Shown piece after piece: positions 1 to 64,000 of a stretch of 64,000 bases of DNA. The DNA lies in the NCBI RefSeq assembly GCF_004104055.1, contig NZ_QOVJ01000007.1, forward strand, positions 1-64,000, read 5' to 3'. This stretch comes from Leeuwenhoekiella aestuarii (GTDB lineage Bacteria; Bacteroidota; Bacteroidia; Flavobacteriales; Flavobacteriaceae). Both the position numbers and the translations under genes were made by a program. The stretch's first letter is position 1. The number at the start of each line of letters is the position of its first letter. The notes below the pieces were generated by a model. It ran no database searches, was not told the DNA's origin, and was given only the letters and a program-made list of their open reading frames with translations.

Positions 1-51
1 TTGGTCAAAATAGTTTTCCAAACTGATTGAGGTTTCTTCGTGTAAGTACAT
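1..51 (-). CDS. Partial CDS, N-terminal 17 residues only
   Basis: An ATG at complement 49-51 opens a frame that runs without a stop off the left edge of the window. The 17 visible residues begin MYLHEETSI and end in NYFDQ. It lies just downstream of a minus-strand terminator, so it would be a separate transcription unit. I do not recognise the protein from this short stretch. The call rests only on position and an open frame, so it could be spurious. Confidence 0.4.
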   Translation of the reverse strand, partial: MYLHEETSISLENYFDQ

Positions 52-108
52 ACGTGATATTTTAAATAGAACCTTTGATCCTAAAAATGCAGCTGTATTG
101 AGTTGATT

Positions 109-143
109 AAAAAAAGAGAGCCCAAATCTGATGATTCAAGCTC
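109..143 (-). terminator. Rho-independent terminator after the M16 peptidase gene
   Basis: Read on the minus strand, GAGCTTGAATC and GATTTGGGCTC form an 11-bp stem (three G-T wobbles) around a 4-nt loop. It is followed by CTC and a run of seven T. It lies about 180 bp after the M16 stop codon and before the next minus-strand start, so it probably ends the DsbD/M16 transcript. Confidence 0.65.
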
Positions 144-320
144 ACTTCAAATTAAAGTCAACATACATTAAAAGTCTTTATTTAAAGACTAATTCTAATA
201 AATAAACCTATTCAAATGCTGCTTTTACGAGAATGAATGGGGTTAATTTCATCTCGTTTTTCTCCAGATATTTAATTTGAAACTTCATAAATGATAAGAT
301 TCTATTTATTTTAATTTGAA

Positions 321-3140
321 CTATTTGTTTTGTTGGGTTTCTGGAGCTAAAATTCCCTCTACAATACGAGGGTTATCATTTATTTTTTTCGCAACTTTTA
401 TAATATCTGCTGCCGTAAGACTTTCAACTCTATCAATATCATTCTCATAACTAGAAATTGCAGTATTCGTTTCTATACTGCTGATGATCTTTTCAAGATG
501 ATTCATACTATTATCTTTTCTATCTCCCATTTCTTTGATAAGATTGGTCTTGACTTCCAGAAGTTTCGCGCTGTCTACCTCATTGGAAAGCGCATGAAGT
601 TCTTCATAAACGATTTCCACTAATCGATCAGTCTTTGAGGGATTACAATTGAAATTCACAGAAAGGGTGAAATGATCCTCGGGGATGTAAAGGAGGTTTC
701 CCTTAACTCTCACACCATAGGTACCGCCTTCTTCCTCTCGTATTCTTTCCATATAACGTTTCTCCAGTAATTCAGCGATAATAGCAATCGCCAGTTTATT
801 TTCTTGATTATATGGAAGACCATCAGTAATATAAAGGCTTACTGTGGTTTGGGGTGTTTCCATTGCCTGTGAAATATGAACTTTTGTGATTCCCTTTGTG
901 GGTTTCATTCCATGATCTACGATATGTTCAGTAGCTGTAGTATCTCCAGGAAGGCTTCCTATGTATTCTTCTATAAGTGGAATAAAAACCTCTTTTTCAA
1001 TATCTCCCATAAAAATGAAACGGAAATCTGCTGCATTTTTTATTCGGTCCTTATAAACAGTTTCCATCTTTTCCATCGAAAGGGAATTAAGCAATTTTTC
1101 ACCTAAATACACCTCACGTGGATTACCATTAGCAATCGCGAGTTTTAAAGAATCTGAAAAATCACCCCGATTATTGGCATGCAGCATTTTGTTCAGGTTT
1201 TTGAGGTTTTGTCTGGCCCCATCAAACGCTGATTCATCAAATCTGGGCTCGGTAAAAGCCAGAAAAATTCCTTTTAATACATTTTCCAGATTACTGGCAT
1301 AAGAATACCGGTCCATCGTTTCTTCATATTCACCTATTTTTACGGAAGGGACAATAACCTCATTAGATTTAGCCAGTTCTTTCTTGGTAAGATTTGCAAT
1401 TCCGGAAGCTTCAGCAAACATATAGGCAAAAAGGGAATTATCGAGCAATTCTTTATCCAACTGCGAACGGCCGCCAGGACTAATCGCCCTGAAATAAACC
1501 ATTTTATCATCCTTATCTAATATGGGATAAAGAAAAACTTCTGCTCCATTAGAAAGAAGGAATTTTGTTCCTTCGGAATCTTTTAGGTGTTCTTCAAGGA
1601 TTACTTTGCCACCTCTAAGCTCAAGATCCATCAACTTTTTAGCCTTAACTTCTACTTCCTTATAAGGCTCAAGTTTTGCATTGTTCGCATCCTTTATGGT
1701 GTTGAAAATCTCTTTTTTTGAAGGATATTTAATTTCATCAGAACCCAAAATCGCTACGACATTACCTTTAACAGTATAATATTGTTTGAAGAAATTCAAT
1801 ATATCTTCCTTCTTTAAGCCTTCTAAATAATCGAGTTCATACTGGTGCAAACTTGTATAATCTATAACCGGAAAATTTCTGAAAAAAGCTTCTGAAATTT
1901 CTATAGCGTGATAAATATTGCTGCTTCCACCGCGGCCAATTTTACTTTTCAGTCCGCCTGCTATATAGGATTTCACGCGATCAAATTCGTCCTGGTTAGC
2001 ACCATGAAGCCAGAATCTTTGCAATTCTGTACCTGCCATTTTCAATGCCGGCAGTAGACTGTCTTTTTTAGGCTGAAGGCTGGACTTTAGAATACCAATA
2101 TTTTTTGGAAGCGTATAATCGCGATCTGTAAACCTTGCGGAATATACCGGACTTGACGGCAGATCTGCTGTCTTGATAAAGCGACGGTCAATAATCGAAG
2201 TAAGTAAATCTAATTTCACCTCATTCTGGATCATTTCTATTTCGGTAAGTGTGGGATCCACTTCATATCTTAAAAAATACTCTATAGAAGTGGTACCGAG
2301 TTCCTTATTTTTGAGATTGAGATACGTGAAGTCATCTCCCACCTTAACGCTGTATTTTTTACGTTTTGGCCGGTCTTTTTCCAGGGGAATGCCTGAAAAC
2401 AGTTTTTTTACCTTTTCTTCCATCTTCTTCTCATCAATATCCCCAACGATAATTACAGCCTGCAGATCTGGGCGATACCATTTCTGGTAATAATCTCGAA
2501 GTTCTTCATATTTAAAATTATCAATCACATCCATGGTTCCTATCACTCCTCTTTTGGCATACCTCGAATCTTTAAGCAAACCCCGATTTAGAATGCTGTC
2601 GGCAGCGCGGCGTTGTGCAGTATACCTGGAGCGCCATTCTTCCCTAACCACCCCTCTTTCATTATCAATTTCGGCTGCCGTAAGTGTTAAACCGTCAGAC
2701 CAGTCATGAAGTATGAGTAATATGGAATCGAGCAAATGTTCATTTTCCACTGGAACATTCTGAATTCTATAGATAGTTTCATCATAGTGTGTTGCTGCAT
2801 TTATTTCATTCCCGAACTTTATACTGTTTTTCTCCAAATACTCCAGCATTCTTTTATTCGGAAAATGCTCGGTCCCATTGAATGCCATATGTTCCAAAAA
2901 ATGTGCAAGTCCTCGCTGACTTTCTTCTTCCAAAATAGAACCCACCTTTTGCGCAAAATAGAAGGATACCCGATCTTTAGGTTCTTTATTGTGCATAATA
3001 TAATAATGCAACCCGTTGTCCATCTGGCCTGTAGTTATATCCGCTGGTTTGAGTTCTGGGTTATCTTTATGTTGCCCCATACTCATCTGAAAGCAACCAA
3101 TCAATAACAGGATTAAAAAAATTTTAATGTGAACTTTCAT
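321..3140 (-). CDS. M16 family zinc metallopeptidase (insulinase/PqqL-like), exported
   Basis: This 939-aa protein has the two-lobed M16 organisation. The N-terminal lobe carries the inverted zinc motif HFLEH (H80, E83, H84), with the distal glutamate in the ERGVVREE segment near residue 161. The C-terminal half (about 520-930) repeats the fold without the motif, as is usual for PqqL-like and pitrilysin-like peptidases. The N-terminus is hydrophobic and contains LIGC (C16), a possible lipobox, so it may be a periplasm-facing lipoprotein; cleavage by signal peptidase I near residue 22 is the alternative. It starts 6 bp after the dsbD-like gene and is almost certainly co-transcribed with it. 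In this setting it probably degrades imported peptides. The substrate is unknown. Confidence 0.92.
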   Translation of the reverse strand: MKVHIKIFLILLLIGCFQMSMGQHKDNPELKPADITTGQMDNGLHYYIMHNKEPKDRVSFYFAQKVGSILEEESQRGLAHFLEHMAFNGTEHFPNKRMLEYLEKNSIKFGNEINAATHYDETIYRIQNVPVENEHLLDSILLILHDWSDGLTLTAAEIDNERGVVREEWRSRYTAQRRAADSILNRGLLKDSRYAKRGVIGTMDVIDNFKYEELRDYYQKWYRPDLQAVIIVGDIDEKKMEEKVKKLFSGIPLEKDRPKRKKYSVKVGDDFTYLNLKNKELGTTSIEYFLRYEVDPTLTEIEMIQNEVKLDLLTSIIDRRFIKTADLPSSPVYSARFTDRDYTLPKNIGILKSSLQPKKDSLLPALKMAGTELQRFWLHGANQDEFDRVKSYIAGGLKSKIGRGGSSNIYHAIEISEAFFRNFPVIDYTSLHQYELDYLEGLKKEDILNFFKQYYTVKGNVVAILGSDEIKYPSKKEIFNTIKDANNAKLEPYKEVEVKAKKLMDLELRGGKVILEEHLKDSEGTKFLLSNGAEVFLYPILDKDDKMVYFRAISPGGRSQLDKELLDNSLFAYMFAEASGIANLTKKELAKSNEVIVPSVKIGEYEETMDRYSYASNLENVLKGIFLAFTEPRFDESAFDGARQNLKNLNKMLHANNRGDFSDSLKLAIANGNPREVYLGEKLLNSLSMEKMETVYKDRIKNAADFRFIFMGDIEKEVFIPLIEEYIGSLPGDTTATEHIVDHGMKPTKGITKVHISQAMETPQTTVSLYITDGLPYNQENKLAIAIIAELLEKRYMERIREEEGGTYGVRVKGNLLYIPEDHFTLSVNFNCNPSKTDRLVEIVYEELHALSNEVDSAKLLEVKTNLIKEMGDRKDNSMNHLEKIISSIETNTAISSYENDIDRVESLTAADIIKVAKKINDNPRIVEGILAPETQQNK

Positions 3141-3146
3141 TTTCTA

Positions 3147-5270
3147 TTAATTATAATTTTCAATTCCATCTTTCAACCAGTACAGATAAGAGTCAATATC
3201 GGGATCATAGGCTGTGGGATCATTTAGGTTTTTTCCTTCAGTATCGATTATTACGTAATAAGGCTGTGCATTAGCTTTATAGTGGGTTATCTGAAAATCA
3301 CTCCATTTATTGCCGATAGTCCTGATTTTCTTACCGGTGGTTTTTGAAACGTACTGCTCTGTTTCCGGTAGTTCTTTCTTGTCATCTACGTAAAGAGAGA
3401 TCAGAACAACATCATTTTGCAAAAGCTGTAATACCTGAGGATCAGACCATACACGTTCTTCCATTTTGCGGCAGTTTACGCAGGCATATCCGGTAAAATC
3501 AAGCAGTACTGGTTTGTTTATTTTTTCAGCGTATGCCATACCGGTTTCATAGTCCTTAAAAGCGGGAATGTCATGAGGGCCAAGTTCGGCTCCTTCAGGA
3601 AGGATAACTTCAGAAGCCATGCCCCCTTTCGTACTGCCAACACCATAAGGCGATTCGCTATATTGTTGTGGGGGTGGAAAACCGCTAATCCACTGCAGGG
3701 GTGCTCCCCATAGTCCAGGAATCAGGTAAACGGTAAACGCTAAGGTAAGCATTGCCAAAGACAGTCGTCCTACTGAAATAGAAGGTAGTGGACTATCGTG
3801 CGGGAGCTTTATTTTTCCGAAGAGATATAAGGTAAGCGATCCTAAAATTGCAATCCAAATTGCCAAGAACGTCTCGCGTTCGAGTAGATGCAATTGTAAA
3901 ACAAGGTCTGCATTGCTTAAAAACTTAAAGGCCAAGGCCAGTTCCAAAAATCCGAGTACTGCCTTTACTGTATTGAGCCAGCCACCAGACTTAGGAAGCG
4001 AATTCAACCAACCTGGAAAGGCCGCAAACAGGGCAAACGGAATCGCGATTGCTGCAGAAAAACCTAGCATCCCAAAAATTGGTGCCAAACCTCCCTTGGA
4101 GGCAGCTTGAACCAACAAGGTTCCAACTATTGGACCCGTACATGAGAAAGATACAATGGCCAGCGCTAAAGCCATAAAAAATATCCCAATCATACCTCCT
4201 TTATCAGCCCGAGCATCCATTTTTGTGCCCCAGCTGCTGGGAAGCACAATATCGAAAGCGCCAAGAAAAGAAACTGCAAAAATAACAAGAATGACAAAAA
4301 ATATGAGATTAAACCAGATATTGGTAGAAAGTGCATTGAGTGCATCAGCTCCAAATATGAGGGTTACTAAGCTGCCTAGCAGTACATAAATAACGATGAT
4401 ACTGAGTCCATAAATAATCGCATTGCGAATGCCTACGCCCCTATTCTTACTTTGTTTGGTAAAGAAACTTACCGTTAGCGGGATCATAGGGAAAACACAT
4501 GGCGTCAATAACGCGGCAAAACCGGATAGAAAAGACACTATAAAAATTCCCCAGAGACTCTTATTATCTGTATCCGAAACGTTATTGCTATCTTTGTTTT
4601 CTTGAGAACTCTTTATTTCTCGTTTCGAACTATTCTTTTTATACGTTTTTTCATCAATTTCTAAACCGATTTCCTTTTGGTCATTTGTGTTTTCTTCAAG
4701 ATCACGTTTCTCTTCTATAGCATCTTGTTCATCAACTGAAGCCTTAGATTTAACGTTATGCTCTTTGGATTCTGAGGTTTCAGGTTTTGAAGAAATTGGG
4801 ATTTTAAAATGAAGCTCTTCCGTAGTTGGCGGCAAACATTGGCTATCGTCGCATACCATAAAGGTGACTTCCGCATTAATATTTTTTAAGGAAGTCTCTT
4901 TTACTTGAATAATTTGCGAAAACGTTGCACGATTTTCGTAATAGGAAGTTTCCATTTCAAAAATATCATCAAAAAAAGTATGCGGCTTACTCTGCTCTAC
5001 CTTCCCCATAATTTTATAAGAACTTTCAAAAGGAAATGAAAAAGAGGTTGGCACCGGTCCTCCTTCAGGTAGATTCTGAGCATATAGATGCCAGCCCGGT
5101 TCAATAGTTGCCAAGATCTGGAGTTCATAGTTATTTTCTCCAAGTTCCTTTACCGAAGTTTCCCAAGTTACCGGATCATAAATTTGAGAAAATACAGTAT
5201 TCCCCGTAAAAAAAAGGCTGCTGGCTAAAAAGAGTTTTAAAAAAAATGTTCGTAAGGTATTTTCTTGCAC
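3147..5270 (-). CDS. dsbD: Thiol:disulfide interchange protein, DsbD family
   Basis: This 707-aa protein has the three-part DsbD layout. After a signal peptide (about 1-28) comes a periplasmic immunoglobulin-like domain with the cysteine pair C140/C145. A long charged linker (about 162-238) follows, then a multi-span membrane domain with conserved cysteines C258 (in LTPCVFP) and C377 (in SFSCTGP), and finally a thioredoxin-like domain with CVNC (C597, C600). All cysteine pairs of the electron relay are present, so it should pass reducing power from cytoplasmic thioredoxin to periplasmic partners. The two thioredoxin-fold proteins encoded just upstream are likely clients. It has a separate transcript from them if the terminator at 5379-5408 works. 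Confidence 0.93.
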   Translation of the reverse strand: MQENTLRTFFLKLFLASSLFFTGNTVFSQIYDPVTWETSVKELGENNYELQILATIEPGWHLYAQNLPEGGPVPTSFSFPFESSYKIMGKVEQSKPHTFFDDIFEMETSYYENRATFSQIIQVKETSLKNINAEVTFMVCDDSQCLPPTTEELHFKIPISSKPETSESKEHNVKSKASVDEQDAIEEKRDLEENTNDQKEIGLEIDEKTYKKNSSKREIKSSQENKDSNNVSDTDNKSLWGIFIVSFLSGFAALLTPCVFPMIPLTVSFFTKQSKNRGVGIRNAIIYGLSIIVIYVLLGSLVTLIFGADALNALSTNIWFNLIFFVILVIFAVSFLGAFDIVLPSSWGTKMDARADKGGMIGIFFMALALAIVSFSCTGPIVGTLLVQAASKGGLAPIFGMLGFSAAIAIPFALFAAFPGWLNSLPKSGGWLNTVKAVLGFLELALAFKFLSNADLVLQLHLLERETFLAIWIAILGSLTLYLFGKIKLPHDSPLPSISVGRLSLAMLTLAFTVYLIPGLWGAPLQWISGFPPPQQYSESPYGVGSTKGGMASEVILPEGAELGPHDIPAFKDYETGMAYAEKINKPVLLDFTGYACVNCRKMEERVWSDPQVLQLLQNDVVLISLYVDDKKELPETEQYVSKTTGKKIRTIGNKWSDFQITHYKANAQPYYVIIDTEGKNLNDPTAYDPDIDSYLYWLKDGIENYN

Positions 5271-5378
5271 TTTATATGATCTTAAAAGAGTTAAATGATG
5301 ATTATCAGCTTAAAATTTAGCTGTCAACACCATGTAAAAAGACACTCCGGACATAAACATATCCGGAAGGTCTGTTTC

Positions 5379-5408
5379 AAAAAATAGTAGAAAGATCTAT
5401 TCTTTCTA
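5379..5408 (-). terminator. Probable rho-independent terminator after the TlpA-like gene
   Basis: On the minus strand an 8-bp stem (TAGAAAGA/TCTTTCTA) with a 5-nt loop is followed within a few bases by six T. It lies about 40 bp after the stop of the TlpA-like gene. It would separate the SusCD/thioredoxin transcript from the DsbD/M16 transcript, perhaps only partially. Confidence 0.55.
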
Positions 5409-5446
5409 TAGTAGTTATGAGTAGCTTAACTGGGGTTTTAAGTCTT

Positions 5447-6658
5447 TTAAAACAGTTGAGAAAGATATTCGTTCAAAGCTTCACCTCTTAGGTTTTTGGC
5501 AATAATAATTCCTTGAGGATCAATAAGAATATTTGCTGGTACCGAATTGATATCATACTGTATGGCTACTTCATTTTTCCAGTATTGAAGGTCGCTCACG
5601 TGTATCCAGGGAAGCCCGTCTTTTTCAATTGCATTCTTCCATTGTTCTTTACTCGCATCAAGCGATACACCAACAATTTCAAAGTTCTGATCTTTATATG
5701 TATTATAGGCCTTAACCAAATTTGGATTCTCTGCTCGACATGGTTTACACCAAGCCGCCCAGAAGTCGATAAGAACATATTTACCCCGTAACGAACTCAG
5801 TTTAAAATCTTCTCCATCCAAATTTTTCTGAGTAAAATCCATTGCTTCCTGACCAATCGCAGTTTTTTTACCTATCGCTATCTTATCTAAGATAAATTTA
5901 CCGGTTGCAGTATTCTGAAGATCTTCATCAAATTTATAGAAAAGCACTTCGGCCTCCCTTGCATCAAATCCTTTTCGCAATTCAACAGACGTAAATTCCT
6001 CTAAGGCCTTATAAGAATGCGGATGCGCCACAATAAAGTCGTGCCTTATTTTTCTGATACTATCCACATAAATTTGAATGGTATCATAGGTGACCATTAT
6101 CTGCTCTTTAGTTCTTCCTTTCATACGATTTTGCAGCGCGATAATTTCATCTGTTAACGGCGAAACTTGTTGAGATAACTTAAAGGATTCTTCGTTGAGC
6201 ATGGAACCTTCAATGTTAGCATGTTTTATTGAATCTGTGGCAACCATCCTTATATCACTATTTTCAATATAGAAATGAAAGATATCCCCCTTCCATTCCG
6301 GTTCTGGAGAGCTATCCCCATGGCGCAAGAAGATCATGGCATTTACCGGGTGCTCTACTTTACCCTGAAAGCTAAATTTACCCTGATTTACAACCGAAGA
6401 GTCTCTGAACGTTGAATCGTTTTGTTTATAGGAAAGTATGGCCAGGGTAGCATCAGGAGATTCTTGTAGGGTTCCAGTTATTGAGTAACCATCAAGATTT
6501 GCGTCTTCTTTTTTCTCTTCCTTGCAAGCCCCTATCGTCATCAGGATTATAGCAAGAAGCAAAAAAGGTCTGGGAAATGCCCCTTGGGCATTTAAAATTT
6601 CTGATAAGTTATGATCTATTCTTTTCATCGTAGAATTTTTAATACTTGAACTCTTCAT
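5447..6658 (-). CDS. TlpA-like thiol-disulfide oxidoreductase lipoprotein with N-terminal DUF4369-type domain
   Basis: This 403-aa protein has a hydrophobic leader ending in a lipobox (TIGAC, C45), a roughly 200-residue Bacteroidota-type N-terminal beta domain of the DUF4369 kind, and a C-terminal AhpC/TSA-thioredoxin domain with the redox motif CKPC (C304, C307) in FWAAWCKPCRAE. It is therefore a membrane-anchored thioredoxin facing the periplasm, or possibly the surface. A second ATG at residue 11 gives a more typical leader length, so the true start may be about 30 bp downstream. It follows the other thioredoxin-fold gene by 59 bp in the SusCD operon. Its client protein is unknown; DsbD, encoded next, is its likely reductant. 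Confidence 0.88.
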   Translation of the reverse strand: MKSSSIKNSTMKRIDHNLSEILNAQGAFPRPFLLLAIILMTIGACKEEKKEDANLDGYSITGTLQESPDATLAILSYKQNDSTFRDSSVVNQGKFSFQGKVEHPVNAMIFLRHGDSSPEPEWKGDIFHFYIENSDIRMVATDSIKHANIEGSMLNEESFKLSQQVSPLTDEIIALQNRMKGRTKEQIMVTYDTIQIYVDSIRKIRHDFIVAHPHSYKALEEFTSVELRKGFDAREAEVLFYKFDEDLQNTATGKFILDKIAIGKKTAIGQEAMDFTQKNLDGEDFKLSSLRGKYVLIDFWAAWCKPCRAENPNLVKAYNTYKDQNFEIVGVSLDASKEQWKNAIEKDGLPWIHVSDLQYWKNEVAIQYDINSVPANILIDPQGIIIAKNLRGEALNEYLSQLF

Positions 6659-6717
6659 AAAGCGTTCTTTAATGTATGTTTAGAGCTTCTGTAAACCCGT
6701 AATTAGGATTGATCGTA

Positions 6718-7764
6718 TCAATTAATACTTCTTTCTATATATCCCTTGACGTCTTCATTAGATACCAGAGTTAATAGGTATTGCGTATCGCTTTCTGAAA
6801 GTAGTTTCTTAAGACCTGGAATAATTTGGTAGAGCATAATATCCTTTTCATTATCGGTAAGGCTTGGAATCGTTTGATCTACCGTTTTGAGAAACTGTTC
6901 CTTTCCTTCTTGCGTGAGTTGTACTTTTGCTCCTGCAACCATAACTGGCAAGCTTTTCAACTCCTTTATTCCTAAACTATAGACGTGTTTTTCTGTTTGT
7001 TGAATTTCATCTATAGTCACGTCTTGAGAATAGCCTTTTGTTATAGTACCTAAATAGTTTTCATATTTGCTCCTAAGAATAGAATCTACTTTTTGGGTGT
7101 TTGAAATCTGGCGGAATTGAGCTCGATTTTCTTCAAAAAATTTCGCTTTTTCAGAGCCAAAAGGAGCAAAAAATTCATAGATAAATAAGGTTTGATCACT
7201 TATTTTTTCTTCCTTACTCAACGAATTATAAAATGACTCTACCTGTGGTTCTGGATTTTCGGTGTGCGTATTCATCAAAGCCTGCAAGTAATTAGCTTGT
7301 AAAGCTATACTCTTCTCCCCACCCTCTATACGTCGCTTTAAGCTCCCAAAGGCCTTTTGGGGATCAAAGGTATTTTCTACCTTACCAATAAATTTATCTC
7401 CATCAAGAATACCACCTGCAAACATATGTTTCAAATCCCCGCTTTTATCGAGAACTACAAAAGTGGGATAGGCTTTAATCCCGTACTTTTTAGCAAGTTC
7501 AATTCCCTCTTTTTCGGCATTTATTTTTAGGCTTATAAATTTTGAATTAAAATATTCTCCTACGTTTTGTTGGGGAAATACCTGTTTATCCATCATCTTA
7601 CAGGGCGCACACCAGTTGGTATAAAAATCGATGAATACGTATTTGTTTTGCTCCTGGGCCTGTACCAAAGCTCCTTCTAAATCCGTTTCAGCAAATTGCA
7701 CCCCCTGACCAAAGCTTATAATACCGGTGTGTACAATGAGTATTAATAAAATTATTTTTTTCAT
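6718..7764 (-). CDS. Exported thioredoxin-fold protein
   Basis: This 348-aa protein has a signal peptide (about 1-19, ending FGQ) followed directly by a thioredoxin domain (about 22-130) with CAPC (C52, C55) in FYTNWCAPCKMM and a cis-proline loop in AYPTF. The C-terminal 200 residues are helical and not recognised. The layout matches the periplasmic 'thioredoxin family protein' type common next to SusCD pairs. It lies 70 bp after susD and 59 bp before the TlpA-like lipoprotein. Two redox proteins in a row argue that the imported ligand contains, or must be freed from, disulfides. That is an inference. Confidence 0.85.
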   Translation of the reverse strand: MKKIILLILIVHTGIISFGQGVQFAETDLEGALVQAQEQNKYVFIDFYTNWCAPCKMMDKQVFPQQNVGEYFNSKFISLKINAEKEGIELAKKYGIKAYPTFVVLDKSGDLKHMFAGGILDGDKFIGKVENTFDPQKAFGSLKRRIEGGEKSIALQANYLQALMNTHTENPEPQVESFYNSLSKEEKISDQTLFIYEFFAPFGSEKAKFFEENRAQFRQISNTQKVDSILRSKYENYLGTITKGYSQDVTIDEIQQTEKHVYSLGIKELKSLPVMVAGAKVQLTQEGKEQFLKTVDQTIPSLTDNEKDIMLYQIIPGLKKLLSESDTQYLLTLVSNEDVKGYIERSIN

Positions 7765-7834
7765 ATTTTTTTATTTGAAAAAAGGAGGTTCTACTAAGAA
7801 TTTTACTTCATTTCAAAGCTCATTTTTAAATCAC

Positions 7835-9256
7835 TTAATCATTATTTATTAGGCTAGGATTTTGATCCATAACAGTTGGGGAAAATTTAACTACTAAACG
7901 ATCTTGTGTGAGTTGGTACTCGTCTTGTAGCGAACCATCTGCATTATAAATCTTGTGGGTATAGCTTGAAACAGGCGTTGGAATGTCAGGATCTACTGTT
8001 AATCTTCTCATATCGAACCAGTGGTAACCTTCTAGCGCAAACTCGCGTAAACGTTCATCAAATATAAAGCGTAGTAACTCCTCCCGATTGGATGCAATCT
8101 CGGCAGGGACATCAGAAAAACCAGGCATCAACCTTTTTTCACGTAAGAACTCAAGATCATCCACAGCACCCGAAAGATCATTGAGGCGACATTTTACCTC
8201 TGCACTAAGTAAATATAACTCTGGGACGCGCACACCAATCTGACTTTGAGAAGTTCCAACATTCTTTTTGTAAGCACCGTCTATAGGTATGGGATCACCA
8301 GATTGGAGTGAAGGTGTATACAGCAATTGAAAACGTAAATCATTATCATTATATAATGCCATTACTTCAGGTTTAACCACCATTTCATATTGTCTATTAG
8401 CTATAGCAGCGATAACAACTTGCTTTCCATAAAGATTTTGAGGATCAAGTTGTGCATTCGGTCTTTCATACTGCTCGTTATAATCAATTAGTCCAACTTC
8501 TATACCTATATTGTATTGTTCTACTAATGCTTCATCTAGTAACGGGCGTGCCTCGGCAAATTTTCCCATAAACGTATAAACCTTTCCTAACAGTCCCTTG
8601 GCAGCTGCCCTAGTAAATCTAAACCTACTGTCTGTACGGGTAGGCAAAGCTGATATGGCCTCTGTGAGATCCTTTATTATCAGATCGTAATTTTCCTGAA
8701 CCGTTGCTCTCTTAAAATCAGTAGCAGCCAGATCGGCTACAGTAACTATTGGAAAGCCAAGATCAGTTGAAGATGTCTGGGCATTGTATGGCATACCAAA
8801 ATAGTTTACCATGAGAAAATAGACCCAGGCACGCCCTGCCTTCGCCTCGGCTTGCAGGACACGTTTTTGCTCTTCAGTACCATCTGTAGCGATCAGTATC
8901 TCGTTAATAATCTTATTGTAGATATACAGATTCTCCATGGTAACCTCCAGCTCGCCCATATTCTCATCATTGTCATAGACGTCAGCCTCCCACTTGAAAA
9001 ATCGCTGTCTGCGAAGTTCACTATTGCTAAAATCAGGTTCAAAAGCAGTTGATTCTGCACCCAAATATGCTTGACCATTAGCAGATCTAAGATTTACCAG
9101 ATCAAGATTGTAAAACAGCTTATCATAGTCTACCACTTTTTCACCAATGAGCTGTCCTTTAGGAACTATTTCCAGAAATTCATTTGAGCACGAACCAAAT
9201 ACCAGGATACTTAAACAAATAAGTATTTTATAATATGTTTTATATATATTCTTCAT
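7835..9256 (-). CDS. SusD/RagB-family outer-membrane nutrient-binding lipoprotein
   Basis: This 473-aa lipoprotein (cysteine C23 after a hydrophobic leader, GSCSNEF) has the SusD/RagB organisation. The N-terminal helical TPR-like half includes the AEAKAGRAWVYFLMVNYFG region typical of SusD_RagB. The C-terminal half carries PELYLLSAEVKCRLND and ERLREFALEGYHWFDMRR, a hallmark of the family. It is the surface lid over the SusC channel. It is encoded 11 bp after the susC-type gene, as expected. The ligand cannot be told from sequence, but no glycosidase lies in this operon, whereas a peptidase and thioredoxins do, which favours a peptide-type substrate as for RagAB. Confidence 0.95.
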   Translation of the reverse strand: MKNIYKTYYKILICLSILVFGSCSNEFLEIVPKGQLIGEKVVDYDKLFYNLDLVNLRSANGQAYLGAESTAFEPDFSNSELRRQRFFKWEADVYDNDENMGELEVTMENLYIYNKIINEILIATDGTEEQKRVLQAEAKAGRAWVYFLMVNYFGMPYNAQTSSTDLGFPIVTVADLAATDFKRATVQENYDLIIKDLTEAISALPTRTDSRFRFTRAAAKGLLGKVYTFMGKFAEARPLLDEALVEQYNIGIEVGLIDYNEQYERPNAQLDPQNLYGKQVVIAAIANRQYEMVVKPEVMALYNDNDLRFQLLYTPSLQSGDPIPIDGAYKKNVGTSQSQIGVRVPELYLLSAEVKCRLNDLSGAVDDLEFLREKRLMPGFSDVPAEIASNREELLRFIFDERLREFALEGYHWFDMRRLTVDPDIPTPVSSYTHKIYNADGSLQDEYQLTQDRLVVKFSPTVMDQNPSLINND

Positions 9257-9267
9257 TATGCGATTTT

Positions 9268-12200
9268 TTAGAATTTTACGTTTAGACCTAAAGTCACTCT
9301 TTGTCCCCTGCTGAGCACTCTGGAACCTTCATAAAAATGGTATTCAGGATCGATGCCATAATCATTATCTGCCCATAATAATATATTAGAAACCTGACCT
9401 CTTAAGGTAACTTGATCAATACCCGAATTTCCAAATATGTTATTGGGTAAGCGATAGAGCAAGTTGATATCCCTTATTTTGATATAGGAAGCACTTATAA
9501 TATTACTGTCCCCATCAACGTAGTAATCAGTATCTCTATTTACAGTACTTTCTCTATCTACAAACCTAGGGATGTCAGTAAACTCTTCATCTCCAGGCTC
9601 CATCCAACGATCTAAGAAATCTTCATTAATATTTCCTGAGGTAAAGTTGTAATTAGCTGCATCCAATCGTGTACCTGAATAGCGGTTATTCACATCTCTG
9701 CGCATTACATGACCCAAACTAAACACCGTGTTTACATTTAAGGAAAGATTTTTATAACTGAATGTATTTCCAAAACCACCATTCCATTTCGGTTGTGTGG
9801 TTCCCATGTGTTTGATATCTTCTGGAGTAGTTACGTTAGGTTCAGTGGTAATGGTTCCATCTGCCAATCGTACCTGAGGATCTCCATTTTCATCCAGACC
9901 GGCATAATCAAATGCAAAAAGAGAAAATGCAGGATATCCTACTACAAACTGTTCATCGACTCTTACATCACCTGTAGTGGTCTCTGTGATGAATCTTAAA
10001 TTTGTAATTTTATTTTCATTAAAAGCCATATTCAACTGGGAAGACCAGGTAAAATCTTTTAATGCAATATTTATCGTATTCAATCCTATTTCGAAACCAT
10101 CGTTTTCTAAATCACCGAGGTTTCCCCGTACAGAACTGTATCCGGTAAATACATTTGTAGGTATAGTTCCCAATAGATCTGAGGTCTTTCTTTTATAATA
10201 ATCGAGTGAACCTGTAATGCGACCGTTGATATTATAATCGATACCTAAGTTTGTAGTAGCTGTTCTTTCCCAACTTAATTTACGGTTACCTGGTGTAGAT
10301 ATGCGAAGACCGGTTTCAGGAAAAAAGGCCGATGATATAGGAACTAAAATATCAAATGATGCTGCATCTCCCGGTTTAGGGGCATTCCCTGTGATACCAT
10401 ATGTTGTTCTTAATGCCAAAGAATTTAACCAATCTGCACTTTGAAAGAAAGATTCCCTTCCTATATTCCATTTACCACCAACACTCCATACGGGTCTATT
10501 TTGAGCAGATTTGTCTAGCCCGAAAAGATTACTTTGGTCAGCTCTTATACTTGCATTTAAGGTGTATTTACGATTAAATGTATATGCCGCATTTCCATAA
10601 TAGGAAATGAATCGCGTTGTGGTTTCACTTCTACCGAAATAGCGCTCGGCGATCAAAGGTTGAAGATTACTCAGGCCACCATAACCAGGGAAGAACTCAA
10701 AGAAATTAGGTTTTACTACATTGCCCAGGAAATTCCCTATGGGAATTGCGTAGGTTCCATATTCTCTTTGTTCATAGCTTTGTAGCCTATCATCATACCC
10801 CCTTACTTGACTAAGTTTGGTAGTACTCATCTGCTGTTGTGCTTCGTGTCCAGCAATTATGTTTAGCTGATGCATTCTATCGTTCCAATCTTTTCCGAAG
10901 GACAACTGATTTCTTACGGTCCAGGCTTCTACATCTGAACTTCTCGCGGCATATTTCCCTCCTGTATTGGGTATTATATATTGTGGTGTCGCTCCCGGGG
11001 AAGAAACGACAGTGTATTCAACGAGTTCTTGTCTTTCTGCAATGGCTAAATGATCAGTGTACTCTTCATTATCCACTGCATTGAGCGTGTAGCTGTATGT
11101 CCCCTGAAACTTTAAACCCTCAAAGATATCTAAATCAACACCCAGAATATTTCTCATGGATTTTGTTATGTTTTTGGTATATGCCAAATCCAATTCATCC
11201 AAAGGGGTATAACTCAAGTCTACAAGACTTGCCTGCTCAAATTCACTCCTTACCTCATCATTTAACTCGGTCATATAAGACGTTTCAATATTATTCCCGT
11301 TAGCATCTCTAAAAAGCTGATAGGGTAAAAAGCGACTGTTAATATTAATGTTATTCGGGCTGAATCTATTCTGATATGTGAGATCAGTAATGATGTCAAT
11401 ATTGATACGATTACCAACATCAAAATTCTGTCTAAGGTTTAATTTATACCTGTTATCTTTCTCACCAGGTGTGTTACTCTGCCTTCCGGTATAATTACCA
11501 GAGGCATAAAAAGAATATCCTTTTTTTCCTCCAGATGCAGAAAGGGTGTGGGTGGTAAGGATGGAAGGTCTATAAAATAAATTATTGATTTGACTCCTAT
11601 TGTTTATAGCAGCTAAACTATCTAATCTTTGTCTTGCAATCCCTTCAGATATTACGCCTCTATTGCGGTCGTATAAAATTTGTTCATGAGGAGAGATGCC
11701 ATTTCCTGATGTACCGTAACCTACCACATTTTCATAGGGATATATTTCAGGATTGAAAATCTGCTCAGCAACCGCTATAAAGTCGGCACTTTTAAGCGTA
11801 CGCAAATAATCCTGATCTGGTCTGCCATCCATAGTAATGAACGTGTCATACTGAAAACTTACAGTTCCGCTGGAAGATCCTCTTTTTGTATTGATCACAA
11901 TAACACCGTTAGCGGCTCGTGAGCCCCATATAGAAGCTGCTGTAGCATCCTTTAATACGGTAATATCTCTAATATCCTGTGGATTAATATTAGCAAGACC
12001 AGAAATTGCTGCCGAACTATTAGTTTGAGTAGAAATATCTGGAATAGGAACACCATCTACAACAATTAAAGGACTGCTGTTTAAAAGTTGAACTGTGGCC
12101 AACCCTCTAACCAATAATGGATTAAATAGTTCTGCTCCAGGACTACTATTTACCGTAAGCCCAGGGATTAGACCATCAAGACGTTCTGCAACATTCATCG

Positions 12201-12948
12201 TGCTGCTTCGATTTTGAAAAACTTCCATATCTGGTTTAGCAAAAGAACCTGCGCTGCGTTCTTTAGCTATAGTCTGATATCCGGTAGAAACAAGTACTAC
12301 TTCATCTAAAGAACTCACGTCTTCTTTTAAAACCACTATCAGGTTCTTTGCGTTATCTGCCGTAATGATAATCTCCTGATCCAGAAACCCGATGTAGGTG
12401 ATTAACAGCGTCGTTCCTGTAGCCGCATTGGCAAATTTAAATTCACCTTCCATATTTGTTGAAACAGCACGTGTGCTATCTTTTAATTGTACAGTAGCAC
12501 CAGCGAGGGGTACGCCCAATGAGTCTCTAACCACACCGCTTACGGTAACTTGTTGCTGAGCGTTTAAGATGGGTGTTTGTGCTTTTTTTCTACTTACAAT
12601 AACCACATTGTTTTCAAAAGAATACTGATAGCCGATGCGATCAAGACCCTCATTAAGCAATTCTGAAGTCTTATAAATTCCACTACTAACTTCAAAAGTA
12701 GGTGCTTTAGTAAGTTCATTGGACCGGTATACAAAATTGTAATCGGTTTGTGCTTTGATTAAGTTAAAGACCTCTTCTAAGGACAATGTTTGATCTTTTG
12801 AAATTGCAATAGAAGCATCTTGTGAGAATCCGCTGTTGGGGCTCAGTGCAAATGTAGTTGCGCAGAGCATAAAAATAAGTGTTCTCATGATGATGTGTTG
12901 AGCTACACGGCTTAAAAAACCATGGTTGGGAGTCAAATTAATTTTCAT
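9268..12948 (-). CDS. SusC/RagA-family TonB-dependent transporter with STN domain
   Basis: This 1226-aa outer-membrane transporter has, in order, a leader (about 1-42), an STN (secretin/TonB N-terminal) domain (about 48-118), a carboxypeptidase-like beta-sandwich (about 134-205), a TonB-box-like DEVVLV segment (215-220), the plug with NVAERLDGLIPG and LVRGLATV, and a 22-strand-type barrel to the C-terminal phenylalanine. The STN domain is the signalling module that contacts a FecR-type anti-sigma factor, and a FecR and a sigma factor are encoded directly upstream. The gene is therefore probably autoregulated by ligand occupancy. The predicted start has a long positively charged leader; M21 is an alternative start. 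Confidence 0.95.
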   Translation of the reverse strand: MKINLTPNHGFLSRVAQHIIMRTLIFMLCATTFALSPNSGFSQDASIAISKDQTLSLEEVFNLIKAQTDYNFVYRSNELTKAPTFEVSSGIYKTSELLNEGLDRIGYQYSFENNVVIVSRKKAQTPILNAQQQVTVSGVVRDSLGVPLAGATVQLKDSTRAVSTNMEGEFKFANAATGTTLLITYIGFLDQEIIITADNAKNLIVVLKEDVSSLDEVVLVSTGYQTIAKERSAGSFAKPDMEVFQNRSSTMNVAERLDGLIPGLTVNSSPGAELFNPLLVRGLATVQLLNSSPLIVVDGVPIPDISTQTNSSAAISGLANINPQDIRDITVLKDATAASIWGSRAANGVIVINTKRGSSSGTVSFQYDTFITMDGRPDQDYLRTLKSADFIAVAEQIFNPEIYPYENVVGYGTSGNGISPHEQILYDRNRGVISEGIARQRLDSLAAINNRSQINNLFYRPSILTTHTLSASGGKKGYSFYASGNYTGRQSNTPGEKDNRYKLNLRQNFDVGNRINIDIITDLTYQNRFSPNNININSRFLPYQLFRDANGNNIETSYMTELNDEVRSEFEQASLVDLSYTPLDELDLAYTKNITKSMRNILGVDLDIFEGLKFQGTYSYTLNAVDNEEYTDHLAIAERQELVEYTVVSSPGATPQYIIPNTGGKYAARSSDVEAWTVRNQLSFGKDWNDRMHQLNIIAGHEAQQQMSTTKLSQVRGYDDRLQSYEQREYGTYAIPIGNFLGNVVKPNFFEFFPGYGGLSNLQPLIAERYFGRSETTTRFISYYGNAAYTFNRKYTLNASIRADQSNLFGLDKSAQNRPVWSVGGKWNIGRESFFQSADWLNSLALRTTYGITGNAPKPGDAASFDILVPISSAFFPETGLRISTPGNRKLSWERTATTNLGIDYNINGRITGSLDYYKRKTSDLLGTIPTNVFTGYSSVRGNLGDLENDGFEIGLNTINIALKDFTWSSQLNMAFNENKITNLRFITETTTGDVRVDEQFVVGYPAFSLFAFDYAGLDENGDPQVRLADGTITTEPNVTTPEDIKHMGTTQPKWNGGFGNTFSYKNLSLNVNTVFSLGHVMRRDVNNRYSGTRLDAANYNFTSGNINEDFLDRWMEPGDEEFTDIPRFVDRESTVNRDTDYYVDGDSNIISASYIKIRDINLLYRLPNNIFGNSGIDQVTLRGQVSNILLWADNDYGIDPEYHFYEGSRVLSRGQRVTLGLNVKF

Positions 12949-13057
12949 AAATTTGTTGAGGATTATTTAAACATTAAGTTGTTTTAGGTAATTAAACTAG
13001 AGGAATTTTAGTCTGATGCTGTGGAAGGTGCTGACTTCAATTCCTTTTTTCTTGCCA

Positions 13058-14218
13058 TTATTTTATCATAATTTTCTTATCTTTTATTTCGAAGGTTACT
13101 TCTCCGGTTTTTTCTAAATTTTGAAGAAGCGTTTGAATATCATCTTCCCGTTTTAAAGTACCTGAAAACAAATAATTCTTCTTTACATCATTTTCAAAAT
13201 CCACTTCAGCATCATACCATCTGGAAAGTTGATGCATCATGGCTTGCAACGGCTCATCGCGAAATAGGAATATTCCATCTTTCCAAGCTATAGCATAATT
13301 CACATCGACCTTTGTAATAACCAGATCATTATCAGAACCCATATTAACTGCCTGTTCACCCGGCTTTAAAACTTTACTAGAGTGTTTATTATGAATAGCA
13401 ACACTACCTTCAACCAATGTGGTATAAAGGGCCTTATCATTTTTATAGGCACTTATATTAAATTCGGTTCCTAAAACTTCAAGCTCCTGTTCTTTTTGTT
13501 TTACGATGAAAGAATCTCCATCATGTTGTGTACTGTGTGAGACATTAAAATAGGCTTCCCCATAAACCAATTCAACTGTTCTGGGCTGACCCGCAATAAA
13601 CTGTACCGGATATTTTAATTTTGATTCTGAATTGAGCCAAACTTGAGTACCATCTGAAAGTTCTACAAAAAATTTCCCCCCTCTAGGTATTGTTAAGTAA
13701 TTATAAACAAGCTCTCCAGTATTTTTATCCTTAGTATATAAAAGGTGATTGCTTACAAAGCTTGAATTTTTGCCTTTATAAACGGTTTCTTTAGAAAGTT
13801 CGATTTCTTCTCCATTTTCAAGGCCTAAAATAGCCTTATCTGAACCGGAAACTATATTATTTCCTAATGCTGAAGGATCCTCAGTAGTTTTAAAAGTATC
13901 AGGTAAATTATAAAAAACGCCCAATCCAAAACCTATTAAAAGAATGGCGGCAGCAGCATATTTTAAAAAATTTTGCTTTTTAGATTTTGAAAAATAAATC
14001 TTGCTTTTCAAAGCTTTCCAGTCTTCTACAACATCAATATCCCCCAAAATCTTCTCTCGTTCAGCCCAATAGTTGCGATCGTTAAAATCTCTAAAGAGTT
14101 TATCCTGATCCTCTTTAGTTATCAAATCGGTATGAGGATTAGCTGTATTTTCTTTACCCTTCAAAATAAAATTTGAAAGGCTTTTACAATACGCTATTAT
14201 CTCTTTAAAATCTAACAT
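13058..14218 (-). CDS. FecR-family anti-sigma factor
   Basis: The protein is about 386 aa from the ATG at 14218. An upstream start at 14248 adds ten residues with no family resemblance. A cytoplasmic sigma-binding N-terminus is followed by one membrane helix (FLKYAAAAILLIGFGLG). The periplasmic FecR domain contains the family hallmarks GGKFFVELSDGTQVWLNSESKLKYP and ELVYGEAYFNV (read in two parts), and a C-terminal STN-binding domain (DUF4974-like). It should hold the ECF sigma factor encoded upstream until the STN domain of the SusC transporter signals ligand. It lies between the sigma gene and susC, the standard order. Confidence 0.93.
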   Translation of the reverse strand: MLDFKEIIAYCKSLSNFILKGKENTANPHTDLITKEDQDKLFRDFNDRNYWAEREKILGDIDVVEDWKALKSKIYFSKSKKQNFLKYAAAAILLIGFGLGVFYNLPDTFKTTEDPSALGNNIVSGSDKAILGLENGEEIELSKETVYKGKNSSFVSNHLLYTKDKNTGELVYNYLTIPRGGKFFVELSDGTQVWLNSESKLKYPVQFIAGQPRTVELVYGEAYFNVSHSTQHDGDSFIVKQKEQELEVLGTEFNISAYKNDKALYTTLVEGSVAIHNKHSSKVLKPGEQAVNMGSDNDLVITKVDVNYAIAWKDGIFLFRDEPLQAMMHQLSRWYDAEVDFENDVKKNYLFSGTLKREDDIQTLLQNLEKTGEVTFEIKDKKIMIK

Positions 14219-14349
14219 ACTTGACAGTTCTACTGTTAAGACGATCAAATATTAAAGTAGGGTTAAAAAAAAGTTATTTTTTTTTTAAAATTAAAAACAT
14301 ATAAATAAAACTACCCGAAAATAATTTAAGAAAATATGGATTACATTGA

Positions 14350-14904
14350 TTAGAAATTGCTACTTGCCATAACTAAGAGAAGGAAGTGATAGTGCTCTTT
14401 TAATAAGGGGCGCATTTTTTTATAAGCAATCTTTTTCTGAGCTTTAACGGTATTTATGGAAAGTGATAGACTGTCTGCAATTTCTTGATTAGAATAATTT
14501 TTAAGGCTCAATTTTATTATTTGTGCACATCTATATGGTAAACTATTCGTTGCTTTTTCAATAAGAGTACTTGTTTCTACATGTATGATTTCCTTATAAA
14601 AAAAACGGTCTGATTCCAACCATTCAAATTCTTCAATGGTAGATTGCGAATCCATTACACGAACATACTTAGACTTTAAGACATCTAAACATTTATTTTT
14701 CACAGCTGTGTACAGGTAGCTTTTTGCAGCATTCATTTCTATGAAATGAATTTCTTTTTCCCAGACTTTAACAAAAACCTCCTGCACAGCATCTTTAGAT
14801 GCTTGTAGATCAGATAAATAACTTTTTGCAAAAAGACATAAAGATGGATAAAGTGCCTTATAAAGCAACTTGAATTCGTTTATATCCAAATTTGAGTCAT
14901 TCAA
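14350..14904 (-). CDS. ECF-type RNA polymerase sigma factor
   Basis: This 184-aa protein has sigma region 2 (ASKDAVQEVFVKVWEK) and region 4 with a helix-turn-helix (NYSNQEIADSLSLSINTVKAQ), as in the Bacteroidota RpoE/ECF group that works with FecR and SusC. The frame opens at a TTG (complement 14902-14904). An ATG seven bases upstream is out of frame and is closed by a stop, so TTG is the most plausible start. It is the first gene of the sigma-FecR-SusCD cascade and should activate susC and the genes after it. Confidence 0.9.
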   Translation of the reverse strand: MNDSNLDINEFKLLYKALYPSLCLFAKSYLSDLQASKDAVQEVFVKVWEKEIHFIEMNAAKSYLYTAVKNKCLDVLKSKYVRVMDSQSTIEEFEWLESDRFFYKEIIHVETSTLIEKATNSLPYRCAQIIKLSLKNYSNQEIADSLSLSINTVKAQKKIAYKKMRPLLKEHYHFLLLVMASSNF

Positions 14905-15059
14905 AACATAAAATTTTGCTAAATATATAATCTTTAAAATAAAGATATTACATAGTCTAAATAATTATGGATTTACTATTATTTAATTCTAAAATTTCTA
15001 ATCTTGAAATTTAAAAAACAATTTTTCAGATTATCTCATTTTATACGAAATAAAACTGA

Positions 15060-15440
15060 CCTCCTCACATATTTAGGTACTGGTCGTAACTAGAGAATCT
15101 GGGCTATTTTTATTGATTTCAATGTACTCATCTCTGAAGGATTCATTGAAGCTTTCTATAAATGGGTTTTCCGGGTCATAAGAAGTCTAATTCCACCTTG
15201 TTTTTATAAGCCCATTTATCCAATACTTTACTGATAAATTCACTTCCATTATCGACTTTTATGCGTTTAGGATAAAGTCTTGTGCCAGTAACTAAATTAT
15301 CTATCACCCCAACAACATCACTTTCTTTAGGGGTATAATAAAACACACTTTTCTGTAGCTATATTAGGCGTACACAACGGTTGATGGAACTATTATATTC
15401 CATACGAATATTGCTGACCATCTCCCGTTTTCGAGATGGC
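15060..15440 (-). pseudogene. IS3-family transposase OrfB (integrase core), truncated
   Basis: Only pieces of the DDE integrase remain. A short N-terminal part with stops is followed by the segment around the second catalytic aspartate (RLYPKRIKVDNGSEFISKVLDKW) and degraded parts of the C-terminal motif (PGKP, then shifted SFNESFRDEYIE). The region of the first catalytic aspartate is missing through an internal deletion, and several stops and frameshifts are present. Confidence 0.8.
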
Positions 15441-15441
15441 C

Positions 15442-15706
15442 TCAGAACTTTTTTTTAAGTAAGTCATGAAGAATCTGTTTGTCAAGACTTAAATCAGCTA
15501 CAAGCTTTTTAAGCTGAGCATTCTCCTCTTCCATGTTCTTGAGTCTTTTCAGTTCGGAGACACCTAGACCCCGTATTTTTTCTTCCAATTGTAAAAGGTA
15601 GCCTCGCTGATTCCCATCTAGCTACAGACCTCAGAAAGACGCGTTCCCGTCTCAACCTTCTTGATCGCAAATACTATCTGTGACGCGGTAAATTTGATCG
15701 TTTCAT
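15442..15706 (-). pseudogene. IS3-family transposase OrfA, broken
   Basis: The translation follows the IS3 OrfA family: KFTASQIVFAIKKVETGTR, then MGISEATFYNWKKKYG (the HTH), then a leucine-zipper tail MEEENAQLKKLVADLSLDKQ. A TAG interrupts the helix-turn-helix region at 15618-15620. A second stop at 15564-15566 coincides with a frameshift, after which the family sequence resumes in another frame (GVSELKRLK). It cannot be functional without repair. Confidence 0.85.
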
Positions 15707-15800
15707 AAGCAAATAATCTATTTGAAGTTAAACATTTATTTGCCCAGAATCCTCTAGTTTTTATCAGTCCGATTTAATGGGAGGAGGTCACATTAAAATA

Positions 15801-15845
15801 TCCCCATAAACAGGGAGTAAATAAAGCCATAAGCTAGGTATCTTG
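15801..15845 (+). promoter_or_regulatory. Shared locus promoter, copy A (DUF4132 gene)
   Basis: TCCCCATAAACAGGG at 15801-15815 matches the locus consensus TCCCTGAAAACAGGG. A -7-like TATCTTG ends at 15845, so the span from motif start to the end of the -7 box is 45 bp. The motif begins 80 bp before the start codon. It lies 10 bp beyond the IS right end, so the insertion stopped just short of it. Confidence 0.6.
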
Positions 15846-15880
15846 CAGAAAATTAAACGCGATTCTAAAGATCATCGATT

Positions 15881-18800
15881 ATGATACCTACCGAACAAGC
15901 TCATAAATACATTTCCAGATTTAAAAAAGCTGATCTAAAAAAAGAAGATTTCCATCAATTTTCAGCACCGTATCAAAAACTGGGTTGGGTACTTACTCAA
16001 CTCAAAAAAGACCAATACAATTACTATACGGCTTCTGATTTAACAGCCAGTTTTGCGGCACCAGAAACGATGAATCCTTGGTCTAGCAAAGAAGGAATGC
16101 AATTGGGTGTGTTTTTGTTTGGAGAAATTCAAGCACCCTATTTAGGTATGATGTGGCAGCTTATCGACTCCCTTCCCTATCAGGAAGGTTATGCTAGAAA
16201 AGCATTTAGGTCGAAAGCCAGCTTCCAGCTGCTCACTAAAAAAATCAACATCTTTAGACGCTTTTTAAGCCTGAGCCGTTTAGGAATGGGCAGCTTACCA
16301 CTTCAAGAGCAATTGCAATACAGCACCTATTACGATCGCGGAAACAGCTACTTCTTTGCTTCTATCTTCACCCAAAAACCAGAACTGGTAGCTGAAGTGG
16401 TAGTTGATATCATTCAGGGCGAAGACGAGATAGGTGGTGTTAGTCACGATCTTATCAAGGGCCTATTGCTTACCCCAGCACAAAAAAACTGGGAACTGGT
16501 AGGCAACTTACTCCTTGCAGCGCAACGGCAAGAAGGCTTGCGACAAACTATTTTAGAAAGCTTAGATGAGACCCATTTAGGAGCGCTTAAATACATTATC
16601 AATCTTATTTTAGAAAATGACCTGGCCCGTTTTAGTAGTGTGGTAAGAGCTGTAAATGTATGGTTTGGTTTTAATTGGGAAGCACCTAAAAAAGCTACGG
16701 TGAATCGAATCCTACAGCTTGCCCAAAGCTTAATTCATAATAGCGATAAAGTTGACGAACTCCTTAACAGCAGAGATAATATAGAAGTGTATGTAGCACT
16801 TTGGGCTGTAGGGATTATAGATGTAGATTTGGCCAATCAAAAAGCTTTAAATCGGGTATATCAAACAGAAAATAGAGACACCAAACTAGCAGCGCTTTAT
16901 TTTGTATCGCAAACCGGCAGGACCAACACCTCTATTGTTGACTATTTTAAAAAAGAGCTGGGTAAAGATCCGGCTATCGATCATTGGGTGATTTTAAATT
17001 TACCCCAAATCGAATTGGATACCGACCTTTTTCAACGCGTATATGAAGTCGCTCAAGCTATTGAAAACGGAAAAGCACAAAAATCAGGAAAAATATTTTC
17101 GTGGTTTGACTTTCAGCCTACTTCAGAATCGTTTTTCAATTTTCTTATCAATCAGGCTAACCAAGAACAATTAGCCCTGCTCGCTGATGATATTGATCAA
17201 CTTCCCTCGGTATATAGAGAAAATTACATTCGTAAAGTGTTTCCCAACAGTCATCGCTATTATTGGGGCAAAAAAAGTGCACCACAACCGCAAGCCGATT
17301 ACGATTACGAACGCGGTTCCTGGAAACGAAACTTAGCGCATCAAGCCATTAAAAACCGAAATGAAACCGTAATGGCTACCGGTATTCAACTCTTTTATGT
17401 GATGCCGCTCTATGAAGAAGACCTACTGCTTGCTGAAGAATTACTAAGTCGTAAAAGTAAAACCTTACGTTCGGCTTTAATAGAATTGGTGGTCCATCAA
17501 CCTGAACCCATTTTACAGACCACTACCCTTCATTTAATAGAAGCTAAAAATGTAAATCAGCGTTTAGCGGGACTCGAAATTTTATCGATTTTAGATAACG
17601 AGGATCAATATCCCGAGTTTATCAACCAACAAATAGAACGCTACAAAGCCCGTCCCAAACACTCCAAAAATGAACAAGTCTTCCTGGACAAATTCACCAA
17701 GTCTGAACACGCAAATACCTTTAGTACTGGTTTTGGAGCTGTAGACTACAGCAATCTGAGTCCGCTGTATATACCCCAACCCAAATTTCAAACCAAGACC
17801 AACTTTTTCGATAAGCTGGGTATTGTAAGTTCCGCAGGAAAAAGCAATAAGTTAAGCGCTTTTATCAACCCTAAAAAAATTAGTGAAGCCGTAAATAATT
17901 TGATTAAACGCATCCATGAGCAGCGCAATTATGAATACGAGCGAGAAGGCTATCAGGGAGAAACCACTACCCAATTATTAGGACAGGGCATTCACGATAT
18001 TAAAGAATTAGAAGACCCTACCCCTTTAGAAGAATTGCATAACCTCCCCTTAGCCAAGCTTTGGATAGAATGGTATGAACATAGCCAACTAAACGATTAT
18101 GAAATGTATATGGCTATTCGTTTTATAGCCAATGCCAATAACCCGTACAGTTACTACAGCACGCTTATTCCGTTTGGCAAACAATACATTCCCAATCTCG
18201 AAGCATTAGCCATAGAGCATAATCCACGTTCGTATTATGGAAAAAATCAAGTGTACTTAAAAGTTCTAAAAAGGCTCTTCAAAGTTTACCAAGACCAGGC
18301 TAATTTCATCAATTTCAAATTAGATCTCTTAGAAGATATAATTGCTAATTTTCCCGAAAAGCATAAAAAAACAGGCTTTAAGCAAAATGACTATTCCATA
18401 CAATCTTCCAATTGGACGAGTATAGCTTCGCAATTTATAGGAGGCCTGGATGAAGATGAACTAGAGAATGCCAGCCTGGATCAACTAAAAAAGCTTTGGG
18501 ATTTGCACCTGTACTTAACCGCTCAATACCTGGGGCATCCTAACCCGGTTTCGCAACTTCAGGAAGTCGCAGCAGAAAAAGTTAAAAATGCCAGGGACAT
18601 GCCTGCTCCCAAGATCGAGGTAACCATTAAGTTGTATCAAAACAAGCTGATCAATGAGGATGATCTCTTGTTTCAGGCGCTATATTCCGGAGAATTGATG
18701 TCCATTATAGACGGTGGCTTCAATTACCGCATCCGCAGCGGTAGAATTCCTAAAAATCCAATTCCGCCACACGTATTTGCTCCCCTTAAAACCAATCTCC

Positions 18801-20875
18801 TGCAAATCGAATTGGAACGCGGTGATTTAGCCACAGAAGCTTCAGATTATATCGGGCATATACAAACAGTACCGGGCACCCATTACGTATTTGAAATTTT
18901 ACAACGCTTAGGCAAAGAATCTTTTGAACGCGGGTATAGCTATTATAACGACAGTAAAAAATCAAAATTCAGTGCCATACTTAGAAAAAGCATTCCCGGT
19001 GAATCAGAGAGTTATGCCGATTTTGTAGCGCTTGCTGACGAAGCCAAAATTCCCAAAAAACGCTTAATCGAACTGGCGTGCTATGCCACACAATGGGCAG
19101 GTTATGTAGGTGCATATCTGGGGTTAGAAAAGTTAGAAGATGCCGTTTGGTGGTTTCAGGCGCACGTTTCAGACTATATGAGCAGTGAAAAAGAAACCCT
19201 CATTTCCCGGTATTCCAACATTCCAAAATCAGATTTTGCCATCGGCGCTATTGATATCGATTGGTTCAATAAAGTCTATAAAAATCTAGGAAAATCAAAT
19301 TGGAAAATTTTACACGATGCGGCCAAATATATTTCTGATGGAAACGGTCACCGTCAGGTAAAATTATATTCCAGTGTGATGTTGGGCGAAGTAAAAATCA
19401 CCGAAACCCTTAAAAAAATCAAAGAAAAACGCGATAAAGATTACGTTCGGGCTCTGGGCTTAATTCCGCTTAGTAAAACCGTCCCCGAAAAAGATTTATT
19501 AAAGCGCTACAACCTCTTGCAGCAGTTTTTAAAAGAAAGCAAACAATTTGGAGCCCAGCGTCAAGAAAGTGAAAATCTAGCTGTGACAATTGCTTTAGAC
19601 AACCTATCCAGAAACGCAGGCTATCAAGACCGCGTACGTTTCAGTTGGGCGATGGAAGCCAAAGCAACCCAGGAAATTATGGAAAATGCTACCCTAACCC
19701 TTGATGAAACCCAATTAAAACTGGTCATTAACACCTTAGGTAAAGCAAGTATTCAGGTAACCAAAGCCGGAAAACCCTTAAAATCAATCCCAGTAAAGTA
19801 CCGCAAAGAAAAATCGGTTATTCAACTAAAAGAGCATAAAGCGTATTTAACGCAACAATACAAAAGAACGCGTTTGTCCTTAGAAAACGCGATGCTTAAT
19901 GAAGACCCGTTTACCGCTGCAGAAATACAGAAGCTTATGCTGCATCCTATTGTAAAAGCAATGCTTCACCAATTGGTCTTGTTTGCTCCAGAAAAAGAAA
20001 TCAGCGGTTTTTATAAAAACGGCACCTTAACCAACGTAGCCGGAAAAACACACCCGTTAGCCAAAGAAGAGGTCTTGGTTATTGCCCACCCTGCTCATCT
20101 TTTTCAAACTGTAGCATGGGATTTATACCAGAAACACCTTTTTGCCGAGCGCATCGTACAGCCTTTTAAACAAGTATTTAGGGAGTTGTATGTGATCACC
20201 CAAGAAGAACGGGAAACCGGATACCGATCTAAACGCTACGAAGGGCATCAAATACAGCCTAACAAAACCGCAGCTTTATTGCGCAGCCGGGGCTGGACGG
20301 TTAACCGAGACGAAGGCTTGCAAAAAGTCTATCATCAACGCGGATTTATGGCTACGATGTATGCTATGGCCGATTGGTTTTCTCCTTCAGATGTAGAAGC
20401 ACCTACACTAGAAGAAGTGTGTTTTCATACGTTAACCGACTATAAGCCCATTCCGCTTAGCGAAATCCCACCGGTAGTCTTTAGCGAAATTATGCGCGAT
20501 ATAGACTTAGTGGTGAGCGTCGCCCACGTAGGTGGTGTAGATCCTGAAGCCAGCCACAGTACGATGCAAATGCGTGCAGCACTGGCCCAAGAATCTGCGA
20601 GACTCTTTAAGCTTGACAATATTGAAGTTAAAAACCGCCATATTTTAATCCAGGGAAAACTCGGTGAATACAGCATTCACTTAGGCAGTGCACAGGTAAG
20701 TAAAAACGGATTGGCACTTTCTATCCTGCCCGTACACAGTCAGCATCGGGGCCGTCTATTTTTACCCTTTGTAGATGATGATCCTAAAACCGCCGAGCTT
20801 ATTTCTAAAATGAAACTCCTGGCCGAAGATCATAAAATACAAGACCCTACCATTTTGGCACAAATCAATAATTAA
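15881..20875 (+). CDS. Very large DUF4132-domain protein (1664 aa)
   Basis: This cytoplasmic protein has no signal peptide or membrane segment. The first 1350 residues are mostly helical and repeat-like. The C-terminal 250 residues carry the DUF4132 signature: RYEGHQIQPNKTAALLRSRGW, DIDLVVSVAHVGGVDP, and SARLFKLDN...QGKLGEYSIHLGSA...LPVHSQHRGRLFLPFVDDDPKTAE (quoted in pieces). The function of DUF4132 is unknown. E. coli YehI (MolR) belongs to the family and is encoded near AAA+ and vWA proteins. Here a vWA protein is encoded in the same locus about 23 kb away under the same type of promoter. I see no WGR domain. The gene is intact, with an ATG about 36 bp after the -7 box. Confidence 0.85.
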   Translation: MIPTEQAHKYISRFKKADLKKEDFHQFSAPYQKLGWVLTQLKKDQYNYYTASDLTASFAAPETMNPWSSKEGMQLGVFLFGEIQAPYLGMMWQLIDSLPYQEGYARKAFRSKASFQLLTKKINIFRRFLSLSRLGMGSLPLQEQLQYSTYYDRGNSYFFASIFTQKPELVAEVVVDIIQGEDEIGGVSHDLIKGLLLTPAQKNWELVGNLLLAAQRQEGLRQTILESLDETHLGALKYIINLILENDLARFSSVVRAVNVWFGFNWEAPKKATVNRILQLAQSLIHNSDKVDELLNSRDNIEVYVALWAVGIIDVDLANQKALNRVYQTENRDTKLAALYFVSQTGRTNTSIVDYFKKELGKDPAIDHWVILNLPQIELDTDLFQRVYEVAQAIENGKAQKSGKIFSWFDFQPTSESFFNFLINQANQEQLALLADDIDQLPSVYRENYIRKVFPNSHRYYWGKKSAPQPQADYDYERGSWKRNLAHQAIKNRNETVMATGIQLFYVMPLYEEDLLLAEELLSRKSKTLRSALIELVVHQPEPILQTTTLHLIEAKNVNQRLAGLEILSILDNEDQYPEFINQQIERYKARPKHSKNEQVFLDKFTKSEHANTFSTGFGAVDYSNLSPLYIPQPKFQTKTNFFDKLGIVSSAGKSNKLSAFINPKKISEAVNNLIKRIHEQRNYEYEREGYQGETTTQLLGQGIHDIKELEDPTPLEELHNLPLAKLWIEWYEHSQLNDYEMYMAIRFIANANNPYSYYSTLIPFGKQYIPNLEALAIEHNPRSYYGKNQVYLKVLKRLFKVYQDQANFINFKLDLLEDIIANFPEKHKKTGFKQNDYSIQSSNWTSIASQFIGGLDEDELENASLDQLKKLWDLHLYLTAQYLGHPNPVSQLQEVAAEKVKNARDMPAPKIEVTIKLYQNKLINEDDLLFQALYSGELMSIIDGGFNYRIRSGRIPKNPIPPHVFAPLKTNLLQIELERGDLATEASDYIGHIQTVPGTHYVFEILQRLGKESFERGYSYYNDSKKSKFSAILRKSIPGESESYADFVALADEAKIPKKRLIELACYATQWAGYVGAYLGLEKLEDAVWWFQAHVSDYMSSEKETLISRYSNIPKSDFAIGAIDIDWFNKVYKNLGKSNWKILHDAAKYISDGNGHRQVKLYSSVMLGEVKITETLKKIKEKRDKDYVRALGLIPLSKTVPEKDLLKRYNLLQQFLKESKQFGAQRQESENLAVTIALDNLSRNAGYQDRVRFSWAMEAKATQEIMENATLTLDETQLKLVINTLGKASIQVTKAGKPLKSIPVKYRKEKSVIQLKEHKAYLTQQYKRTRLSLENAMLNEDPFTAAEIQKLMLHPIVKAMLHQLVLFAPEKEISGFYKNGTLTNVAGKTHPLAKEEVLVIAHPAHLFQTVAWDLYQKHLFAERIVQPFKQVFRELYVITQEERETGYRSKRYEGHQIQPNKTAALLRSRGWTVNRDEGLQKVYHQRGFMATMYAMADWFSPSDVEAPTLEEVCFHTLTDYKPIPLSEIPPVVFSEIMRDIDLVVSVAHVGGVDPEASHSTMQMRAALAQESARLFKLDNIEVKNRHILIQGKLGEYSIHLGSAQVSKNGLALSILPVHSQHRGRLFLPFVDDDPKTAELISKMKLLAEDHKIQDPTILAQINN

Positions 20876-20886
20876 CAGTAACATGA

Positions 20887-20973
20887 GGGCGTTCCCCACT
20901 CCCGTGGGGCGCGCTTTCTGTTACAAGTCCGCGTGCTCGCGCACTGTGGGCTTTTCACGACAATCGCTAACGC
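20887..20973 (+). repeat. REP-like palindromic element
   Basis: This G+C-rich block is unlike its surroundings. It is framed by GCGTT (20889-20893) and AACGC (20969-20973) and contains a perfect hairpin CCCCAC-tccc-GTGGGG (20894-20909) and a central hairpin GTGC-TCGC-GCAC (20933-20944). The layout GGGCGTT-hairpin-...-CGCTAACGC resembles intergenic REP-like repeats I associate with flavobacterial genomes (from memory). It sits between two genes and may stabilise or end the DUF4132 transcript. Confidence 0.6.
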
Positions 20974-20989
20974 AAAAGTCACGTTCACT

Positions 20990-21403
20990 ATGCAACTCAC
21001 GTTACATTTAAAAAGATTGGGGAAGAAAAAGGTAAAAAAGGTACCCTTCACCCTGGCAGAACCCCCACAAACCTTAGAAGACCTACTTATCGCTTGTGTA
21101 AAAAATCAAGTAGCAGCCTTTAATAACAAACGCTTAGCAGTAAATGTAATTGGCTTTTTAAGTCCGTCAGAAATTCAAGACCAGGCTACAAGCGGAAAAG
21201 TAGATTTTGGCGTCTTAGGCAATAAAAATTTAGCTAACGAGCAAGAAGCCATCGATAATGTACGCATTGCCTTTAAAGACGGTTTATTCCTGGTGTTTAT
21301 CGATGATGAAGAAGTTACCCAGCTGCAAGCACCGCTACAGCTTACTTCCCAAAGTGTTGTGACCTTTATACGAATGACCTTTTTGGTAGGTACCTATTGG
21401 TAA
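20990..21403 (+). CDS. Hypothetical protein downstream of the DUF4132 gene
   Basis: I chose the ATG at 20990 (137 aa) because upstream in-frame codons fall inside the REP-like element. The protein starts MQLTLHLKRLGKKKVKKVPF, a lysine-rich beta-strand-like start, and continues as a mixed alpha/beta protein with no signal peptide or membrane helix. I do not recognise the family. It begins 114 bp after the DUF4132 stop on the same strand and has no regulatory motif of its own, so it is probably read from the DUF4132 promoter. It may be a small partner of the DUF4132 protein. Confidence 0.65.
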   Translation: MQLTLHLKRLGKKKVKKVPFTLAEPPQTLEDLLIACVKNQVAAFNNKRLAVNVIGFLSPSEIQDQATSGKVDFGVLGNKNLANEQEAIDNVRIAFKDGLFLVFIDDEEVTQLQAPLQLTSQSVVTFIRMTFLVGTYW

Positions 21404-21499
21404 ACTACAACGTGTTGAATCCCTAAAAATTCCTGATCATAAAGATTGATGATGCCAAGCACAACTAAAACTTTTAGATCAAATCTATCTTCCACTAAA

Positions 21500-21814
21500 A
21501 TGCAAAAAGAATTAGCTCACTTAATATGCAATATGCACAGCTGCTGGTCTAAATTGCTCGTAGAAAAAGAGCTGGGGAATTATGCGCCAAGTATTTGGCA
21601 AGTAAAACTGGCTGCGGAAGCGATTACCATCAATGCGGCGAACAAAACCTTTGCGTTTAAAAATGCCGAATTCTCTTTTGATGTACATCTGGAAGAACCC
21701 CATAATACCGGAATAAATTATATAAATACCATTCCGGTTTATGGGAAAGGAACCTATGCTTTAGATGAAAAAAATCAAGTACTGAGAATTTTGAATTTGG
21801 TGTTGGATCACTAG
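21500..21814 (+). CDS. Small hypothetical protein
   Basis: The protein is 104 aa from the ATG at 21500. An upstream start at 21446 adds an unconvincing serine/threonine-rich extension. Visible features are a cysteine pair near the N-terminus (LICNMHSCW) and a beta-rich C-terminal half ending in a hydrophobic strand. There is no signal peptide, and I do not recognise the family. A weak copy of the locus motif (TCCCTAAAAATTCCTG at 21420-21435) lies 80 bp upstream, the same distance as for the DUF4132 gene, but without a clear -7 box. The gene is the last of the plus-strand group and faces the gene at 21938-22720. Confidence 0.6.
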   Translation: MQKELAHLICNMHSCWSKLLVEKELGNYAPSIWQVKLAAEAITINAANKTFAFKNAEFSFDVHLEEPHNTGINYINTIPVYGKGTYALDEKNQVLRILNLVLDH

Positions 21815-21822
21815 TAAACTAC

Positions 21823-21915
21823 TTCGGGGCAAGCCCGCGAAGCATTAAGCTGAACAATATATTTTTAGAACGAGACAAGTCTCGGAGCATTTAAATCTCG
21901 ATTATCGAGTAAATA
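21823..21915. repeat. Cluster of three consecutive hairpins between convergent genes
   Basis: Three inverted repeats follow each other between two convergent stop codons: GGGC-aa-GCCC framed by cttcg/cgaag, then CGAGAC-aa-GTCTCG, then CTCGA-tta-TCGAG. No T-run follows the last hairpin, so a bidirectional transcript-end or mRNA-protecting role is more likely than a classic terminator. The ordered triplet looks like a mobile intergenic repeat. Confidence 0.55.
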
Positions 21916-21937
21916 CATTCCAAATCTGTAACTAACT

Positions 21938-22720
21938 TTATTCTTTCGGGAGTTTAAAAAGCTGTTCCCGATTTATTGGGAAGTAGCGGGTTCCTTTAAA
22001 TCGAGGATTAGAAGGTATCATGGGTAGCGATGGATACATACGCGCTCGTGCAGCGCGTTTTAAACGCATTCCCCCATCAAAAAGTGAATGGATTTCATCT
22101 TCATCGTTGATGTAAATCGGTTTTTCAACCCAAGTTATTACCTGACCATAATTGGGTTGTACTAATAGCTGATTGTAAGGGGTATCCTGAAGCGAAAAGC
22201 TATAGCTATGCCCTTCTTGTTCACCAATAGCTATAGCTATCCACAAAGTATCACCTTTCTTTACCTGCAAAGAATAAACACTATCGCTTTCTGTTTTAAA
22301 CTTTTCAGAGGCAATAAAAGTAGAGGCATCAAAATCTTTACCCGTTTTTACGCATATGCGTTTAGGGTCAAGCTTTCTAAAGTAAATCAACAGCTGTTCA
22401 TCAGCAACAGCATCAGCATGGCTTCCGTAAAGCTTTATTGCATCCTGATCTGCAGTTGTGGTTGCATAAGCCGTATCGTTTTTCACCGTAAATGTTCCCT
22501 GAAAATAATTGACCGCGTCTGTTTCAGCAGCTGGCTTTTTAACTACAAATTGCTTTCTTTTAGCATTCATTCCTAAGATCACAGGAGCATCTGTATCAGC
22601 ACTCTTAAAGAAACCGTGGTATTTATCTAATTGGTTATCCTCTGTAGTTTGCGCATGAGTAAAGCCACTGTAGCAAATTAGAGAAATGAGTATGGTACGT
22701 TTAAGCTGTTTAACTAGCAT
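21938..22720 (-). CDS. Exported protein of unknown function
   Basis: This 260-aa protein has a signal peptide (about 1-23, cleavage near THAQ). The mature part is predicted beta-rich and ends in a basic segment (MRLKRAARARMYPSLPMIP). I do not recognise the family. It is probably periplasmic or outer-membrane associated. It has its own promoter of the locus type at 22757-22802 and is convergent with the DUF4132 group. Its exported location, together with the WG-repeat lipoprotein encoded upstream, gives the locus an envelope arm. Confidence 0.75.
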   Translation of the reverse strand: MLVKQLKRTILISLICYSGFTHAQTTEDNQLDKYHGFFKSADTDAPVILGMNAKRKQFVVKKPAAETDAVNYFQGTFTVKNDTAYATTTADQDAIKLYGSHADAVADEQLLIYFRKLDPKRICVKTGKDFDASTFIASEKFKTESDSVYSLQVKKGDTLWIAIAIGEQEGHSYSFSLQDTPYNQLLVQPNYGQVITWVEKPIYINDEDEIHSLFDGGMRLKRAARARMYPSLPMIPSNPRFKGTRYFPINREQLFKLPKE

Positions 22721-22756
22721 GTTTTAGTCGTTTTAGTTTAGGGTAATTGATACGGC

Positions 22757-22802
22757 CAAAGAACTCAATTTTTGGCCTAAAAAACCACCCTGTTTTCAGT
22801 GA
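22757..22802 (-). promoter_or_regulatory. Shared locus promoter, copy B (exported protein gene)
   Basis: On the minus strand TCACTGAAAACAGGG (22802-22788) is followed by a -7-like GTTCTTTG (22764-22757), a span of 46 bp. The start codon lies 82 bp from the motif start. After the motif the sequence also shares GGGTG and AGTTCTTT with copy C in front of the WG-repeat gene. Confidence 0.65.
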
Positions 22803-22894
22803 TTTTAGGTCTTTTAAGGTGAAAATCTTTAGAAACGGCAAGCTTCTTTGTGGGTATAGAACATTCAAAACAAGCAGCGTTTTAAGCAGTATTT

Positions 22895-25285
22895 CTATTG
22901 AAACAATATCAAATCCTGGGCTTTTATAGGTACTTTGGTTCCGTCTTCCCTCATAAACTGCCAGACGCCTTCGCGTTCAAAAGGTACCGGAAACTTAAAG
23001 CTCATTTCTTGGGTACGACTATTGAAACGGTCGTAAATCCCAATGACATACAAGGGCTTTAATAGCTCTCTTCCATCAGCAGTAATAACGCCGTAGCGGT
23101 TATTCTTGATGGTTAAAAAGCCATTTCCGCTTTCTTCAGGATACACCTTATCAAAATGAGGAGGAACTAGAATTTTTCCTTCAAGAGATGCAAACCCCTC
23201 TAGCATTTTTCCGGTAGCTTTATCTTCTTTTAACAACAGGAGATAGCGCTCAAATTCAAGAATTGGGTAAAACAGGGTTGCTTTGGTATCGTAAATTACC
23301 GGAACCATAAGTTCTCCTGCTGCATTGGCATACCCAAATTTCAATTGATCGGTGCTGTCTTTTTGAAATAGGATAAAATTTCCATTTTTCAATTGTTGAA
23401 TTTCCGAATATCCCTCGTTAAGCAAAAGCTGTTTTCGCTTATAATCATAAAGATACATTTTCCCGTTTTTTTGAACGCTCAATAAAGAAGTGCTGTCATT
23501 TAAAAGCACGTTTGTAAACGGAAGTTTTTCTTTTTTATGAGCTTTTACCGAATAGCTGTAATACAAGCTGTCTCTCTCGTGCAGTAAAAACGTAGCGGCA
23601 TCCAATGCTTCGATTTCCGCATAATGTACCGGAAGTATTTCTTTACCTTCCTCATGCATAAGACCTGCCTGGGTTTGATAATTCCCTACTTCTTTTACCA
23701 CTTTTATAAGCTGGGGTTGCGCTTCAAAAACCTGAATAGATTTATAGTTTATCGGTAGGATTAACGTATCTTCTTTTAAATCATAAAGGCCTTGATCACC
23801 ATAATCCTCTTTACTTACAAGCATTTTTTGATGTGGCAGAAATTTAAGATCAACATAATTATCAGCAATCATAGTATGGGTATTTAGATTGTAAAGTTTA
23901 GTCTTTCCGTCTTTCTCTAAGCTGATTAACCCTTTACTTTCTGCTCTGGAAACATAAGGCGTACGCTGCCCATTGCTTAAAAAATAGATCTTATCATAGG
24001 TTGGGCGAATACGTTTACCAGTTTTTGGAATGTAAAACCCATATTTTTCATTGGCGGTTAGTTTAAAAATAGATTCCGTTTTATTCTCGGCAGTTTTCAT
24101 TTCAGTCATGATAATCTCATCATAACCAGGAGGCAATACTTCTGTATTCTCCCGATCAAGCACGCCAACTTTTCGGTTTTTTCTACTGATAAAATAATCA
24201 CCTTGCACGCGTAATTGGCTTTTATAACTTGGCGGAATTATAGCCTTGCCCAACGTATCTATAATTCCAAATTTTTCATCTTTTTTAATCGAAAAATAAG
24301 GCCCCGATTGAAAGCTTGAATACGAATTATAAATTCCTGAATATTCAAAAGGAATGACTTCTTCTCCCTTGCGGTTAATCACCCCATAATAACGGTGATC
24401 ATCTATGGTTTTTGCGGCGATTAAATGTCCGTTTTCAATCTGAAAGCTATCATACTCAGGGGCGGCAAATTCTTTTTGCTGCGGAATATTTATAATAACG
24501 TTTTTCCCTTCTTTTCTAAATGCGGCAACCCACTCATCATTTCGCATATTTGAATGGATGTGTTGATAGTTAAAAGGTACCAACACTTCATTCTTGAGAT
24601 TGATAACGCCCCATTTTCCATTTTTTTCAGCATAAAAATAATCGGGCTTTTTGCCACAACCGCTGCAGTAATCAAAATCATCGTATTCAAAAGGGATGAT
24701 CACCTTGTTGTGTTCAGCATCATAAACACCCCATTTTTCATCCTTTTTTACATTAAAATAGCGGGGACCTAGTATTTGAACACGATCAAATTCAAAGGGA
24801 ACTATTAGGTTGCCCCAGGTATCGGCATAGGTTGTTTTTCCTTCTTTTTCCAGTTTTAAATAACGATCATACAGCAATGCGATGGTATCATACTCCGGTT
24901 GCAATACCCATTCAGCTGAATCATTCAGCATGCCATAGTTTCCGTTATCAAGCTGTACAATGCGCATGAGTTTTTTCTCATTCTTATATACGCTTAGCAT
25001 TCCGTTATTCGTAGGAGAAACGCTGTCTATTGGCTGAAATTCGTGTATCAAATTTTTAAACACGCGTTTTCCATTGGTGTTGATAAAAAAGGTGCTGCTG
25101 TCTTTTTCTACCCGTGCTATGCCTTGAAAAAAACGAGAGCTTTTATCGAAGCTTACCGTATCAATAGGCGTTTTAGCAGCACTCATCGATTGACGGGGTA
25201 CGCTTTTGGCACTATCACACGCATTTAAAAACAATAGGGCAGCAAGTCCTAAAATGGAGTAATTAAGATTGGGGATGATTTTCAT
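22895..25285 (-). CDS. WG-repeat lipoprotein (about 796 aa)
   Basis: I chose the ATG at 25285 because it gives a lipoprotein leader (MKIIPNLNYS...FLNAC) with a lipobox cysteine at 22; the longer frame to 25342 adds an implausible basic extension. The protein is made of WG-type repeats, for example KDEKWGVYDAEHNKVIIPFEY and KNGKWGVINLKNEVLVPFNY (given as repeat units), and KDEKFGIIDTLGKAIIPPSY. These occur roughly every 45-60 residues and are predicted to form a beta-solenoid or propeller. One repeat holds a CSGC pair that may bind metal. WG-repeat proteins are often exported and of unknown role. It has its own locus-type promoter, so I place it in the regulon as a surface or periplasmic component. 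Confidence 0.85.
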   Translation of the reverse strand: MKIIPNLNYSILGLAALLFLNACDSAKSVPRQSMSAAKTPIDTVSFDKSSRFFQGIARVEKDSSTFFINTNGKRVFKNLIHEFQPIDSVSPTNNGMLSVYKNEKKLMRIVQLDNGNYGMLNDSAEWVLQPEYDTIALLYDRYLKLEKEGKTTYADTWGNLIVPFEFDRVQILGPRYFNVKKDEKWGVYDAEHNKVIIPFEYDDFDYCSGCGKKPDYFYAEKNGKWGVINLKNEVLVPFNYQHIHSNMRNDEWVAAFRKEGKNVIINIPQQKEFAAPEYDSFQIENGHLIAAKTIDDHRYYGVINRKGEEVIPFEYSGIYNSYSSFQSGPYFSIKKDEKFGIIDTLGKAIIPPSYKSQLRVQGDYFISRKNRKVGVLDRENTEVLPPGYDEIIMTEMKTAENKTESIFKLTANEKYGFYIPKTGKRIRPTYDKIYFLSNGQRTPYVSRAESKGLISLEKDGKTKLYNLNTHTMIADNYVDLKFLPHQKMLVSKEDYGDQGLYDLKEDTLILPINYKSIQVFEAQPQLIKVVKEVGNYQTQAGLMHEEGKEILPVHYAEIEALDAATFLLHERDSLYYSYSVKAHKKEKLPFTNVLLNDSTSLLSVQKNGKMYLYDYKRKQLLLNEGYSEIQQLKNGNFILFQKDSTDQLKFGYANAAGELMVPVIYDTKATLFYPILEFERYLLLLKEDKATGKMLEGFASLEGKILVPPHFDKVYPEESGNGFLTIKNNRYGVITADGRELLKPLYVIGIYDRFNSRTQEMSFKFPVPFEREGVWQFMREDGTKVPIKAQDLILFQ

Positions 25286-25441
25286 TTGTTTATTCTTTTT
25301 CTTTCTAGCATGGGTACTACAATTCGTACACAAAACAAGCAATCAAGCGTTTAGCATCATCGCGATGGTACCTTGTTGCTTTTGGTCGATTTTAATAGTT
25401 ACGGCCAACACAGTGTTTTTTTTTCAAGTGCAACTCGAGCC

Positions 25442-25487
25442 CAAAAGAACTGATTTTCTAAAACTAAATGCACCCGGTTTTCAGGGT
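25442..25487 (-). promoter_or_regulatory. Shared locus promoter, copy C (WG-repeat lipoprotein gene)
   Basis: On the minus strand ACCCTGAAAACCGGG begins at 25487 and a -7-like TTCTTTTG ends at 25442, a span of 46 bp, identical to copies B and H. The distance to the ATG at 25285 is about 200 bp, longer than for the other copies, which implies a leader of roughly 150 nt. Confidence 0.65.
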
Positions 25488-25543
25488 TTGTGAATTTTTT
25501 AAGAAGCGCGTGTATTCAAAAATCCCCAAGCGTGAATCTTAAA

Positions 25544-25591
25544 TTTCACGGAATACAGGTATAAAATCCTGCTCATTAACCTCCAAATTTG
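25544..25591 (+). promoter_or_regulatory. Shared locus promoter, copy D (gene at 25613)
   Basis: TTTCACGGAATACAGG at 25544-25559 is the most divergent copy. It keeps the GAA core and the CAGG end, but its left half is CACGG instead of CCCTG. A -7 box CAAATTTG (25584-25591) lies 24 bp after it, giving a total span of 48 bp. The start codon is 69 bp from the motif start. Its CACGGAA half matches the perfect palindrome at 27544-27559. Confidence 0.5.
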
Positions 25592-25612
25592 TAATCAAAT
25601 TAAAACGATAAA

Positions 25613-26305
25613 ATGATGAATTTTAAGACCATGTTGCAGTTACCTGTTTTAGAGACGAATGAAGTTTTAAAAATACTTCAGGAAGTTGCAGACCATGAGC
25701 GCAAACAGGAGAACCCAAATATGCCAAAGATTAGCTTTAGCAATACAGAGGGTACCATTTCGGGTTACTTTATAAATTACGATCGCGATAAAGGGGTGGT
25801 GTTAATTGGAAATTGGTACGACAATGAGGCCGATTTGCAATATGTAAGTTTTCATAGTATTTCGTGTATTATGTTGCAAAACGTAAAAGATTACGTACAT
25901 CTGCTATCTGATGGGAAAATACCGTTTACGCCCAGACCAGAAGAGGTGCCCACACAGCTTCAGCTTAAAAAAGAACTAAAAGCTGCTGGTGTAGCACTTC
26001 AGGAACCGCTGGGAAAAGCATTGAGCATCGTGTTTAATGCGGGAGAAAACCCAAGCGATACCCAAAAATACTACGCTAAAAAAGCGATTGATTTACTACA
26101 AGAAACGCTCGTTATCCTTGCCGAAAACAACCTGGCAAAAGAAGCCTTCTCTGAAACTGTTGATGCTATTGAGTTTGAATTTGCAAAGGCTAATACGATT
26201 GAATTAAGCGATAGCGTGCTTCGCATTTCTTTCAATCTGGAAAAAGGATGGAAAAGCGTGTTGAGTAAAACCGAACTTCAAAACGCAATCGAAAAGAATT
26301 TATAA
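25613..26305 (+). CDS. Hypothetical cytoplasmic protein
   Basis: This 230-aa protein starts at a double ATG (25613/25616). The first half (to about residue 110) looks beta-rich (GTISGYFINYDRDKGVVLIG), and the second half is helical (SDTQKYYAKKAIDLLQETL). There is no signal peptide or membrane segment. I do not recognise the family. It is followed 14 bp later by another small gene, so the two form an operon. The promoter belongs to the locus set. Confidence 0.75.
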   Translation: MMNFKTMLQLPVLETNEVLKILQEVADHERKQENPNMPKISFSNTEGTISGYFINYDRDKGVVLIGNWYDNEADLQYVSFHSISCIMLQNVKDYVHLLSDGKIPFTPRPEEVPTQLQLKKELKAAGVALQEPLGKALSIVFNAGENPSDTQKYYAKKAIDLLQETLVILAENNLAKEAFSETVDAIEFEFAKANTIELSDSVLRISFNLEKGWKSVLSKTELQNAIEKNL

Positions 26306-26319
26306 CCTTAACCCTACTG

Positions 26320-26724
26320 ATGATGTCACCTAATACCGTTATAGACCGTATCGAACTTCTTTTAAACAAAGATGAACATACCCAACATCAATACCTCTTG
26401 CAGCAATTTGATTATAGCATTTCTGCTGCTTACCCTATAGCTGATGAATCTGAAAAACGAATAGATGTGCACGCCTCGGGCTGCAATCGGGAAGAACCAG
26501 ACGAACTGTTTTTAGAATGGATCGCCAACCACCCCGGTACATGGTCTGGTGTGGTACACATTTTCTTTAAAAATGAAAAAGCTCCCGGTTTAAGCATTCA
26601 TTTTAAACAGTCTATTCTAAATAGCTATAGCCAATCGTTTACCGAAAATAGTGGCTATCAACAAAACGGCTATTTTGCCGCACAGCTAAAAGAGGTTACC
26701 ATCAATCAATTACAGATGAACTAG
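26320..26724 (+). CDS. Hypothetical cytoplasmic protein
   Basis: This 134-aa protein starts at a double ATG. It is a mixed alpha/beta sequence with an aromatic centre (HPGTWSGVVHIFF) and no signal peptide. I do not recognise the family. It lies 14 bp after the previous gene and is therefore co-transcribed. Size and position would suit a partner of the 230-aa protein, but nothing in the sequence proves it. Confidence 0.7.
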   Translation: MMSPNTVIDRIELLLNKDEHTQHQYLLQQFDYSISAAYPIADESEKRIDVHASGCNREEPDELFLEWIANHPGTWSGVVHIFFKNEKAPGLSIHFKQSILNSYSQSFTENSGYQQNGYFAAQLKEVTINQLQMN

Positions 26725-27004
26725 TTACTTCTCTATACTTCCAAAAAACCAACAGAGACTGGCTAAAAAGTGACTAAACCGTCATTCTGAATTTAATTCA
26801 GAATCTCATCAAACTCATTATATCAGTAGGAGAACCTGGAACCTGCCGTCTCCTAGTCGGGCTTGTTTCAGGTTCGCATCCTCAAGACTTTGTTTTTTAT
26901 CACAGTATAATATTCCAGATCAAGCCTTACTCACCAGCTCTCGCCCGGACTGACCCGCATAGCAATTATTACAAATTAGAGGTCACGAATCTTACTTTTA
27001 ATCA
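26725..27004. other. Gene-free stretch with a REP-like palindrome
   Basis: No coding frame is supported on either strand. The stretch contains a perfect odd palindrome ATTCTGAATT-T-AATTCAGAAT (26784-26804), followed by text with further self-complementarity (AACCTG...CAGGTT). The block GTCATTCTGAATTTAATTC plus AGAATCTCATC resembles dispersed intergenic repeats I associate with Bacteroidota genomes (from memory). I see no promoter here, which fits the convergent genes on both sides. Confidence 0.5.
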
Positions 27005-27043
27005 TAAAAAAACGGAAAGCTGGATGCAGCTTTCCGTTTTTTA
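27005..27043. terminator. Strong bidirectional terminator
   Basis: AAAACGGAAAGCTG-gatg-CAGCTTTCCGTTTT forms a perfect 14-bp stem with a 4-nt loop, flanked by A-runs on the left and T-runs on the right. It works in either direction and lies between convergent stop codons at 26724 and 27067. Confidence 0.9.
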
Positions 27044-27066
27044 TATAAACTCCTAACTTCAGGCGA

Positions 27067-27462
27067 TTATAGATTATTTTCTAAGTATTCTTTAATAGCA
27101 ATATCAGGAAAATAACCGCTGTGGTGACCACCCCAACAGGCAGTAAGCGAAAATACACCGTCTGCTATTTTCAATTCTTTCTTCTCTTCTGCGCCTTCAT
27201 TAGGTATACAATAAACCGCAACAGAATTGATGGTTTCCTGCACCGCTTCTTTCCCCATATCATCTGCACACACTTCTTTAAAAGCATCGGTAAGACGTTG
27301 CAAACACACGCTAGGTACAAACTTCATAAAGTCCAGTTCAAAAGTGTCCCAGTTGATCGTTACCGGAACTTCTTTCCCTACAATCTCGTTAATTTCTTTT
27401 TGGTACTCTGCTACATATTGATCTTCAATTGCTTTCGCAGTTTTCTTTTCTTGTAATCCCAT
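27067..27462 (-). CDS. Hypothetical cytoplasmic protein
   Basis: This 131-aa protein has no signal peptide. The N-terminal third is charged and helical (QEKKTAKAIEDQYVAEYQKE), followed by segments with cysteines (VPSVCLQRL, EVCADD) and a C-terminal TACWGGHHSGYFPD stretch that could bind metal. I do not recognise the family. It is transcribed alone. A perfect -7 box TACATTTG lies 26 bp before the ATG, and a 16-bp palindrome lies about 80 bp upstream. Confidence 0.75.
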   Translation of the reverse strand: MGLQEKKTAKAIEDQYVAEYQKEINEIVGKEVPVTINWDTFELDFMKFVPSVCLQRLTDAFKEVCADDMGKEAVQETINSVAVYCIPNEGAEEKKELKIADGVFSLTACWGGHHSGYFPDIAIKEYLENNL

Positions 27463-27487
27463 AATTTTTTAATTGTAATTAATACTT

Positions 27488-27495
27488 CAAATGTA
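27488..27495 (-). promoter_or_regulatory. -7 box TACATTTG of the gene at 27462
   Basis: CAAATGTA on the plus strand reads TACATTTG on the minus strand, a perfect match to the Bacteroidota sigma-ABfr box TAnnTTTG, 26 bp before the ATG. No copy of the locus dyad lies at the usual distance; the palindrome at 27544-27559 is farther upstream. Confidence 0.55.
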
Positions 27496-27543
27496 TAGGT
27501 TAAGCTAATGGGAAAAATGACCTGTTTTAATGAATGTAAAATC

Positions 27544-27559
27544 TCACGGAATTCCGTGA
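27544..27559. promoter_or_regulatory. Perfect 16-bp palindrome TCACGGAATTCCGTGA
   Basis: This perfect dyad lies in the divergent intergenic region between the genes starting at 27462 (minus) and 27722 (plus), 6 bp before the locus motif copy E. It shares the GAATTC core and the outer C/G positions with the main dyad (compare CCCTGAATTCAGGG) and the CACGGAA half with copy D. It may be a second operator of the same or a related regulator. Confidence 0.55.
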
Positions 27560-27565
27560 TGGTGT

Positions 27566-27608
27566 TCCCTGAATTATGCTTTAGATTAGTTTATCTAAAC
27601 ATGATTTG
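27566..27608 (+). promoter_or_regulatory. Shared locus promoter, copy E (lipoprotein gene at 27722)
   Basis: TCCCTGAATTATG at 27566-27578 keeps the left half of the dyad but has a weak right half. A -7-like ATGATTTG ends at 27608, a span of 43 bp. The start codon is about 156 bp from the motif, so the transcript would have a leader of about 110 nt. Confidence 0.5.
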
Positions 27609-27721
27609 ATACACTGTCTATTACCGGAAGTTGCAAGCCAACCGATAGGATGATTTAGACAATGCCTACCTGCACTAGGCTTAGTCGAAGTGTAGCTTAT
27701 ACAATCAAAAACGAGTAACAG

Positions 27722-28711
27722 ATGAAAACGATTATCTATATCGGTATGCTAATCCTTGTGATCCTGGGTGGTCTCAGCTCGTGTGCGCGCCTGTTTGGCG
27801 GGATGAGTAAAGACAAAGCTGCAAAAACACTTGACCGCTATTTAAAAAAACATACCCAACAAGCATTAGGCTTTTCCAATCTAACCCGGTTTTGGAATGA
27901 AGGGAATATGAATCCCAATATGTTTAGTGTGGAAATTTTTGATGAGCAAACGCCCGAAATTCGGTTTGGTTTGCATTTTGACGCTAAATTGATGAACGAA
28001 AAAGATTCGCTTAAGCAGGGGGGCTTTCAAACACAATCCATTCAGGAACAGTACAACGAAGTGGAAGCCGATTTCCGCATCAAACAACGTATGATTGCTG
28101 CTTTAAAAAAGCAAGGCATAGCATTAGACTTTGACTACTATAACGCGCAACTTCAGTTTAAAAACACGCCTACTCCAGAGCTTCTTAAAGAAACGCTTAC
28201 CGCCTTAATCGCAAGGATGAACACCAACAAAAGTGATTTATTGAGTTCTCATTATTTTGAATTCAACCTACAAACACCTCCCTACTCTACTGCTGTTTTA
28301 CAAGCCAAAACCACTTCTGAAGAACATGAGGATTGGAAACTGACTTCTTTTAGTCTGAATACGCAAGCAGAAGATTATAAATTGATCGAAAAAAGCATTG
28401 AACAAGAAACGACCCATTATTTAAAGCAACTCGATCATCAATACCAAATGCACCCGGCAAGTAAGGTGTATGTAAATACAGACACTTTTAAAGAAGCTGT
28501 TTGGATTCAGTTTTTAAGTGATGCATCTGAAGCCGATGATACGCTTGTTAAGCGTTCGATGGCACCGGTAACAGCAGTTATTTTTCAGTATTTCAATCCT
28601 GAAACGCATCACATTATCCTTACTGAACTGACTCCTATACCCCATCCAGACTCTTTTGAGGCCTATTGGGAAGGTATAGAAACGCAGCTGCCGTTTCCTA
28701 CCCATTGGTAG
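27722..28711 (+). CDS. Lipoprotein of unknown function
   Basis: This 329-aa protein has a leader ending in the lipobox GLSSC (C21). The mature part contains two similar alpha/beta stretches and is rich in helices (EADFRIKQRMIAALKKQG). I do not recognise the family. It has a locus-type promoter and converges with the response-regulator gene. With the exported protein and the WG-repeat lipoprotein it forms the exported set of the locus. Confidence 0.78.
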   Translation: MKTIIYIGMLILVILGGLSSCARLFGGMSKDKAAKTLDRYLKKHTQQALGFSNLTRFWNEGNMNPNMFSVEIFDEQTPEIRFGLHFDAKLMNEKDSLKQGGFQTQSIQEQYNEVEADFRIKQRMIAALKKQGIALDFDYYNAQLQFKNTPTPELLKETLTALIARMNTNKSDLLSSHYFEFNLQTPPYSTAVLQAKTTSEEHEDWKLTSFSLNTQAEDYKLIEKSIEQETTHYLKQLDHQYQMHPASKVYVNTDTFKEAVWIQFLSDASEADDTLVKRSMAPVTAVIFQYFNPETHHIILTELTPIPHPDSFEAYWEGIETQLPFPTHW

Positions 28712-28803
28712 TTCAATTAACCAACTTAAACGTCTGATGCAGCACGTACAACGCCTACTAAAAACTAAACAGTACTAGATAATACTGGAAATTAATAGAG
28801 TAA

Positions 28804-29442
28804 CTAATCATCAAACAAGCCCGATTCGATAGCATATTTTACCGCTCCGGTGGTGGTTTTTGCGCCCGTTTTTAAAAGGATGTTTTTACGGTGTGTTTCT
28901 ACCGTGTTGACAGAAATAAAAAGCTGTTCTGAAATTTCTTTAGAAGTGAGCTCCTCTCCCAACAGCTTTAATACTTCTTTTTCCCGCGGAGAAAGCTCGA
29001 TGTTTTTATACTTTTTACGTTCAAAAACACTCTCCATATACCGTTGTTTAATGAGGTCTGAAAAGTATTGCTCCCCACCCAGCACCTTGCGCACCGCTTT
29101 TTGCAGTTCTTCTTTACTGGTAAACTTGGGTACAAATCCGTGTGCACCTTTTTGAATCACTTTATGCACCGTACGGTGATTGTCGAGCATACTCAACATA
29201 ATTATTTTGATCTCGCTATGGTTCTTTTTAATTGCTTTAAGCAGTTCTATACCATCCATTTTGGGCATACTGATGTCACTGATAATCAAATCAATTTCAA
29301 ACTGCTTCAGCAAACGCAAGACTTGTTTACCCTCTGTAGCCAAATGTATTTCATCAATTTCAGGCATATCCTGTAAAATGGTATTGATGCCTTCTAAAAA
29401 CATGAGGTGATCGTCTGCGATAATGATGTTTATCTTTTTCAA
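28804..29442 (-). CDS. NarL/FixJ-type response regulator
   Basis: This 212-aa protein has a receiver domain with the acidic pair D10/D11, phosphoacceptor D56 (in IISDISMP) and the conserved lysine near 106, joined to a LuxR-type helix-turn-helix (ELSPREKEVLKLLGEELTSK, then TVETHRKNILLKTG). Proteins of this type bind dyad-symmetric sites as dimers. It is the last gene of the operon starting at 36896 and lies 5 bp after its cognate kinase. It is the only DNA-binding regulator in the accessory locus, which makes it the leading candidate to bind the CCCTGAA...CAGGG dyads. Confidence 0.94.
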   Translation of the reverse strand: MKKINIIIADDHLMFLEGINTILQDMPEIDEIHLATEGKQVLRLLKQFEIDLIISDISMPKMDGIELLKAIKKNHSEIKIIMLSMLDNHRTVHKVIQKGAHGFVPKFTSKEELQKAVRKVLGGEQYFSDLIKQRYMESVFERKKYKNIELSPREKEVLKLLGEELTSKEISEQLFISVNTVETHRKNILLKTGAKTTTGAVKYAIESGLFDD

Positions 29443-29447
29443 TAGTT

Positions 29448-31412
29448 TTAATTTAGAGGTATATCAAGGGTTATAGACGTTCCGCTTCCCGAGCCGCTGT
29501 CTATATCTAAACTTCCGTTTACTTTTTGTAAGCGCTCGCGGATGTTGCGGAGTCCAATTCCTTGTTTTTTGGTTTTCTGAAAGCCTTTCCCGTTATCGTT
29601 AATCACAATATTAAGATGGTCTTCGTGTTTGGTGAGCTGTACTTCTGCCTGGGTAGCTTCGGCGTGTTTCAGGATATTGTTGATCAATTCCTGTACAATA
29701 CGATACGCATCGGCCAGTAGCGCATCGGGCAATTCATCAATTTCTTCTTCCGGAAATAAAAAAGTTTGGATAGTCAATTCGGTTTTTTGAGTGATCTGTT
29801 CAATAAAATCATTGAGAAAACTACTAAAGCCTATTTTTGAAAACGGCAACGGATGCAGTTGATGCGACAGTCCGCGTACATCCATACAGGCATTGCTAAT
29901 CGCTTCTAATAAACGTTTTGCCTTGGGTTGTTCTGCAGCTCCTTCTAAATAATGCTCCAAGGCGATTTTTATACCGGCCAGATCGCTACCTATACCGTCG
30001 TGGATCTCACGTGCCAACCGGGCACGTTCTTCCTCCTGCCCTTCCTGGTACCGCTCTATCACAGATAGCTTATGATCTTTGATCATTTGGTTGATGCGCT
30101 GTCTCGCATTTTCTTCCTGCTGTGAGTTCAACTCTTTTTGAACTCGCAGCCGCTGGATGTAAAAGAGGCGCAACAGGATCAAGGTAATCAAGACCAAAAC
30201 AAAACCGGCAATAAATGCATTACGTACAATACGCTGGCGTTTTAACTTCAGTGCGGTCTTTTGTAATTCGGCCTCGCTAAGCTTCTGCTCATTTTCCAGA
30301 AGTTTAATGCGGGTTTCTTTTAACTGCGTTTCGTAGCGTTCCTGCAGTTTGGCCACGTACTTTTCCTTATCCAGTGAGTTTTGTGTTGTGGTAAGTTGTA
30401 CCCCTTTGTCGTAATTCTCAAGGGCTTGTTTATAAGCACCCTGATCCTGATACAGCTGGGACAGGTTTTTATAAATTTCAGCATTATACTGAAGTAATGA
30501 TTGCGCTTCCCCGATTTTTAATGCCTGCTCAAAATAATCAATGGCTTCCTGCGTGTTGCCCAGTTTGCTTTCAGAAAGTCCCAAGTCGTTCAATACGATA
30601 GCGGTATCTGACTGAAATTGAAGTTCTTTTAAAAGCCGCAGTGTTTTTTTTAAGGAAACCACCGCTTCGGCATAGCGTTTTTCTTCCACAAGCATCTGCG
30701 AAAGGTTCATATGAACATAGGCTATAACCGCTTTATTTCCCTCCTGCTCCCGGTAATTTAATACCGTCTGGTAATGCTTTCTGGCTTCTTCAAATTTCCC
30801 TTTTTCTTTTAAAATATTGGCAAAATTGAACAAAGTGGTAAGCACCCCATCATCGTCCTTTAATTCCCGATACAAATGAGCTGCCCGGTCTAAACTTTCT
30901 GAAGCTTTTATATAATCGTTTTGCAATACGTAAAGGGTAGCTATATTTTGGTATGCGTTGGCTTCCTGTTGCTCATCGTTTTGAGCTTCAGCATAGCTTA
31001 AGCATTTGACAAAGCCATCCATGGCCTTAGGGTAGTCACCCAGGTTTTTATACCCCAAAGCCAGCAGGTTGTAACACGCTGCGAGTCCATTTTCTACCTT
31101 ATTCTTCGTTAAGAGCTTAATAGTTTGCTGTGCGTGAAATACCGTGCTCTTGTAATCTCCCGTGATGTTTCCCAGGTTCCCCAATGCATAATGTGCCCGT
31201 GCCTCTTGAAGGCTTAACTGCTTGGCCTGAGCAAGCTTAAGCCATTGGGTAGCGGCTTTTTGGGCCCGCTCGGGTTGGGTATTTAAATGTTCCCGATAAA
31301 GAGTAGCCAGGGAATCTATTTTAGGAGTAGGGACTTCTTGCCCTAAAATTCCCTGAGTGAGTACCAGACAACCAAGCACAAGGACAAACCGGTATGTTAG
31401 AATTTTTAGCAT
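29448..31412 (-). CDS. TPR-containing sensor histidine kinase (HisKA_3)
   Basis: This 654-aa protein has a signal sequence (about 1-24), a sensor region of about seven tetratricopeptide repeats (roughly 60-360), a coiled-coil, one membrane helix (FIAGFVLVLITLILLRLFY), a HisKA_3 dimerisation domain with the phosphoacceptor H471 (ARLAREIHDGIGSD), and a HATPase_c domain with N-box (ELINNILKHA) and G-box (NDNGKGF, GIGLRNIRER). The TPR sensor faces the periplasm. The kinase partners with the NarL-type regulator encoded next. It is in one operon with a TPR protein, a DUF1266 protein and an 853-aa protein, so sensor and presumed effectors are made together. Confidence 0.94.
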   Translation of the reverse strand: MLKILTYRFVLVLGCLVLTQGILGQEVPTPKIDSLATLYREHLNTQPERAQKAATQWLKLAQAKQLSLQEARAHYALGNLGNITGDYKSTVFHAQQTIKLLTKNKVENGLAACYNLLALGYKNLGDYPKAMDGFVKCLSYAEAQNDEQQEANAYQNIATLYVLQNDYIKASESLDRAAHLYRELKDDDGVLTTLFNFANILKEKGKFEEARKHYQTVLNYREQEGNKAVIAYVHMNLSQMLVEEKRYAEAVVSLKKTLRLLKELQFQSDTAIVLNDLGLSESKLGNTQEAIDYFEQALKIGEAQSLLQYNAEIYKNLSQLYQDQGAYKQALENYDKGVQLTTTQNSLDKEKYVAKLQERYETQLKETRIKLLENEQKLSEAELQKTALKLKRQRIVRNAFIAGFVLVLITLILLRLFYIQRLRVQKELNSQQEENARQRINQMIKDHKLSVIERYQEGQEEERARLAREIHDGIGSDLAGIKIALEHYLEGAAEQPKAKRLLEAISNACMDVRGLSHQLHPLPFSKIGFSSFLNDFIEQITQKTELTIQTFLFPEEEIDELPDALLADAYRIVQELINNILKHAEATQAEVQLTKHEDHLNIVINDNGKGFQKTKKQGIGLRNIRERLQKVNGSLDIDSGSGSGTSITLDIPLN

Positions 31413-31428
31413 TACAACAGGTTGGGCA

Positions 31429-33681
31429 TCAGGAGAAATAGGTGGCTATTAAACGGGATTTTAAATGCGCTAAATCCTGAGCCTCTACTGCTTCTAAAGG
31501 CTGTTCAAAACGAGAGGCAGCTTCCAGAAGGTTGTGTCTTAAAAAGAGTTCGTCTTTATAAAAGTCTTTCACCATTTGATGCTGCTCTTTTAAATGGTTT
31601 TCCTCTGGATTTTCTGTGCTTAAGAGCATCGCACTATATCTTATAAAATCGGTCATATTTTCTGCTCCTTGGGCACTTTTTTTAAGAGCTTGCGCAAGGT
31701 AATTAATATCTCGAGGATAATCGAAAAAAGCGCGGTAAGGATAAGAAGCTATTAAATTTAAACAGGCTTCTGTTGCTTGTTTATGATGCGTGGCGGCACT
31801 CAGTAACGCGGGATAGGGATGATCTACTTCCCAGATTCGGGCTTCGGGAACCTGTGCTTTTATTTCCTCATAAATGTCCAGACTCAGTTGGTGATCATCT
31901 AAAGCTTCTCGTGAAGCGCTAAACGCCAACTTATAATAGACGCTTGCATCGGGTGAATTTTGCGCTGCAGCTACCAGAGACTTTGCTGCTGCAGTCTCGT
32001 TTCCTATGATCCAATACACCAAGCCATTGTTTCGGTAATCAATATACGTCTCGGGATCGGGAACCAAATCACCTTCTGAGGCGGGACGAAGCCCCTCGGG
32101 ATTTTCTTTAAAATCATAAAAACACAACCACTGAAATACGGGATAAAGTTCTGGATCTAATCGACCTTGCTCGTGGCAATAACAGGCATACTGGTAGCAT
32201 TTTTCATAATCGCCCATTTCAAAAAGCACTTCCATACTCAGGTTCATGGAATTGCAGTAATCGCTGCTTCCCAATTCGTAAAATTGCACTTCGCGTTCGA
32301 TGTCCTGAAAGAAAAGCTCGTAGTTCTTATTTTTACGATGAATCACCGCACGCCAGTAGTACATCCAGGCGTGAAATGCTGACTGCTGATAATCTTCAAT
32401 CCCTTCATTAAAAACGCTTAAGGCTTCTGCTACCAGCCCCATTTTGAGCAATGCTATTCCTCTAAAACACGTGCTTTTAGCATTGGGAAAATGCCGCTGA
32501 TGAAATTGATTGACCACGTGTAAAATACCCTTAGGGTCATTTACCCGATCATTCAAATCCATTAAAGTTTGTAAATAATCGGTGGCCGAAAGGCCTTGTC
32601 TAAAGGCCTCATTAAAGGCTTCTGCCGCTTGTGGATATTCGGCTTGAAAGAAGAAGAATTTTCCCTTCAATTCTAACAGTAACGGATTTTTAGGATGCAG
32701 TTCTAAGCCTTGTTGCAGGCAATATGCCATTTTCTTCAAGTCTTTAGAATAGAAATAACAGGACTTCCCTATGAGTAAATAGTGGTGCTGTGCCCGTTGC
32801 CAACCTGCATGGGTAAGGGCTTGCATATAGGCGCTATAGTCTGAAAAGTCGTTAAAATCTTCGGCCGGAAACTCGGGAGCTTCCGGAAATGACAACACTT
32901 CTGCAACCATATCATACATCATAAAGGCTTTGGCATAATCGGCCAGTAGGTTGCGGGTTTTAGTTGCCAATTCTACAAACTTCCACTCCGCTCGCCATTG
33001 GTCCCGAACCGCTACCGATCTGTTTTGCCAGATCGCCAATTGAATTTGAACGTGGTAGCCTTCGGCTTTTGATAATCGTGGGTCCAGCTCCAAGCCTTTT
33101 AATACCGATGTATTGTGTGTCGCTGAAGCCAAATCAAGTAGCGCTGTTGCGTCAACCTCTTGTTCAGTATGGCATAATTCATCTAAATATTCCTGTTCGA
33201 TTTCCCATAACAAGAAACGCAATTCGGTAGCGCCCGGATAACATTCTAAAACGTATTTAAGCACTTGTACAGCTTCATCATAACGCTGCTCGTGCTTCAA
33301 TTTTAAGGCATAATGAAGGTGTAAGGTTTCGTTATACGAATACGCCATCAGTGCTTTTTCATACAATTCTTGCGGACATTTATGGTAAAAACTGCAGATC
33401 AGTTCATAATCTGAAGCTTCTACCACGCCTTCATTTTCCAAGGCTTCCAGGTAGGTTTGCATCGTGGCTACATCTACCGCTTCAAAAAGCGTTAGAAAGC
33501 GCATATACAACCGATAAAACCGAATACAAACTTCTTGATCCTGTGCTCCTAACGCATCAAAATTCTCTTGAATCACCACAATGTGCGATTCTAATTGATG
33601 ATGGAGTCGCTGGGTATAGGCTTCTTCGGCCGCTGTAATATGTTTAAGTACTTCTTCTCGTGTCAATTCCATAATTACCAT
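31429..33681 (-). CDS. TPR-repeat protein of unknown function (750 aa)
   Basis: The protein is cytoplasmic (no leader) and made almost entirely of tetratricopeptide-like helical hairpins, for example YLLIGKSCYFYSKDLKKMAY, PQAAEAFNEAFRQG and AEALSVFNEGIEDY. It is a scaffold-type protein with no visible catalytic motif. Its start overlaps the stop of the DUF1266 gene by 7 nt, and its stop lies 16 bp before the kinase gene, so translation of the group is linked. It may pass a cytoplasmic signal or hold the large locus proteins together; that is inference. Confidence 0.82.
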   Translation of the reverse strand: MVIMELTREEVLKHITAAEEAYTQRLHHQLESHIVVIQENFDALGAQDQEVCIRFYRLYMRFLTLFEAVDVATMQTYLEALENEGVVEASDYELICSFYHKCPQELYEKALMAYSYNETLHLHYALKLKHEQRYDEAVQVLKYVLECYPGATELRFLLWEIEQEYLDELCHTEQEVDATALLDLASATHNTSVLKGLELDPRLSKAEGYHVQIQLAIWQNRSVAVRDQWRAEWKFVELATKTRNLLADYAKAFMMYDMVAEVLSFPEAPEFPAEDFNDFSDYSAYMQALTHAGWQRAQHHYLLIGKSCYFYSKDLKKMAYCLQQGLELHPKNPLLLELKGKFFFFQAEYPQAAEAFNEAFRQGLSATDYLQTLMDLNDRVNDPKGILHVVNQFHQRHFPNAKSTCFRGIALLKMGLVAEALSVFNEGIEDYQQSAFHAWMYYWRAVIHRKNKNYELFFQDIEREVQFYELGSSDYCNSMNLSMEVLFEMGDYEKCYQYACYCHEQGRLDPELYPVFQWLCFYDFKENPEGLRPASEGDLVPDPETYIDYRNNGLVYWIIGNETAAAKSLVAAAQNSPDASVYYKLAFSASREALDDHQLSLDIYEEIKAQVPEARIWEVDHPYPALLSAATHHKQATEACLNLIASYPYRAFFDYPRDINYLAQALKKSAQGAENMTDFIRYSAMLLSTENPEENHLKEQHQMVKDFYKDELFLRHNLLEAASRFEQPLEAVEAQDLAHLKSRLIATYFS

Positions 33682-34331
33682 TCTTTAAACCAGTGGGGAT
33701 AGTTGATGTGCATACGCTGGTAACATTCCCAAAGGGTTAATATTCCGGGATAGGAGCTTAAGTCCTGCTCGCCGCGTCCGTTCATAAATTCATCTCCAAT
33801 ACACACATTGCGGTGAAAAGCTCCCCAGCTATCAAATGTGTTTTTAAGAAGCACTTCTACATCACTTAAGCGTAAAGTAATCTCCTCGAATTCCATATAA
33901 TTTAAAATCCCTCCTAAACGCATCAAGAACACGTATTTCGCAAGTTCGTAGCCTTTTAGTTTTTGATCTTTTAGGCTGAATCTATATTTCCATGCGAGCG
34001 TGTATTGATGCTCTTGGGTTACATTGTTCAGTGCGTTGTATTTGGTTTCAAAACTGCTGGTGGTATCCAGACGCAAGCTCGCTGCTAACTTTTCAAAAGG
34101 AGCAGAAACTCTCATCCCCGTTTCATATTCAAACAGTGCACTGCGCAGGTGCAAGCCTGAATGGATGCCGTAATACTTGAGCAGGCGTTTTGCAGATTTA
34201 ATGTGCCACTCGTTAATCAGGTTGAAGCCAAACCAACTTTCAAGATCTACTTCATCGGAATGTTTTTTTAAAAGCAAAGCCGAAAAGTTCAATTGCTTCT
34301 GGATTTGGGTTGTGATTTCTTCTGTATTCAT
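33675..34331 (-). CDS. DUF1266-family protein
   Basis: This 218-aa protein ends in the DUF1266 pattern: GYELAKYVFLMRLGGILNY, SWGAFHRNVCIGDEFMNG, then a C-terminal YPGILTLWECYQRM segment and a tryptophan-rich end. DUF1266 proteins have no known activity and are often found in polymorphic-toxin or conflict loci. It lies 3 bp after the 853-aa gene and overlaps the TPR gene by 7 nt. No signal peptide is seen. I am fairly sure of the family but not of a function. Confidence 0.75.
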   Translation of the reverse strand: MNTEEITTQIQKQLNFSALLLKKHSDEVDLESWFGFNLINEWHIKSAKRLLKYYGIHSGLHLRSALFEYETGMRVSAPFEKLAASLRLDTTSSFETKYNALNNVTQEHQYTLAWKYRFSLKDQKLKGYELAKYVFLMRLGGILNYMEFEEITLRLSDVEVLLKNTFDSWGAFHRNVCIGDEFMNGRGEQDLSSYPGILTLWECYQRMHINYPHWFKEW

Positions 34332-34334
34332 CGG

Positions 34335-36896
34335 TTATGCGTTTAAATCGGTCACTACGTGTTGTAAAGCCTGGGTGAGTTTTTCGGGATATGCGCCAGA
34401 GGCCGCCATCATTTCCAGCCCTTGTGTATAGCTTAACGCCATAGAAGAACCTTTGACCAGCGTCACAAAAAGGCTTCTACCCAGATTTCCATAAGCTTCA
34501 TAAGTACTACCGGGAGCGGCTTCCAGGTCGATAATCAATAGGTACAATACCTGATGCATGTTCATTTTAAGTGCGGTATCTTCTTCTAACAAGGCTTTTA
34601 GTTCAGCCTCATTTTTCGCTAGAAATGTCTGGTAAACACTGCTCGCTATTCCGGAGTTTTGGTAGTTGGAAAGCCCTATAATCACCTGCTCTAAAATCTC
34701 TTTACTCAGTGGCGCTTCAGAATCGAATGCTATAGCTGCTGGTTCTATTGCCGCTTCTTCTTCTTCGCCGTCATCATCAATTCGTTCTTCTTCTATTGCT
34801 GCGTCCTCCTCCTCACTTAGTGTTTTGGTGGTTTTTTCTTTTTGAAAATAATAGGCGTAGAACGGAAGAATCTCATTTTCTAATTGCATTTGATGGAAGG
34901 CATTAATCTCTGGACCGTTGATGTAGTCGTATAAAATTGTCACTACATTTTTAGATAACTTCTCGGGTTTTAAGTCGTGTAGCACATGACTGATATGCGT
35001 CGCGATGGCTGAACCTATGCTGCCCAATTCAGAATAAGAATCAGAACCTTTACTGCACATTTTTAAAAATTTATACAGTCTATACAGTATCTCATCAGGA
35101 AAACTTCCCTTCTCTTCTGCATTAAAATAAGCTGCTAAACGCGCTCCCTGAGATTTCAATACCGCATCTACCCATAAAAACTCTTTCCCCAGGCTGTAGT
35201 AATACTCATTTAAAAACAAATACCAATTTTGGATGATTTGTGGCGTCAAGTCGGTTTTTTCATTTACGTAGTGAAATTTTGCAAAATCCTCGCATTGGGC
35301 TACAACGCTGCTTTGAAGATTCTTTAATGATGCAATCTCATTCACTTGGGCAAAGGTTTGGGTATGCCTGTAAACTGTCGTTAAAATTTCAACACAAAGC
35401 TGTACTCCGGTTTCTCGTAAATAGGGTTTTGTTTCTCTTGCAGAATAAGCTATGCTTATTAGATAATCGTATAAAACAGCGTTACGTTCTTCACTGATCT
35501 GTTCTTTTAAATTGCTGCGGAAATCGTAAAGACAAAGCAGTAAAAACTGATTTAATGGATCTGCCAAGCCTGAAGCTTGATAGGCAGGCAACCCATCTTT
35601 AAGGGAAGTAAGCTCACCCAACACATGAGTAAGCACATACATCCCGGTGACTTGAAACGCATTCCCGTCTTTGCTCATTACGGGCAATTTTTTGGCTTGC
35701 CAGTCTGTAAGCAAATGCGAAAACACCTCATTGAAATAGGCTTTTTGTCGCAAATTCTTTTGAGCAGCATTACACATCTCAAACCAGAGTGAAATTGACT
35801 TTACCGGCAATTCACGGGCACTATTTACTGCGAAAACGGCTTTCCCGTAATTATCAAAAGCCTCCCGGTTAAAATTGGTTCCCTTATTGGCCAATAACCA
35901 ATCTTGCAGTTTGTAAAAGCCCGCTTCTGTTTGTGCTAAAGGAATGTTTTTATCTTTTAAACTGAACAGCAACACGTCACTCTCGTCCCATTCTTTCTCG
36001 GCAAATGCAGTAATCAAGGGGTATTTCCCCGCTGCGGTGTGAAGATTCAGGTACTCAAGACTTTCATCTTCTGTAAAAAGTACGCGCTCTACCAAGCGTT
36101 GATGGGCGTGTATGGCCCAATCCTCATTTGCTGCATAAAACGACGCCAACTCTTCGCTTAACCAAGGTTTTAAAACTTCGAAAGCTCCCGGTTTACCTGG
36201 TATACTTACCGGTAAAACCTGATGCATACTTTCCAGGAGCAACTCCCAACTGCCTTTATAAAAATGTTCAACAAAAATGGCGTTTAATCTAAATGGGAAT
36301 TCCTGTAAAACCTCGTTCTCGTCTTTGGCAAAATAGGTTTCGGCTAATAATTTGAAGCTTAAACACTGCTGCACCAAAAAATGCGACGTCTGGTAATCGC
36401 GAAGATCAAAAGCGCGATGGAGTAAAAAACGCGCTACCAGTAAGGAAGCTTCAGATTGACTATGAATCAATACCGACAAGACTTCAAAAACCTGTGCTTG
36501 CCTTTCTTCTGAGATTTTTTCTGACTGTAAAAATGCTAATCCAAAATAAAGAAATTCAAGGAGTTTTTCGGTATGCTGTTCATCCGGAAAAAATCCGTTT
36601 TTCAGTAAAGGAAGCCAAGAAGCTACCCAATCAAATCCCTGAGCTTCATCGGCATAAATTTCAGGATGCTGATAAATCTGTTGGGATAAAGCTGCTGAAA
36701 AGTCAGGAGTCACAGCTTGATTTCCCAGATTTTCTTTTAGTTCTAAATAAGAAGGGGAATCTTCAGCATTCATCAATTGCAGCACCTGCAGCAAAGCTTG
36801 CTGCTCGGCAGTTTCTAAATCTGAAAGATCCAGCTTGGGTAAAAGTCGATCGTTAAAGAGTGCTGAAGCACTCGCGTTATTCAAATTATCATCCAC
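34335..36896 (-). CDS. Large cytoplasmic protein of unknown function (853 aa)
   Basis: This all-helical protein has no leader, no membrane helix and no motif I recognise. A strongly acidic stretch (roughly residues 690-720, with EEERIDDDGEEEEAAIEP) separates two helical parts and looks like a flexible linker. It heads the operon that continues with DUF1266, TPR, kinase and response regulator. A weak, partial copy of the locus motif (ending ACAGG, near 36952-36967) lies about 70 bp upstream but lacks a clear TTTG box. Confidence 0.75.
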   Translation of the reverse strand: MDDNLNNASASALFNDRLLPKLDLSDLETAEQQALLQVLQLMNAEDSPSYLELKENLGNQAVTPDFSAALSQQIYQHPEIYADEAQGFDWVASWLPLLKNGFFPDEQHTEKLLEFLYFGLAFLQSEKISEERQAQVFEVLSVLIHSQSEASLLVARFLLHRAFDLRDYQTSHFLVQQCLSFKLLAETYFAKDENEVLQEFPFRLNAIFVEHFYKGSWELLLESMHQVLPVSIPGKPGAFEVLKPWLSEELASFYAANEDWAIHAHQRLVERVLFTEDESLEYLNLHTAAGKYPLITAFAEKEWDESDVLLFSLKDKNIPLAQTEAGFYKLQDWLLANKGTNFNREAFDNYGKAVFAVNSARELPVKSISLWFEMCNAAQKNLRQKAYFNEVFSHLLTDWQAKKLPVMSKDGNAFQVTGMYVLTHVLGELTSLKDGLPAYQASGLADPLNQFLLLCLYDFRSNLKEQISEERNAVLYDYLISIAYSARETKPYLRETGVQLCVEILTTVYRHTQTFAQVNEIASLKNLQSSVVAQCEDFAKFHYVNEKTDLTPQIIQNWYLFLNEYYYSLGKEFLWVDAVLKSQGARLAAYFNAEEKGSFPDEILYRLYKFLKMCSKGSDSYSELGSIGSAIATHISHVLHDLKPEKLSKNVVTILYDYINGPEINAFHQMQLENEILPFYAYYFQKEKTTKTLSEEEDAAIEEERIDDDGEEEEAAIEPAAIAFDSEAPLSKEILEQVIIGLSNYQNSGIASSVYQTFLAKNEAELKALLEEDTALKMNMHQVLYLLIIDLEAAPGSTYEAYGNLGRSLFVTLVKGSSMALSYTQGLEMMAASGAYPEKLTQALQHVVTDLNA

Positions 36897-36986
36897 GATT
36901 TTAAGTTTGTTTTATTTAGAGTTCACACCGGCTAAGTTGCGAAAGTCGATACCTGTTTTTTATTGAATTTGATCGGTTAAGCAAGC

Positions 36987-38027
36987 TTAGTACTCGTCTT
37001 CAAACTCTTCAAATTCCTCAGAATGCAATAGTTCTTCTAAAAAAGCATTTAAACTTTCGGCTTCCTGATATCCAATTTCCTGATCGGCACCAAAACGTAT
37101 GACCTGTCCAGGAATTCCCTTTTCTGTAGGTGCAAAATCTAAAGCGATAAAATTACCGTTGTACAAATCGAAAAACGGAATCCAATAAGGTGTGGTGTAC
37201 ATCAACAAGGTCTTCCCTTCATTGGTGCTGTAGGTATCTAACAATTCTTCTTGCGTCCATTCGGTATATACGCTTTGCCAGTCTCTCCACTCTTTTAGCA
37301 TAGATGCTGCGCTTAAAAAACGGGTGTTTTCAATGCCGTTGTGCAGGCTTAAAAAATCTTTAAGCAGCTGCGGAACTGCAAAACCCGCTTCTGCTTCAAA
37401 TTCGGCATAAAGCTTTTGATTATCGGTTGGGGGAATCACCTTCCACGCATTTTTGGCTACCAGTTTTTCAAAATTTGCTTTTATCGCTTCAAAATCATAA
37501 TCGGCCGCTAACTGAATAAAAGGTTGTATAAAATCGGCTTTTTCTTGGGCTAATTGTTCTGCAATAAATGCATTCGGAATCGCATCGGCGATAAATTCTC
37601 CCGTAGCTTCAAAAATCTGCCCGTGCTTTTGAGTAGTAATTGGGCTGTAACTGTAGCTATTGCTTGAAAAGTTGAATAATTTTGGCTTGGCCAGATCTTC
37701 CTCATCATCGTTGATACAAGCATACCACTGCTTAAAAATTGCCGTCTTCTGAATGGTTGCGGTGTGTATTTCTTTACCTTCTAAATAAGCAACACCGTAA
37801 AAATGAGCATTGGTGTTCAGATCGGGCGTAATTAGCAACAGTTTTAAAACTTTTTTGCCGGAGAGCTTTTCAAAGGCCGTTAACAGGGCATCTCTAAAGG
37901 TAAAACTGTTCTTATAACTTTCAGGATCTGTAAGCTCCGGAAGCGTGGTTATACTAATGGGTTCAAAATAAAAATCCTCCCATTTCTTGTGATATATGTC
38001 CTCGTTATAGGCAATTGTACTGTTCAT
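36987..38027 (-). CDS. SUKH (SMI1/KNR4) domain protein with N-terminal extension
   Basis: This 346-aa protein ends in a SUKH-1-type domain (about 200-340): LPQLLKDFLSLHNGIEN-like start, the YWIPFFDLYNGNFIALDFAP strand pair and VIRFGADQEIGY. SUKH proteins are frequent immunity proteins of polymorphic toxins, but stand-alone members also have scaffold roles. The N-terminal 190 residues form an unknown alpha/beta domain. It stands alone between the 853-aa operon and the PurA-like operon, on the same strand as both, and has its own locus-type promoter. Confidence 0.82.
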   Translation of the reverse strand: MNSTIAYNEDIYHKKWEDFYFEPISITTLPELTDPESYKNSFTFRDALLTAFEKLSGKKVLKLLLITPDLNTNAHFYGVAYLEGKEIHTATIQKTAIFKQWYACINDDEEDLAKPKLFNFSSNSYSYSPITTQKHGQIFEATGEFIADAIPNAFIAEQLAQEKADFIQPFIQLAADYDFEAIKANFEKLVAKNAWKVIPPTDNQKLYAEFEAEAGFAVPQLLKDFLSLHNGIENTRFLSAASMLKEWRDWQSVYTEWTQEELLDTYSTNEGKTLLMYTTPYWIPFFDLYNGNFIALDFAPTEKGIPGQVIRFGADQEIGYQEAESLNAFLEELLHSEEFEEFEDEY

Positions 38028-38050
38028 AATAGCTTCATTTTTTAAGAAAA

Positions 38051-38094
38051 CGAAGGTATTGGAGAATGGCTTGCCATGTATCCCTGAAAAGGGT
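38051..38094 (-). promoter_or_regulatory. Shared locus promoter, copy F (SUKH protein gene)
   Basis: The dyad CCCTGAAAAGGG (38082-38093, plus strand), read from 38094 on the minus strand, is followed by a -7-like TACCTTCG (38058-38051), a span of 44 bp. The motif starts 67 bp before the ATG. It is one base pair short in the centre compared with the consensus. Confidence 0.6.
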
Positions 38095-38136
38095 GATTTT
38101 GGAAATTAGGAAGTACCAAAAGCGTTTGAAGAAATA

Positions 38137-39264
38137 CTACTTGAGTATTTTTATATGTTCCAGACGAGGTCCAAAACTGCCGTAGACTTTGGTAAACGAA
38201 ATGGAAAGTTGCTCCAGTAATTGTTCTACAGAAAAATCTGGCAACTGATCTAAACAGGTGACGACTAAATTTTTGGTGAGGGATAGGTCTTGCTGATGAA
38301 TGGCATCGCAACTCAATGCATAATTGAGCAAGTCAGGATCTAAAGCGCGCGTTCTAAACTCCCCCTGAAACTCATTGGTTACATTGGCTTCATGAGCGTT
38401 ATTTATTAAGGTTACGGGAGTTTTACTGCTCATCGGGCCATTGCCGTGACGGGTTTGGTAACAACGGGTCACGTAATACATAGTGATCTGTGCATCGCTC
38501 AGTTCAGTTAAAATAAGCTCAATAGCGTTTTTAGAAGTGGTTGCACTCCATGTGGTATGCGGATGAAAACCGTGTTGGGTATCTAGCAAAATACCCTGAC
38601 TGCCTTCAAAAATAAAATGTTGATAGGTGTCTGCTAGCTGCGCTAATTGTGAGATCTCGTAAAAAGACTTGATGTTAAGGCAGCTTTCTATAAAATACGC
38701 TTCGTCATAGTGCTGCAATTCGTCTGTATAATACTCTTGAACGGCTTGAGGTTGCTGCGCTATTTTGCTTTGGTAAAAGTTCTGAATACTCTGTAAACGC
38801 TGCTGAATTACCCAGGGAAATTGTAAATCGTTCGCATAGAAATAAACCTCATCCCGATCCCGGGCTATAGTCGCCCCAAAACCTAAACCGCAAGAGCCAT
38901 GACCTTGCTGTTTTTCTACAGCACGATTATAGGCAATATCATAGATGGTGGTGATCTTAGCCAATGGATGCACATACAACTTGGGCTGGTAGGCTTTTAG
39001 GTAATTCCCTTCTTGCAAAATGGCCGGTGGAAAAAGCGTCGTATGCGCGCTATAATAAGTAGGAACACCCTGCACGGTTCCTGATCCAAAATTACTAAAG
39101 GTATGTTCAAGCTCCCTGGTAGTTACGGTATGCCCCACCTGATGTCCTCCTGAAAAGCGAACCACCAAACTTTCTTCAGGTTGTTGTGATGCCAGAAAAT
39201 GGGTGGTCGCCCCTTTTCCGGCATCGCCAAAACCTAAATCTATAACTATGCTGCACTTTGGCAT
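38137..39264 (-). CDS. Divergent adenylosuccinate-synthetase (PurA) homologue
   Basis: This 375-aa protein keeps the PurA fold landmarks. The phosphate loop is GFGDAGKG (11-18) with D14 and K17 at the positions of the catalytic aspartate and lysine. The IMP-site motif GGHQVGHT (39-46) keeps both histidines, and FEGSQG (219-224) and LLDTQHGFHPH (226-236) are present, as is an FRTRALDPDLL segment where PurA has its substrate-binding arginines. PurA is normally about 430 aa and reads GDEGKGK, so the glutamate-to-alanine change and the shortening are notable. Phage PurZ differs by losing the aspartate, which is kept here. A housekeeping purA is expected elsewhere. It is fused by zero spacing to the vWA gene. 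Confidence 0.88.
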   Translation of the reverse strand: MPKCSIVIDLGFGDAGKGATTHFLASQQPEESLVVRFSGGHQVGHTVTTRELEHTFSNFGSGTVQGVPTYYSAHTTLFPPAILQEGNYLKAYQPKLYVHPLAKITTIYDIAYNRAVEKQQGHGSCGLGFGATIARDRDEVYFYANDLQFPWVIQQRLQSIQNFYQSKIAQQPQAVQEYYTDELQHYDEAYFIESCLNIKSFYEISQLAQLADTYQHFIFEGSQGILLDTQHGFHPHTTWSATTSKNAIELILTELSDAQITMYYVTRCYQTRHGNGPMSSKTPVTLINNAHEANVTNEFQGEFRTRALDPDLLNYALSCDAIHQQDLSLTKNLVVTCLDQLPDFSVEQLLEQLSISFTKVYGSFGPRLEHIKILK

Positions 39265-40131
39265 TTATAGCATATTTTCTACGTCAATACCTGAATGCGA
39301 CGAACTGGTGTTTCCTGAAGATGTTGTAGTAGGCAAATGATTTTGAATCACCACTTCAGCAATACGCTTGGCTACGCGTTTATAATAGGATAATTCGATA
39401 AAGTTTTCCCCCAGCAATTCTTTCCAGTTTCCTTTTCGCATATCCTTTTTAGACCATTCGTTATGTTCTAAATGAATGTGATAGACGTTGTATTTTTCTT
39501 GTGCTTCTTTAATAATCGCTTCCGTACTAATACTTGCAGCTTCATTGGTACAGGTGTATTTACGAATAATTTCTCCCGGAAGCTCTTTAAATACAGGCTC
39601 GTCTCCTATCGTAAATAAAAAGCCTTTTTGTTTTCTTTTTTCCCAACAATCTATTGTGGTATGTCGGGCAGCAAAGAGATGTGCCAGGTTATAGCCTTCC
39701 TGATTGTTACCGCCACCGCCGCCTTCTAAGTATACGCGGGTTAACCAGCGGTCTAACAATTCTGCCGAAGATTCAAATTGACCTACTTGCAACGGGGCAC
39801 TATCGTACACAAAATCGCCAAGCCCCATAAACAGTACTTGGGGATGTTCTATACCGGCTTCCATAAGTGAACCGATAAGATCTGGCAGAGCTTCTTTTAC
39901 TATGAGCTCAGGCACAAAGCCCATACTGCCAGTCACATCTAAACCTACGATAATAGAAAGGGACTCCGGATGCTCTTCAGAATCTCTAGATTCGCGTACA
40001 AGTGCTTTTGCTGGATCCATTTCGGGATCGATGTTTCTTGCGGTAAATATCTCTTCGCGAGATTTGTTTTGATATCCTTTAGATCTTCTTAACTGTTCGT
40101 AAGCTTCGTTACTAAATCTTCCTCCTCCCAT
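39265..40131 (-). CDS. von Willebrand factor A (vWA) domain protein
   Basis: This 288-aa cytoplasmic protein has a vWA domain (about 58-260). The metal-ion site is DVTGS (D65, T67, S69), a DxTxS form of the usual DxSxS, with later elements LEGGGGGNNQEG (135-146) and TIGDEP (174-179) that would complete it. The N-terminal 50 residues are charged and the C-terminal tail is serine-rich. vWA proteins in bacterial conflict loci usually act with AAA+ MoxR ATPases, but none is encoded here. The stop overlaps or abuts the PurA-like start and the gene begins 2 bp after the coiled-coil gene, so the three products are likely to work as a set. Confidence 0.9.
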   Translation of the reverse strand: MGGGRFSNEAYEQLRRSKGYQNKSREEIFTARNIDPEMDPAKALVRESRDSEEHPESLSIIVGLDVTGSMGFVPELIVKEALPDLIGSLMEAGIEHPQVLFMGLGDFVYDSAPLQVGQFESSAELLDRWLTRVYLEGGGGGNNQEGYNLAHLFAARHTTIDCWEKRKQKGFLFTIGDEPVFKELPGEIIRKYTCTNEAASISTEAIIKEAQEKYNVYHIHLEHNEWSKKDMRKGNWKELLGENFIELSYYKRVAKRIAEVVIQNHLPTTTSSGNTSSSHSGIDVENML

Positions 40132-40133
40132 AA

Positions 40134-40484
40134 TTATAGTTTTTCTATTTTACCACCAAATAAATACGCGTAGCGCTTCTTGGCAAGTTCTAATTTGATT
40201 TCTAAGTTTCTTATTTTGACCGCCATTTCTAAGTCTTTAGCGACATAATTCTTAGCATCAAAATCTGAAGCTAATACCAGACTATTGGCATCTGTAGGAC
40301 TCATATCCAGCATATTTTCTTGTTCGCGCTTTAAACGTTTTAAAGACAGGGCCAAATCTTCGGTTTCCCGTTTGTACATCAACTGCGCATCTTCTGCAAT
40401 AGCATGAGCACGGTCGTCTCGTATTTTATCGTTGTTACGCTTTAATGAGTCTAAAAAAGCGGCTTGGTGTTTATGATCTTCCAT
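40134..40484 (-). CDS. Small coiled-coil protein
   Basis: This 116-aa protein is almost wholly helical and highly charged, with heptad-like regions (about 35-60 and 83-108: AVKIRNLEIKLELAKKRYAY) separated by a short break. It has no leader. It is the first gene of the coiled-coil/vWA/PurA-like operon and has the best-formed locus promoter directly upstream. A structural or adaptor role is likely; I do not recognise a family. Confidence 0.78.
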   Translation of the reverse strand: MEDHKHQAAFLDSLKRNNDKIRDDRAHAIAEDAQLMYKRETEDLALSLKRLKREQENMLDMSPTDANSLVLASDFDAKNYVAKDLEMAVKIRNLEIKLELAKKRYAYLFGGKIEKL

Positions 40485-40499
40485 AGTTGTGATTTCTTA

Positions 40500-40546
40500 C
40501 AAAGTTAACTATTCAATTTGCGTATTATTATCCCTGAATTCGGGGA
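40500..40546 (-). promoter_or_regulatory. Shared locus promoter, copy G (coiled-coil/vWA/PurA-like operon)
   Basis: On the minus strand TCCCCGAATTCAGGG begins at 40546, and a perfect -7 box TAACTTTG occupies 40507-40500, a span of 47 bp. The start codon lies 62 bp from the motif start. The dyad is nearly perfect (CCCCGAATTCAGGG, one mismatch of symmetry) and this copy best shows the twofold symmetry. It is divergent from copy H, 60 bp away. Confidence 0.72.
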
Positions 40547-40607
40547 ATTTTCAGTTAAGGGTTGATTTTTGGTTTTCCTTGAATACAACTTCTCCTAAAA
40601 TTCAATA

Positions 40608-40653
40608 TCCCTGAAAACGGTTAGCTTATTCCCTTAAAATGTGTGCAATTTTG
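40608..40653 (+). promoter_or_regulatory. Shared locus promoter, copy H (SUKH/DUF pair)
   Basis: TCCCTGAAAACGG at 40608-40620 is followed by a -7 box CAATTTTG (40646-40653), a span of 46 bp. The start codon is 76 bp from the motif start. Together with copy G it forms a divergent control region with two separate dyads. Confidence 0.68.
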
Positions 40654-40683
40654 TAACCGAACTTTTAAATACTCTATGATACT

Positions 40684-41127
40684 ATGTCATTAGCTTTTAG
40701 CGAAACCTTTCAGCAAGAATTACCCAGTAGCTACCTTCAATTTCTCGATGAAAATCCTGAAGGCACTCAAATTGAAACTAGCGAACACGATGATGCACGT
40801 ACCTGGACGATGATGGGACAAGCAGCCTTGTTAAAACGCTGGCCGATGAAGGGAGTTGGTGAAGCTGCGAATTATGAATGTTTAAAGCTTTACACGTACG
40901 TAGCGGGCGAAAATATAGCAGAGCTTTATGCGCATTCGGCACATTGTGGTCCGGTAAAGCTAGATCGGGTGGCCAGAGGTTTTGTAATTGGTCACGAAAA
41001 CGGAGACTACCTCTATCTGGATCCGGAAGCTGATTTTTCGGTATGGGCGTATGATCACGATGGCGGCGAAGTGACTAAAATCTCAGCATCGTTTGATCAA
41101 TTCTTAAACCATCAAAATCCATTATAA
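40684..41127 (+). CDS. SUKH (SMI1/KNR4)-type domain protein
   Basis: This 147-aa protein is a single SUKH-like domain: a helical start (LPSSYLQFLDENPEG), a beta core, then GFVIGHENGDYLYLDPEADFSVWAY, typical of SMI1/KNR4-type proteins. It has no leader. It is co-transcribed with the next gene (18 bp gap) from promoter copy H. With the SUKH protein at 36987-38027 it is the second member in the locus. No toxin with a recognisable nuclease or deaminase domain lies next to it, so a classical immunity role is not supported. Confidence 0.8.
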   Translation: MSLAFSETFQQELPSSYLQFLDENPEGTQIETSEHDDARTWTMMGQAALLKRWPMKGVGEAANYECLKLYTYVAGENIAELYAHSAHCGPVKLDRVARGFVIGHENGDYLYLDPEADFSVWAYDHDGGEVTKISASFDQFLNHQNPL

Positions 41128-41145
41128 AACCTTTAAAACTTTATT

Positions 41146-42051
41146 ATGATCGATATACAGCTGACTTCAACTGGTTTTACCATCAATAACCAGCCCGTAT
41201 CATTCCCCATCTCTTTAGCTGCGTTGGAAAATGTATTTGCAGAGAAACCGCGTCATTTTAAAGGCAAAAAAGGCGGGGTATACACCTGGGACAAACTGGG
41301 TATCTTAGGTTATTCTAAAGAAGCGCATCTAATCTATGCCTTAAGCATCATCTTTGAAGCAGAGAATTATCAATTTAGTCCTTCCCAAACCTTCACCGGA
41401 AGCTTTAGTTTTGAAGATGAAGCTATTGCCAGCTACTATCATCAACACCCGGAAAAACGGGTCAAACTCTTTGACGGAGATACTTCGGGCGCCTTGGTTT
41501 TAAATACGATAAGTGCCTGGTTTGATGCAGATGCTGATGCTATTAAAGCCATTGAAGTGAGTCAGTACGAAGCTTACGATCGTTCGGCAGGCATACCCAT
41601 AGATAAATATGTAATTCCCATTCCTGATGAAGCGCTTATCACATTTACAGATTTTGGATTTAAACTTTCGGTAATTGAAGAATTGATGTATACGCAAGGG
41701 CTCTTGACTCCTAAGTTTGATGTACACGAATTTGCAAAATGGTACCCCCAAAGAGCTATTGATATAGATGAAGAAGGCTATGAACCCATTGCAGAAGTGA
41801 CGCAATACTTTAAAGATTTCCCGGTTCCTCAACGTTTAGCCCCTAAACTTACGGAGCTCTACCAAGATGGCGGTAACGATATCTATATGAATTTAATACC
41901 GTTCTCGGGTGGCGATGTAGCGTATTGGGATATCGAAAGCGTAGCAGATGCTCATCACTTTCCCAACTTGAAAAAAGTAACCTTGTGTTACGCCAAAGAT
42001 CATATTGTAGATGATTTTGAAAAATTAGGTATTGAAGCGGAATGGCTTTGA
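41146..42051 (+). CDS. Hypothetical protein, two-domain (DUF7738/DUF6892-like)
   Basis: The 301-aa cytoplasmic protein has an N-terminal part (about 1-105) with FTINNQPVSFP and YTWDKLGILGYSKE, and a C-terminal part (about 130-300) with WYPQRAIDIDEEGYEPI and a final beta strand (KVTLCYAKD). I associate these with DUFs often found beside SUKH-type proteins, from memory and with low certainty about the numbers. The function is unknown. It follows the SUKH gene in one operon and is the right-hand end of the accessory locus. Confidence 0.75.
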   Translation: MIDIQLTSTGFTINNQPVSFPISLAALENVFAEKPRHFKGKKGGVYTWDKLGILGYSKEAHLIYALSIIFEAENYQFSPSQTFTGSFSFEDEAIASYYHQHPEKRVKLFDGDTSGALVLNTISAWFDADADAIKAIEVSQYEAYDRSAGIPIDKYVIPIPDEALITFTDFGFKLSVIEELMYTQGLLTPKFDVHEFAKWYPQRAIDIDEEGYEPIAEVTQYFKDFPVPQRLAPKLTELYQDGGNDIYMNLIPFSGGDVAYWDIESVADAHHFPNLKKVTLCYAKDHIVDDFEKLGIEAEWL

Positions 42052-42094
42052 GTAGCCTAAAAAGAAAGTCTATTTATCGAGCTTTTTAGGTTAC
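42052..42094 (+). terminator. Long stem-loop after the SUKH/DUF operon
   Basis: GTAGCCTAAAAAG (42052-42064) and CTTTTTAGGTTAC (42082-42094) pair over 13 bp with one wobble around a 17-nt loop, starting right at the stop codon. There is no T-run after it, so it may act as an RNA stabiliser or a weak terminator. Confidence 0.45.
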
Positions 42095-42253
42095 ACGTAC
42101 CGTTTAAAACTAGAAAACCGCTCATCCCTAGCTATCGGCACAGTTTAAATGAATGTATTTTTTAATTGTTAAGGGCTTATGCAACGACTACCATCTTATT
42201 GGCGGTAGATATTCATTTTTATACGCTGTAAGTTTTAACCAAATTGCATTCAG

Positions 42254-42660
42254 TTACTCTTCAGCTTTAATTCTAAATTTTTTAATTACCATTTTGTTTA
42301 ATTTGTCTTCCTCCATTTCAATATTCTCATCAGCCATTATGGAATTATAAATGTCTGATTCCAGTTTTGTTGGTAAGTGAGTTTTCTTAATATTACCAAC
42401 TTTATCTTTTATAGCTCTTCAAATTTATACGAATCTCTAATATTTCTTTCGGCAATTTCGGACGTAACAGTACCTGTTTTATTTGGTCCCCAAAAGAGTT
42501 TTCCAAAAGTGTAAAATCCGCCACCATTTGTTAAATCCTTTTTATCATCATAAGCGAAAATCATAATTTCATCAATATCATTTTTCTCTTTTGATTTTTC
42601 GCTTGTTATGTATTTTAATGTATTTATTAGAATTTCTTTACTAATTAAGGTATTGAATAT
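42254..42660 (-). pseudogene. Frameshifted remnant of a hypothetical protein gene
   Basis: On the minus strand an open stretch (NTLKYITSEKSKEKNDIDEI, then MIFAYDDKKDLTNGGGFYTF and KLFWGPNKTGTVTSEIAERN) stops at 42409-42411. The frame next to it continues in the same style (KDKVGNIKKTHLPTKLESDI, YNSIMADENIEMEEDKLNKM) to a stop at 42254. The two parts read as one acidic protein of about 130 residues broken by a single frameshift near 42410. No clear start codon is visible. I do not know a function for the family. Confidence 0.6.
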
Positions 42661-43060
42661 TAAGTATTTATTTTTTTTAAATTTTAATCATTCAATTTAT
42701 TTTTTTTAAATTTTCTACTGTCGTCAACTCAAGAAATTAAAAGGTTTTTCAAGTGTGGGAAACTATCGACAACTCGTTATATGAACGTTAAATATATACA
42801 TATCCCCTTAAAATTTACGGGATATAAACACTTTTGAGTTACGTATATAAATCTAATCATTTATTTTATAATCACTTTACGGAAATCCATAATCACACGA
42901 AAAAGGGTATCATTATTTAAAAATTACGGAGTGTAAATTTCTAGAAATTGCATTTTTTGGAAGGATAGCCTTGCATCTACAACTATTGGATGAGAACCTC
43001 AGTCTAATACCTCCCATAGCGTTAGGGTACCGTTACCCTGCTTTTGCTATGCTCTATCCA
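42661..43060. other. Gene-free A+T-rich stretch
   Basis: No coding frame is supported. The stretch starts with a direct repeat of TTTATTTTTTTTAAATTTT (first copy near 42669, second about 30 bp on). It later contains three TTACGG words (near 42817, 42876 and 42926), and AGGGTA-ccgt-TACCCT, a small hairpin at 43024-43039. Nothing marks an RNA gene. Confidence 0.45.
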
Positions 43061-43115
43061 CGGGTGAACCTCGGGTGAAACGTGGGTGAACTGCGGGTGA
43101 ACCTTGGGTAAACAG
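43061..43115. repeat. Five tandem 11-bp repeats, consensus CGGGTGAACCT
   Basis: The units are 43061-43071 CGGGTGAACCT, 43072-43082 CGGGTGAAACG, 43083-43093 TGGGTGAACTG, 43094-43104 CGGGTGAACCT and 43105-43115 TGGGTAAACAG. They are head-to-tail without spacers. The 11-bp period is close to one helical turn, so bound proteins would sit on one face of the DNA. This excludes a CRISPR array and suits an iteron-like protein-binding array. Confidence 0.8.
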
Positions 43116-43538
43116 AGTGCTGGGAGTGTTCAAAAAGGTATACTTACAGCACAGGTTGTTTAGGGCAGATAATTTAGTATGCTCGTCTTGAAGTACCAAA
43201 TTGCCTCTATGCAAGAGTCTTTACTTTACCCTAGCTTATACTGTGTGCCGTCTAAAGGAAAGCATTACCTTACATTAGTATACTACCTTAATAAAAGCAT
43301 GTGTACTGACAAAGGCAGTCCTTCAAGACATTAAAACAATTGCCTTTAATGTAAACCGCTATCTGGATTATCAAGTAAATATAAGGGATTTGTAAGGCCT
43401 TGTCAATAGGTAAGGATAATGAGACTTTGCTCAGCGGCTTTGACTCCTATTCTGCAGATGGTAAATCGTTATCGATAGACCATCTTCCTTATCTAACACT
43501 GGCGCATTTGCTTGTTCTACCATGAACTGAAGTCCACC
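43116..43538. other. Gene-free stretch before the fucose operon end
   Basis: I see no supported frame on either strand, no RNA gene and no strong terminator. The text is less A+T-rich than the preceding part and may be decayed coding sequence, but no family is recognisable. Confidence 0.4.
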
Positions 43539-43889
43539 CTATAAAGCGGACAGTTTAAATATACGCCCCATCCCTATCCATTTTTCGCCGGGATTAGCAA
43601 ACGGAAGAGCTTGTTGGTATTTCCACATTAAATTTTCCCATTCCTGTACTTTGGGATTATTTAAATCCATCTGCTTTTTACGTTCAGGATCGTAGTCAGC
43701 GGTAGTTTCCATAATCATAAAGAGTCGGTTACCGCATCGGTAAATTTCCATATCGCTTATTCCGGCATCTTTAATACTCTTTAGAACTTCGGGCCAGACC
43801 TCTTTATGGTACTTTTCATATTCAGCAATCAAATCCGCATCATCTTTAAGATCACACGCAAAGTAGTGTCGGGTTGTTTTCATTCTCAA
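43539..43889 (-). CDS. L-fucose/L-rhamnose mutarotase (RhaM/YiiL family)
   Basis: This 116-aa protein is a ferredoxin-like mutarotase of the RhaM family. It has the family histidine in EKYHKEVWPEV, the DMEIYRCGNRLFMIMET strand region and a C-terminal tryptophan-containing segment (EKWIGMGRIFKL). Such enzymes interconvert the alpha and beta anomers of 6-deoxyhexoses. The pathway encoded around it is for L-fucose, so an L-fucose mutarotase is more likely than a rhamnose one. Its start overlaps the stop of the transporter gene by 4 nt, and it is the last gene of the minus-strand fucose operon. Confidence 0.88.
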   Translation of the reverse strand: MRMKTTRHYFACDLKDDADLIAEYEKYHKEVWPEVLKSIKDAGISDMEIYRCGNRLFMIMETTADYDPERKKQMDLNNPKVQEWENLMWKYQQALPFANPGEKWIGMGRIFKLSAL

Positions 43890-45211
43890 AGATTGATATT
43901 ATACTTCTTGTACACGTCTCTTCCGTAGATGCCAATTATTACAAAACAGACAAAAGGCAGGATAAATGAAAAATTAACCTCCGGAACTCCCAGAATACTA
44001 ATATCAGTATAGCCCGAACCTCCTAAATCTAATATTAAGCCCTGCAGTGTTGGCATCAAAGCACCTCCCACGATAGCCATCACCAGGAATGCGGCACCAA
44101 ATTTGGCATCTTCACCCTGACCCTCGAGAGCAATCCCATAAATGGTTGGGAACATAATTGACATAAAAAACGAAATGCTTACCAATGCAATTAAACCAAT
44201 CATTCCCGGCACCATAATGGTAATTAGAGTTGCAAGCGCGGCGCCAATTGCGAAGAACAGCAATAATTTTCCAGAATCTACATACTTGAGCAATGCGGTC
44301 CCAACCCATCTGCCAATAAGAAACACCACCAAAGCAGCAATGCCGTAGTTTACCGCTTCGGTATTCTCAATACCAAAAGATTCTGCATATTGATACAGAT
44401 AGGTCCAACACATAATCTGAGCACCCACATAAAAAGCCTGAGCGATAACGCCACCGGTAAATTTACGGGATTTAAAAAGCCGCTTGATCGATCCGCCAAT
44501 ACTTACTTTATTTTCCTGATGTTCATTTTGTGGCATATTAACCAGACTAATTACAACCAAAAAGCCAATAACCACGATACCCAGCAACACATACGGATCG
44601 CGGATCACTGCTAAATCTGCGGTGCGCACCACAGCCTTGGCTTCCTCACCGAGTGTGGAGTAGACCGTGGTTCCGTCAGGTAGTAAATCGTCTGATTGCA
44701 GCGAAGCCAAAATGAATTTTTGTGCTACGATCAAGCCCAACAAAGCTCCCATTGGGTTAAAGGCCTGAGCCAGGTTAAGACGCTGAGTTGCGGTTTTTTC
44801 TGCACCCATAGACAGGATGTAGGGATTTGCCGTAGTTTCTAAAAAAGCAAGACCGAAAGTCAAAATGTAAAGCGCAGCCAGAAAGAACCCAAACTCTTCA
44901 TAAGCTGCTGCCGGATAAAATAATAAGGCACCCAAAGCATATAGGCCCAAACCAAGCAGAACTCCTTTTTTATACGAAAAACGATTAACAAAAATCGCCG
45001 CCGGTAGCGCCATCGTAAAATAGCCGCCGTAAAACGCTAGCTGCACCAGCGAAGCCTGAAAATTGTCAAGCTCCAGTACCTTTTTAAATGCCGAAACCAT
45101 TGGGTTTGTGATATCGTTTGCGAAACCCCACAGTGCAAATAAAGAAGTTATTAATATGAATGGCAGCAATACCGACTTGGCTACTACTGGTACTTTTGAT
45201 TGATTATCCAT
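43886..45211 (-). CDS. fucP: L-fucose:H+ symporter, FucP family (MFS)
   Basis: This 441-aa inner-membrane protein has twelve predicted membrane helices and FucP-family marks: LITSLFALWGFANDITNPMV in helix 1 (the acidic residue D29 region), a second-helix QLAFYGGYFTMALPA and the conserved ETTANPYIL segment. FucP imports L-fucose with a proton. It lies 3 bp after the SDR gene and overlaps the mutarotase gene by 4 nt. The fucosidases in this locus would supply its substrate in the periplasm. Confidence 0.9.
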   Translation of the reverse strand: MDNQSKVPVVAKSVLLPFILITSLFALWGFANDITNPMVSAFKKVLELDNFQASLVQLAFYGGYFTMALPAAIFVNRFSYKKGVLLGLGLYALGALLFYPAAAYEEFGFFLAALYILTFGLAFLETTANPYILSMGAEKTATQRLNLAQAFNPMGALLGLIVAQKFILASLQSDDLLPDGTTVYSTLGEEAKAVVRTADLAVIRDPYVLLGIVVIGFLVVISLVNMPQNEHQENKVSIGGSIKRLFKSRKFTGGVIAQAFYVGAQIMCWTYLYQYAESFGIENTEAVNYGIAALVVFLIGRWVGTALLKYVDSGKLLLFFAIGAALATLITIMVPGMIGLIALVSISFFMSIMFPTIYGIALEGQGEDAKFGAAFLVMAIVGGALMPTLQGLILDLGGSGYTDISILGVPEVNFSFILPFVCFVIIGIYGRDVYKKYNINL

Positions 45212-45214
45212 AGT

Positions 45215-46012
45215 TTAGTTTTTAGCCGGAAGCAACGCGCGATCCAGATGTACATAACCGCCGTCAACAAATATAAACTGCCCGGTGGTATGCGATGATT
45301 TTTCAGAAATGGTAAACAATATCGTATCTGCGATTTCCTGAGTGCTAGTCATTCGGTTTTCTAACGGAATGGTATTCCGGATCGCCTGGAGTTTTTCCGC
45401 ACCATTCTCCAATGTTTCTATCCAGTTTTCGTATGCCGGTGTATAGCTTTCGGCAATAATAAGCGCATTGCTGCGAATGCCATATTTGATTAGATCTACT
45501 GCCCATTCCCGTGTAAGTCCCAACACGCCACCCTTGGCCGCTGCATAACCTGAAGTTCCGCCTTGACCGGTGATCGCTACTTTTGAACCTACGTTGAGAA
45601 TGTTTCCTTTACTTGCTTTGAGCAAGGGCAAAGCATACTTTACAGTGGCATAAAAACTCACCAAGTTGAGCTTTAACGAATACATAAAATCGTCCAATGA
45701 ACCTTCTAACGAAACGCCGTCGTTTACGCCCACATTATTGATAATCGCATCGATACGGCCATATTTGGCTGAAAGTTTTTCAACTGACTTTTTAATTTGA
45801 TCTGCATCAGACAAGTCGGTTTGATAGAATGTGCTGTCAAGACCTTGCTCGCGCAGTTGACTTTCATATTCAAAACCGCGGGCGTTTCGGTCTAACAAAA
45901 CCGGAATTGCCCCTTCTGCCGCCAGGGCAAAAATAATCGTATGCCCTATGCTACCGGGCATTCCTGCGGAACCGGTTACTAAAACAATTTTATCTTTTAA
46001 GTTTAAATCCAT
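45215..46012 (-). CDS. SDR-family L-fucose dehydrogenase (predicted)
   Basis: This 265-aa short-chain dehydrogenase has the cofactor motif TGSAGMPGSIG, NNVG in the core, a catalytic Ser (NVGSKVA) and the YxxxK pair in GYAAAKGG. Placed beside a lactonase and FucP, it most likely oxidises L-fucose to L-fucono-lactone with NAD(P)+. The second SDR of the locus (54230-55006) is better matched to the later keto-acid step. The order could in principle be reversed; sequence alone does not settle it. Confidence 0.85.
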   Translation of the reverse strand: MDLNLKDKIVLVTGSAGMPGSIGHTIIFALAAEGAIPVLLDRNARGFEYESQLREQGLDSTFYQTDLSDADQIKKSVEKLSAKYGRIDAIINNVGVNDGVSLEGSLDDFMYSLKLNLVSFYATVKYALPLLKASKGNILNVGSKVAITGQGGTSGYAAAKGGVLGLTREWAVDLIKYGIRSNALIIAESYTPAYENWIETLENGAEKLQAIRNTIPLENRMTSTQEIADTILFTISEKSSHTTGQFIFVDGGYVHLDRALLPAKN

Positions 46013-46015
46013 GAG

Positions 46016-46843
46016 TTAAATAGTATAAATGCGCTGGGCATTTTTATAGAAAAAAAGTTCGCGCTCGTCTTTAGAGAGTTGTCCGGCAAAAGCCTTGGCT
46101 ACATTAAGAACCTGAGAATAGCTTCCGGCAGCCAGGCATACCGGCCAGTCTGAACCGTAAATAATTCGATCGGGCCCAAAAGCTTCAAACACTACATTCA
46201 TATACGGCATCAAATCGATAGTTTTCCAGGTTTTATAATCGGCTTCGGTAATCATACCCGATACTTTACAGCTCACATTTTCATAGCTGGCGATGGCACG
46301 CATCAATAAAGCCCAGGAATCGATATAGCCTTCCTTGATATTGGGCTTCGCAATATGATCAATCACAAATTGTTGTTCGGGAAATAGTTTTACGAATTCA
46401 AGCACTGCCGGAAGTTGATGTGCAAACACCAAGATTTCATATACCGCCCCGGTATCTTTCAGTTTTGAAATTCCGCTTAAAAACGATTTTCGAAGTAAAA
46501 AAGAAGGATCAGTTTCAGCCTGTACTACGTGGCGATAGCCTTTCATCAAAGGCATTTCAGCATAATAATCCAAATCCTGCTGCACCGAGTCGCTTTGAAA
46601 ATCAACCCAACCAATAACTCCCTTTATAAAATTGTATTCATCAGCGAGATTCAGTAAAAAGGTGTTTTCGTCCAGCGTTTGATCGGCCTGCACCGCAATG
46701 CAACCTGTAACATCATGCTCCTCGTAAACCGGTTGTAAATCCTGAGGCATAAAGTCATGGCGTATCACGGCCATCTCCTCGTCTATCCAGTCGTGCTTAA
46801 CGGGATTGTACTGCCAAAAATGCTGATGCGTGTCTATAATCAT
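46016..46843 (-). CDS. Amidohydrolase-family L-fucono-lactonase (predicted)
   Basis: This 275-aa metal-dependent hydrolase of the amidohydrolase_2 type has the start IDTHQHFWQY with the HxH metal motif, a downstream VIDHIAKP segment, and IYGSDWPV with the conserved aspartate. Family members of this length act on sugar lactones (L-fuconolactonase, L-rhamnono-lactonase). In this operon it should open L-fucono-lactone to L-fuconate. It is 3 bp from the SDR gene and 8 bp from the zinc dehydrogenase gene. Confidence 0.9.
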   Translation of the reverse strand: MIIDTHQHFWQYNPVKHDWIDEEMAVIRHDFMPQDLQPVYEEHDVTGCIAVQADQTLDENTFLLNLADEYNFIKGVIGWVDFQSDSVQQDLDYYAEMPLMKGYRHVVQAETDPSFLLRKSFLSGISKLKDTGAVYEILVFAHQLPAVLEFVKLFPEQQFVIDHIAKPNIKEGYIDSWALLMRAIASYENVSCKVSGMITEADYKTWKTIDLMPYMNVVFEAFGPDRIIYGSDWPVCLAAGSYSQVLNVAKAFAGQLSKDERELFFYKNAQRIYTI

Positions 46844-46851
46844 CTTTAAGT

Positions 46852-47865
46852 TTATTGAATCTCCACCAAAGCTTTAATCACGTTATTTTCAGGTGCCAGT
46901 AAATTCTCAAAACCCGCAGGTAAATCCTTAAAATCAATGCGATGCGTGATATGGGTTTTAGGTGTTATTTTCCCGCTCTTGATGCTATCTATCACGTATT
47001 GAAAATCTTCTCGCGTCGCATTACGACTGCTCATCAATGTAGATTCTCGTTTATGAAATTCAGGATGGCTAAACACCAGTTCGCCTTTTTGCAAGCCTAC
47101 CAGCACATAACGGCCACCGTGAGCAAGATACTGAAATGCACTGTTCATCACATTACGGTTACCGGTAGCATCTATAACCACTGTGGGCATATCGCCATCG
47201 GTAAGTGCAGCCAGATGTTCCATCACATCCACGTTCATTGGGTTTACCGCTTCCCACACGCCGAGTTCTTTTTTACAAAAATCAAGGCGGTGCGCATTGA
47301 CATCAAGCGCAATCACTTTTGCTCCTGCCTGTTGTGCAAACTGAATCAGACCAATGCCTATAGGACCCGCTCCCATAACCAGAACCGTTTCTCCAGATTT
47401 TACGCCTGCTCTACGCACGCCGTGAGCGGCAATAGCTAAAGGTTCTACCAGAGCCAGTTCATCAAAATCAAGGCCTTCGCCGTGTAGTAAATAGGAATCC
47501 GGAACGACCACATACTCTGCCATCCCGCCATCGATGTGAACGCCAAAAACCTGAATAGACGTACAGCAATTGCTCAAACCATTGCGACAAGCCACACAGC
47601 TACCACAATTGAAATACGGAATAAAACTTACCGCATCTCCTTTCTCAAAACCTTTTGCATCACCTTGTACATATTCTGCAGCCAGCTCATGACCTAAAAC
47701 TCGTGGATAATTGAAATACGGCTGTGTCCCGCCGAAAGCATGAATATCGGTACCACAAATACCTATTTTGCGAATGCGCAACAGCGACTCTCCGGCTTTA
47801 GGCTGCGGAATATCTTGTTCTTTTAATAAAAAGGTGCCAGGTTCCTGACAAACAATATAGTTCAT
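46852..47865 (-). CDS. Zinc-containing alcohol dehydrogenase family protein
   Basis: This 337-aa medium-chain dehydrogenase has the catalytic zinc region (GICGTDIHAFGG, LGHELAAEY), four structural-zinc cysteines (CGSCVACRNGLSNCC) and a Rossmann motif VMGAGPIGIGLIQ. Its exact substrate in the pathway is not clear. An SDR already covers the first oxidation and another the fourth step, so it may oxidise L-fucose as an alternative enzyme, L-galactonate-like acids, or a side product such as L-lactaldehyde. It lies between the fucosidase and lactonase genes in the operon. Confidence 0.88.
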   Translation of the reverse strand: MNYIVCQEPGTFLLKEQDIPQPKAGESLLRIRKIGICGTDIHAFGGTQPYFNYPRVLGHELAAEYVQGDAKGFEKGDAVSFIPYFNCGSCVACRNGLSNCCTSIQVFGVHIDGGMAEYVVVPDSYLLHGEGLDFDELALVEPLAIAAHGVRRAGVKSGETVLVMGAGPIGIGLIQFAQQAGAKVIALDVNAHRLDFCKKELGVWEAVNPMNVDVMEHLAALTDGDMPTVVIDATGNRNVMNSAFQYLAHGGRYVLVGLQKGELVFSHPEFHKRESTLMSSRNATREDFQYVIDSIKSGKITPKTHITHRIDFKDLPAGFENLLAPENNVIKALVEIQ

Positions 47866-47879
47866 AGTAGTTTTTACTG

Positions 47880-49520
47880 TTAACTGATTTCCAAAGCATT
47901 TGCATACGAAACAGCAGGTTTTTCCTTCGAAAAATACACTTCAAGTCCCTGAGCTGTTTGCTGAAACTTTAATTTTTTACCCGTACTTACCAGTTTTACT
48001 TTTTTGATAGGTTTACTTCGATAAGCAGCATCTGAAGCTAATGATTTTATAACTACTTTCCCGTTTTCGGGCCAGCTCATAACCGTAGCGTAGAGCTTCT
48101 TGCCTTTGGTCACAAATCTAAAATCATGCGAGGTGAAAGGCTTGCCCTTGCCTTCGTTGAATCCCTGAGCAGTCAAGGCAGCAGCACTTTCCTGTTGGGG
48201 TCCTTCACCAAAAATTTTCCAGGGTCGGGTACCGTAAATGCTTGCTCCATTGAGACGCATCCACTCTCCTATTTCTTCGACAATTGCACGCTCTAACTCG
48301 TCAATGCTTCCATCTCCCTTAACCGGAATATTGAGCATCAGATTTCCATTTTTGCTTACTACGTCAATAAGACTGTGTATGACTTGTTTGGCTGATTTAT
48401 AGCGTTTATCCCGATAAACATCTATATCGTAGTGCCAACTCCCGATACAGGTATCGGTCTGCCAGGGCAAAGGTTCGATCTCATTACTTTGGCCTTTTTC
48501 AATATCCCAAACCAAAGCTTTGCGTTGCTGTTCATCCAGAATTTTACCGGTTACCACAGCTTGTGGATTTCCGTCTTTGTCGAGGCTTTTGTTATATAAA
48601 TAAGCGGCTATTTCGAGGCCTACATTACTTACCGGCCAAAGCGGCAATGCCGTATCATCAAAATAAAGTAAATCTGGATTGAATTTGTCTATCAATTCAA
48701 TCGTGCGATTGTAAAATTTCTTGCAATATTCTTTTGAGGGCGGAGTAACACCATTGCCCCAGTTCCACTGACTGTGAATCTTACCATTATCGTAGCTATC
48801 TTCACTCAACTCGTGGTTTTGAGCATACAACTCCTGCGGATCAATACCTTCCCACCAGGTACCTTCCCCATCTTCAACAGTCAAATTTCCATCATAGGGC
48901 ACTCCCGCCAGCGGACCGTTTTTATCTGCACGTTGAGAAGGCTCATACCAGCTCCACGCATGAGCAGCGTGTACACTGAGTGCAAAAGGCAAATCGGCCT
49001 TGCGTGCCGCATTTTCCCAACCGGCAATAATATCTTTTTTAGGTCCCATTTGAACTGAATTCCAATTGGGTTGATAGGTACTGTCCCAAAGATCCAGATT
49101 GTCATGATGATTGGCCATGGCCATAAAATATTTAGCACCGGCTTTTTTATAGAGACTAACCAGTTCTTCAGGATCCCATTTATCGGCTTTCCAAACATTG
49201 ATCACATCTTTAAAACCAAATTCTGAAGGATGCCCGTAATGCTCAATATGGGATTTGTACTGCCACGAACCTTCCTGATACATTCCGCGAGCGTACCAAT
49301 CTCCAGATTCGGGCTCACACTGAGGACCCCAATGCGCCCACATACCAAACTTGGCATCGCGAAACCACTCTGGAACCTGATATTTAGAAAGTGAATCCCA
49401 GCTAGGTTTAAATGGTCCTCTTTGCTCAGGATTGAAGAAATTTGCGCGTGCCAGCAGTGGGTTTAAATACAAACCCGCAGCTGCAGCTGCGCTTAATTTT
49501 ATAAGATCCCTGCGTTTCAT
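47880..49520 (-). CDS. GH29 alpha-L-fucosidase, exported
   Basis: This 546-aa protein has a Tat-like leader (MKRRDLIKLSAAAAAGL) and the GH29 landmarks KFGMWAHWGP, FMAMANHHDN (substrate histidines) and FNPDLLYFDDTALPLW, where D288 is the predicted nucleophile. Conserved alpha-fucosidase segments extend to about residue 410 and a beta domain follows. It releases L-fucose from alpha-linked chains. It is the first gene of the minus-strand fucose operon. The second GH29 in the locus is shorter and has a different leader, so the two probably differ in linkage preference. Confidence 0.92.
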   Translation of the reverse strand: MKRRDLIKLSAAAAAGLYLNPLLARANFFNPEQRGPFKPSWDSLSKYQVPEWFRDAKFGMWAHWGPQCEPESGDWYARGMYQEGSWQYKSHIEHYGHPSEFGFKDVINVWKADKWDPEELVSLYKKAGAKYFMAMANHHDNLDLWDSTYQPNWNSVQMGPKKDIIAGWENAARKADLPFALSVHAAHAWSWYEPSQRADKNGPLAGVPYDGNLTVEDGEGTWWEGIDPQELYAQNHELSEDSYDNGKIHSQWNWGNGVTPPSKEYCKKFYNRTIELIDKFNPDLLYFDDTALPLWPVSNVGLEIAAYLYNKSLDKDGNPQAVVTGKILDEQQRKALVWDIEKGQSNEIEPLPWQTDTCIGSWHYDIDVYRDKRYKSAKQVIHSLIDVVSKNGNLMLNIPVKGDGSIDELERAIVEEIGEWMRLNGASIYGTRPWKIFGEGPQQESAAALTAQGFNEGKGKPFTSHDFRFVTKGKKLYATVMSWPENGKVVIKSLASDAAYRSKPIKKVKLVSTGKKLKFQQTAQGLEVYFSKEKPAVSYANALEIS

Positions 49521-49564
49521 AATCTATACTTCTGTTTATATATTTCCGTCTATACTCCTATCTG

Positions 49565-49589
49565 ATTTCTTTTAAATTATAAAAGAAAT
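49565..49589. promoter_or_regulatory. Inverted repeat in the fucose divergent control region
   Basis: ATTTCTTTTA (49565-49574) and TAAAAGAAAT (49580-49589) are perfect 10-bp arms with a 5-bp spacer. They lie in the 203-bp gap between the fucosidase operon and the AraC gene, where a regulator of the pathway should bind. The A+T-rich arms could also arise by chance. Confidence 0.45.
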
Positions 49590-49723
49590 TCACTTTCAAA
49601 CGATTTCGTCTCGGTAAATAGTAATCAATTTTCCAAATATATTTAGGCTAAAGAATTCTTTCATTATACAAAAACGACTTATTTTTATTCTTTTAAGAAC
49701 CTCTTTAACCTAAACAACCTATT

Positions 49724-50602
49724 TTGAATCGCAATCATTTTCCGGTTTCATTCTCAATGCTCAATGTAGATCATGTGCTCCTTGATGATCGGTGGAACTA
49801 TGAAAGCATCATCAGCCCCTATTATCGTATTTACTATATAGACGATGGAGAAGGCAAATTATCAAGTCCCTCAAAACAACTCATCTTACGGCCGGGTTAT
49901 CTCTACCTAATTCCCAGTTTTACACTGTGTGATTTGCATTGCGACCAGTACCTCAGTCAATATTTTGTACAGTTTTTTGAAGAACTGCATTCCGGTATCT
50001 CCCTTTTTGAAAACTACCGCAATATCATGGAGCTGAAAGCATCTGCACTGGATATTGAACTTTTTAAAAAGCTTGTCAAAATTAACCCAGGCAGGGGACT
50101 CAATCGCTCTGACAATCCTGAAGTATATGAAAAGGAAGCGTTCTACAAGGAGTATCAGGACCTAAACCGAAAAATGAAAACTTCAGTACAATTTGAAAGC
50201 CAGGGTGTTCTATTAATTCTGATGTCTCGTTTTATTGAATCTGCCCGTTTTCAGCATGAAGAAAATCGTAACATACCCTCTGTGATTTTAAGCGCAATCA
50301 ATTACATTCAGCTTCATTTAGACAAAGCACTTACGGTTTTAGAACTAGCAGATAATGCCAATCAAAATCGCGATTATTTTTCCCGGCAATTTTTAGAACA
50401 CACGGGTCTGCGCCCGCTGGCATACATTCACGAAAAACGCATTGAACGCGCACAATATCTAATGGTAACCACGCATAAAACCCTACACGACATTGCCCTG
50501 GAAACCGGTTTCAACAATCTGCCTCATTTCATCAAAATTTTTAAAAAACACCTCAACATCACACCGGGGGCGTATCGCAAACAAAGCCTTCAAATCAACT
50601 GA
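49724..50602 (+). CDS. AraC-family transcriptional regulator
   Basis: This 292-aa protein has an N-terminal cupin-like sensor half (YRIYYIDDGEG) and a C-terminal AraC double helix-turn-helix (LADNANQNRDYFSRQFLEHT, then ALETGFNNLPHFIKIFKKHL). The frame opens with TTG at 49724; the first ATG is at 49757, so the start is unsure. It is divergent from the minus-strand fucose operon and followed 2 bp later by a second AraC gene. It probably senses fucose or a pathway intermediate. Confidence 0.9.
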   Translation: MNRNHFPVSFSMLNVDHVLLDDRWNYESIISPYYRIYYIDDGEGKLSSPSKQLILRPGYLYLIPSFTLCDLHCDQYLSQYFVQFFEELHSGISLFENYRNIMELKASALDIELFKKLVKINPGRGLNRSDNPEVYEKEAFYKEYQDLNRKMKTSVQFESQGVLLILMSRFIESARFQHEENRNIPSVILSAINYIQLHLDKALTVLELADNANQNRDYFSRQFLEHTGLRPLAYIHEKRIERAQYLMVTTHKTLHDIALETGFNNLPHFIKIFKKHLNITPGAYRKQSLQIN

Positions 50603-50604
50603 AT

Positions 50605-51471
50605 ATGAAACTCATCAAGATAGACCGCAAGAGTCCCAATGCTTCGTCATTTAGCCTGAACACCACGCAGGACGCTCATTTTTTGAAGATTTGGCATTAC
50701 CATCCCGAACTCGAACTGGTGCTTATTTTAGAGAGCACGGGTACAAGGTTCATTGGGGATTCCATTTCAAAATTTGCTCCCGGCGAACTGGTTTTATTGG
50801 GTTCAAACCTGCCGCACATGTGGCTTAATGATCCTGAATATTTTGAACCCCATACCGCACTAAAAGCTGAAGCTATTGCCATACACTTTAGAAAGGAATT
50901 TCTGGGGACCGACTTTTTAAACACTCCTGAAATGGCTTCAATAGCTTCTCTTTTGAACCGCGCTGCACGAGGTATCGTATTTGAAAAAGTAAGCTCAGAA
51001 ATCAAACAAAAAATCTTGCAACTTAACGCCTTAAGTCCGTTTGAGCGCACTATGCAATTTTTGGCTCTGCTTCACGAACTGAGCACAACTCCCGGTCGGG
51101 CGATAAGCAGCACGGGGTACCAGAATAGCGCACTTGCTTCAAACTCCAAAAATTTTGATGCGGTTTATGAATACCTTTTTAAAAATTTCAGGAAGCCCAT
51201 TATGCTTGGGGAAGTGGCCGCTTTAATCCCAATGAACCCATCAGCATTTAGTCGTCTGTTTAGCAAATTTCACAAGAAGAGTTTTACACGCTATCTCAAT
51301 GAGATTCGCATCGGTTATGCCTGCAGGTTACTTATTGAAAAGCGCTATGATGTAAGCGAAATTTGCTACGCCTGTGGTTTTAACAGCCTGTCTAATTTCA
51401 ACAGACAGTTTAAAACCATAACCGGAAAGACGCCTCTGGAATATGCAGAATATCACCAAAAAAGAATGTGA
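50605..51471 (+). CDS. AraC-family transcriptional regulator, second of a pair
   Basis: This 288-aa protein has a cupin-type sensor half (HYHPELELVLILESTGTRFI) and a C-terminal AraC DNA-binding domain (VAALIPMNPSAFSRLFSKFH and CYACGFNSLSNFNRQFKTIT). It starts 2 bp after the first AraC gene, so the two are made together. Two adjacent AraC regulators from different subgroups for one pathway suggest that they respond to different signals or act on the two operons separately. Confidence 0.92.
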   Translation: MKLIKIDRKSPNASSFSLNTTQDAHFLKIWHYHPELELVLILESTGTRFIGDSISKFAPGELVLLGSNLPHMWLNDPEYFEPHTALKAEAIAIHFRKEFLGTDFLNTPEMASIASLLNRAARGIVFEKVSSEIKQKILQLNALSPFERTMQFLALLHELSTTPGRAISSTGYQNSALASNSKNFDAVYEYLFKNFRKPIMLGEVAALIPMNPSAFSRLFSKFHKKSFTRYLNEIRIGYACRLLIEKRYDVSEICYACGFNSLSNFNRQFKTITGKTPLEYAEYHQKRM

Positions 51472-51540
51472 ATTGAATTAAAAGCAAAAAAAGAGTAAGT
51501 ATCAGCAAAAAATCATTCAGTAAAACGGAAGCAAGCGTAT

Positions 51541-51548
51541 TAATTTTG
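51541..51548 (+). promoter_or_regulatory. -7 box TAATTTTG of the fuconate dehydratase operon
   Basis: This is a perfect match to TAnnTTTG, 32 bp before the ATG of the fuconate dehydratase gene and after a 108-bp gap from the AraC pair. It indicates that the catabolic genes have their own promoter. Confidence 0.55.
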
Positions 51549-51579
51549 AAGTGTTTCACTCTAATTTTCACTATAAATT

Positions 51580-52899
51580 ATGCAAACCGAAGTCACAATC
51601 ACCGGCTATGAAGTTGTAGATGTACGCTTCCCTACCAGCCAATTTCTGGACGGTTCAGACGCTATGAATCCCGATCCCGATTATTCTGCTGCTTATGTCA
51701 TTCTCAAAACTTCGCAGGAAGGTCTGGAAGGTCACGGTCTCACCTTCACGATAGGTCGTGGCAACGAGCTGTGTGTGGCCGCGATTGACTCGATAATGCC
51801 ATTGATTCTCAATAAAACACTGGCATCCTTTACCGAAAATATGGGTGCTTTTTGGAAAATGATCACCGGTGACAGTCAACTGCGCTGGTTAGGTCCCGAA
51901 AAAGGAGTGATTCATCTGGCGACGGGAGCGGTGGTAAATGCCGTTTGGGATTTATACGCCAAGGCGGAAGAAAAACCGCTTTGGAAACTACTGGCAGGTA
52001 TGAGTCCGGAAGAACTGGTCTCTTGCGTGGATTTCACTTACGTTACCGATGCGATTACCCCTGCTGAAGCGATAACCATGCTTAAAAAGCTCGAAGCCAC
52101 TAAGCAGGAACGTATAGATCACCTGCTCCAAAATGGGTATCCCGCGTATACAACCTCTGCAGGCTGGTTAGGTTACAGCGATGAGAAAATGCGAAAACTA
52201 TGTCGTGAGGCTAAAGCCGAAGGTTTTAAGCATATGAAAATCAAAGTAGGCAAAGACCTTAAAGATGATATGCGCCGGGCACAAATCATTCGTGAAGAAA
52301 TAGGTGACGACCTCAAGCTGATGATGGATGCCAATCAAAAATGGGATGTGACCGAAGCTATCGCAAATATGGCCGAACTCAAAAAATTCAACCCCTGGTG
52401 GATTGAAGAACCTACGAGCCCGGATGATGTTTTGGGACACGCAGCCATCGCAAAAGCGGTTGCTCCTATAAAAGTAGCGACCGGAGAACATTGTCAAAAT
52501 CGGGTTATTTTTAAACAACTTATGCAGGCAGGCGCCATCGAGATTTGTCAGATAGACAGCTGCAGATTAGCCGGTGTTAACGAGGTGCTTGCAGTATTGC
52601 TTATGGCTGCCAAATTTGAAATTCCGGTATGTCCGCACGCCGGTGGTGTAGGCCTGTGCGAATATGTTCAACACTTATCTATGATTGATTATATTGCCAT
52701 TAGCGGTTCGCTTGAAAATCGTATTATAGAGTATGTAGATCACCTGCACGAGCATTTCTTTGATCCTGTAGTGATTAAAAACGGTGCCTATATGCCGCCG
52801 CAAATGCCGGGTTACAGCATAACTATGAAACCGGAATCACTTAAAGAGTATACGTTTCCAACCGGAAAAATCTGGCAGGAAATCGCCAAAACCAAATAA
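51580..52899 (+). CDS. L-fuconate dehydratase (enolase superfamily)
   Basis: This 439-aa protein follows the Xanthomonas L-fuconate dehydratase closely. The catalytic KxK is K220-K222 (KIKVG). The metal ligands are predicted at D250 (MDANQKWD), E276 (WWIEEPTSPDD) and E303 (ATGEHCQNR), with the general acid H353 in PHAGGVGLCE. The stretch VQHLSMIDYIAISG matches the family C-terminus. It removes water from L-fuconate to give 2-keto-3-deoxy-L-fuconate. The start follows a perfect -7 box. Next comes the second fucosidase after a 4-bp gap. Confidence 0.95.
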   Translation: MQTEVTITGYEVVDVRFPTSQFLDGSDAMNPDPDYSAAYVILKTSQEGLEGHGLTFTIGRGNELCVAAIDSIMPLILNKTLASFTENMGAFWKMITGDSQLRWLGPEKGVIHLATGAVVNAVWDLYAKAEEKPLWKLLAGMSPEELVSCVDFTYVTDAITPAEAITMLKKLEATKQERIDHLLQNGYPAYTTSAGWLGYSDEKMRKLCREAKAEGFKHMKIKVGKDLKDDMRRAQIIREEIGDDLKLMMDANQKWDVTEAIANMAELKKFNPWWIEEPTSPDDVLGHAAIAKAVAPIKVATGEHCQNRVIFKQLMQAGAIEICQIDSCRLAGVNEVLAVLLMAAKFEIPVCPHAGGVGLCEYVQHLSMIDYIAISGSLENRIIEYVDHLHEHFFDPVVIKNGAYMPPQMPGYSITMKPESLKEYTFPTGKIWQEIAKTK

Positions 52900-52903
52900 A
52901 ACT

Positions 52904-54223
52904 ATGAAAAAGCGCATATGTATTACTGCCCTACTCTTACTAAATCTATATTTGGCTTTAGGTCAGACCGACTATACGCCTTCACCTGAAAATCTGGAAA
53001 ACAGAGCCTGGTTTCAGGATGCGAAATTTGGCCTGTTTATTCATTGGGGTGTATATACTACGCTGGGAGACGGAGAATGGGTTATGCAACAGCAAAAGAT
53101 TAAAACAGACCGGTATGAATTGCTACCGGATTTTTTCAATCCGCAGCAGTTTAATGCCAAAGCCTGGGTTAAACTGGCTAAGGCGGCAGGTATGAAATAC
53201 ATCACGATCACGACCAAGCATCACGACGGTTTTGCGATGTATGATTCAAAATTTTCCGATTATAACATTGTAGACGATACACCCTATGGCAAAGATATTT
53301 TTAGACTGCTTGAGGAAGCCTGTAAAAAAGAGGGTATTAAGCTTTTTGCCTATTACTCGCAGTTAGACTGGCATCATCCTGATTACTATCCCAGAGGGAA
53401 AACCGGTCAGGATTTAGGTCGGCCAGAATCTGGTAACTGGCAAGATTATATAAGGTATCAAAATGCGCAAATCAAAGAACTAGCCGAAAATTATGACATC
53501 GCAGGGTTTTGGTTTGATGGATATTGGGATCAAAACGATTTAAAAAAAGCCGGCAAACCCTATGAGGATTTTGATTTGGAAGCAACGTATAAAATCATTC
53601 ACGGCGTGAATTCCGGTTTGCTCATTGGTAACAACCACCATCTTGCACCTATTGCAGGCGAAGATTTTCAGATGTTTGAAAAAGACCTTCCGGGGAAAAA
53701 TACTGCTGGCTTTAGTGAAGGTTCTCAAATAGGCAATTTACCCTTAGAAACTTGTGAAACCATAAATCATTCGTGGGGTTTCAATCTACAGGACGGCAAT
53801 CATAAATCGTTCAGCGAATTGATTCAGTATTTGATTAAGGCTGCGGGCAATAATGCTAATTTTTTGCTTAATGTAGGTCCTATGCCTAACGGAAAAATAC
53901 AGCAGGAGCATCAGGATTTGCTAATGCAAATGGGTTCTTGGCTGCAAGAAAACGGAGAAAGTATTTATGACACACGTGGCGGCATGTTTCAGGGTGCCGA
54001 TTATGTTTCGACTGAAAAAAACCAAACTACATACCTGCATGTTCTTAATACTGATCTGAATACCCTGAGTATCCCTTTCGCCAAAAAACGCATTAAAACA
54101 TTAAGTTGGTTTGATGATGGTAAGCCGGTAAAATACAAGATTAAGAAAAACGTATTGACGATCTATCTGAATGAAGCGCATCGCGATGCGGTAGATACTA
54201 TTATTAAACTCACTTTAAAATAA
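52904..54223 (+). CDS. GH29 alpha-L-fucosidase, exported
   Basis: This 439-aa protein has a signal peptide (1-20, ALGQ) and GH29 motifs: WFQDAKFGLFIHWGVYTTLG, ITTKHHDGFAMY with substrate histidines, and AGFWFDGYWDQ with predicted nucleophile D205. It is shorter than the other fucosidase, lacking an extended C-terminal domain. It is embedded in the catabolic operon between the dehydratase and the SDR gene. It should release fucose in the periplasm or outside. A linkage preference cannot be given. Confidence 0.93.
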   Translation: MKKRICITALLLLNLYLALGQTDYTPSPENLENRAWFQDAKFGLFIHWGVYTTLGDGEWVMQQQKIKTDRYELLPDFFNPQQFNAKAWVKLAKAAGMKYITITTKHHDGFAMYDSKFSDYNIVDDTPYGKDIFRLLEEACKKEGIKLFAYYSQLDWHHPDYYPRGKTGQDLGRPESGNWQDYIRYQNAQIKELAENYDIAGFWFDGYWDQNDLKKAGKPYEDFDLEATYKIIHGVNSGLLIGNNHHLAPIAGEDFQMFEKDLPGKNTAGFSEGSQIGNLPLETCETINHSWGFNLQDGNHKSFSELIQYLIKAAGNNANFLLNVGPMPNGKIQQEHQDLLMQMGSWLQENGESIYDTRGGMFQGADYVSTEKNQTTYLHVLNTDLNTLSIPFAKKRIKTLSWFDDGKPVKYKIKKNVLTIYLNEAHRDAVDTIIKLTLK

Positions 54224-54229
54224 TTTGAC

Positions 54230-55006
54230 ATGACCCCTTTTAATATATCTGGAAAAACAGCACTAATTACCGGTGGAGCCAGCGGTATAGGACGTGCCAT
54301 CGCCGAAGTTTTTGCTAAAAACGGAGCTCAGGTTTACATTCTTGACTATAATGAAACGCAGGCTGAAGAAGTTGCTGAAGCCTTTAGAGCTGATAACTTG
54401 GAGCTTCACTATAAAATATGCGATGTTTCTAAAGAAGATGAAGTACAGCAGGTGATTGATGAGATCGCCGATGAAAATTCGCTCGATATATTGGTTAATA
54501 ATGCCGGGGTTGCCCACGTGGGAAACATTGAAAATACCACCGAAGCAGATCTTGACCGTATTTACGCTATAAACATCAAGGGTGTCTTTAACTGCGCAAA
54601 AGCCGTTATCAAGCACATGAAAGGCAAAAGCGGAGTCATTATCAATATGGCTTCCATTGCATCTTCGGTTGGGATCTCAGACCGTTTTGCGTACTCCATG
54701 TCAAAAGGCGCCGTACTCACGATGACCTATTCCATCGCAAAAGACTATGTTGATGAGGGCATCAGATGCAACAGCATCTCCCCTGCTCGCGTTCACACGC
54801 CATTTGTAGATGGTTTTATTGCAAAAAATTACCCCGACAATCAGGAAGAGATGTTTGAGAAACTATCAAAAACCCAACCTTTGGGCCGTATGGGCAAACC
54901 TGTAGAAATTGCCCATCTCGCCCTGTATCTGGTCTCTGATGAAGCATCTTTTATCACCGGGACAGACTTCCCCATCGATGGCGGATTTATAAAACTAAAT
55001 GGATAA
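54230..55006 (+). CDS. SDR, predicted 2-keto-3-deoxy-L-fuconate dehydrogenase
   Basis: This 258-aa short-chain dehydrogenase has TGGASGIG (cofactor), NNAG, a catalytic serine in NMASIAS and YSMSK (YxxxK). The C-terminus TGTDFPIDGGFIKLNG is classical. It resembles the 2-keto-3-deoxy-L-fuconate 4-dehydrogenase of the non-phosphorylative fucose pathway and lies between dehydratase and hydrolase genes, as expected for that step. It would make 2,4-diketo-3-deoxy-L-fuconate with NAD+. Confidence 0.9.
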   Translation: MTPFNISGKTALITGGASGIGRAIAEVFAKNGAQVYILDYNETQAEEVAEAFRADNLELHYKICDVSKEDEVQQVIDEIADENSLDILVNNAGVAHVGNIENTTEADLDRIYAINIKGVFNCAKAVIKHMKGKSGVIINMASIASSVGISDRFAYSMSKGAVLTMTYSIAKDYVDEGIRCNSISPARVHTPFVDGFIAKNYPDNQEEMFEKLSKTQPLGRMGKPVEIAHLALYLVSDEASFITGTDFPIDGGFIKLNG

Positions 55007-55024
55007 CTTTTTAACTAGAAGATT

Positions 55025-55888
55025 ATGAAATTAATACGTTTCGGCGAAGCCGGAAATGAAAAACCGGGAGTGCTTTTAGACTCCGGAAAACGCATAGATG
55101 TATCAGGCTTTGGTGAAGATTATACCGAAGCATTTTTTGAAACAGATGGTCTTGACCGACTCAAAACGTGGTTAAGCAAAGAACAGGACAATTGTCCGGA
55201 AGTTTCCGCAGTAACCCGTCTGGGCGCACCTCTGGTACGTCCTTCAAAAATTGTATGCATCGGTCTTAATTACGTTTCGCATGCTAAAGAAACCGGAATG
55301 GAAGTTCCTAAAGAACCCATTTTGTTCTTTAAAGCGACCTCGGCAATTGTGGGACCTAATGACGATGTGATCATTCCCAAGGGAAGTGAAAAGACAGACT
55401 GGGAAGTTGAACTCGCCGTGGTAATCGGCAAAAAAGCCTCTTATGTGAGTGAAGCCGAAGCTTTAGATTATGTAGCTGGTTACACCCTACACAACGATTA
55501 CAGCGAGCGTGCCTTTCAAATCGAGCGTGCCGGGCAATGGGTTAAGGGAAAAAGCTGTGACACCTTTGCGCCTTTAGGTCCTTTTATCGCGACCAAAGAC
55601 GAAATCAAAGATCCTAATAAACTCAACCTGTGGCTGAAATTGAATGGTGAGGAATTGCAAAACAGCAATACTTCAGATTTTGTATTTAACGTGCAGCAGG
55701 TGGTGAGTTACATCAGTCAGTTTATGACTTTGCTTCCGGGAGATGTCATTTCAACCGGAACTCCTTTTGGTGTGGGAATGGGCTTCAAACCACCACGCTA
55801 CCTGAAACCGGGCGATGTAGTTGAATTGGGCATCGAAGGTTTAGGGACTTCTAAACAAACTGCAAAGGCCTATTCAGCAATTAAATAA
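55025..55888 (+). CDS. FAH-family 2,4-diketo-3-deoxy-L-fuconate hydrolase
   Basis: This 287-aa fumarylacetoacetate-hydrolase-family protein has the motif CIGLNYVSHAKETGMEVPKE, the metal-binding glutamates and aspartate in SEKTDWEVELAVVIGK, and the DVISTGTPFGVGMGFKPPR loop. In this pathway it splits 2,4-diketo-3-deoxy-L-fuconate to pyruvate and L-lactate. It closes the plus-strand operon, and the gene order matches the Xanthomonas-type fucose pathway. The start follows the SDR stop by 18 bp. Confidence 0.93.
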   Translation: MKLIRFGEAGNEKPGVLLDSGKRIDVSGFGEDYTEAFFETDGLDRLKTWLSKEQDNCPEVSAVTRLGAPLVRPSKIVCIGLNYVSHAKETGMEVPKEPILFFKATSAIVGPNDDVIIPKGSEKTDWEVELAVVIGKKASYVSEAEALDYVAGYTLHNDYSERAFQIERAGQWVKGKSCDTFAPLGPFIATKDEIKDPNKLNLWLKLNGEELQNSNTSDFVFNVQQVVSYISQFMTLLPGDVISTGTPFGVGMGFKPPRYLKPGDVVELGIEGLGTSKQTAKAYSAIK

Positions 55889-55941
55889 TCACAATAAATT
55901 TTAGATTGCAGAACATCCTATTTTATACTGAATCCATCCAG

Positions 55942-56712
55942 TTATTTTTTATGAAAACATGCGCTAAGCATTTCATAGAGTTCTGGATGGTTCTTTTTAA
56001 GTAAAATGGGATTTTCGAAAAAATATTCTGAAGCTACCGCAAAAAACTCCGCTTCATTAGTGCTTCCGTAGTTGCGTATATCAGATTTATTATCATTAAT
56101 GGCCTCCATTTCTCTATGAATTAATTTTAGCCAGGGAATACTATACGAGTGAGCAATAAGTCGCTCGGGGATACCATCTGCGACACCATCTGTCATATCT
56201 ATCAAGTGTACGAACTCGTGAATGCCGGTATTGTGCAGATCTGATTTTTTATCAAAACCTTCATGAAGTGCTTTTCTTGAGAGGATCATTTGATGATTAA
56301 AACGTCCTGAACCAACCATCCCGGCAATATGTTTCTGCTCATCTTTATGTCCAAAATTCAAATCATCATTAAAATGATCTGGATATATAAGCACGGTACT
56401 CAGATTAATATAATGCCAGGCGGGAAATCCAAAAACAGGAATAACAGCACTTGCGGCTACTAATAATTTGTCAAGATCTTCTAACTCAAAATTTATGCTT
56501 TCGATATAAATTTCACTCAAAAATTGCATCATTCGTTGCTGAAAGCGCTCCTGTTCTGCGACATTCAACTGCTCATAAAAATGTACATTTTGAAGTAATA
56601 ATGTATGCCAGCCAGATGGAAATGTAGCGACTTTTCGCTTTTGCTGCCTGCTTAGTATAATAATTGCAAATGCCAGCAAAAGCAATGCCACTACTAAAAT
56701 TATGTAGTTCAT
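55942..56712 (-). CDS. MtfA/M90-like zinc metallopeptidase, membrane-anchored
   Basis: I chose the ATG at 56712 because it begins directly before the membrane helix (MNYIILVVALLLLAFAIIIL). The longer frame to 56745 adds eleven residues. The zinc motif is HEFVH (about residues 165-169 from this start), followed by a downstream glutamate in the EAEFFAVASEYFFENP segment typical of the M90/MtfA group. E. coli MtfA binds Mlc; the function of this membrane-anchored version is not known. It stands alone, convergent with the fucose operon. Confidence 0.85.
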   Translation of the reverse strand: MNYIILVVALLLLAFAIIILSRQQKRKVATFPSGWHTLLLQNVHFYEQLNVAEQERFQQRMMQFLSEIYIESINFELEDLDKLLVAASAVIPVFGFPAWHYINLSTVLIYPDHFNDDLNFGHKDEQKHIAGMVGSGRFNHQMILSRKALHEGFDKKSDLHNTGIHEFVHLIDMTDGVADGIPERLIAHSYSIPWLKLIHREMEAINDNKSDIRNYGSTNEAEFFAVASEYFFENPILLKKNHPELYEMLSACFHKK

Positions 56713-57011
56713 AGAAATCTTCTCAAATTGAAAACGGTGGATCAAAAATAGTCATACTTAAACCGTGCAATATATCTGATTTTGAATAATTTTAGAAATA
56801 AATTAAAATATTTACTGGCTTAAAGCAGAATGTTCAAAACATTAGAAAAAGTTATTTCACTAAACGAAACATTTGACAATTCTTTAGAATTAATTTATCG
56901 ACTTCCATACAATTCTAGCCTATTTTTGATTTTCCCTATGCAGCAGATGTTTTCTCATCAATAAAAAGTGCTACTGAATCATTATTTACTTATTTTCAAT
57001 CAAAATAACCT

Positions 57012-60000
57012 TTGACAAACCCTGATAGACAGAAAAAGAAATCAACCAAACGCAAGCGTTATTTTGGACTTATTTTGGGTCTTATTATTTTGGTTCCATT
57101 AGGTCTATTCACATTAGGTTGGCAAAGTCGAAATTTGATTATAGATGGTTTGCAAGAATGGTATAACGCAAATCATGAAGGAACCTTAAAAATCGGTGAT
57201 GTAGAGGCTACTTTTTTAACCGGTTTTCCCAATGTTGGTTTTACGATCAACGATATTTTTCAAAGCGAAAAGGATTCTATTACCTTTAAAAGGAAATCAA
57301 TTTTTATTGATAAAGCCTTAGTGACTATTAGTACTCGTGATCTTATTCGCGGAGACTTTCAATTTAAGCGTATAAATATTGATAGTGTTTCTATTTATTC
57401 TGAAGTAGTCTCTGATAAGTCTTATGAATACCACGTAAAGCAAAAATTAAACAATCTACCTAATACTAATTCTCCATTTGTTTTTCCTTCTTGGATAGAT
57501 CCTAATGCTACAAAATTTAGAGTCAAACAAGTAAAATATGTTGCTAAGGATAGTATGTTTCACAAGAATTTTGATATAGCGTTTCACAATATTAGTGGTG
57601 AACTTAAAATGGATAAATCAGTTATAAATGGTTCTTTGAGTTTTGAAGCTGACGTCAATAAGCTGGGGTTTAATACAAAAAAAGGGAGCTTTTTAAAAGA
57701 AACCAAAGTATCAGGCAATCCTGAATTCACCTTAGATACAGATACAAATGTTTTAAATGTTTCCGATTTTATACTAACACTAGATGAAGAGCAATTTAGG
57801 GTGAGTTCTAGCTTTGATTTAATAGAACCTTCCTACCACCTTAGTCTTTCGAACGACAAGCTTCAATTTGATTCTTTACACAAATTTCTTTCTGATAGCA
57901 TTGCAACAAAGATAGCGCCGTATGCAATCAAAAAACCTATTAAAACAAGTCTCACCCTAGATGGGTTATTTCAATTTAGAAATACACCAGAGATCAATGC
58001 CGATTTTAAAAGCACAGATAATACGGTAAGTTTTAGCGATAATTATACGCTCTCAAATACCAATTTTGAAGGATACTTAACGAATAAGATATATGAGTCT
58101 GATAGTCTTCAGAGCTTAAAAGGCACTAAAAAAGATATTAAAATAGTTTTCAATAAGGTCACTGGTAATCTCAAAGGGATGACTTTAAGCTTAGACAATA
58201 GTTATTATCAATCTACACCTGAGTATCATAATTATGTCGTAGCAAATCTTAATTTAGCTGGTAAAAACGAATCGATCGCCCAAGTATTAAACAATGAAAA
58301 TTTTGATTTTAAAGGCGGAGATTTTACTTTAAATGCTAAGCTTAGTGGAGATATTGATCATCCTGAAAATCTATTCAACTTTGCAGAAGGAAACTTTTTA
58401 CTCAACAATAGTCAGGTTGTTCTCAAGAAAAATGGATTGCAATTACCCGTAAAAACCATCAAGCTTAGTTTAGATAATAAAAAGTCATTTTTAGAAGAGC
58501 TAAACATTGAACTTGAAAGAAGTGAGAATCTCGTTTTTAAAGGGCATCTCAATAATATATCTTCTTTGATCTCAAATTATCCAGTGGAACCCACAAGTAG
58601 TTTTGTGGAGTTAAAATCTGAATATTTGAATGTAGATGAACTCATTGCTACAGCTAAAGAAATGATTCCGGAATCTGATAAAAGCAAGGACGACCGTAAA
58701 ACCATAAATGAGGTCCTCACGACTATTTTTAATAAATTTCATCCCCGATTTAAGCTCAACTTAGACAATGTTGTTTACAACTCAATTCAGTATCAAAATG
58801 TAAGTTCAAATATAGAATTGACAAGTACTGAGAACATTAGCATTAATGATTTTCACATCAATTATCAAGGATCTGAAACCGAATTAAATGGAAGTCTAGT
58901 TATTCCTAAAACAGATAATGCTAAAAGCCAACCTATTCATCTTAACGTTATAGCAAAGTCTCAGGGTTCACTTGCTGTTTTTCAAGACTTATTTGAGATA
59001 AAATTAGTGAATATCAATGCCGGTAACTTTGAATTTTCTGGAAGTGTAGCCGGAAATATTCAAAAATTCAATCAACTTCTGGATAATGCCAAGGGTACTT
59101 TAAAGCTAAAAAATGCAAACTTCTACTATCCTAGTGCTGGGTTTGATATCGACTTTGATTCGTTATCAGTAAAGATTGCAAATTCTAATATCATTTTAGA
59201 TCAGGTAGAACTAGAAGTGGGAAGCTTGCATCCTTTTATTTTAAATGGAAATATTAAAAATTTCACCAATATCCTTTTAGACAATAATAATGCAAGAGGC
59301 AGTGTATATCTAAATGTGAAAGCTCCTTTTGTAGACGGTGATCAGTGGATGGAAATGGTAAATTCTTTAAGTAAAAAAGATGCTCCTTCTCCTAAGCCTA
59401 AATCAAGAGAATTATCAAAAGCCTTTAAAGATATAAACAGATTACAACCTCAGGTTTCTTTAAATATTGATTCTTTAAAATACAAGGGATTGATTACTAA
59501 AAACGTTGATGCTTTAGTCTATTTTCTGAACGATTCTGTTTTAAAATTAGATCATCTTAAGGTCAATTATAAAAAATCTCAGGCACACTTAAATGGAACT
59601 ATTCATTCTTTAAAGAAGATAAAAAATACAAAAGAAAATCCCTTTGATTTAAAATTTGAGGCTAGAGCTTCGGGAAATACTACCGATCTCAATGATTATT
59701 TAAAAACAATCAACTTCATATTTGAGTCTGGTGAATTTGATTTTAAAGGTGATTATCAAGGAGAAGCTTCAGACTTAGCTATTTTCAATACAGATGCAAG
59801 GGGAAGTTTAAAACTGGTAGATTCTAAAGTTAATTTTCCGTTAGCAGATATTCAGATACCTATAGATAGTCTTCGCTTAGAGATCAATAACGATTTTGCT
59901 AATCTTGAAACTTTAAATGTAAACCTGCCCGGTAAAAGTGCATTGCGTGTTTCTGGATCTATTAATAATTTCTCTGATTTCATCAATAATTCAATAGAAA

Positions 60001-60956
60001 ATGAAGAACACATTTCAACTTTTAATATCAGTTCTCCCTATCTCAACACTGCAGATCTTGTGACTCTTTTTGATACGAGTAAAAAAAATAAAGACACGTT
60101 AACTAAAAAACCCTTAAAGATTCAAAACCTGAAGGATATTCTGAATACCATTAATGACTCCTATTATCCACAGGGAAGCATTTCAATTGATACACTCATT
60201 CATAAGAATTTAAGGCTGACAAATTTTGACACTTACCTCCTTTTTGACAATAAAGAAAATCTGAAAATTCAAAAAAGCAATATTGACTTCTATGAGGGTA
60301 AATTACATATTGAAGCTGTTGCCAATATATCTGAACCCAATAATTTACCAGTAAATCTTACTATTGATGCAACTGATATAGATATTAAAAAGTTTGCTGA
60401 AGGTCTTGAGTATTTTGGGAATAAAAACTTAGAGAACATAGATAAACTGGGTGGAATAATAAACGTGAATCTTCTTGCAACAGGAGTACTCAATAATGAT
60501 GGAACGCTAAATCCTAATAGTCTAAATGGTGAACTGCAGTTGAATATTCAAAACCTCTCGCTGCATAACTACAAGCCTTTGATGGAAAGTGTTGTTTTAC
60601 TTAAAGAAGATCGCTTTAAAGAATTAGAGTTTAGACCTATTACTCAAACTTTTAAAGTGGTAAACGGTGAAGTAATTATTCCACGTACTGAAATTCAATC
60701 TTCTGCAGTTCAGGTTTTTGCTGAAGGAACAATCAAACTGGATGACTATGTCAATATTTGGTTTTCTGTGCCTTGGAAGAATTTAAAGTTAAATGACGGA
60801 CTTTCATTACCGAAAAAGACCACTTTTGATGATGCTGGAGCTAAATTCTACATCAACCTCCTTCAAGATCAAGAGAGTGTGAAAAAACGTAAACAAAAAC
60901 TTCACTTCAAAATCAAATTGTGGAATAGCAACTTGAAAAACTCTGAAAAAGAATGA
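57012..60956 (+). CDS. AsmA-like protein, very large (1314 aa)
   Basis: A short basic N-terminus and one membrane helix (FGLILGLIILVPLGLFTLGW) anchor a long periplasmic protein built of repeated beta-strand stretches with the AsmA style: NLDNVVYNSIQYQNVSSNIE, GTLKLKNANFYYPSAGFDID, GSLKLVDSKVNFPLADIQIP. AsmA-like proteins form beta-groove bridges for lipid movement between membranes. The frame begins with TTG at 57012. The next in-frame ATG lies far inside the protein, after the membrane helix, so TTG is the likely start. Operon partners are not seen. It may serve outer-membrane lipid homeostasis. Confidence 0.85.
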   Translation: MTNPDRQKKKSTKRKRYFGLILGLIILVPLGLFTLGWQSRNLIIDGLQEWYNANHEGTLKIGDVEATFLTGFPNVGFTINDIFQSEKDSITFKRKSIFIDKALVTISTRDLIRGDFQFKRINIDSVSIYSEVVSDKSYEYHVKQKLNNLPNTNSPFVFPSWIDPNATKFRVKQVKYVAKDSMFHKNFDIAFHNISGELKMDKSVINGSLSFEADVNKLGFNTKKGSFLKETKVSGNPEFTLDTDTNVLNVSDFILTLDEEQFRVSSSFDLIEPSYHLSLSNDKLQFDSLHKFLSDSIATKIAPYAIKKPIKTSLTLDGLFQFRNTPEINADFKSTDNTVSFSDNYTLSNTNFEGYLTNKIYESDSLQSLKGTKKDIKIVFNKVTGNLKGMTLSLDNSYYQSTPEYHNYVVANLNLAGKNESIAQVLNNENFDFKGGDFTLNAKLSGDIDHPENLFNFAEGNFLLNNSQVVLKKNGLQLPVKTIKLSLDNKKSFLEELNIELERSENLVFKGHLNNISSLISNYPVEPTSSFVELKSEYLNVDELIATAKEMIPESDKSKDDRKTINEVLTTIFNKFHPRFKLNLDNVVYNSIQYQNVSSNIELTSTENISINDFHINYQGSETELNGSLVIPKTDNAKSQPIHLNVIAKSQGSLAVFQDLFEIKLVNINAGNFEFSGSVAGNIQKFNQLLDNAKGTLKLKNANFYYPSAGFDIDFDSLSVKIANSNIILDQVELEVGSLHPFILNGNIKNFTNILLDNNNARGSVYLNVKAPFVDGDQWMEMVNSLSKKDAPSPKPKSRELSKAFKDINRLQPQVSLNIDSLKYKGLITKNVDALVYFLNDSVLKLDHLKVNYKKSQAHLNGTIHSLKKIKNTKENPFDLKFEARASGNTTDLNDYLKTINFIFESGEFDFKGDYQGEASDLAIFNTDARGSLKLVDSKVNFPLADIQIPIDSLRLEINNDFANLETLNVNLPGKSALRVSGSINNFSDFINNSIENEEHISTFNISSPYLNTADLVTLFDTSKKNKDTLTKKPLKIQNLKDILNTINDSYYPQGSISIDTLIHKNLRLTNFDTYLLFDNKENLKIQKSNIDFYEGKLHIEAVANISEPNNLPVNLTIDATDIDIKKFAEGLEYFGNKNLENIDKLGGIINVNLLATGVLNNDGTLNPNSLNGELQLNIQNLSLHNYKPLMESVVLLKEDRFKELEFRPITQTFKVVNGEVIIPRTEIQSSAVQVFAEGTIKLDDYVNIWFSVPWKNLKLNDGLSLPKKTTFDDAGAKFYINLLQDQESVKKRKQKLHFKIKLWNSNLKNSEKE

Positions 60957-60991
60957 TATACTAGTTCTAGTACTAATTGATTTTAGCTGAT

Positions 60992-61023
60992 AAAAAAAGC
61001 CTCAATAAAATTGAGGCCCCTTT
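60992..61023. terminator. Bidirectional terminator between the AsmA-like and GH30 genes
   Basis: GCCTCAA-taaaa-TTGAGGC (60999-61017) is a perfect 7-bp stem. On the minus strand it is followed by seven T (plus-strand A-run 60992-60998), so it works best for the GH30 transcript. On the plus strand the T-run is short. Confidence 0.75.
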
Positions 61024-61091
61024 GCCTGTTTAATAGTAAAATAACACACTTATAATTAACATTTAAACAGGTATTTTTATTTTTCGCTAGT

Positions 61092-62672
61092 TCATTCTGT
61101 ATCTAGTATTATGGTAGTTACCGAACGTGATGGAATTCTTAACTCTTCTTGATTAAAGAGTTGCATTTTTTCAAGATCAGAATCCTCTGATGTCACATAA
61201 CTTTCAACAGTAAAAGGTTTTACTTCTTCCTCAAAGTTAATGTTGATTATTTTGTTTTCTAAAGCAGAATTTATAAAAACAAGTACTGTTTTTGAATCAT
61301 CAGGACTTTTATATGCTGAATAAACGAAATCTTCATTAAGTATATCTTGATCAAATCCTTTAAGGGCTACTCGTTTATATCCCGGTCTGATGAACCTGCT
61401 GTAATTACCTAAAGCCCATAACATTTTACTTTCATAAAAATTGCCGTCATATTTGTTCTTGTCAATATAAACCAAACCGTCTTTGTAGTCATAAGCAGAA
61501 ATAGCGGTCCACCAGTGCCAGGCACTTGCGTTTGCAAAAACGAGATCACTATGAATCACCTGAGCCATATACAATGCTGAATCCATTCCTAAGTCTCTAC
61601 CATTTCCATTTATTTCACCATTATTATCACCCAGAATACAGTATTCACTCATCCAAAAATGTAAGTCTGAAACATCTGCAATTGCATCACCCAAATCTTG
61701 ACGTTGCTTCACCATATTTTTAAAAGGTGAAGTTGTAAAGTAGCTGTGTGCCGAAACTGCTGGATTCACGTGTGCCAGATGTCCCAAGTAATTTTCTGAA
61801 GAATTATCAAAAAATGAATTAATAACATCTCCTCTACCCGTTTTATTTCCAGATTCTGTTAGATAGTTAATTTGAGCCGTTTCTGCGATATCTATAAATG
61901 TATTATCTAAATTTCTGCTTTCTAATTCATAATCTAAAGCACGTACTAAATCTGAAATCTCATGATTCCAAAATGGAGTACCCTCCTGACCACCGTCTGC
62001 CCAGTCCCATTGTGGCTCGTTAACCGGACTTATATAATTTACTTCTAAACCATTTTTCTCTAATTGTTGAGCTACGTCTGCCAAGTACTTAGCAAAGTCA
62101 CTATAATTCTTAGCTCGTAGATTAGATCTGTTTTTGTTACTGGTATAGGCCTTATTATTACGTGTAAATTTAACCGGCGGACTATTAGAAAAAAGCAAAA
62201 GATCTTTAACTCCTCTTTGTTTTGCAGCATTTGCAAACCACACTTGTCCTTGATGCTTATCCCAATCATAAGTATCACCTTCTCCGTAAAAAGATTCAGC
62301 TCTTCTCCACTCATCTTTTATACCACTTTCATCACCCTGTTCTGCGCTTCCTGCACCTAGGTTAAACCTCCAGAGACTCAAGCCTATTCCTTTAGGGTTA
62401 CCAGAATTATCATTTTCTGTACTAAAAAGCAGATCTGCAATTTTCTCCCGTTTATACAAGGGCCAGTTTCTACCCACAAACTGTACAGACCAGGCATCAG
62501 ATGCCCCAAAATTGTCTATATGCTGAAAGGTTGTTTTAGAATCTAAATATAGATTGATAGCAGTACTTTCACTTTGATCAAGGTTAAGGGATTTTTCCTT
62601 CCAGCTTATTAAAAATGTAGCGCTTGCTATAGATGCAAGAACAACTAAAGAAATGAATACTTTTAATTTCAA
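61092..62672 (-). CDS. GH30-family glycoside hydrolase, exported
   Basis: This 526-aa protein has an N-terminal hydrophobic segment (about 5-23), then a GH30 (beta/alpha)8 domain with the acid/base E219 in SPVNEPQWDW and the nucleophile E343 in FWMSEYCILGD, and a C-terminal beta-sandwich. The subfamily cannot be fixed by eye; I think of beta-1,6-galactanase or glucanase-type enzymes. It faces the start of a hybrid two-component regulator, which probably controls it. It lacks a SusCD pair within the window. Confidence 0.87.
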   Translation of the reverse strand: MKLKVFISLVVLASIASATFLISWKEKSLNLDQSESTAINLYLDSKTTFQHIDNFGASDAWSVQFVGRNWPLYKREKIADLLFSTENDNSGNPKGIGLSLWRFNLGAGSAEQGDESGIKDEWRRAESFYGEGDTYDWDKHQGQVWFANAAKQRGVKDLLLFSNSPPVKFTRNNKAYTSNKNRSNLRAKNYSDFAKYLADVAQQLEKNGLEVNYISPVNEPQWDWADGGQEGTPFWNHEISDLVRALDYELESRNLDNTFIDIAETAQINYLTESGNKTGRGDVINSFFDNSSENYLGHLAHVNPAVSAHSYFTTSPFKNMVKQRQDLGDAIADVSDLHFWMSEYCILGDNNGEINGNGRDLGMDSALYMAQVIHSDLVFANASAWHWWTAISAYDYKDGLVYIDKNKYDGNFYESKMLWALGNYSRFIRPGYKRVALKGFDQDILNEDFVYSAYKSPDDSKTVLVFINSALENKIININFEEEVKPFTVESYVTSEDSDLEKMQLFNQEELRIPSRSVTTIILDTE

Positions 62673-62887
62673 AATAATTCTTTTAATGAATCTTTTATAA
62701 AACTAATAGGTCTATTAAACATATTGATTTTTATCTTTAACAATTTTCACTATTTCGATTGAGTAAATTCGTGTACAATTTGTCTAAAATTGCGGTGTTA
62801 ATTGTTCAACCTTATTAATATTGATGAATAGCTGGGATATTTTTATAAATTGGTTACAAATTACACACTATATAATATCATTTTTAC
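62673..62887. other. Divergent intergenic control region, GH30 and hybrid regulator
   Basis: This 215-bp A+T-rich region lies between two divergent starts. It contains the words GTACAATTTG and TTGGTTACAAATTACAC, which could hold -7 boxes, but I cannot place a promoter for either gene with confidence. Confidence 0.3.
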
Positions 62888-64000
62888 ATGAAAAGAACTT
62901 TAAGATTTATTCTATTTCTTTTTATAACAACGGTTGTATACTCTCAAAATGAAAAAGCAAATCTTAATGATCTCCATTTTCATTTAATAAATTCTCAAAA
63001 TGGTCTTTCTAACAATGTCATAAATGACATTACACAAGATTCTCTTGGCTTTATTTGGATAGCAACTTATGATGGTCTAAACCGGTATGATGGTTCTCAA
63101 TTTTTAAAATTCAGAAAAAATCTTGAAGATGATATAAATGGAGTTTCTAATAATTATATTCAGGAATTATTACTACTTCAAAATCAAAAATTACTCATTG
63201 CCACAGATGCCGGACTCAATGTTTACGATCTCAAATCAGAAACCTTTCATATATTTTCTACTGAAGAAGGTCTACTAGATAATAGTATTAGCGCCTTAGC
63301 TTTAGATAATAATCATAATCCTGTTATAGGTACGTATCGCGGTGGTGTACAAATCGCTTCAGATAATTTTACTTTCAACGAAATCAGATTTAAAGGTACT
63401 AAGAATCAGTTATCATCTAATGAAATTTCAGCTATTGAATCTCAGGGAAAATCTATTTATTGGGTAGGTACTTATCATAAAGGTCTCAATAAAGTAACTG
63501 TAACTGGTAATCAAGTAAAAACAGAAACTATTCAGCATCCTAAACTAAGTAATTCTACGATTACCGAACTGTATTTGGATTCTGAACAGAATTTATGGAT
63601 TGCCAGTACAAATGGTTTGTTTGTAATACAACCCAATGGTGAGTTGTTATATTTAAACAAAGCAACAACTAAAAGTCAAGGCTTAAGTGATAGCAATGTA
63701 CTAGCGATTCTTGACGATAACAAAGGAAAGCTTTACATAGGTACGCGCGATGGCGGTCTTAATATTCTTGAAAAAAAGACACTGCTAGATCAATCTTTAC
63801 CATTAAGCATTAATTGGTTTTTACCTAAAGAAGATGGCTCTAGTGTTTACGACCGATCAATTACCAGCCTTTTTATTGACAAGCATAACGCACTTTGGAT
63901 GGGCACTCCTACCGGTATAAACTATGTAGATTTAATGGGTGAGCCGGCTAAAAGGGTTCAAGAAACCGACGCTCAAAATTCTATAAGCAACAACAGGGTA
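62888..64000 (+). CDS. Hybrid two-component regulator, N-terminal propeller part (partial)
   Basis: An ATG at 62888 begins a frame of 371 codons that runs off the right edge. A signal peptide (about 1-20, VYSQ) is followed by Reg_prop beta-propeller repeats: NGLSNNVINDITQDSLGFIW plus IATYDGLNRYDG, and a later LWIASTNGLFVIQ and LYIGTRDGGLNIL. This is the periplasmic sensor of a Bacteroidota hybrid two-component system, which detects a released oligosaccharide. The kinase, receiver and AraC domains would lie beyond the window. It is divergent from the GH30 gene. Confidence 0.9.
   Translation, partial: MKRTLRFILFLFITTVVYSQNEKANLNDLHFHLINSQNGLSNNVINDITQDSLGFIWIATYDGLNRYDGSQFLKFRKNLEDDINGVSNNYIQELLLLQNQKLLIATDAGLNVYDLKSETFHIFSTEEGLLDNSISALALDNNHNPVIGTYRGGVQIASDNFTFNEIRFKGTKNQLSSNEISAIESQGKSIYWVGTYHKGLNKVTVTGNQVKTETIQHPKLSNSTITELYLDSEQNLWIASTNGLFVIQPNGELLYLNKATTKSQGLSDSNVLAILDDNKGKLYIGTRDGGLNILEKKTLLDQSLPLSINWFLPKEDGSSVYDRSITSLFIDKHNALWMGTPTGINYVDLMGEPAKRVQETDAQNSISNNRV

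Follow-up and report, generated by a model that had tools for sequence, protein, structure and literature searches.

The window, i.e. the stretch of 64,000 nucleotides of Leeuwenhoekiella aestuarii DNA analysed here, contains an accessory region between positions 15800 and 42051 where open reading frames and family scans point to 20 genes, apparently arranged in nine transcription units. According to the family scans, the gene at 15881-20875 encodes a giant protein with DUF5724, DUF4132 and DUF7737, and SUKH proteins, DUF1266, a TPR protein and a WG-repeat protein are represented among the other genes. The genes at 38137-40484 form a portable three-gene core, encoding a small coiled-coil protein (40134-40484), a vWA-like protein (39265-40131; read from the sequence by eye and without a family match) and an adenylosuccinate-synthetase-like protein (38137-39264). 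An NCBIfam scan of 10 proteins returned just adenylosuccinate synthetase families, with scores far under the cut-offs.

The product of 26320-26724 is predicted to adopt the fold of Hcp, the type VI tube protein (predicted structure, pLDDT 78), with 6bdc, the F. johnsoniae Hcp1, as the closest structure. The type VI sheath protein TssC (PF05943) was found in none of eight genomes and PF17541 in two of the eight, the window's own genome not among them; in these scans the Hcp-fold protein is thus without a detectable sheath partner in its own genome. The gene at 27067-27462, referred to as x131, is 72-85% conserved across eight aligned sequences, and comparison of its predicted fold (pLDDT 85) with the PDB gave no match at E ≤ 0.001. 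A protective role, or one in conflict, is suggested by the genes present, but a defence-system library gave zero matches with the 10 of the 20 locus proteins scanned. We recognised no paper on this cluster in the open-access collection searched by DUF names, cluster families and regulation, the regulation queries returning nothing; term searches within PMC7159879 and PMC3482391 gave nothing on the cluster, the latter yielding 'poly-immunity' alone.

Two of the genes encode a TPR histidine kinase and a NarL/LuxR-type response regulator (Table 1). Receiver and GerE domains cover the regulator over its whole length, as in its best solved relatives VraR (E 2e-28), NarL and RcsB, from which the system differs in its gene set. 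The phospho-acceptor D56 and most of the helix-turn-helix are invariant in nine aligned sequences, and the regulator is the sole protein among the 20 with a DNA-binding Pfam match. The N terminus of the kinase looks secreted, as judged by eye, so that a periplasmic signal is our guess.

Reading the regions upstream of orthologous genes and then refining a matrix, we identified the site shared by the transcription units as an 18-bp dyad, ATCMCKGAAWWCMGKGAT, followed by a -7 box resembling TAnnTTTG.

Table 1. Promoter elements of the accessory region and the two proposed signalling genes (window positions)
Feature	Positions	Strand	Dyad	-7 box	Genes and remarks
Promoter A	15800-15846	+	15800-15817	TATCTTGC 15839-15846	
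Promoter B	22757-22803	-	22786-22803	GTTCTTTG 22757-22764	21938-22720
Promoter C	25442-25488	-	25471-25488	TTCTTTTG 25442-25449	22895-25342 (WG-repeat)
Promoter D	25545-25591	+	25545-25562	CAAATTTG 25584-25591	25613-26305, 26320-26724 (Hcp-fold)
Promoter E (corrected)	27543-27589	+	palindrome 27543-27560	TAGATTAG 27582-27589	27722-28711
x131 tandem promoter	27488-27560	-	palindrome 27543-27560; degenerate dyad 27517-27534	TACATTTG 27488-27495	27067-27462
Promoter F	38051-38097	-	38080-38097	TACCTTCG 38051-38058	apparent operon 38027-28804, kinase and response regulator last
Promoter G	40500-40547	-	40530-40547	TAACTTTG 40500-40507	span 48; 40134-40484, 39265-40131, 38137-39264
Promoter H	40607-40653	+	40607-40624	CAATTTTG 40646-40653	40684-41127 (SUKH), 41146-42051 (DUF6892/DUF7738)
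NarL/LuxR-type response regulator	28804-29442	-			Response_reg and GerE; proposed activator
TPR histidine kinase	29448-31412	-			HisKA_3, HATPase_c; proposed partner

Counting the window and those orthologues whose upstream sequence was obtained, the site is present at promoter A in 5/5, C in 2/2, D in 8/8, F in 7/7, G in 7/7 and H in 5/5 cases. Promoter A, which drives 15881-20875 and probably the two small downstream genes as well, has its site also in G003, G112, G268, G247, G026 and G356. The distance from the start of the dyad to the end of the box (the span) is 47 bp at promoter D in all eight genomes, at promoter H in all five and, as best or tied-best value, at promoter F in all seven, while for promoter G the seven genomes divide into three with span 48 and four with span 47; promoter C is kept in G112 with an equal span. 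Promoter B was seen in the window only, no site being present in the 180 bp upstream of its one homologue found (G112). Genes predicted to be operon-internal (38137-39264, 41146-42051, 34335-36896, 28804-29442 and 20933-21403) have no upstream site in the window or in the orthologues, with one exception: the orthologue of 41146-42051 in G026 has a site, and it heads its own unit.

A sequence-only reading of the same DNA had listed eight copies of the motif, seven of which (A, B, C, D, F, G and H) lie where it put them; the eighth, E, had been misplaced, since the element at 27566 is a half-match and the conserved palindrome lies 23 bp upstream of it. Its observation that six of the eight motifs begin 62-82 bp ahead of the start codon agrees with our distances of 81 (A), 83 (B), 68 (D), 70 (F), 63 (G) and 77 bp (H). 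Two weaker copies proposed at 21420 and 36952 were matched neither by the refined pattern (≤ 3 mismatches) nor by the promoter profile R1 described below (E ≤ 10, filters off).

The palindrome at 27543-27560 lies between x131 and gene E; the tandem pair of sites in front of x131 was absent from the earlier reading. In the window, and likewise in each of the seven retrieved loci that have x131 and E as divergent neighbours, the palindrome is the element that is conserved. Upstream of gene E it was found in eight of nine genomes, the exception being Mesonia, which has the palindrome upstream of x131; upstream of x131 it was found in nine of nine, and in all nine the distance from palindrome start to box end is 73 bp. 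This places the palindrome centre at approximately -68.5 relative to x131, and 26 bp further on lies a degenerate dyad with span 47 and its centre at approximately -42.5. Among 46 offsets tested, that of 26 bp gave the best mean score (-6.9 as against -13.5 for the next); the absolute scores being negative, it is position and conservation that speak for the degenerate site. The leader of gene E between palindrome and start codon (27590-27721) is approximately 110 bp longer than in the orthologues.

To describe the geometry, the span to the best TAnnTTTG-like -7 box was determined in 43 promoters belonging to eight classes and eight genomes. It is 47 bp in 38 of the 43 (ties counted), 48 bp in three, 46 bp in one and 41 bp in one, and the promoter with span 41 has TACCTTGC at 47, matching its orthologues. 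Averaged by promoter class, which keeps orthologues from counting twice, the box score is highest at 47 (4.65 of 6; next 2.62), and the observed strength was not reached at any common span in 100,000 class-wise rotations. The near-constant spacing reported in the sequence-only reading thus holds, and its individual values of 43-48 bp are replaced by 47 bp (48 for G) once dyad and box are measured in one frame. Within classes the identity is 83% for the dyad, 75% for the box and 38% for the spacer, compared with 34% for the stretch 60-20 bp upstream, 50% for the nearest 20 bp upstream and 46% downstream, where it should be noted that the dyads, and not the box, had been picked by score.

In the mapped Flavobacterium psychrophilum promoters described in PMC9723704 the box occupies -12 to -5, and with the box placed accordingly the dyad would extend from -51 to -34 with its centre at approximately -42.5. 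This equals the lux box centre of -42.5 given in PMC3376562. With the box in that position, the fixed distance to the core promoter and a centre near -42.5 fit the position of a class II activator (-41 to -43), and the activator suggested from the spacing in the earlier reading is in line with this predicted geometry. Column 17 of the dyad is A in 35 of 35 orthologous promoters, which leaves no TTTG at -36 to -33. Since the -33 motif of F. johnsoniae is reported as not identifiable (PMC7366714), activator dependence does not follow from a missing TTTG at -33.

The dyad could also be read as an operator at which the regulator represses transcription by blocking RNA polymerase. Such a reading would suit its place just 5' of the -7 box, within the region covered by the polymerase, and repression is possible for proteins of the NarL family. 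Repression, however, needs no base-pair-exact span in unrelated promoters, and the boxes of A, E and F depart from TAnnTTTG in conserved ways, which would be expected if an activator is needed; x131, moreover, has its tandem sites 26 bp apart, one of them at span 47. We therefore regard an operator as improbable and activation as the better reading of the geometry.

Fixed spacing would also be produced by a two-part promoter, recognised by an alternative sigma factor with no activator, in which the dyad forms the upstream part. In this context, the promoter A box (15839-15846) is TAnnTTGC in five of five genomes and resembles the SM5 promoter class of F. psychrophilum, described in PMC9723704, so that either a different sigma factor or a variant box may operate at promoter A. 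Most of the other boxes, however, are near the TAnnTTTG type of the primary sigma factor, the element is palindromic and one copy (E/x131) works in both directions, and the conserved locus is without a sigma factor; a sigma-like gene at 14350-14904, outside the locus, has a match in one of eight fetched loci (29%). It is thus very hard to see the dyad as a sigma-factor element, and we return to an activator site.

To assess specificity, we used 35 orthologous promoters, none of them from the window, to build profile R1. In the 4.4-Mb genome from which the window derives it gave 14 matches at E ≤ 10, eight of which, including the six best, lie in the locus (D, G on both strands, H, the x131 palindrome, E, F and A, with D as the top match). 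The best of the six matches elsewhere (E 0.13) is within an integrase-like ORF. Promoters B and C are absent from the genome matches at E ≤ 10 and score 7.8 and 5.5 bits, respectively, in the window. A genome scan had been proposed in the sequence-only reading, and the arrangement is indeed found at the locus and not before many unrelated genes; as a general genome-wide motif it can be ruled out at the level of the profile.

The dyad as an exact 16-mer occurs at one place in the genome (27544-27559), and with one mismatch at two places outside the locus, each within an ORF; with up to two mismatches there are 93 strand matches genome-wide as against 38 for the reversed control, palindromes being counted twice. 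In the window the 16-bp pattern with up to three mismatches, which was derived from the window and orthologous sites and hence is not an independent guess, has 25 matches compared with 11.8 ± 3.8, and 0 of 100 shuffles reached 25. A chance origin of the motif is ruled out by these shuffles together with the class-wise rotations.

Close orthologues of the regulator (E ≤ 1e-60) were found in two of 13 genomes of the genus and five of 299 of the family, the own genome included in both. In a collection of named genomes, three of the best 80 loci listed encode a regulator with 80-89% identity (Flavobacterium frigidarium, Winogradskyella wichelsiae and Mesonia hippocampi, among the matches listed) and the remainder range between 30 and 42%. 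A tenth carrier, G356, with a regulator that is 78% identical, was found through a search with the vWA-like gene, which is present in 10 of 397 family genomes. Gene order is kept in G003, G112, G268, G247 and G026, as well as in those portions of the Flavobacterium and Winogradskyella loci that were retrieved. Identity is 78-92% for the regulator and 85-94% for the coiled-coil protein (40134-40484) but falls to 25-50% in several of the targets.

Each of the ten genomes found to have the NarL-type regulator also has the site, which is kept before orthologous genes in the regulator-carrying loci; the check named in the sequence-only reading, whether the motif travels with the regulator, thus has a positive outcome. 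In seven other carrier genomes R1 gave matches at E ≤ 0.2 in 7/7, 4 to 16 apiece and mostly in the locus. Sites outside the locus (E < 0.1) precede a second Hcp-like gene in G112, and an ankyrin protein and two others in G356; one in G268 (E 0.058) has no network gene adjacent and may be due to chance. In Mesonia the member genes are dispersed, with sites on two other contigs before homologues of SUKH346 (54%) and of 25613-26305, named D1 (36%). In G356 the kinase and regulator genes are located 32 kb from the vWA gene, with sites before the kinase and other units. Of 27 sites that were picked from R1 matches and had not been used in building R1, span 47 gives the best box, alone or in a tie, in 23, an agreement that is partly built in because the profile contains the box.

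Four genomes (G139, G331, G328 and G031) carry the core triad, 42-60% identical, with no regulator relative above 45% identity, and in the 142 kb retrieved from these four loci R1 found 0 sites at E ≤ 1. In the two of them for which ORFs were listed (G139 and G031), the triad neighbours look by eye like genes of NAD/ADP-ribose metabolism. In 11 genomes of the genus lacking the regulator the best R1 match has E 0.028, and two of them, G001 and G008, have nine and seven weak matches, respectively, at E ≤ 1. Among the matches listed, the loci of 77 distant regulator relatives (30-42% identity) hold no other gene of the cluster except kinases, a kinase match being present in 64 of them; one match to the sigma-like neighbour gene was also seen, and in the 1.30 Mb of these loci R1 gave a single weak match, at E 0.19. 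The system shares with other Bacteroidota TPR-kinase pairs a HisKA_3 kinase with TPR repeats adjoining a LuxR-type regulator, and differs from them in that the 77 distant loci are without the other genes of this cluster.

The question is then which protein binds the dyad. In the recognition helix of the regulator, each residue of the core TVETHRKNI is common to 75-77 of 77 distant relatives, these relatives having in part been selected by the same peptide, and because this core is generic among Bacteroidota NarL-type regulators it cannot alone explain a private site; for this reason the regulator is a likely rather than a proven binder. Nor does co-occurrence single it out, since several other genes of the locus travel with the motif. 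Other class II activators bind just as typically at a position of -42.5, and a different one, e.g. a CRP/FNR-type or other network protein, might bind the dyad while the response regulator controls something else. On the other hand, none of the other proteins among the 20 has a DNA-binding family match, a general regulator should leave good sites across the genome and R1 finds none such, and the regulator has remained 78-92% conserved while several of the targets drifted to 25-50%. We consider a different activator unlikely. The NarL/LuxR regulator, named in the earlier reading as the obvious candidate, retains that position in our comparisons as the only DNA-binding match, as one of the most conserved proteins and as one that is found with the motif even in a genome where the core lies elsewhere.

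Before the kinase/regulator unit itself a site is present in seven of seven genomes as promoter F, and in G356 directly before the kinase. A class II site of this regulator, autoregulated, is the best explanation given the near-restriction of the sites to the gene set, the fixed spacing to the -7 box, promoter F and the co-occurrence in ten genomes. As judged from these sequence comparisons, it is very probable that 15800-42051 constitutes one autoregulated two-component regulon with the NarL-type regulator as class II activator at the dyad. We infer that the TPR kinase would phosphorylate the regulator, a dimer of which would bind ATCMCKGAAWWCMGKGAT centred at approximately -42.5 and contact RNA polymerase that sits, with the primary sigma factor, at a -7 box resembling TAnnTTTG. 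The palindrome at 27543-27560 would serve gene E from approximately -42.5 and x131 from approximately -68.5, in the latter case together with the degenerate site at -42.5. Positive feedback is proposed because the kinase and regulator genes end an operon, itself predicted, that has its own copy of the site (F).

The LuxR-type class II promoters presented in PMC3376562 likewise combine an 18-20 bp dyad with a GerE-type regulator and an equal centre relative to the start site. In contrast to these, the regulator here is a NarL-type response regulator with a receiver and no autoinducer domain, and the promoters have a Bacteroidota -7 box and belong to nine units. The arrangement offers a precise operator and geometry for class II activation on the Bacteroidota promoter type, and ties twenty genes, most of them without assigned function, together with dispersed relatives elsewhere into one response, whose members can therefore be recognised by their promoter.

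As to its role, we tentatively raise the possibility of an undescribed inducible network of flavobacteria in which a single kinase facing the envelope would act with a single NarL-type regulator to turn on a set of genes of patchy inheritance, possibly for self-protection against attack by competitors. This set would comprise DUF4132, an Hcp-fold protein lacking a secretion system of its own, SUKH, WG, LRR, ankyrin, DUF1963 and DUF6892 proteins and the vWA/adenylosuccinate-synthetase-like core, and members would stay in the network through the same -42.5 site wherever they have moved in the chromosome.

A minor observation concerns G356, where three tandem genes at L167:8977-10665 look like paralogues and each has its own copy of the site.
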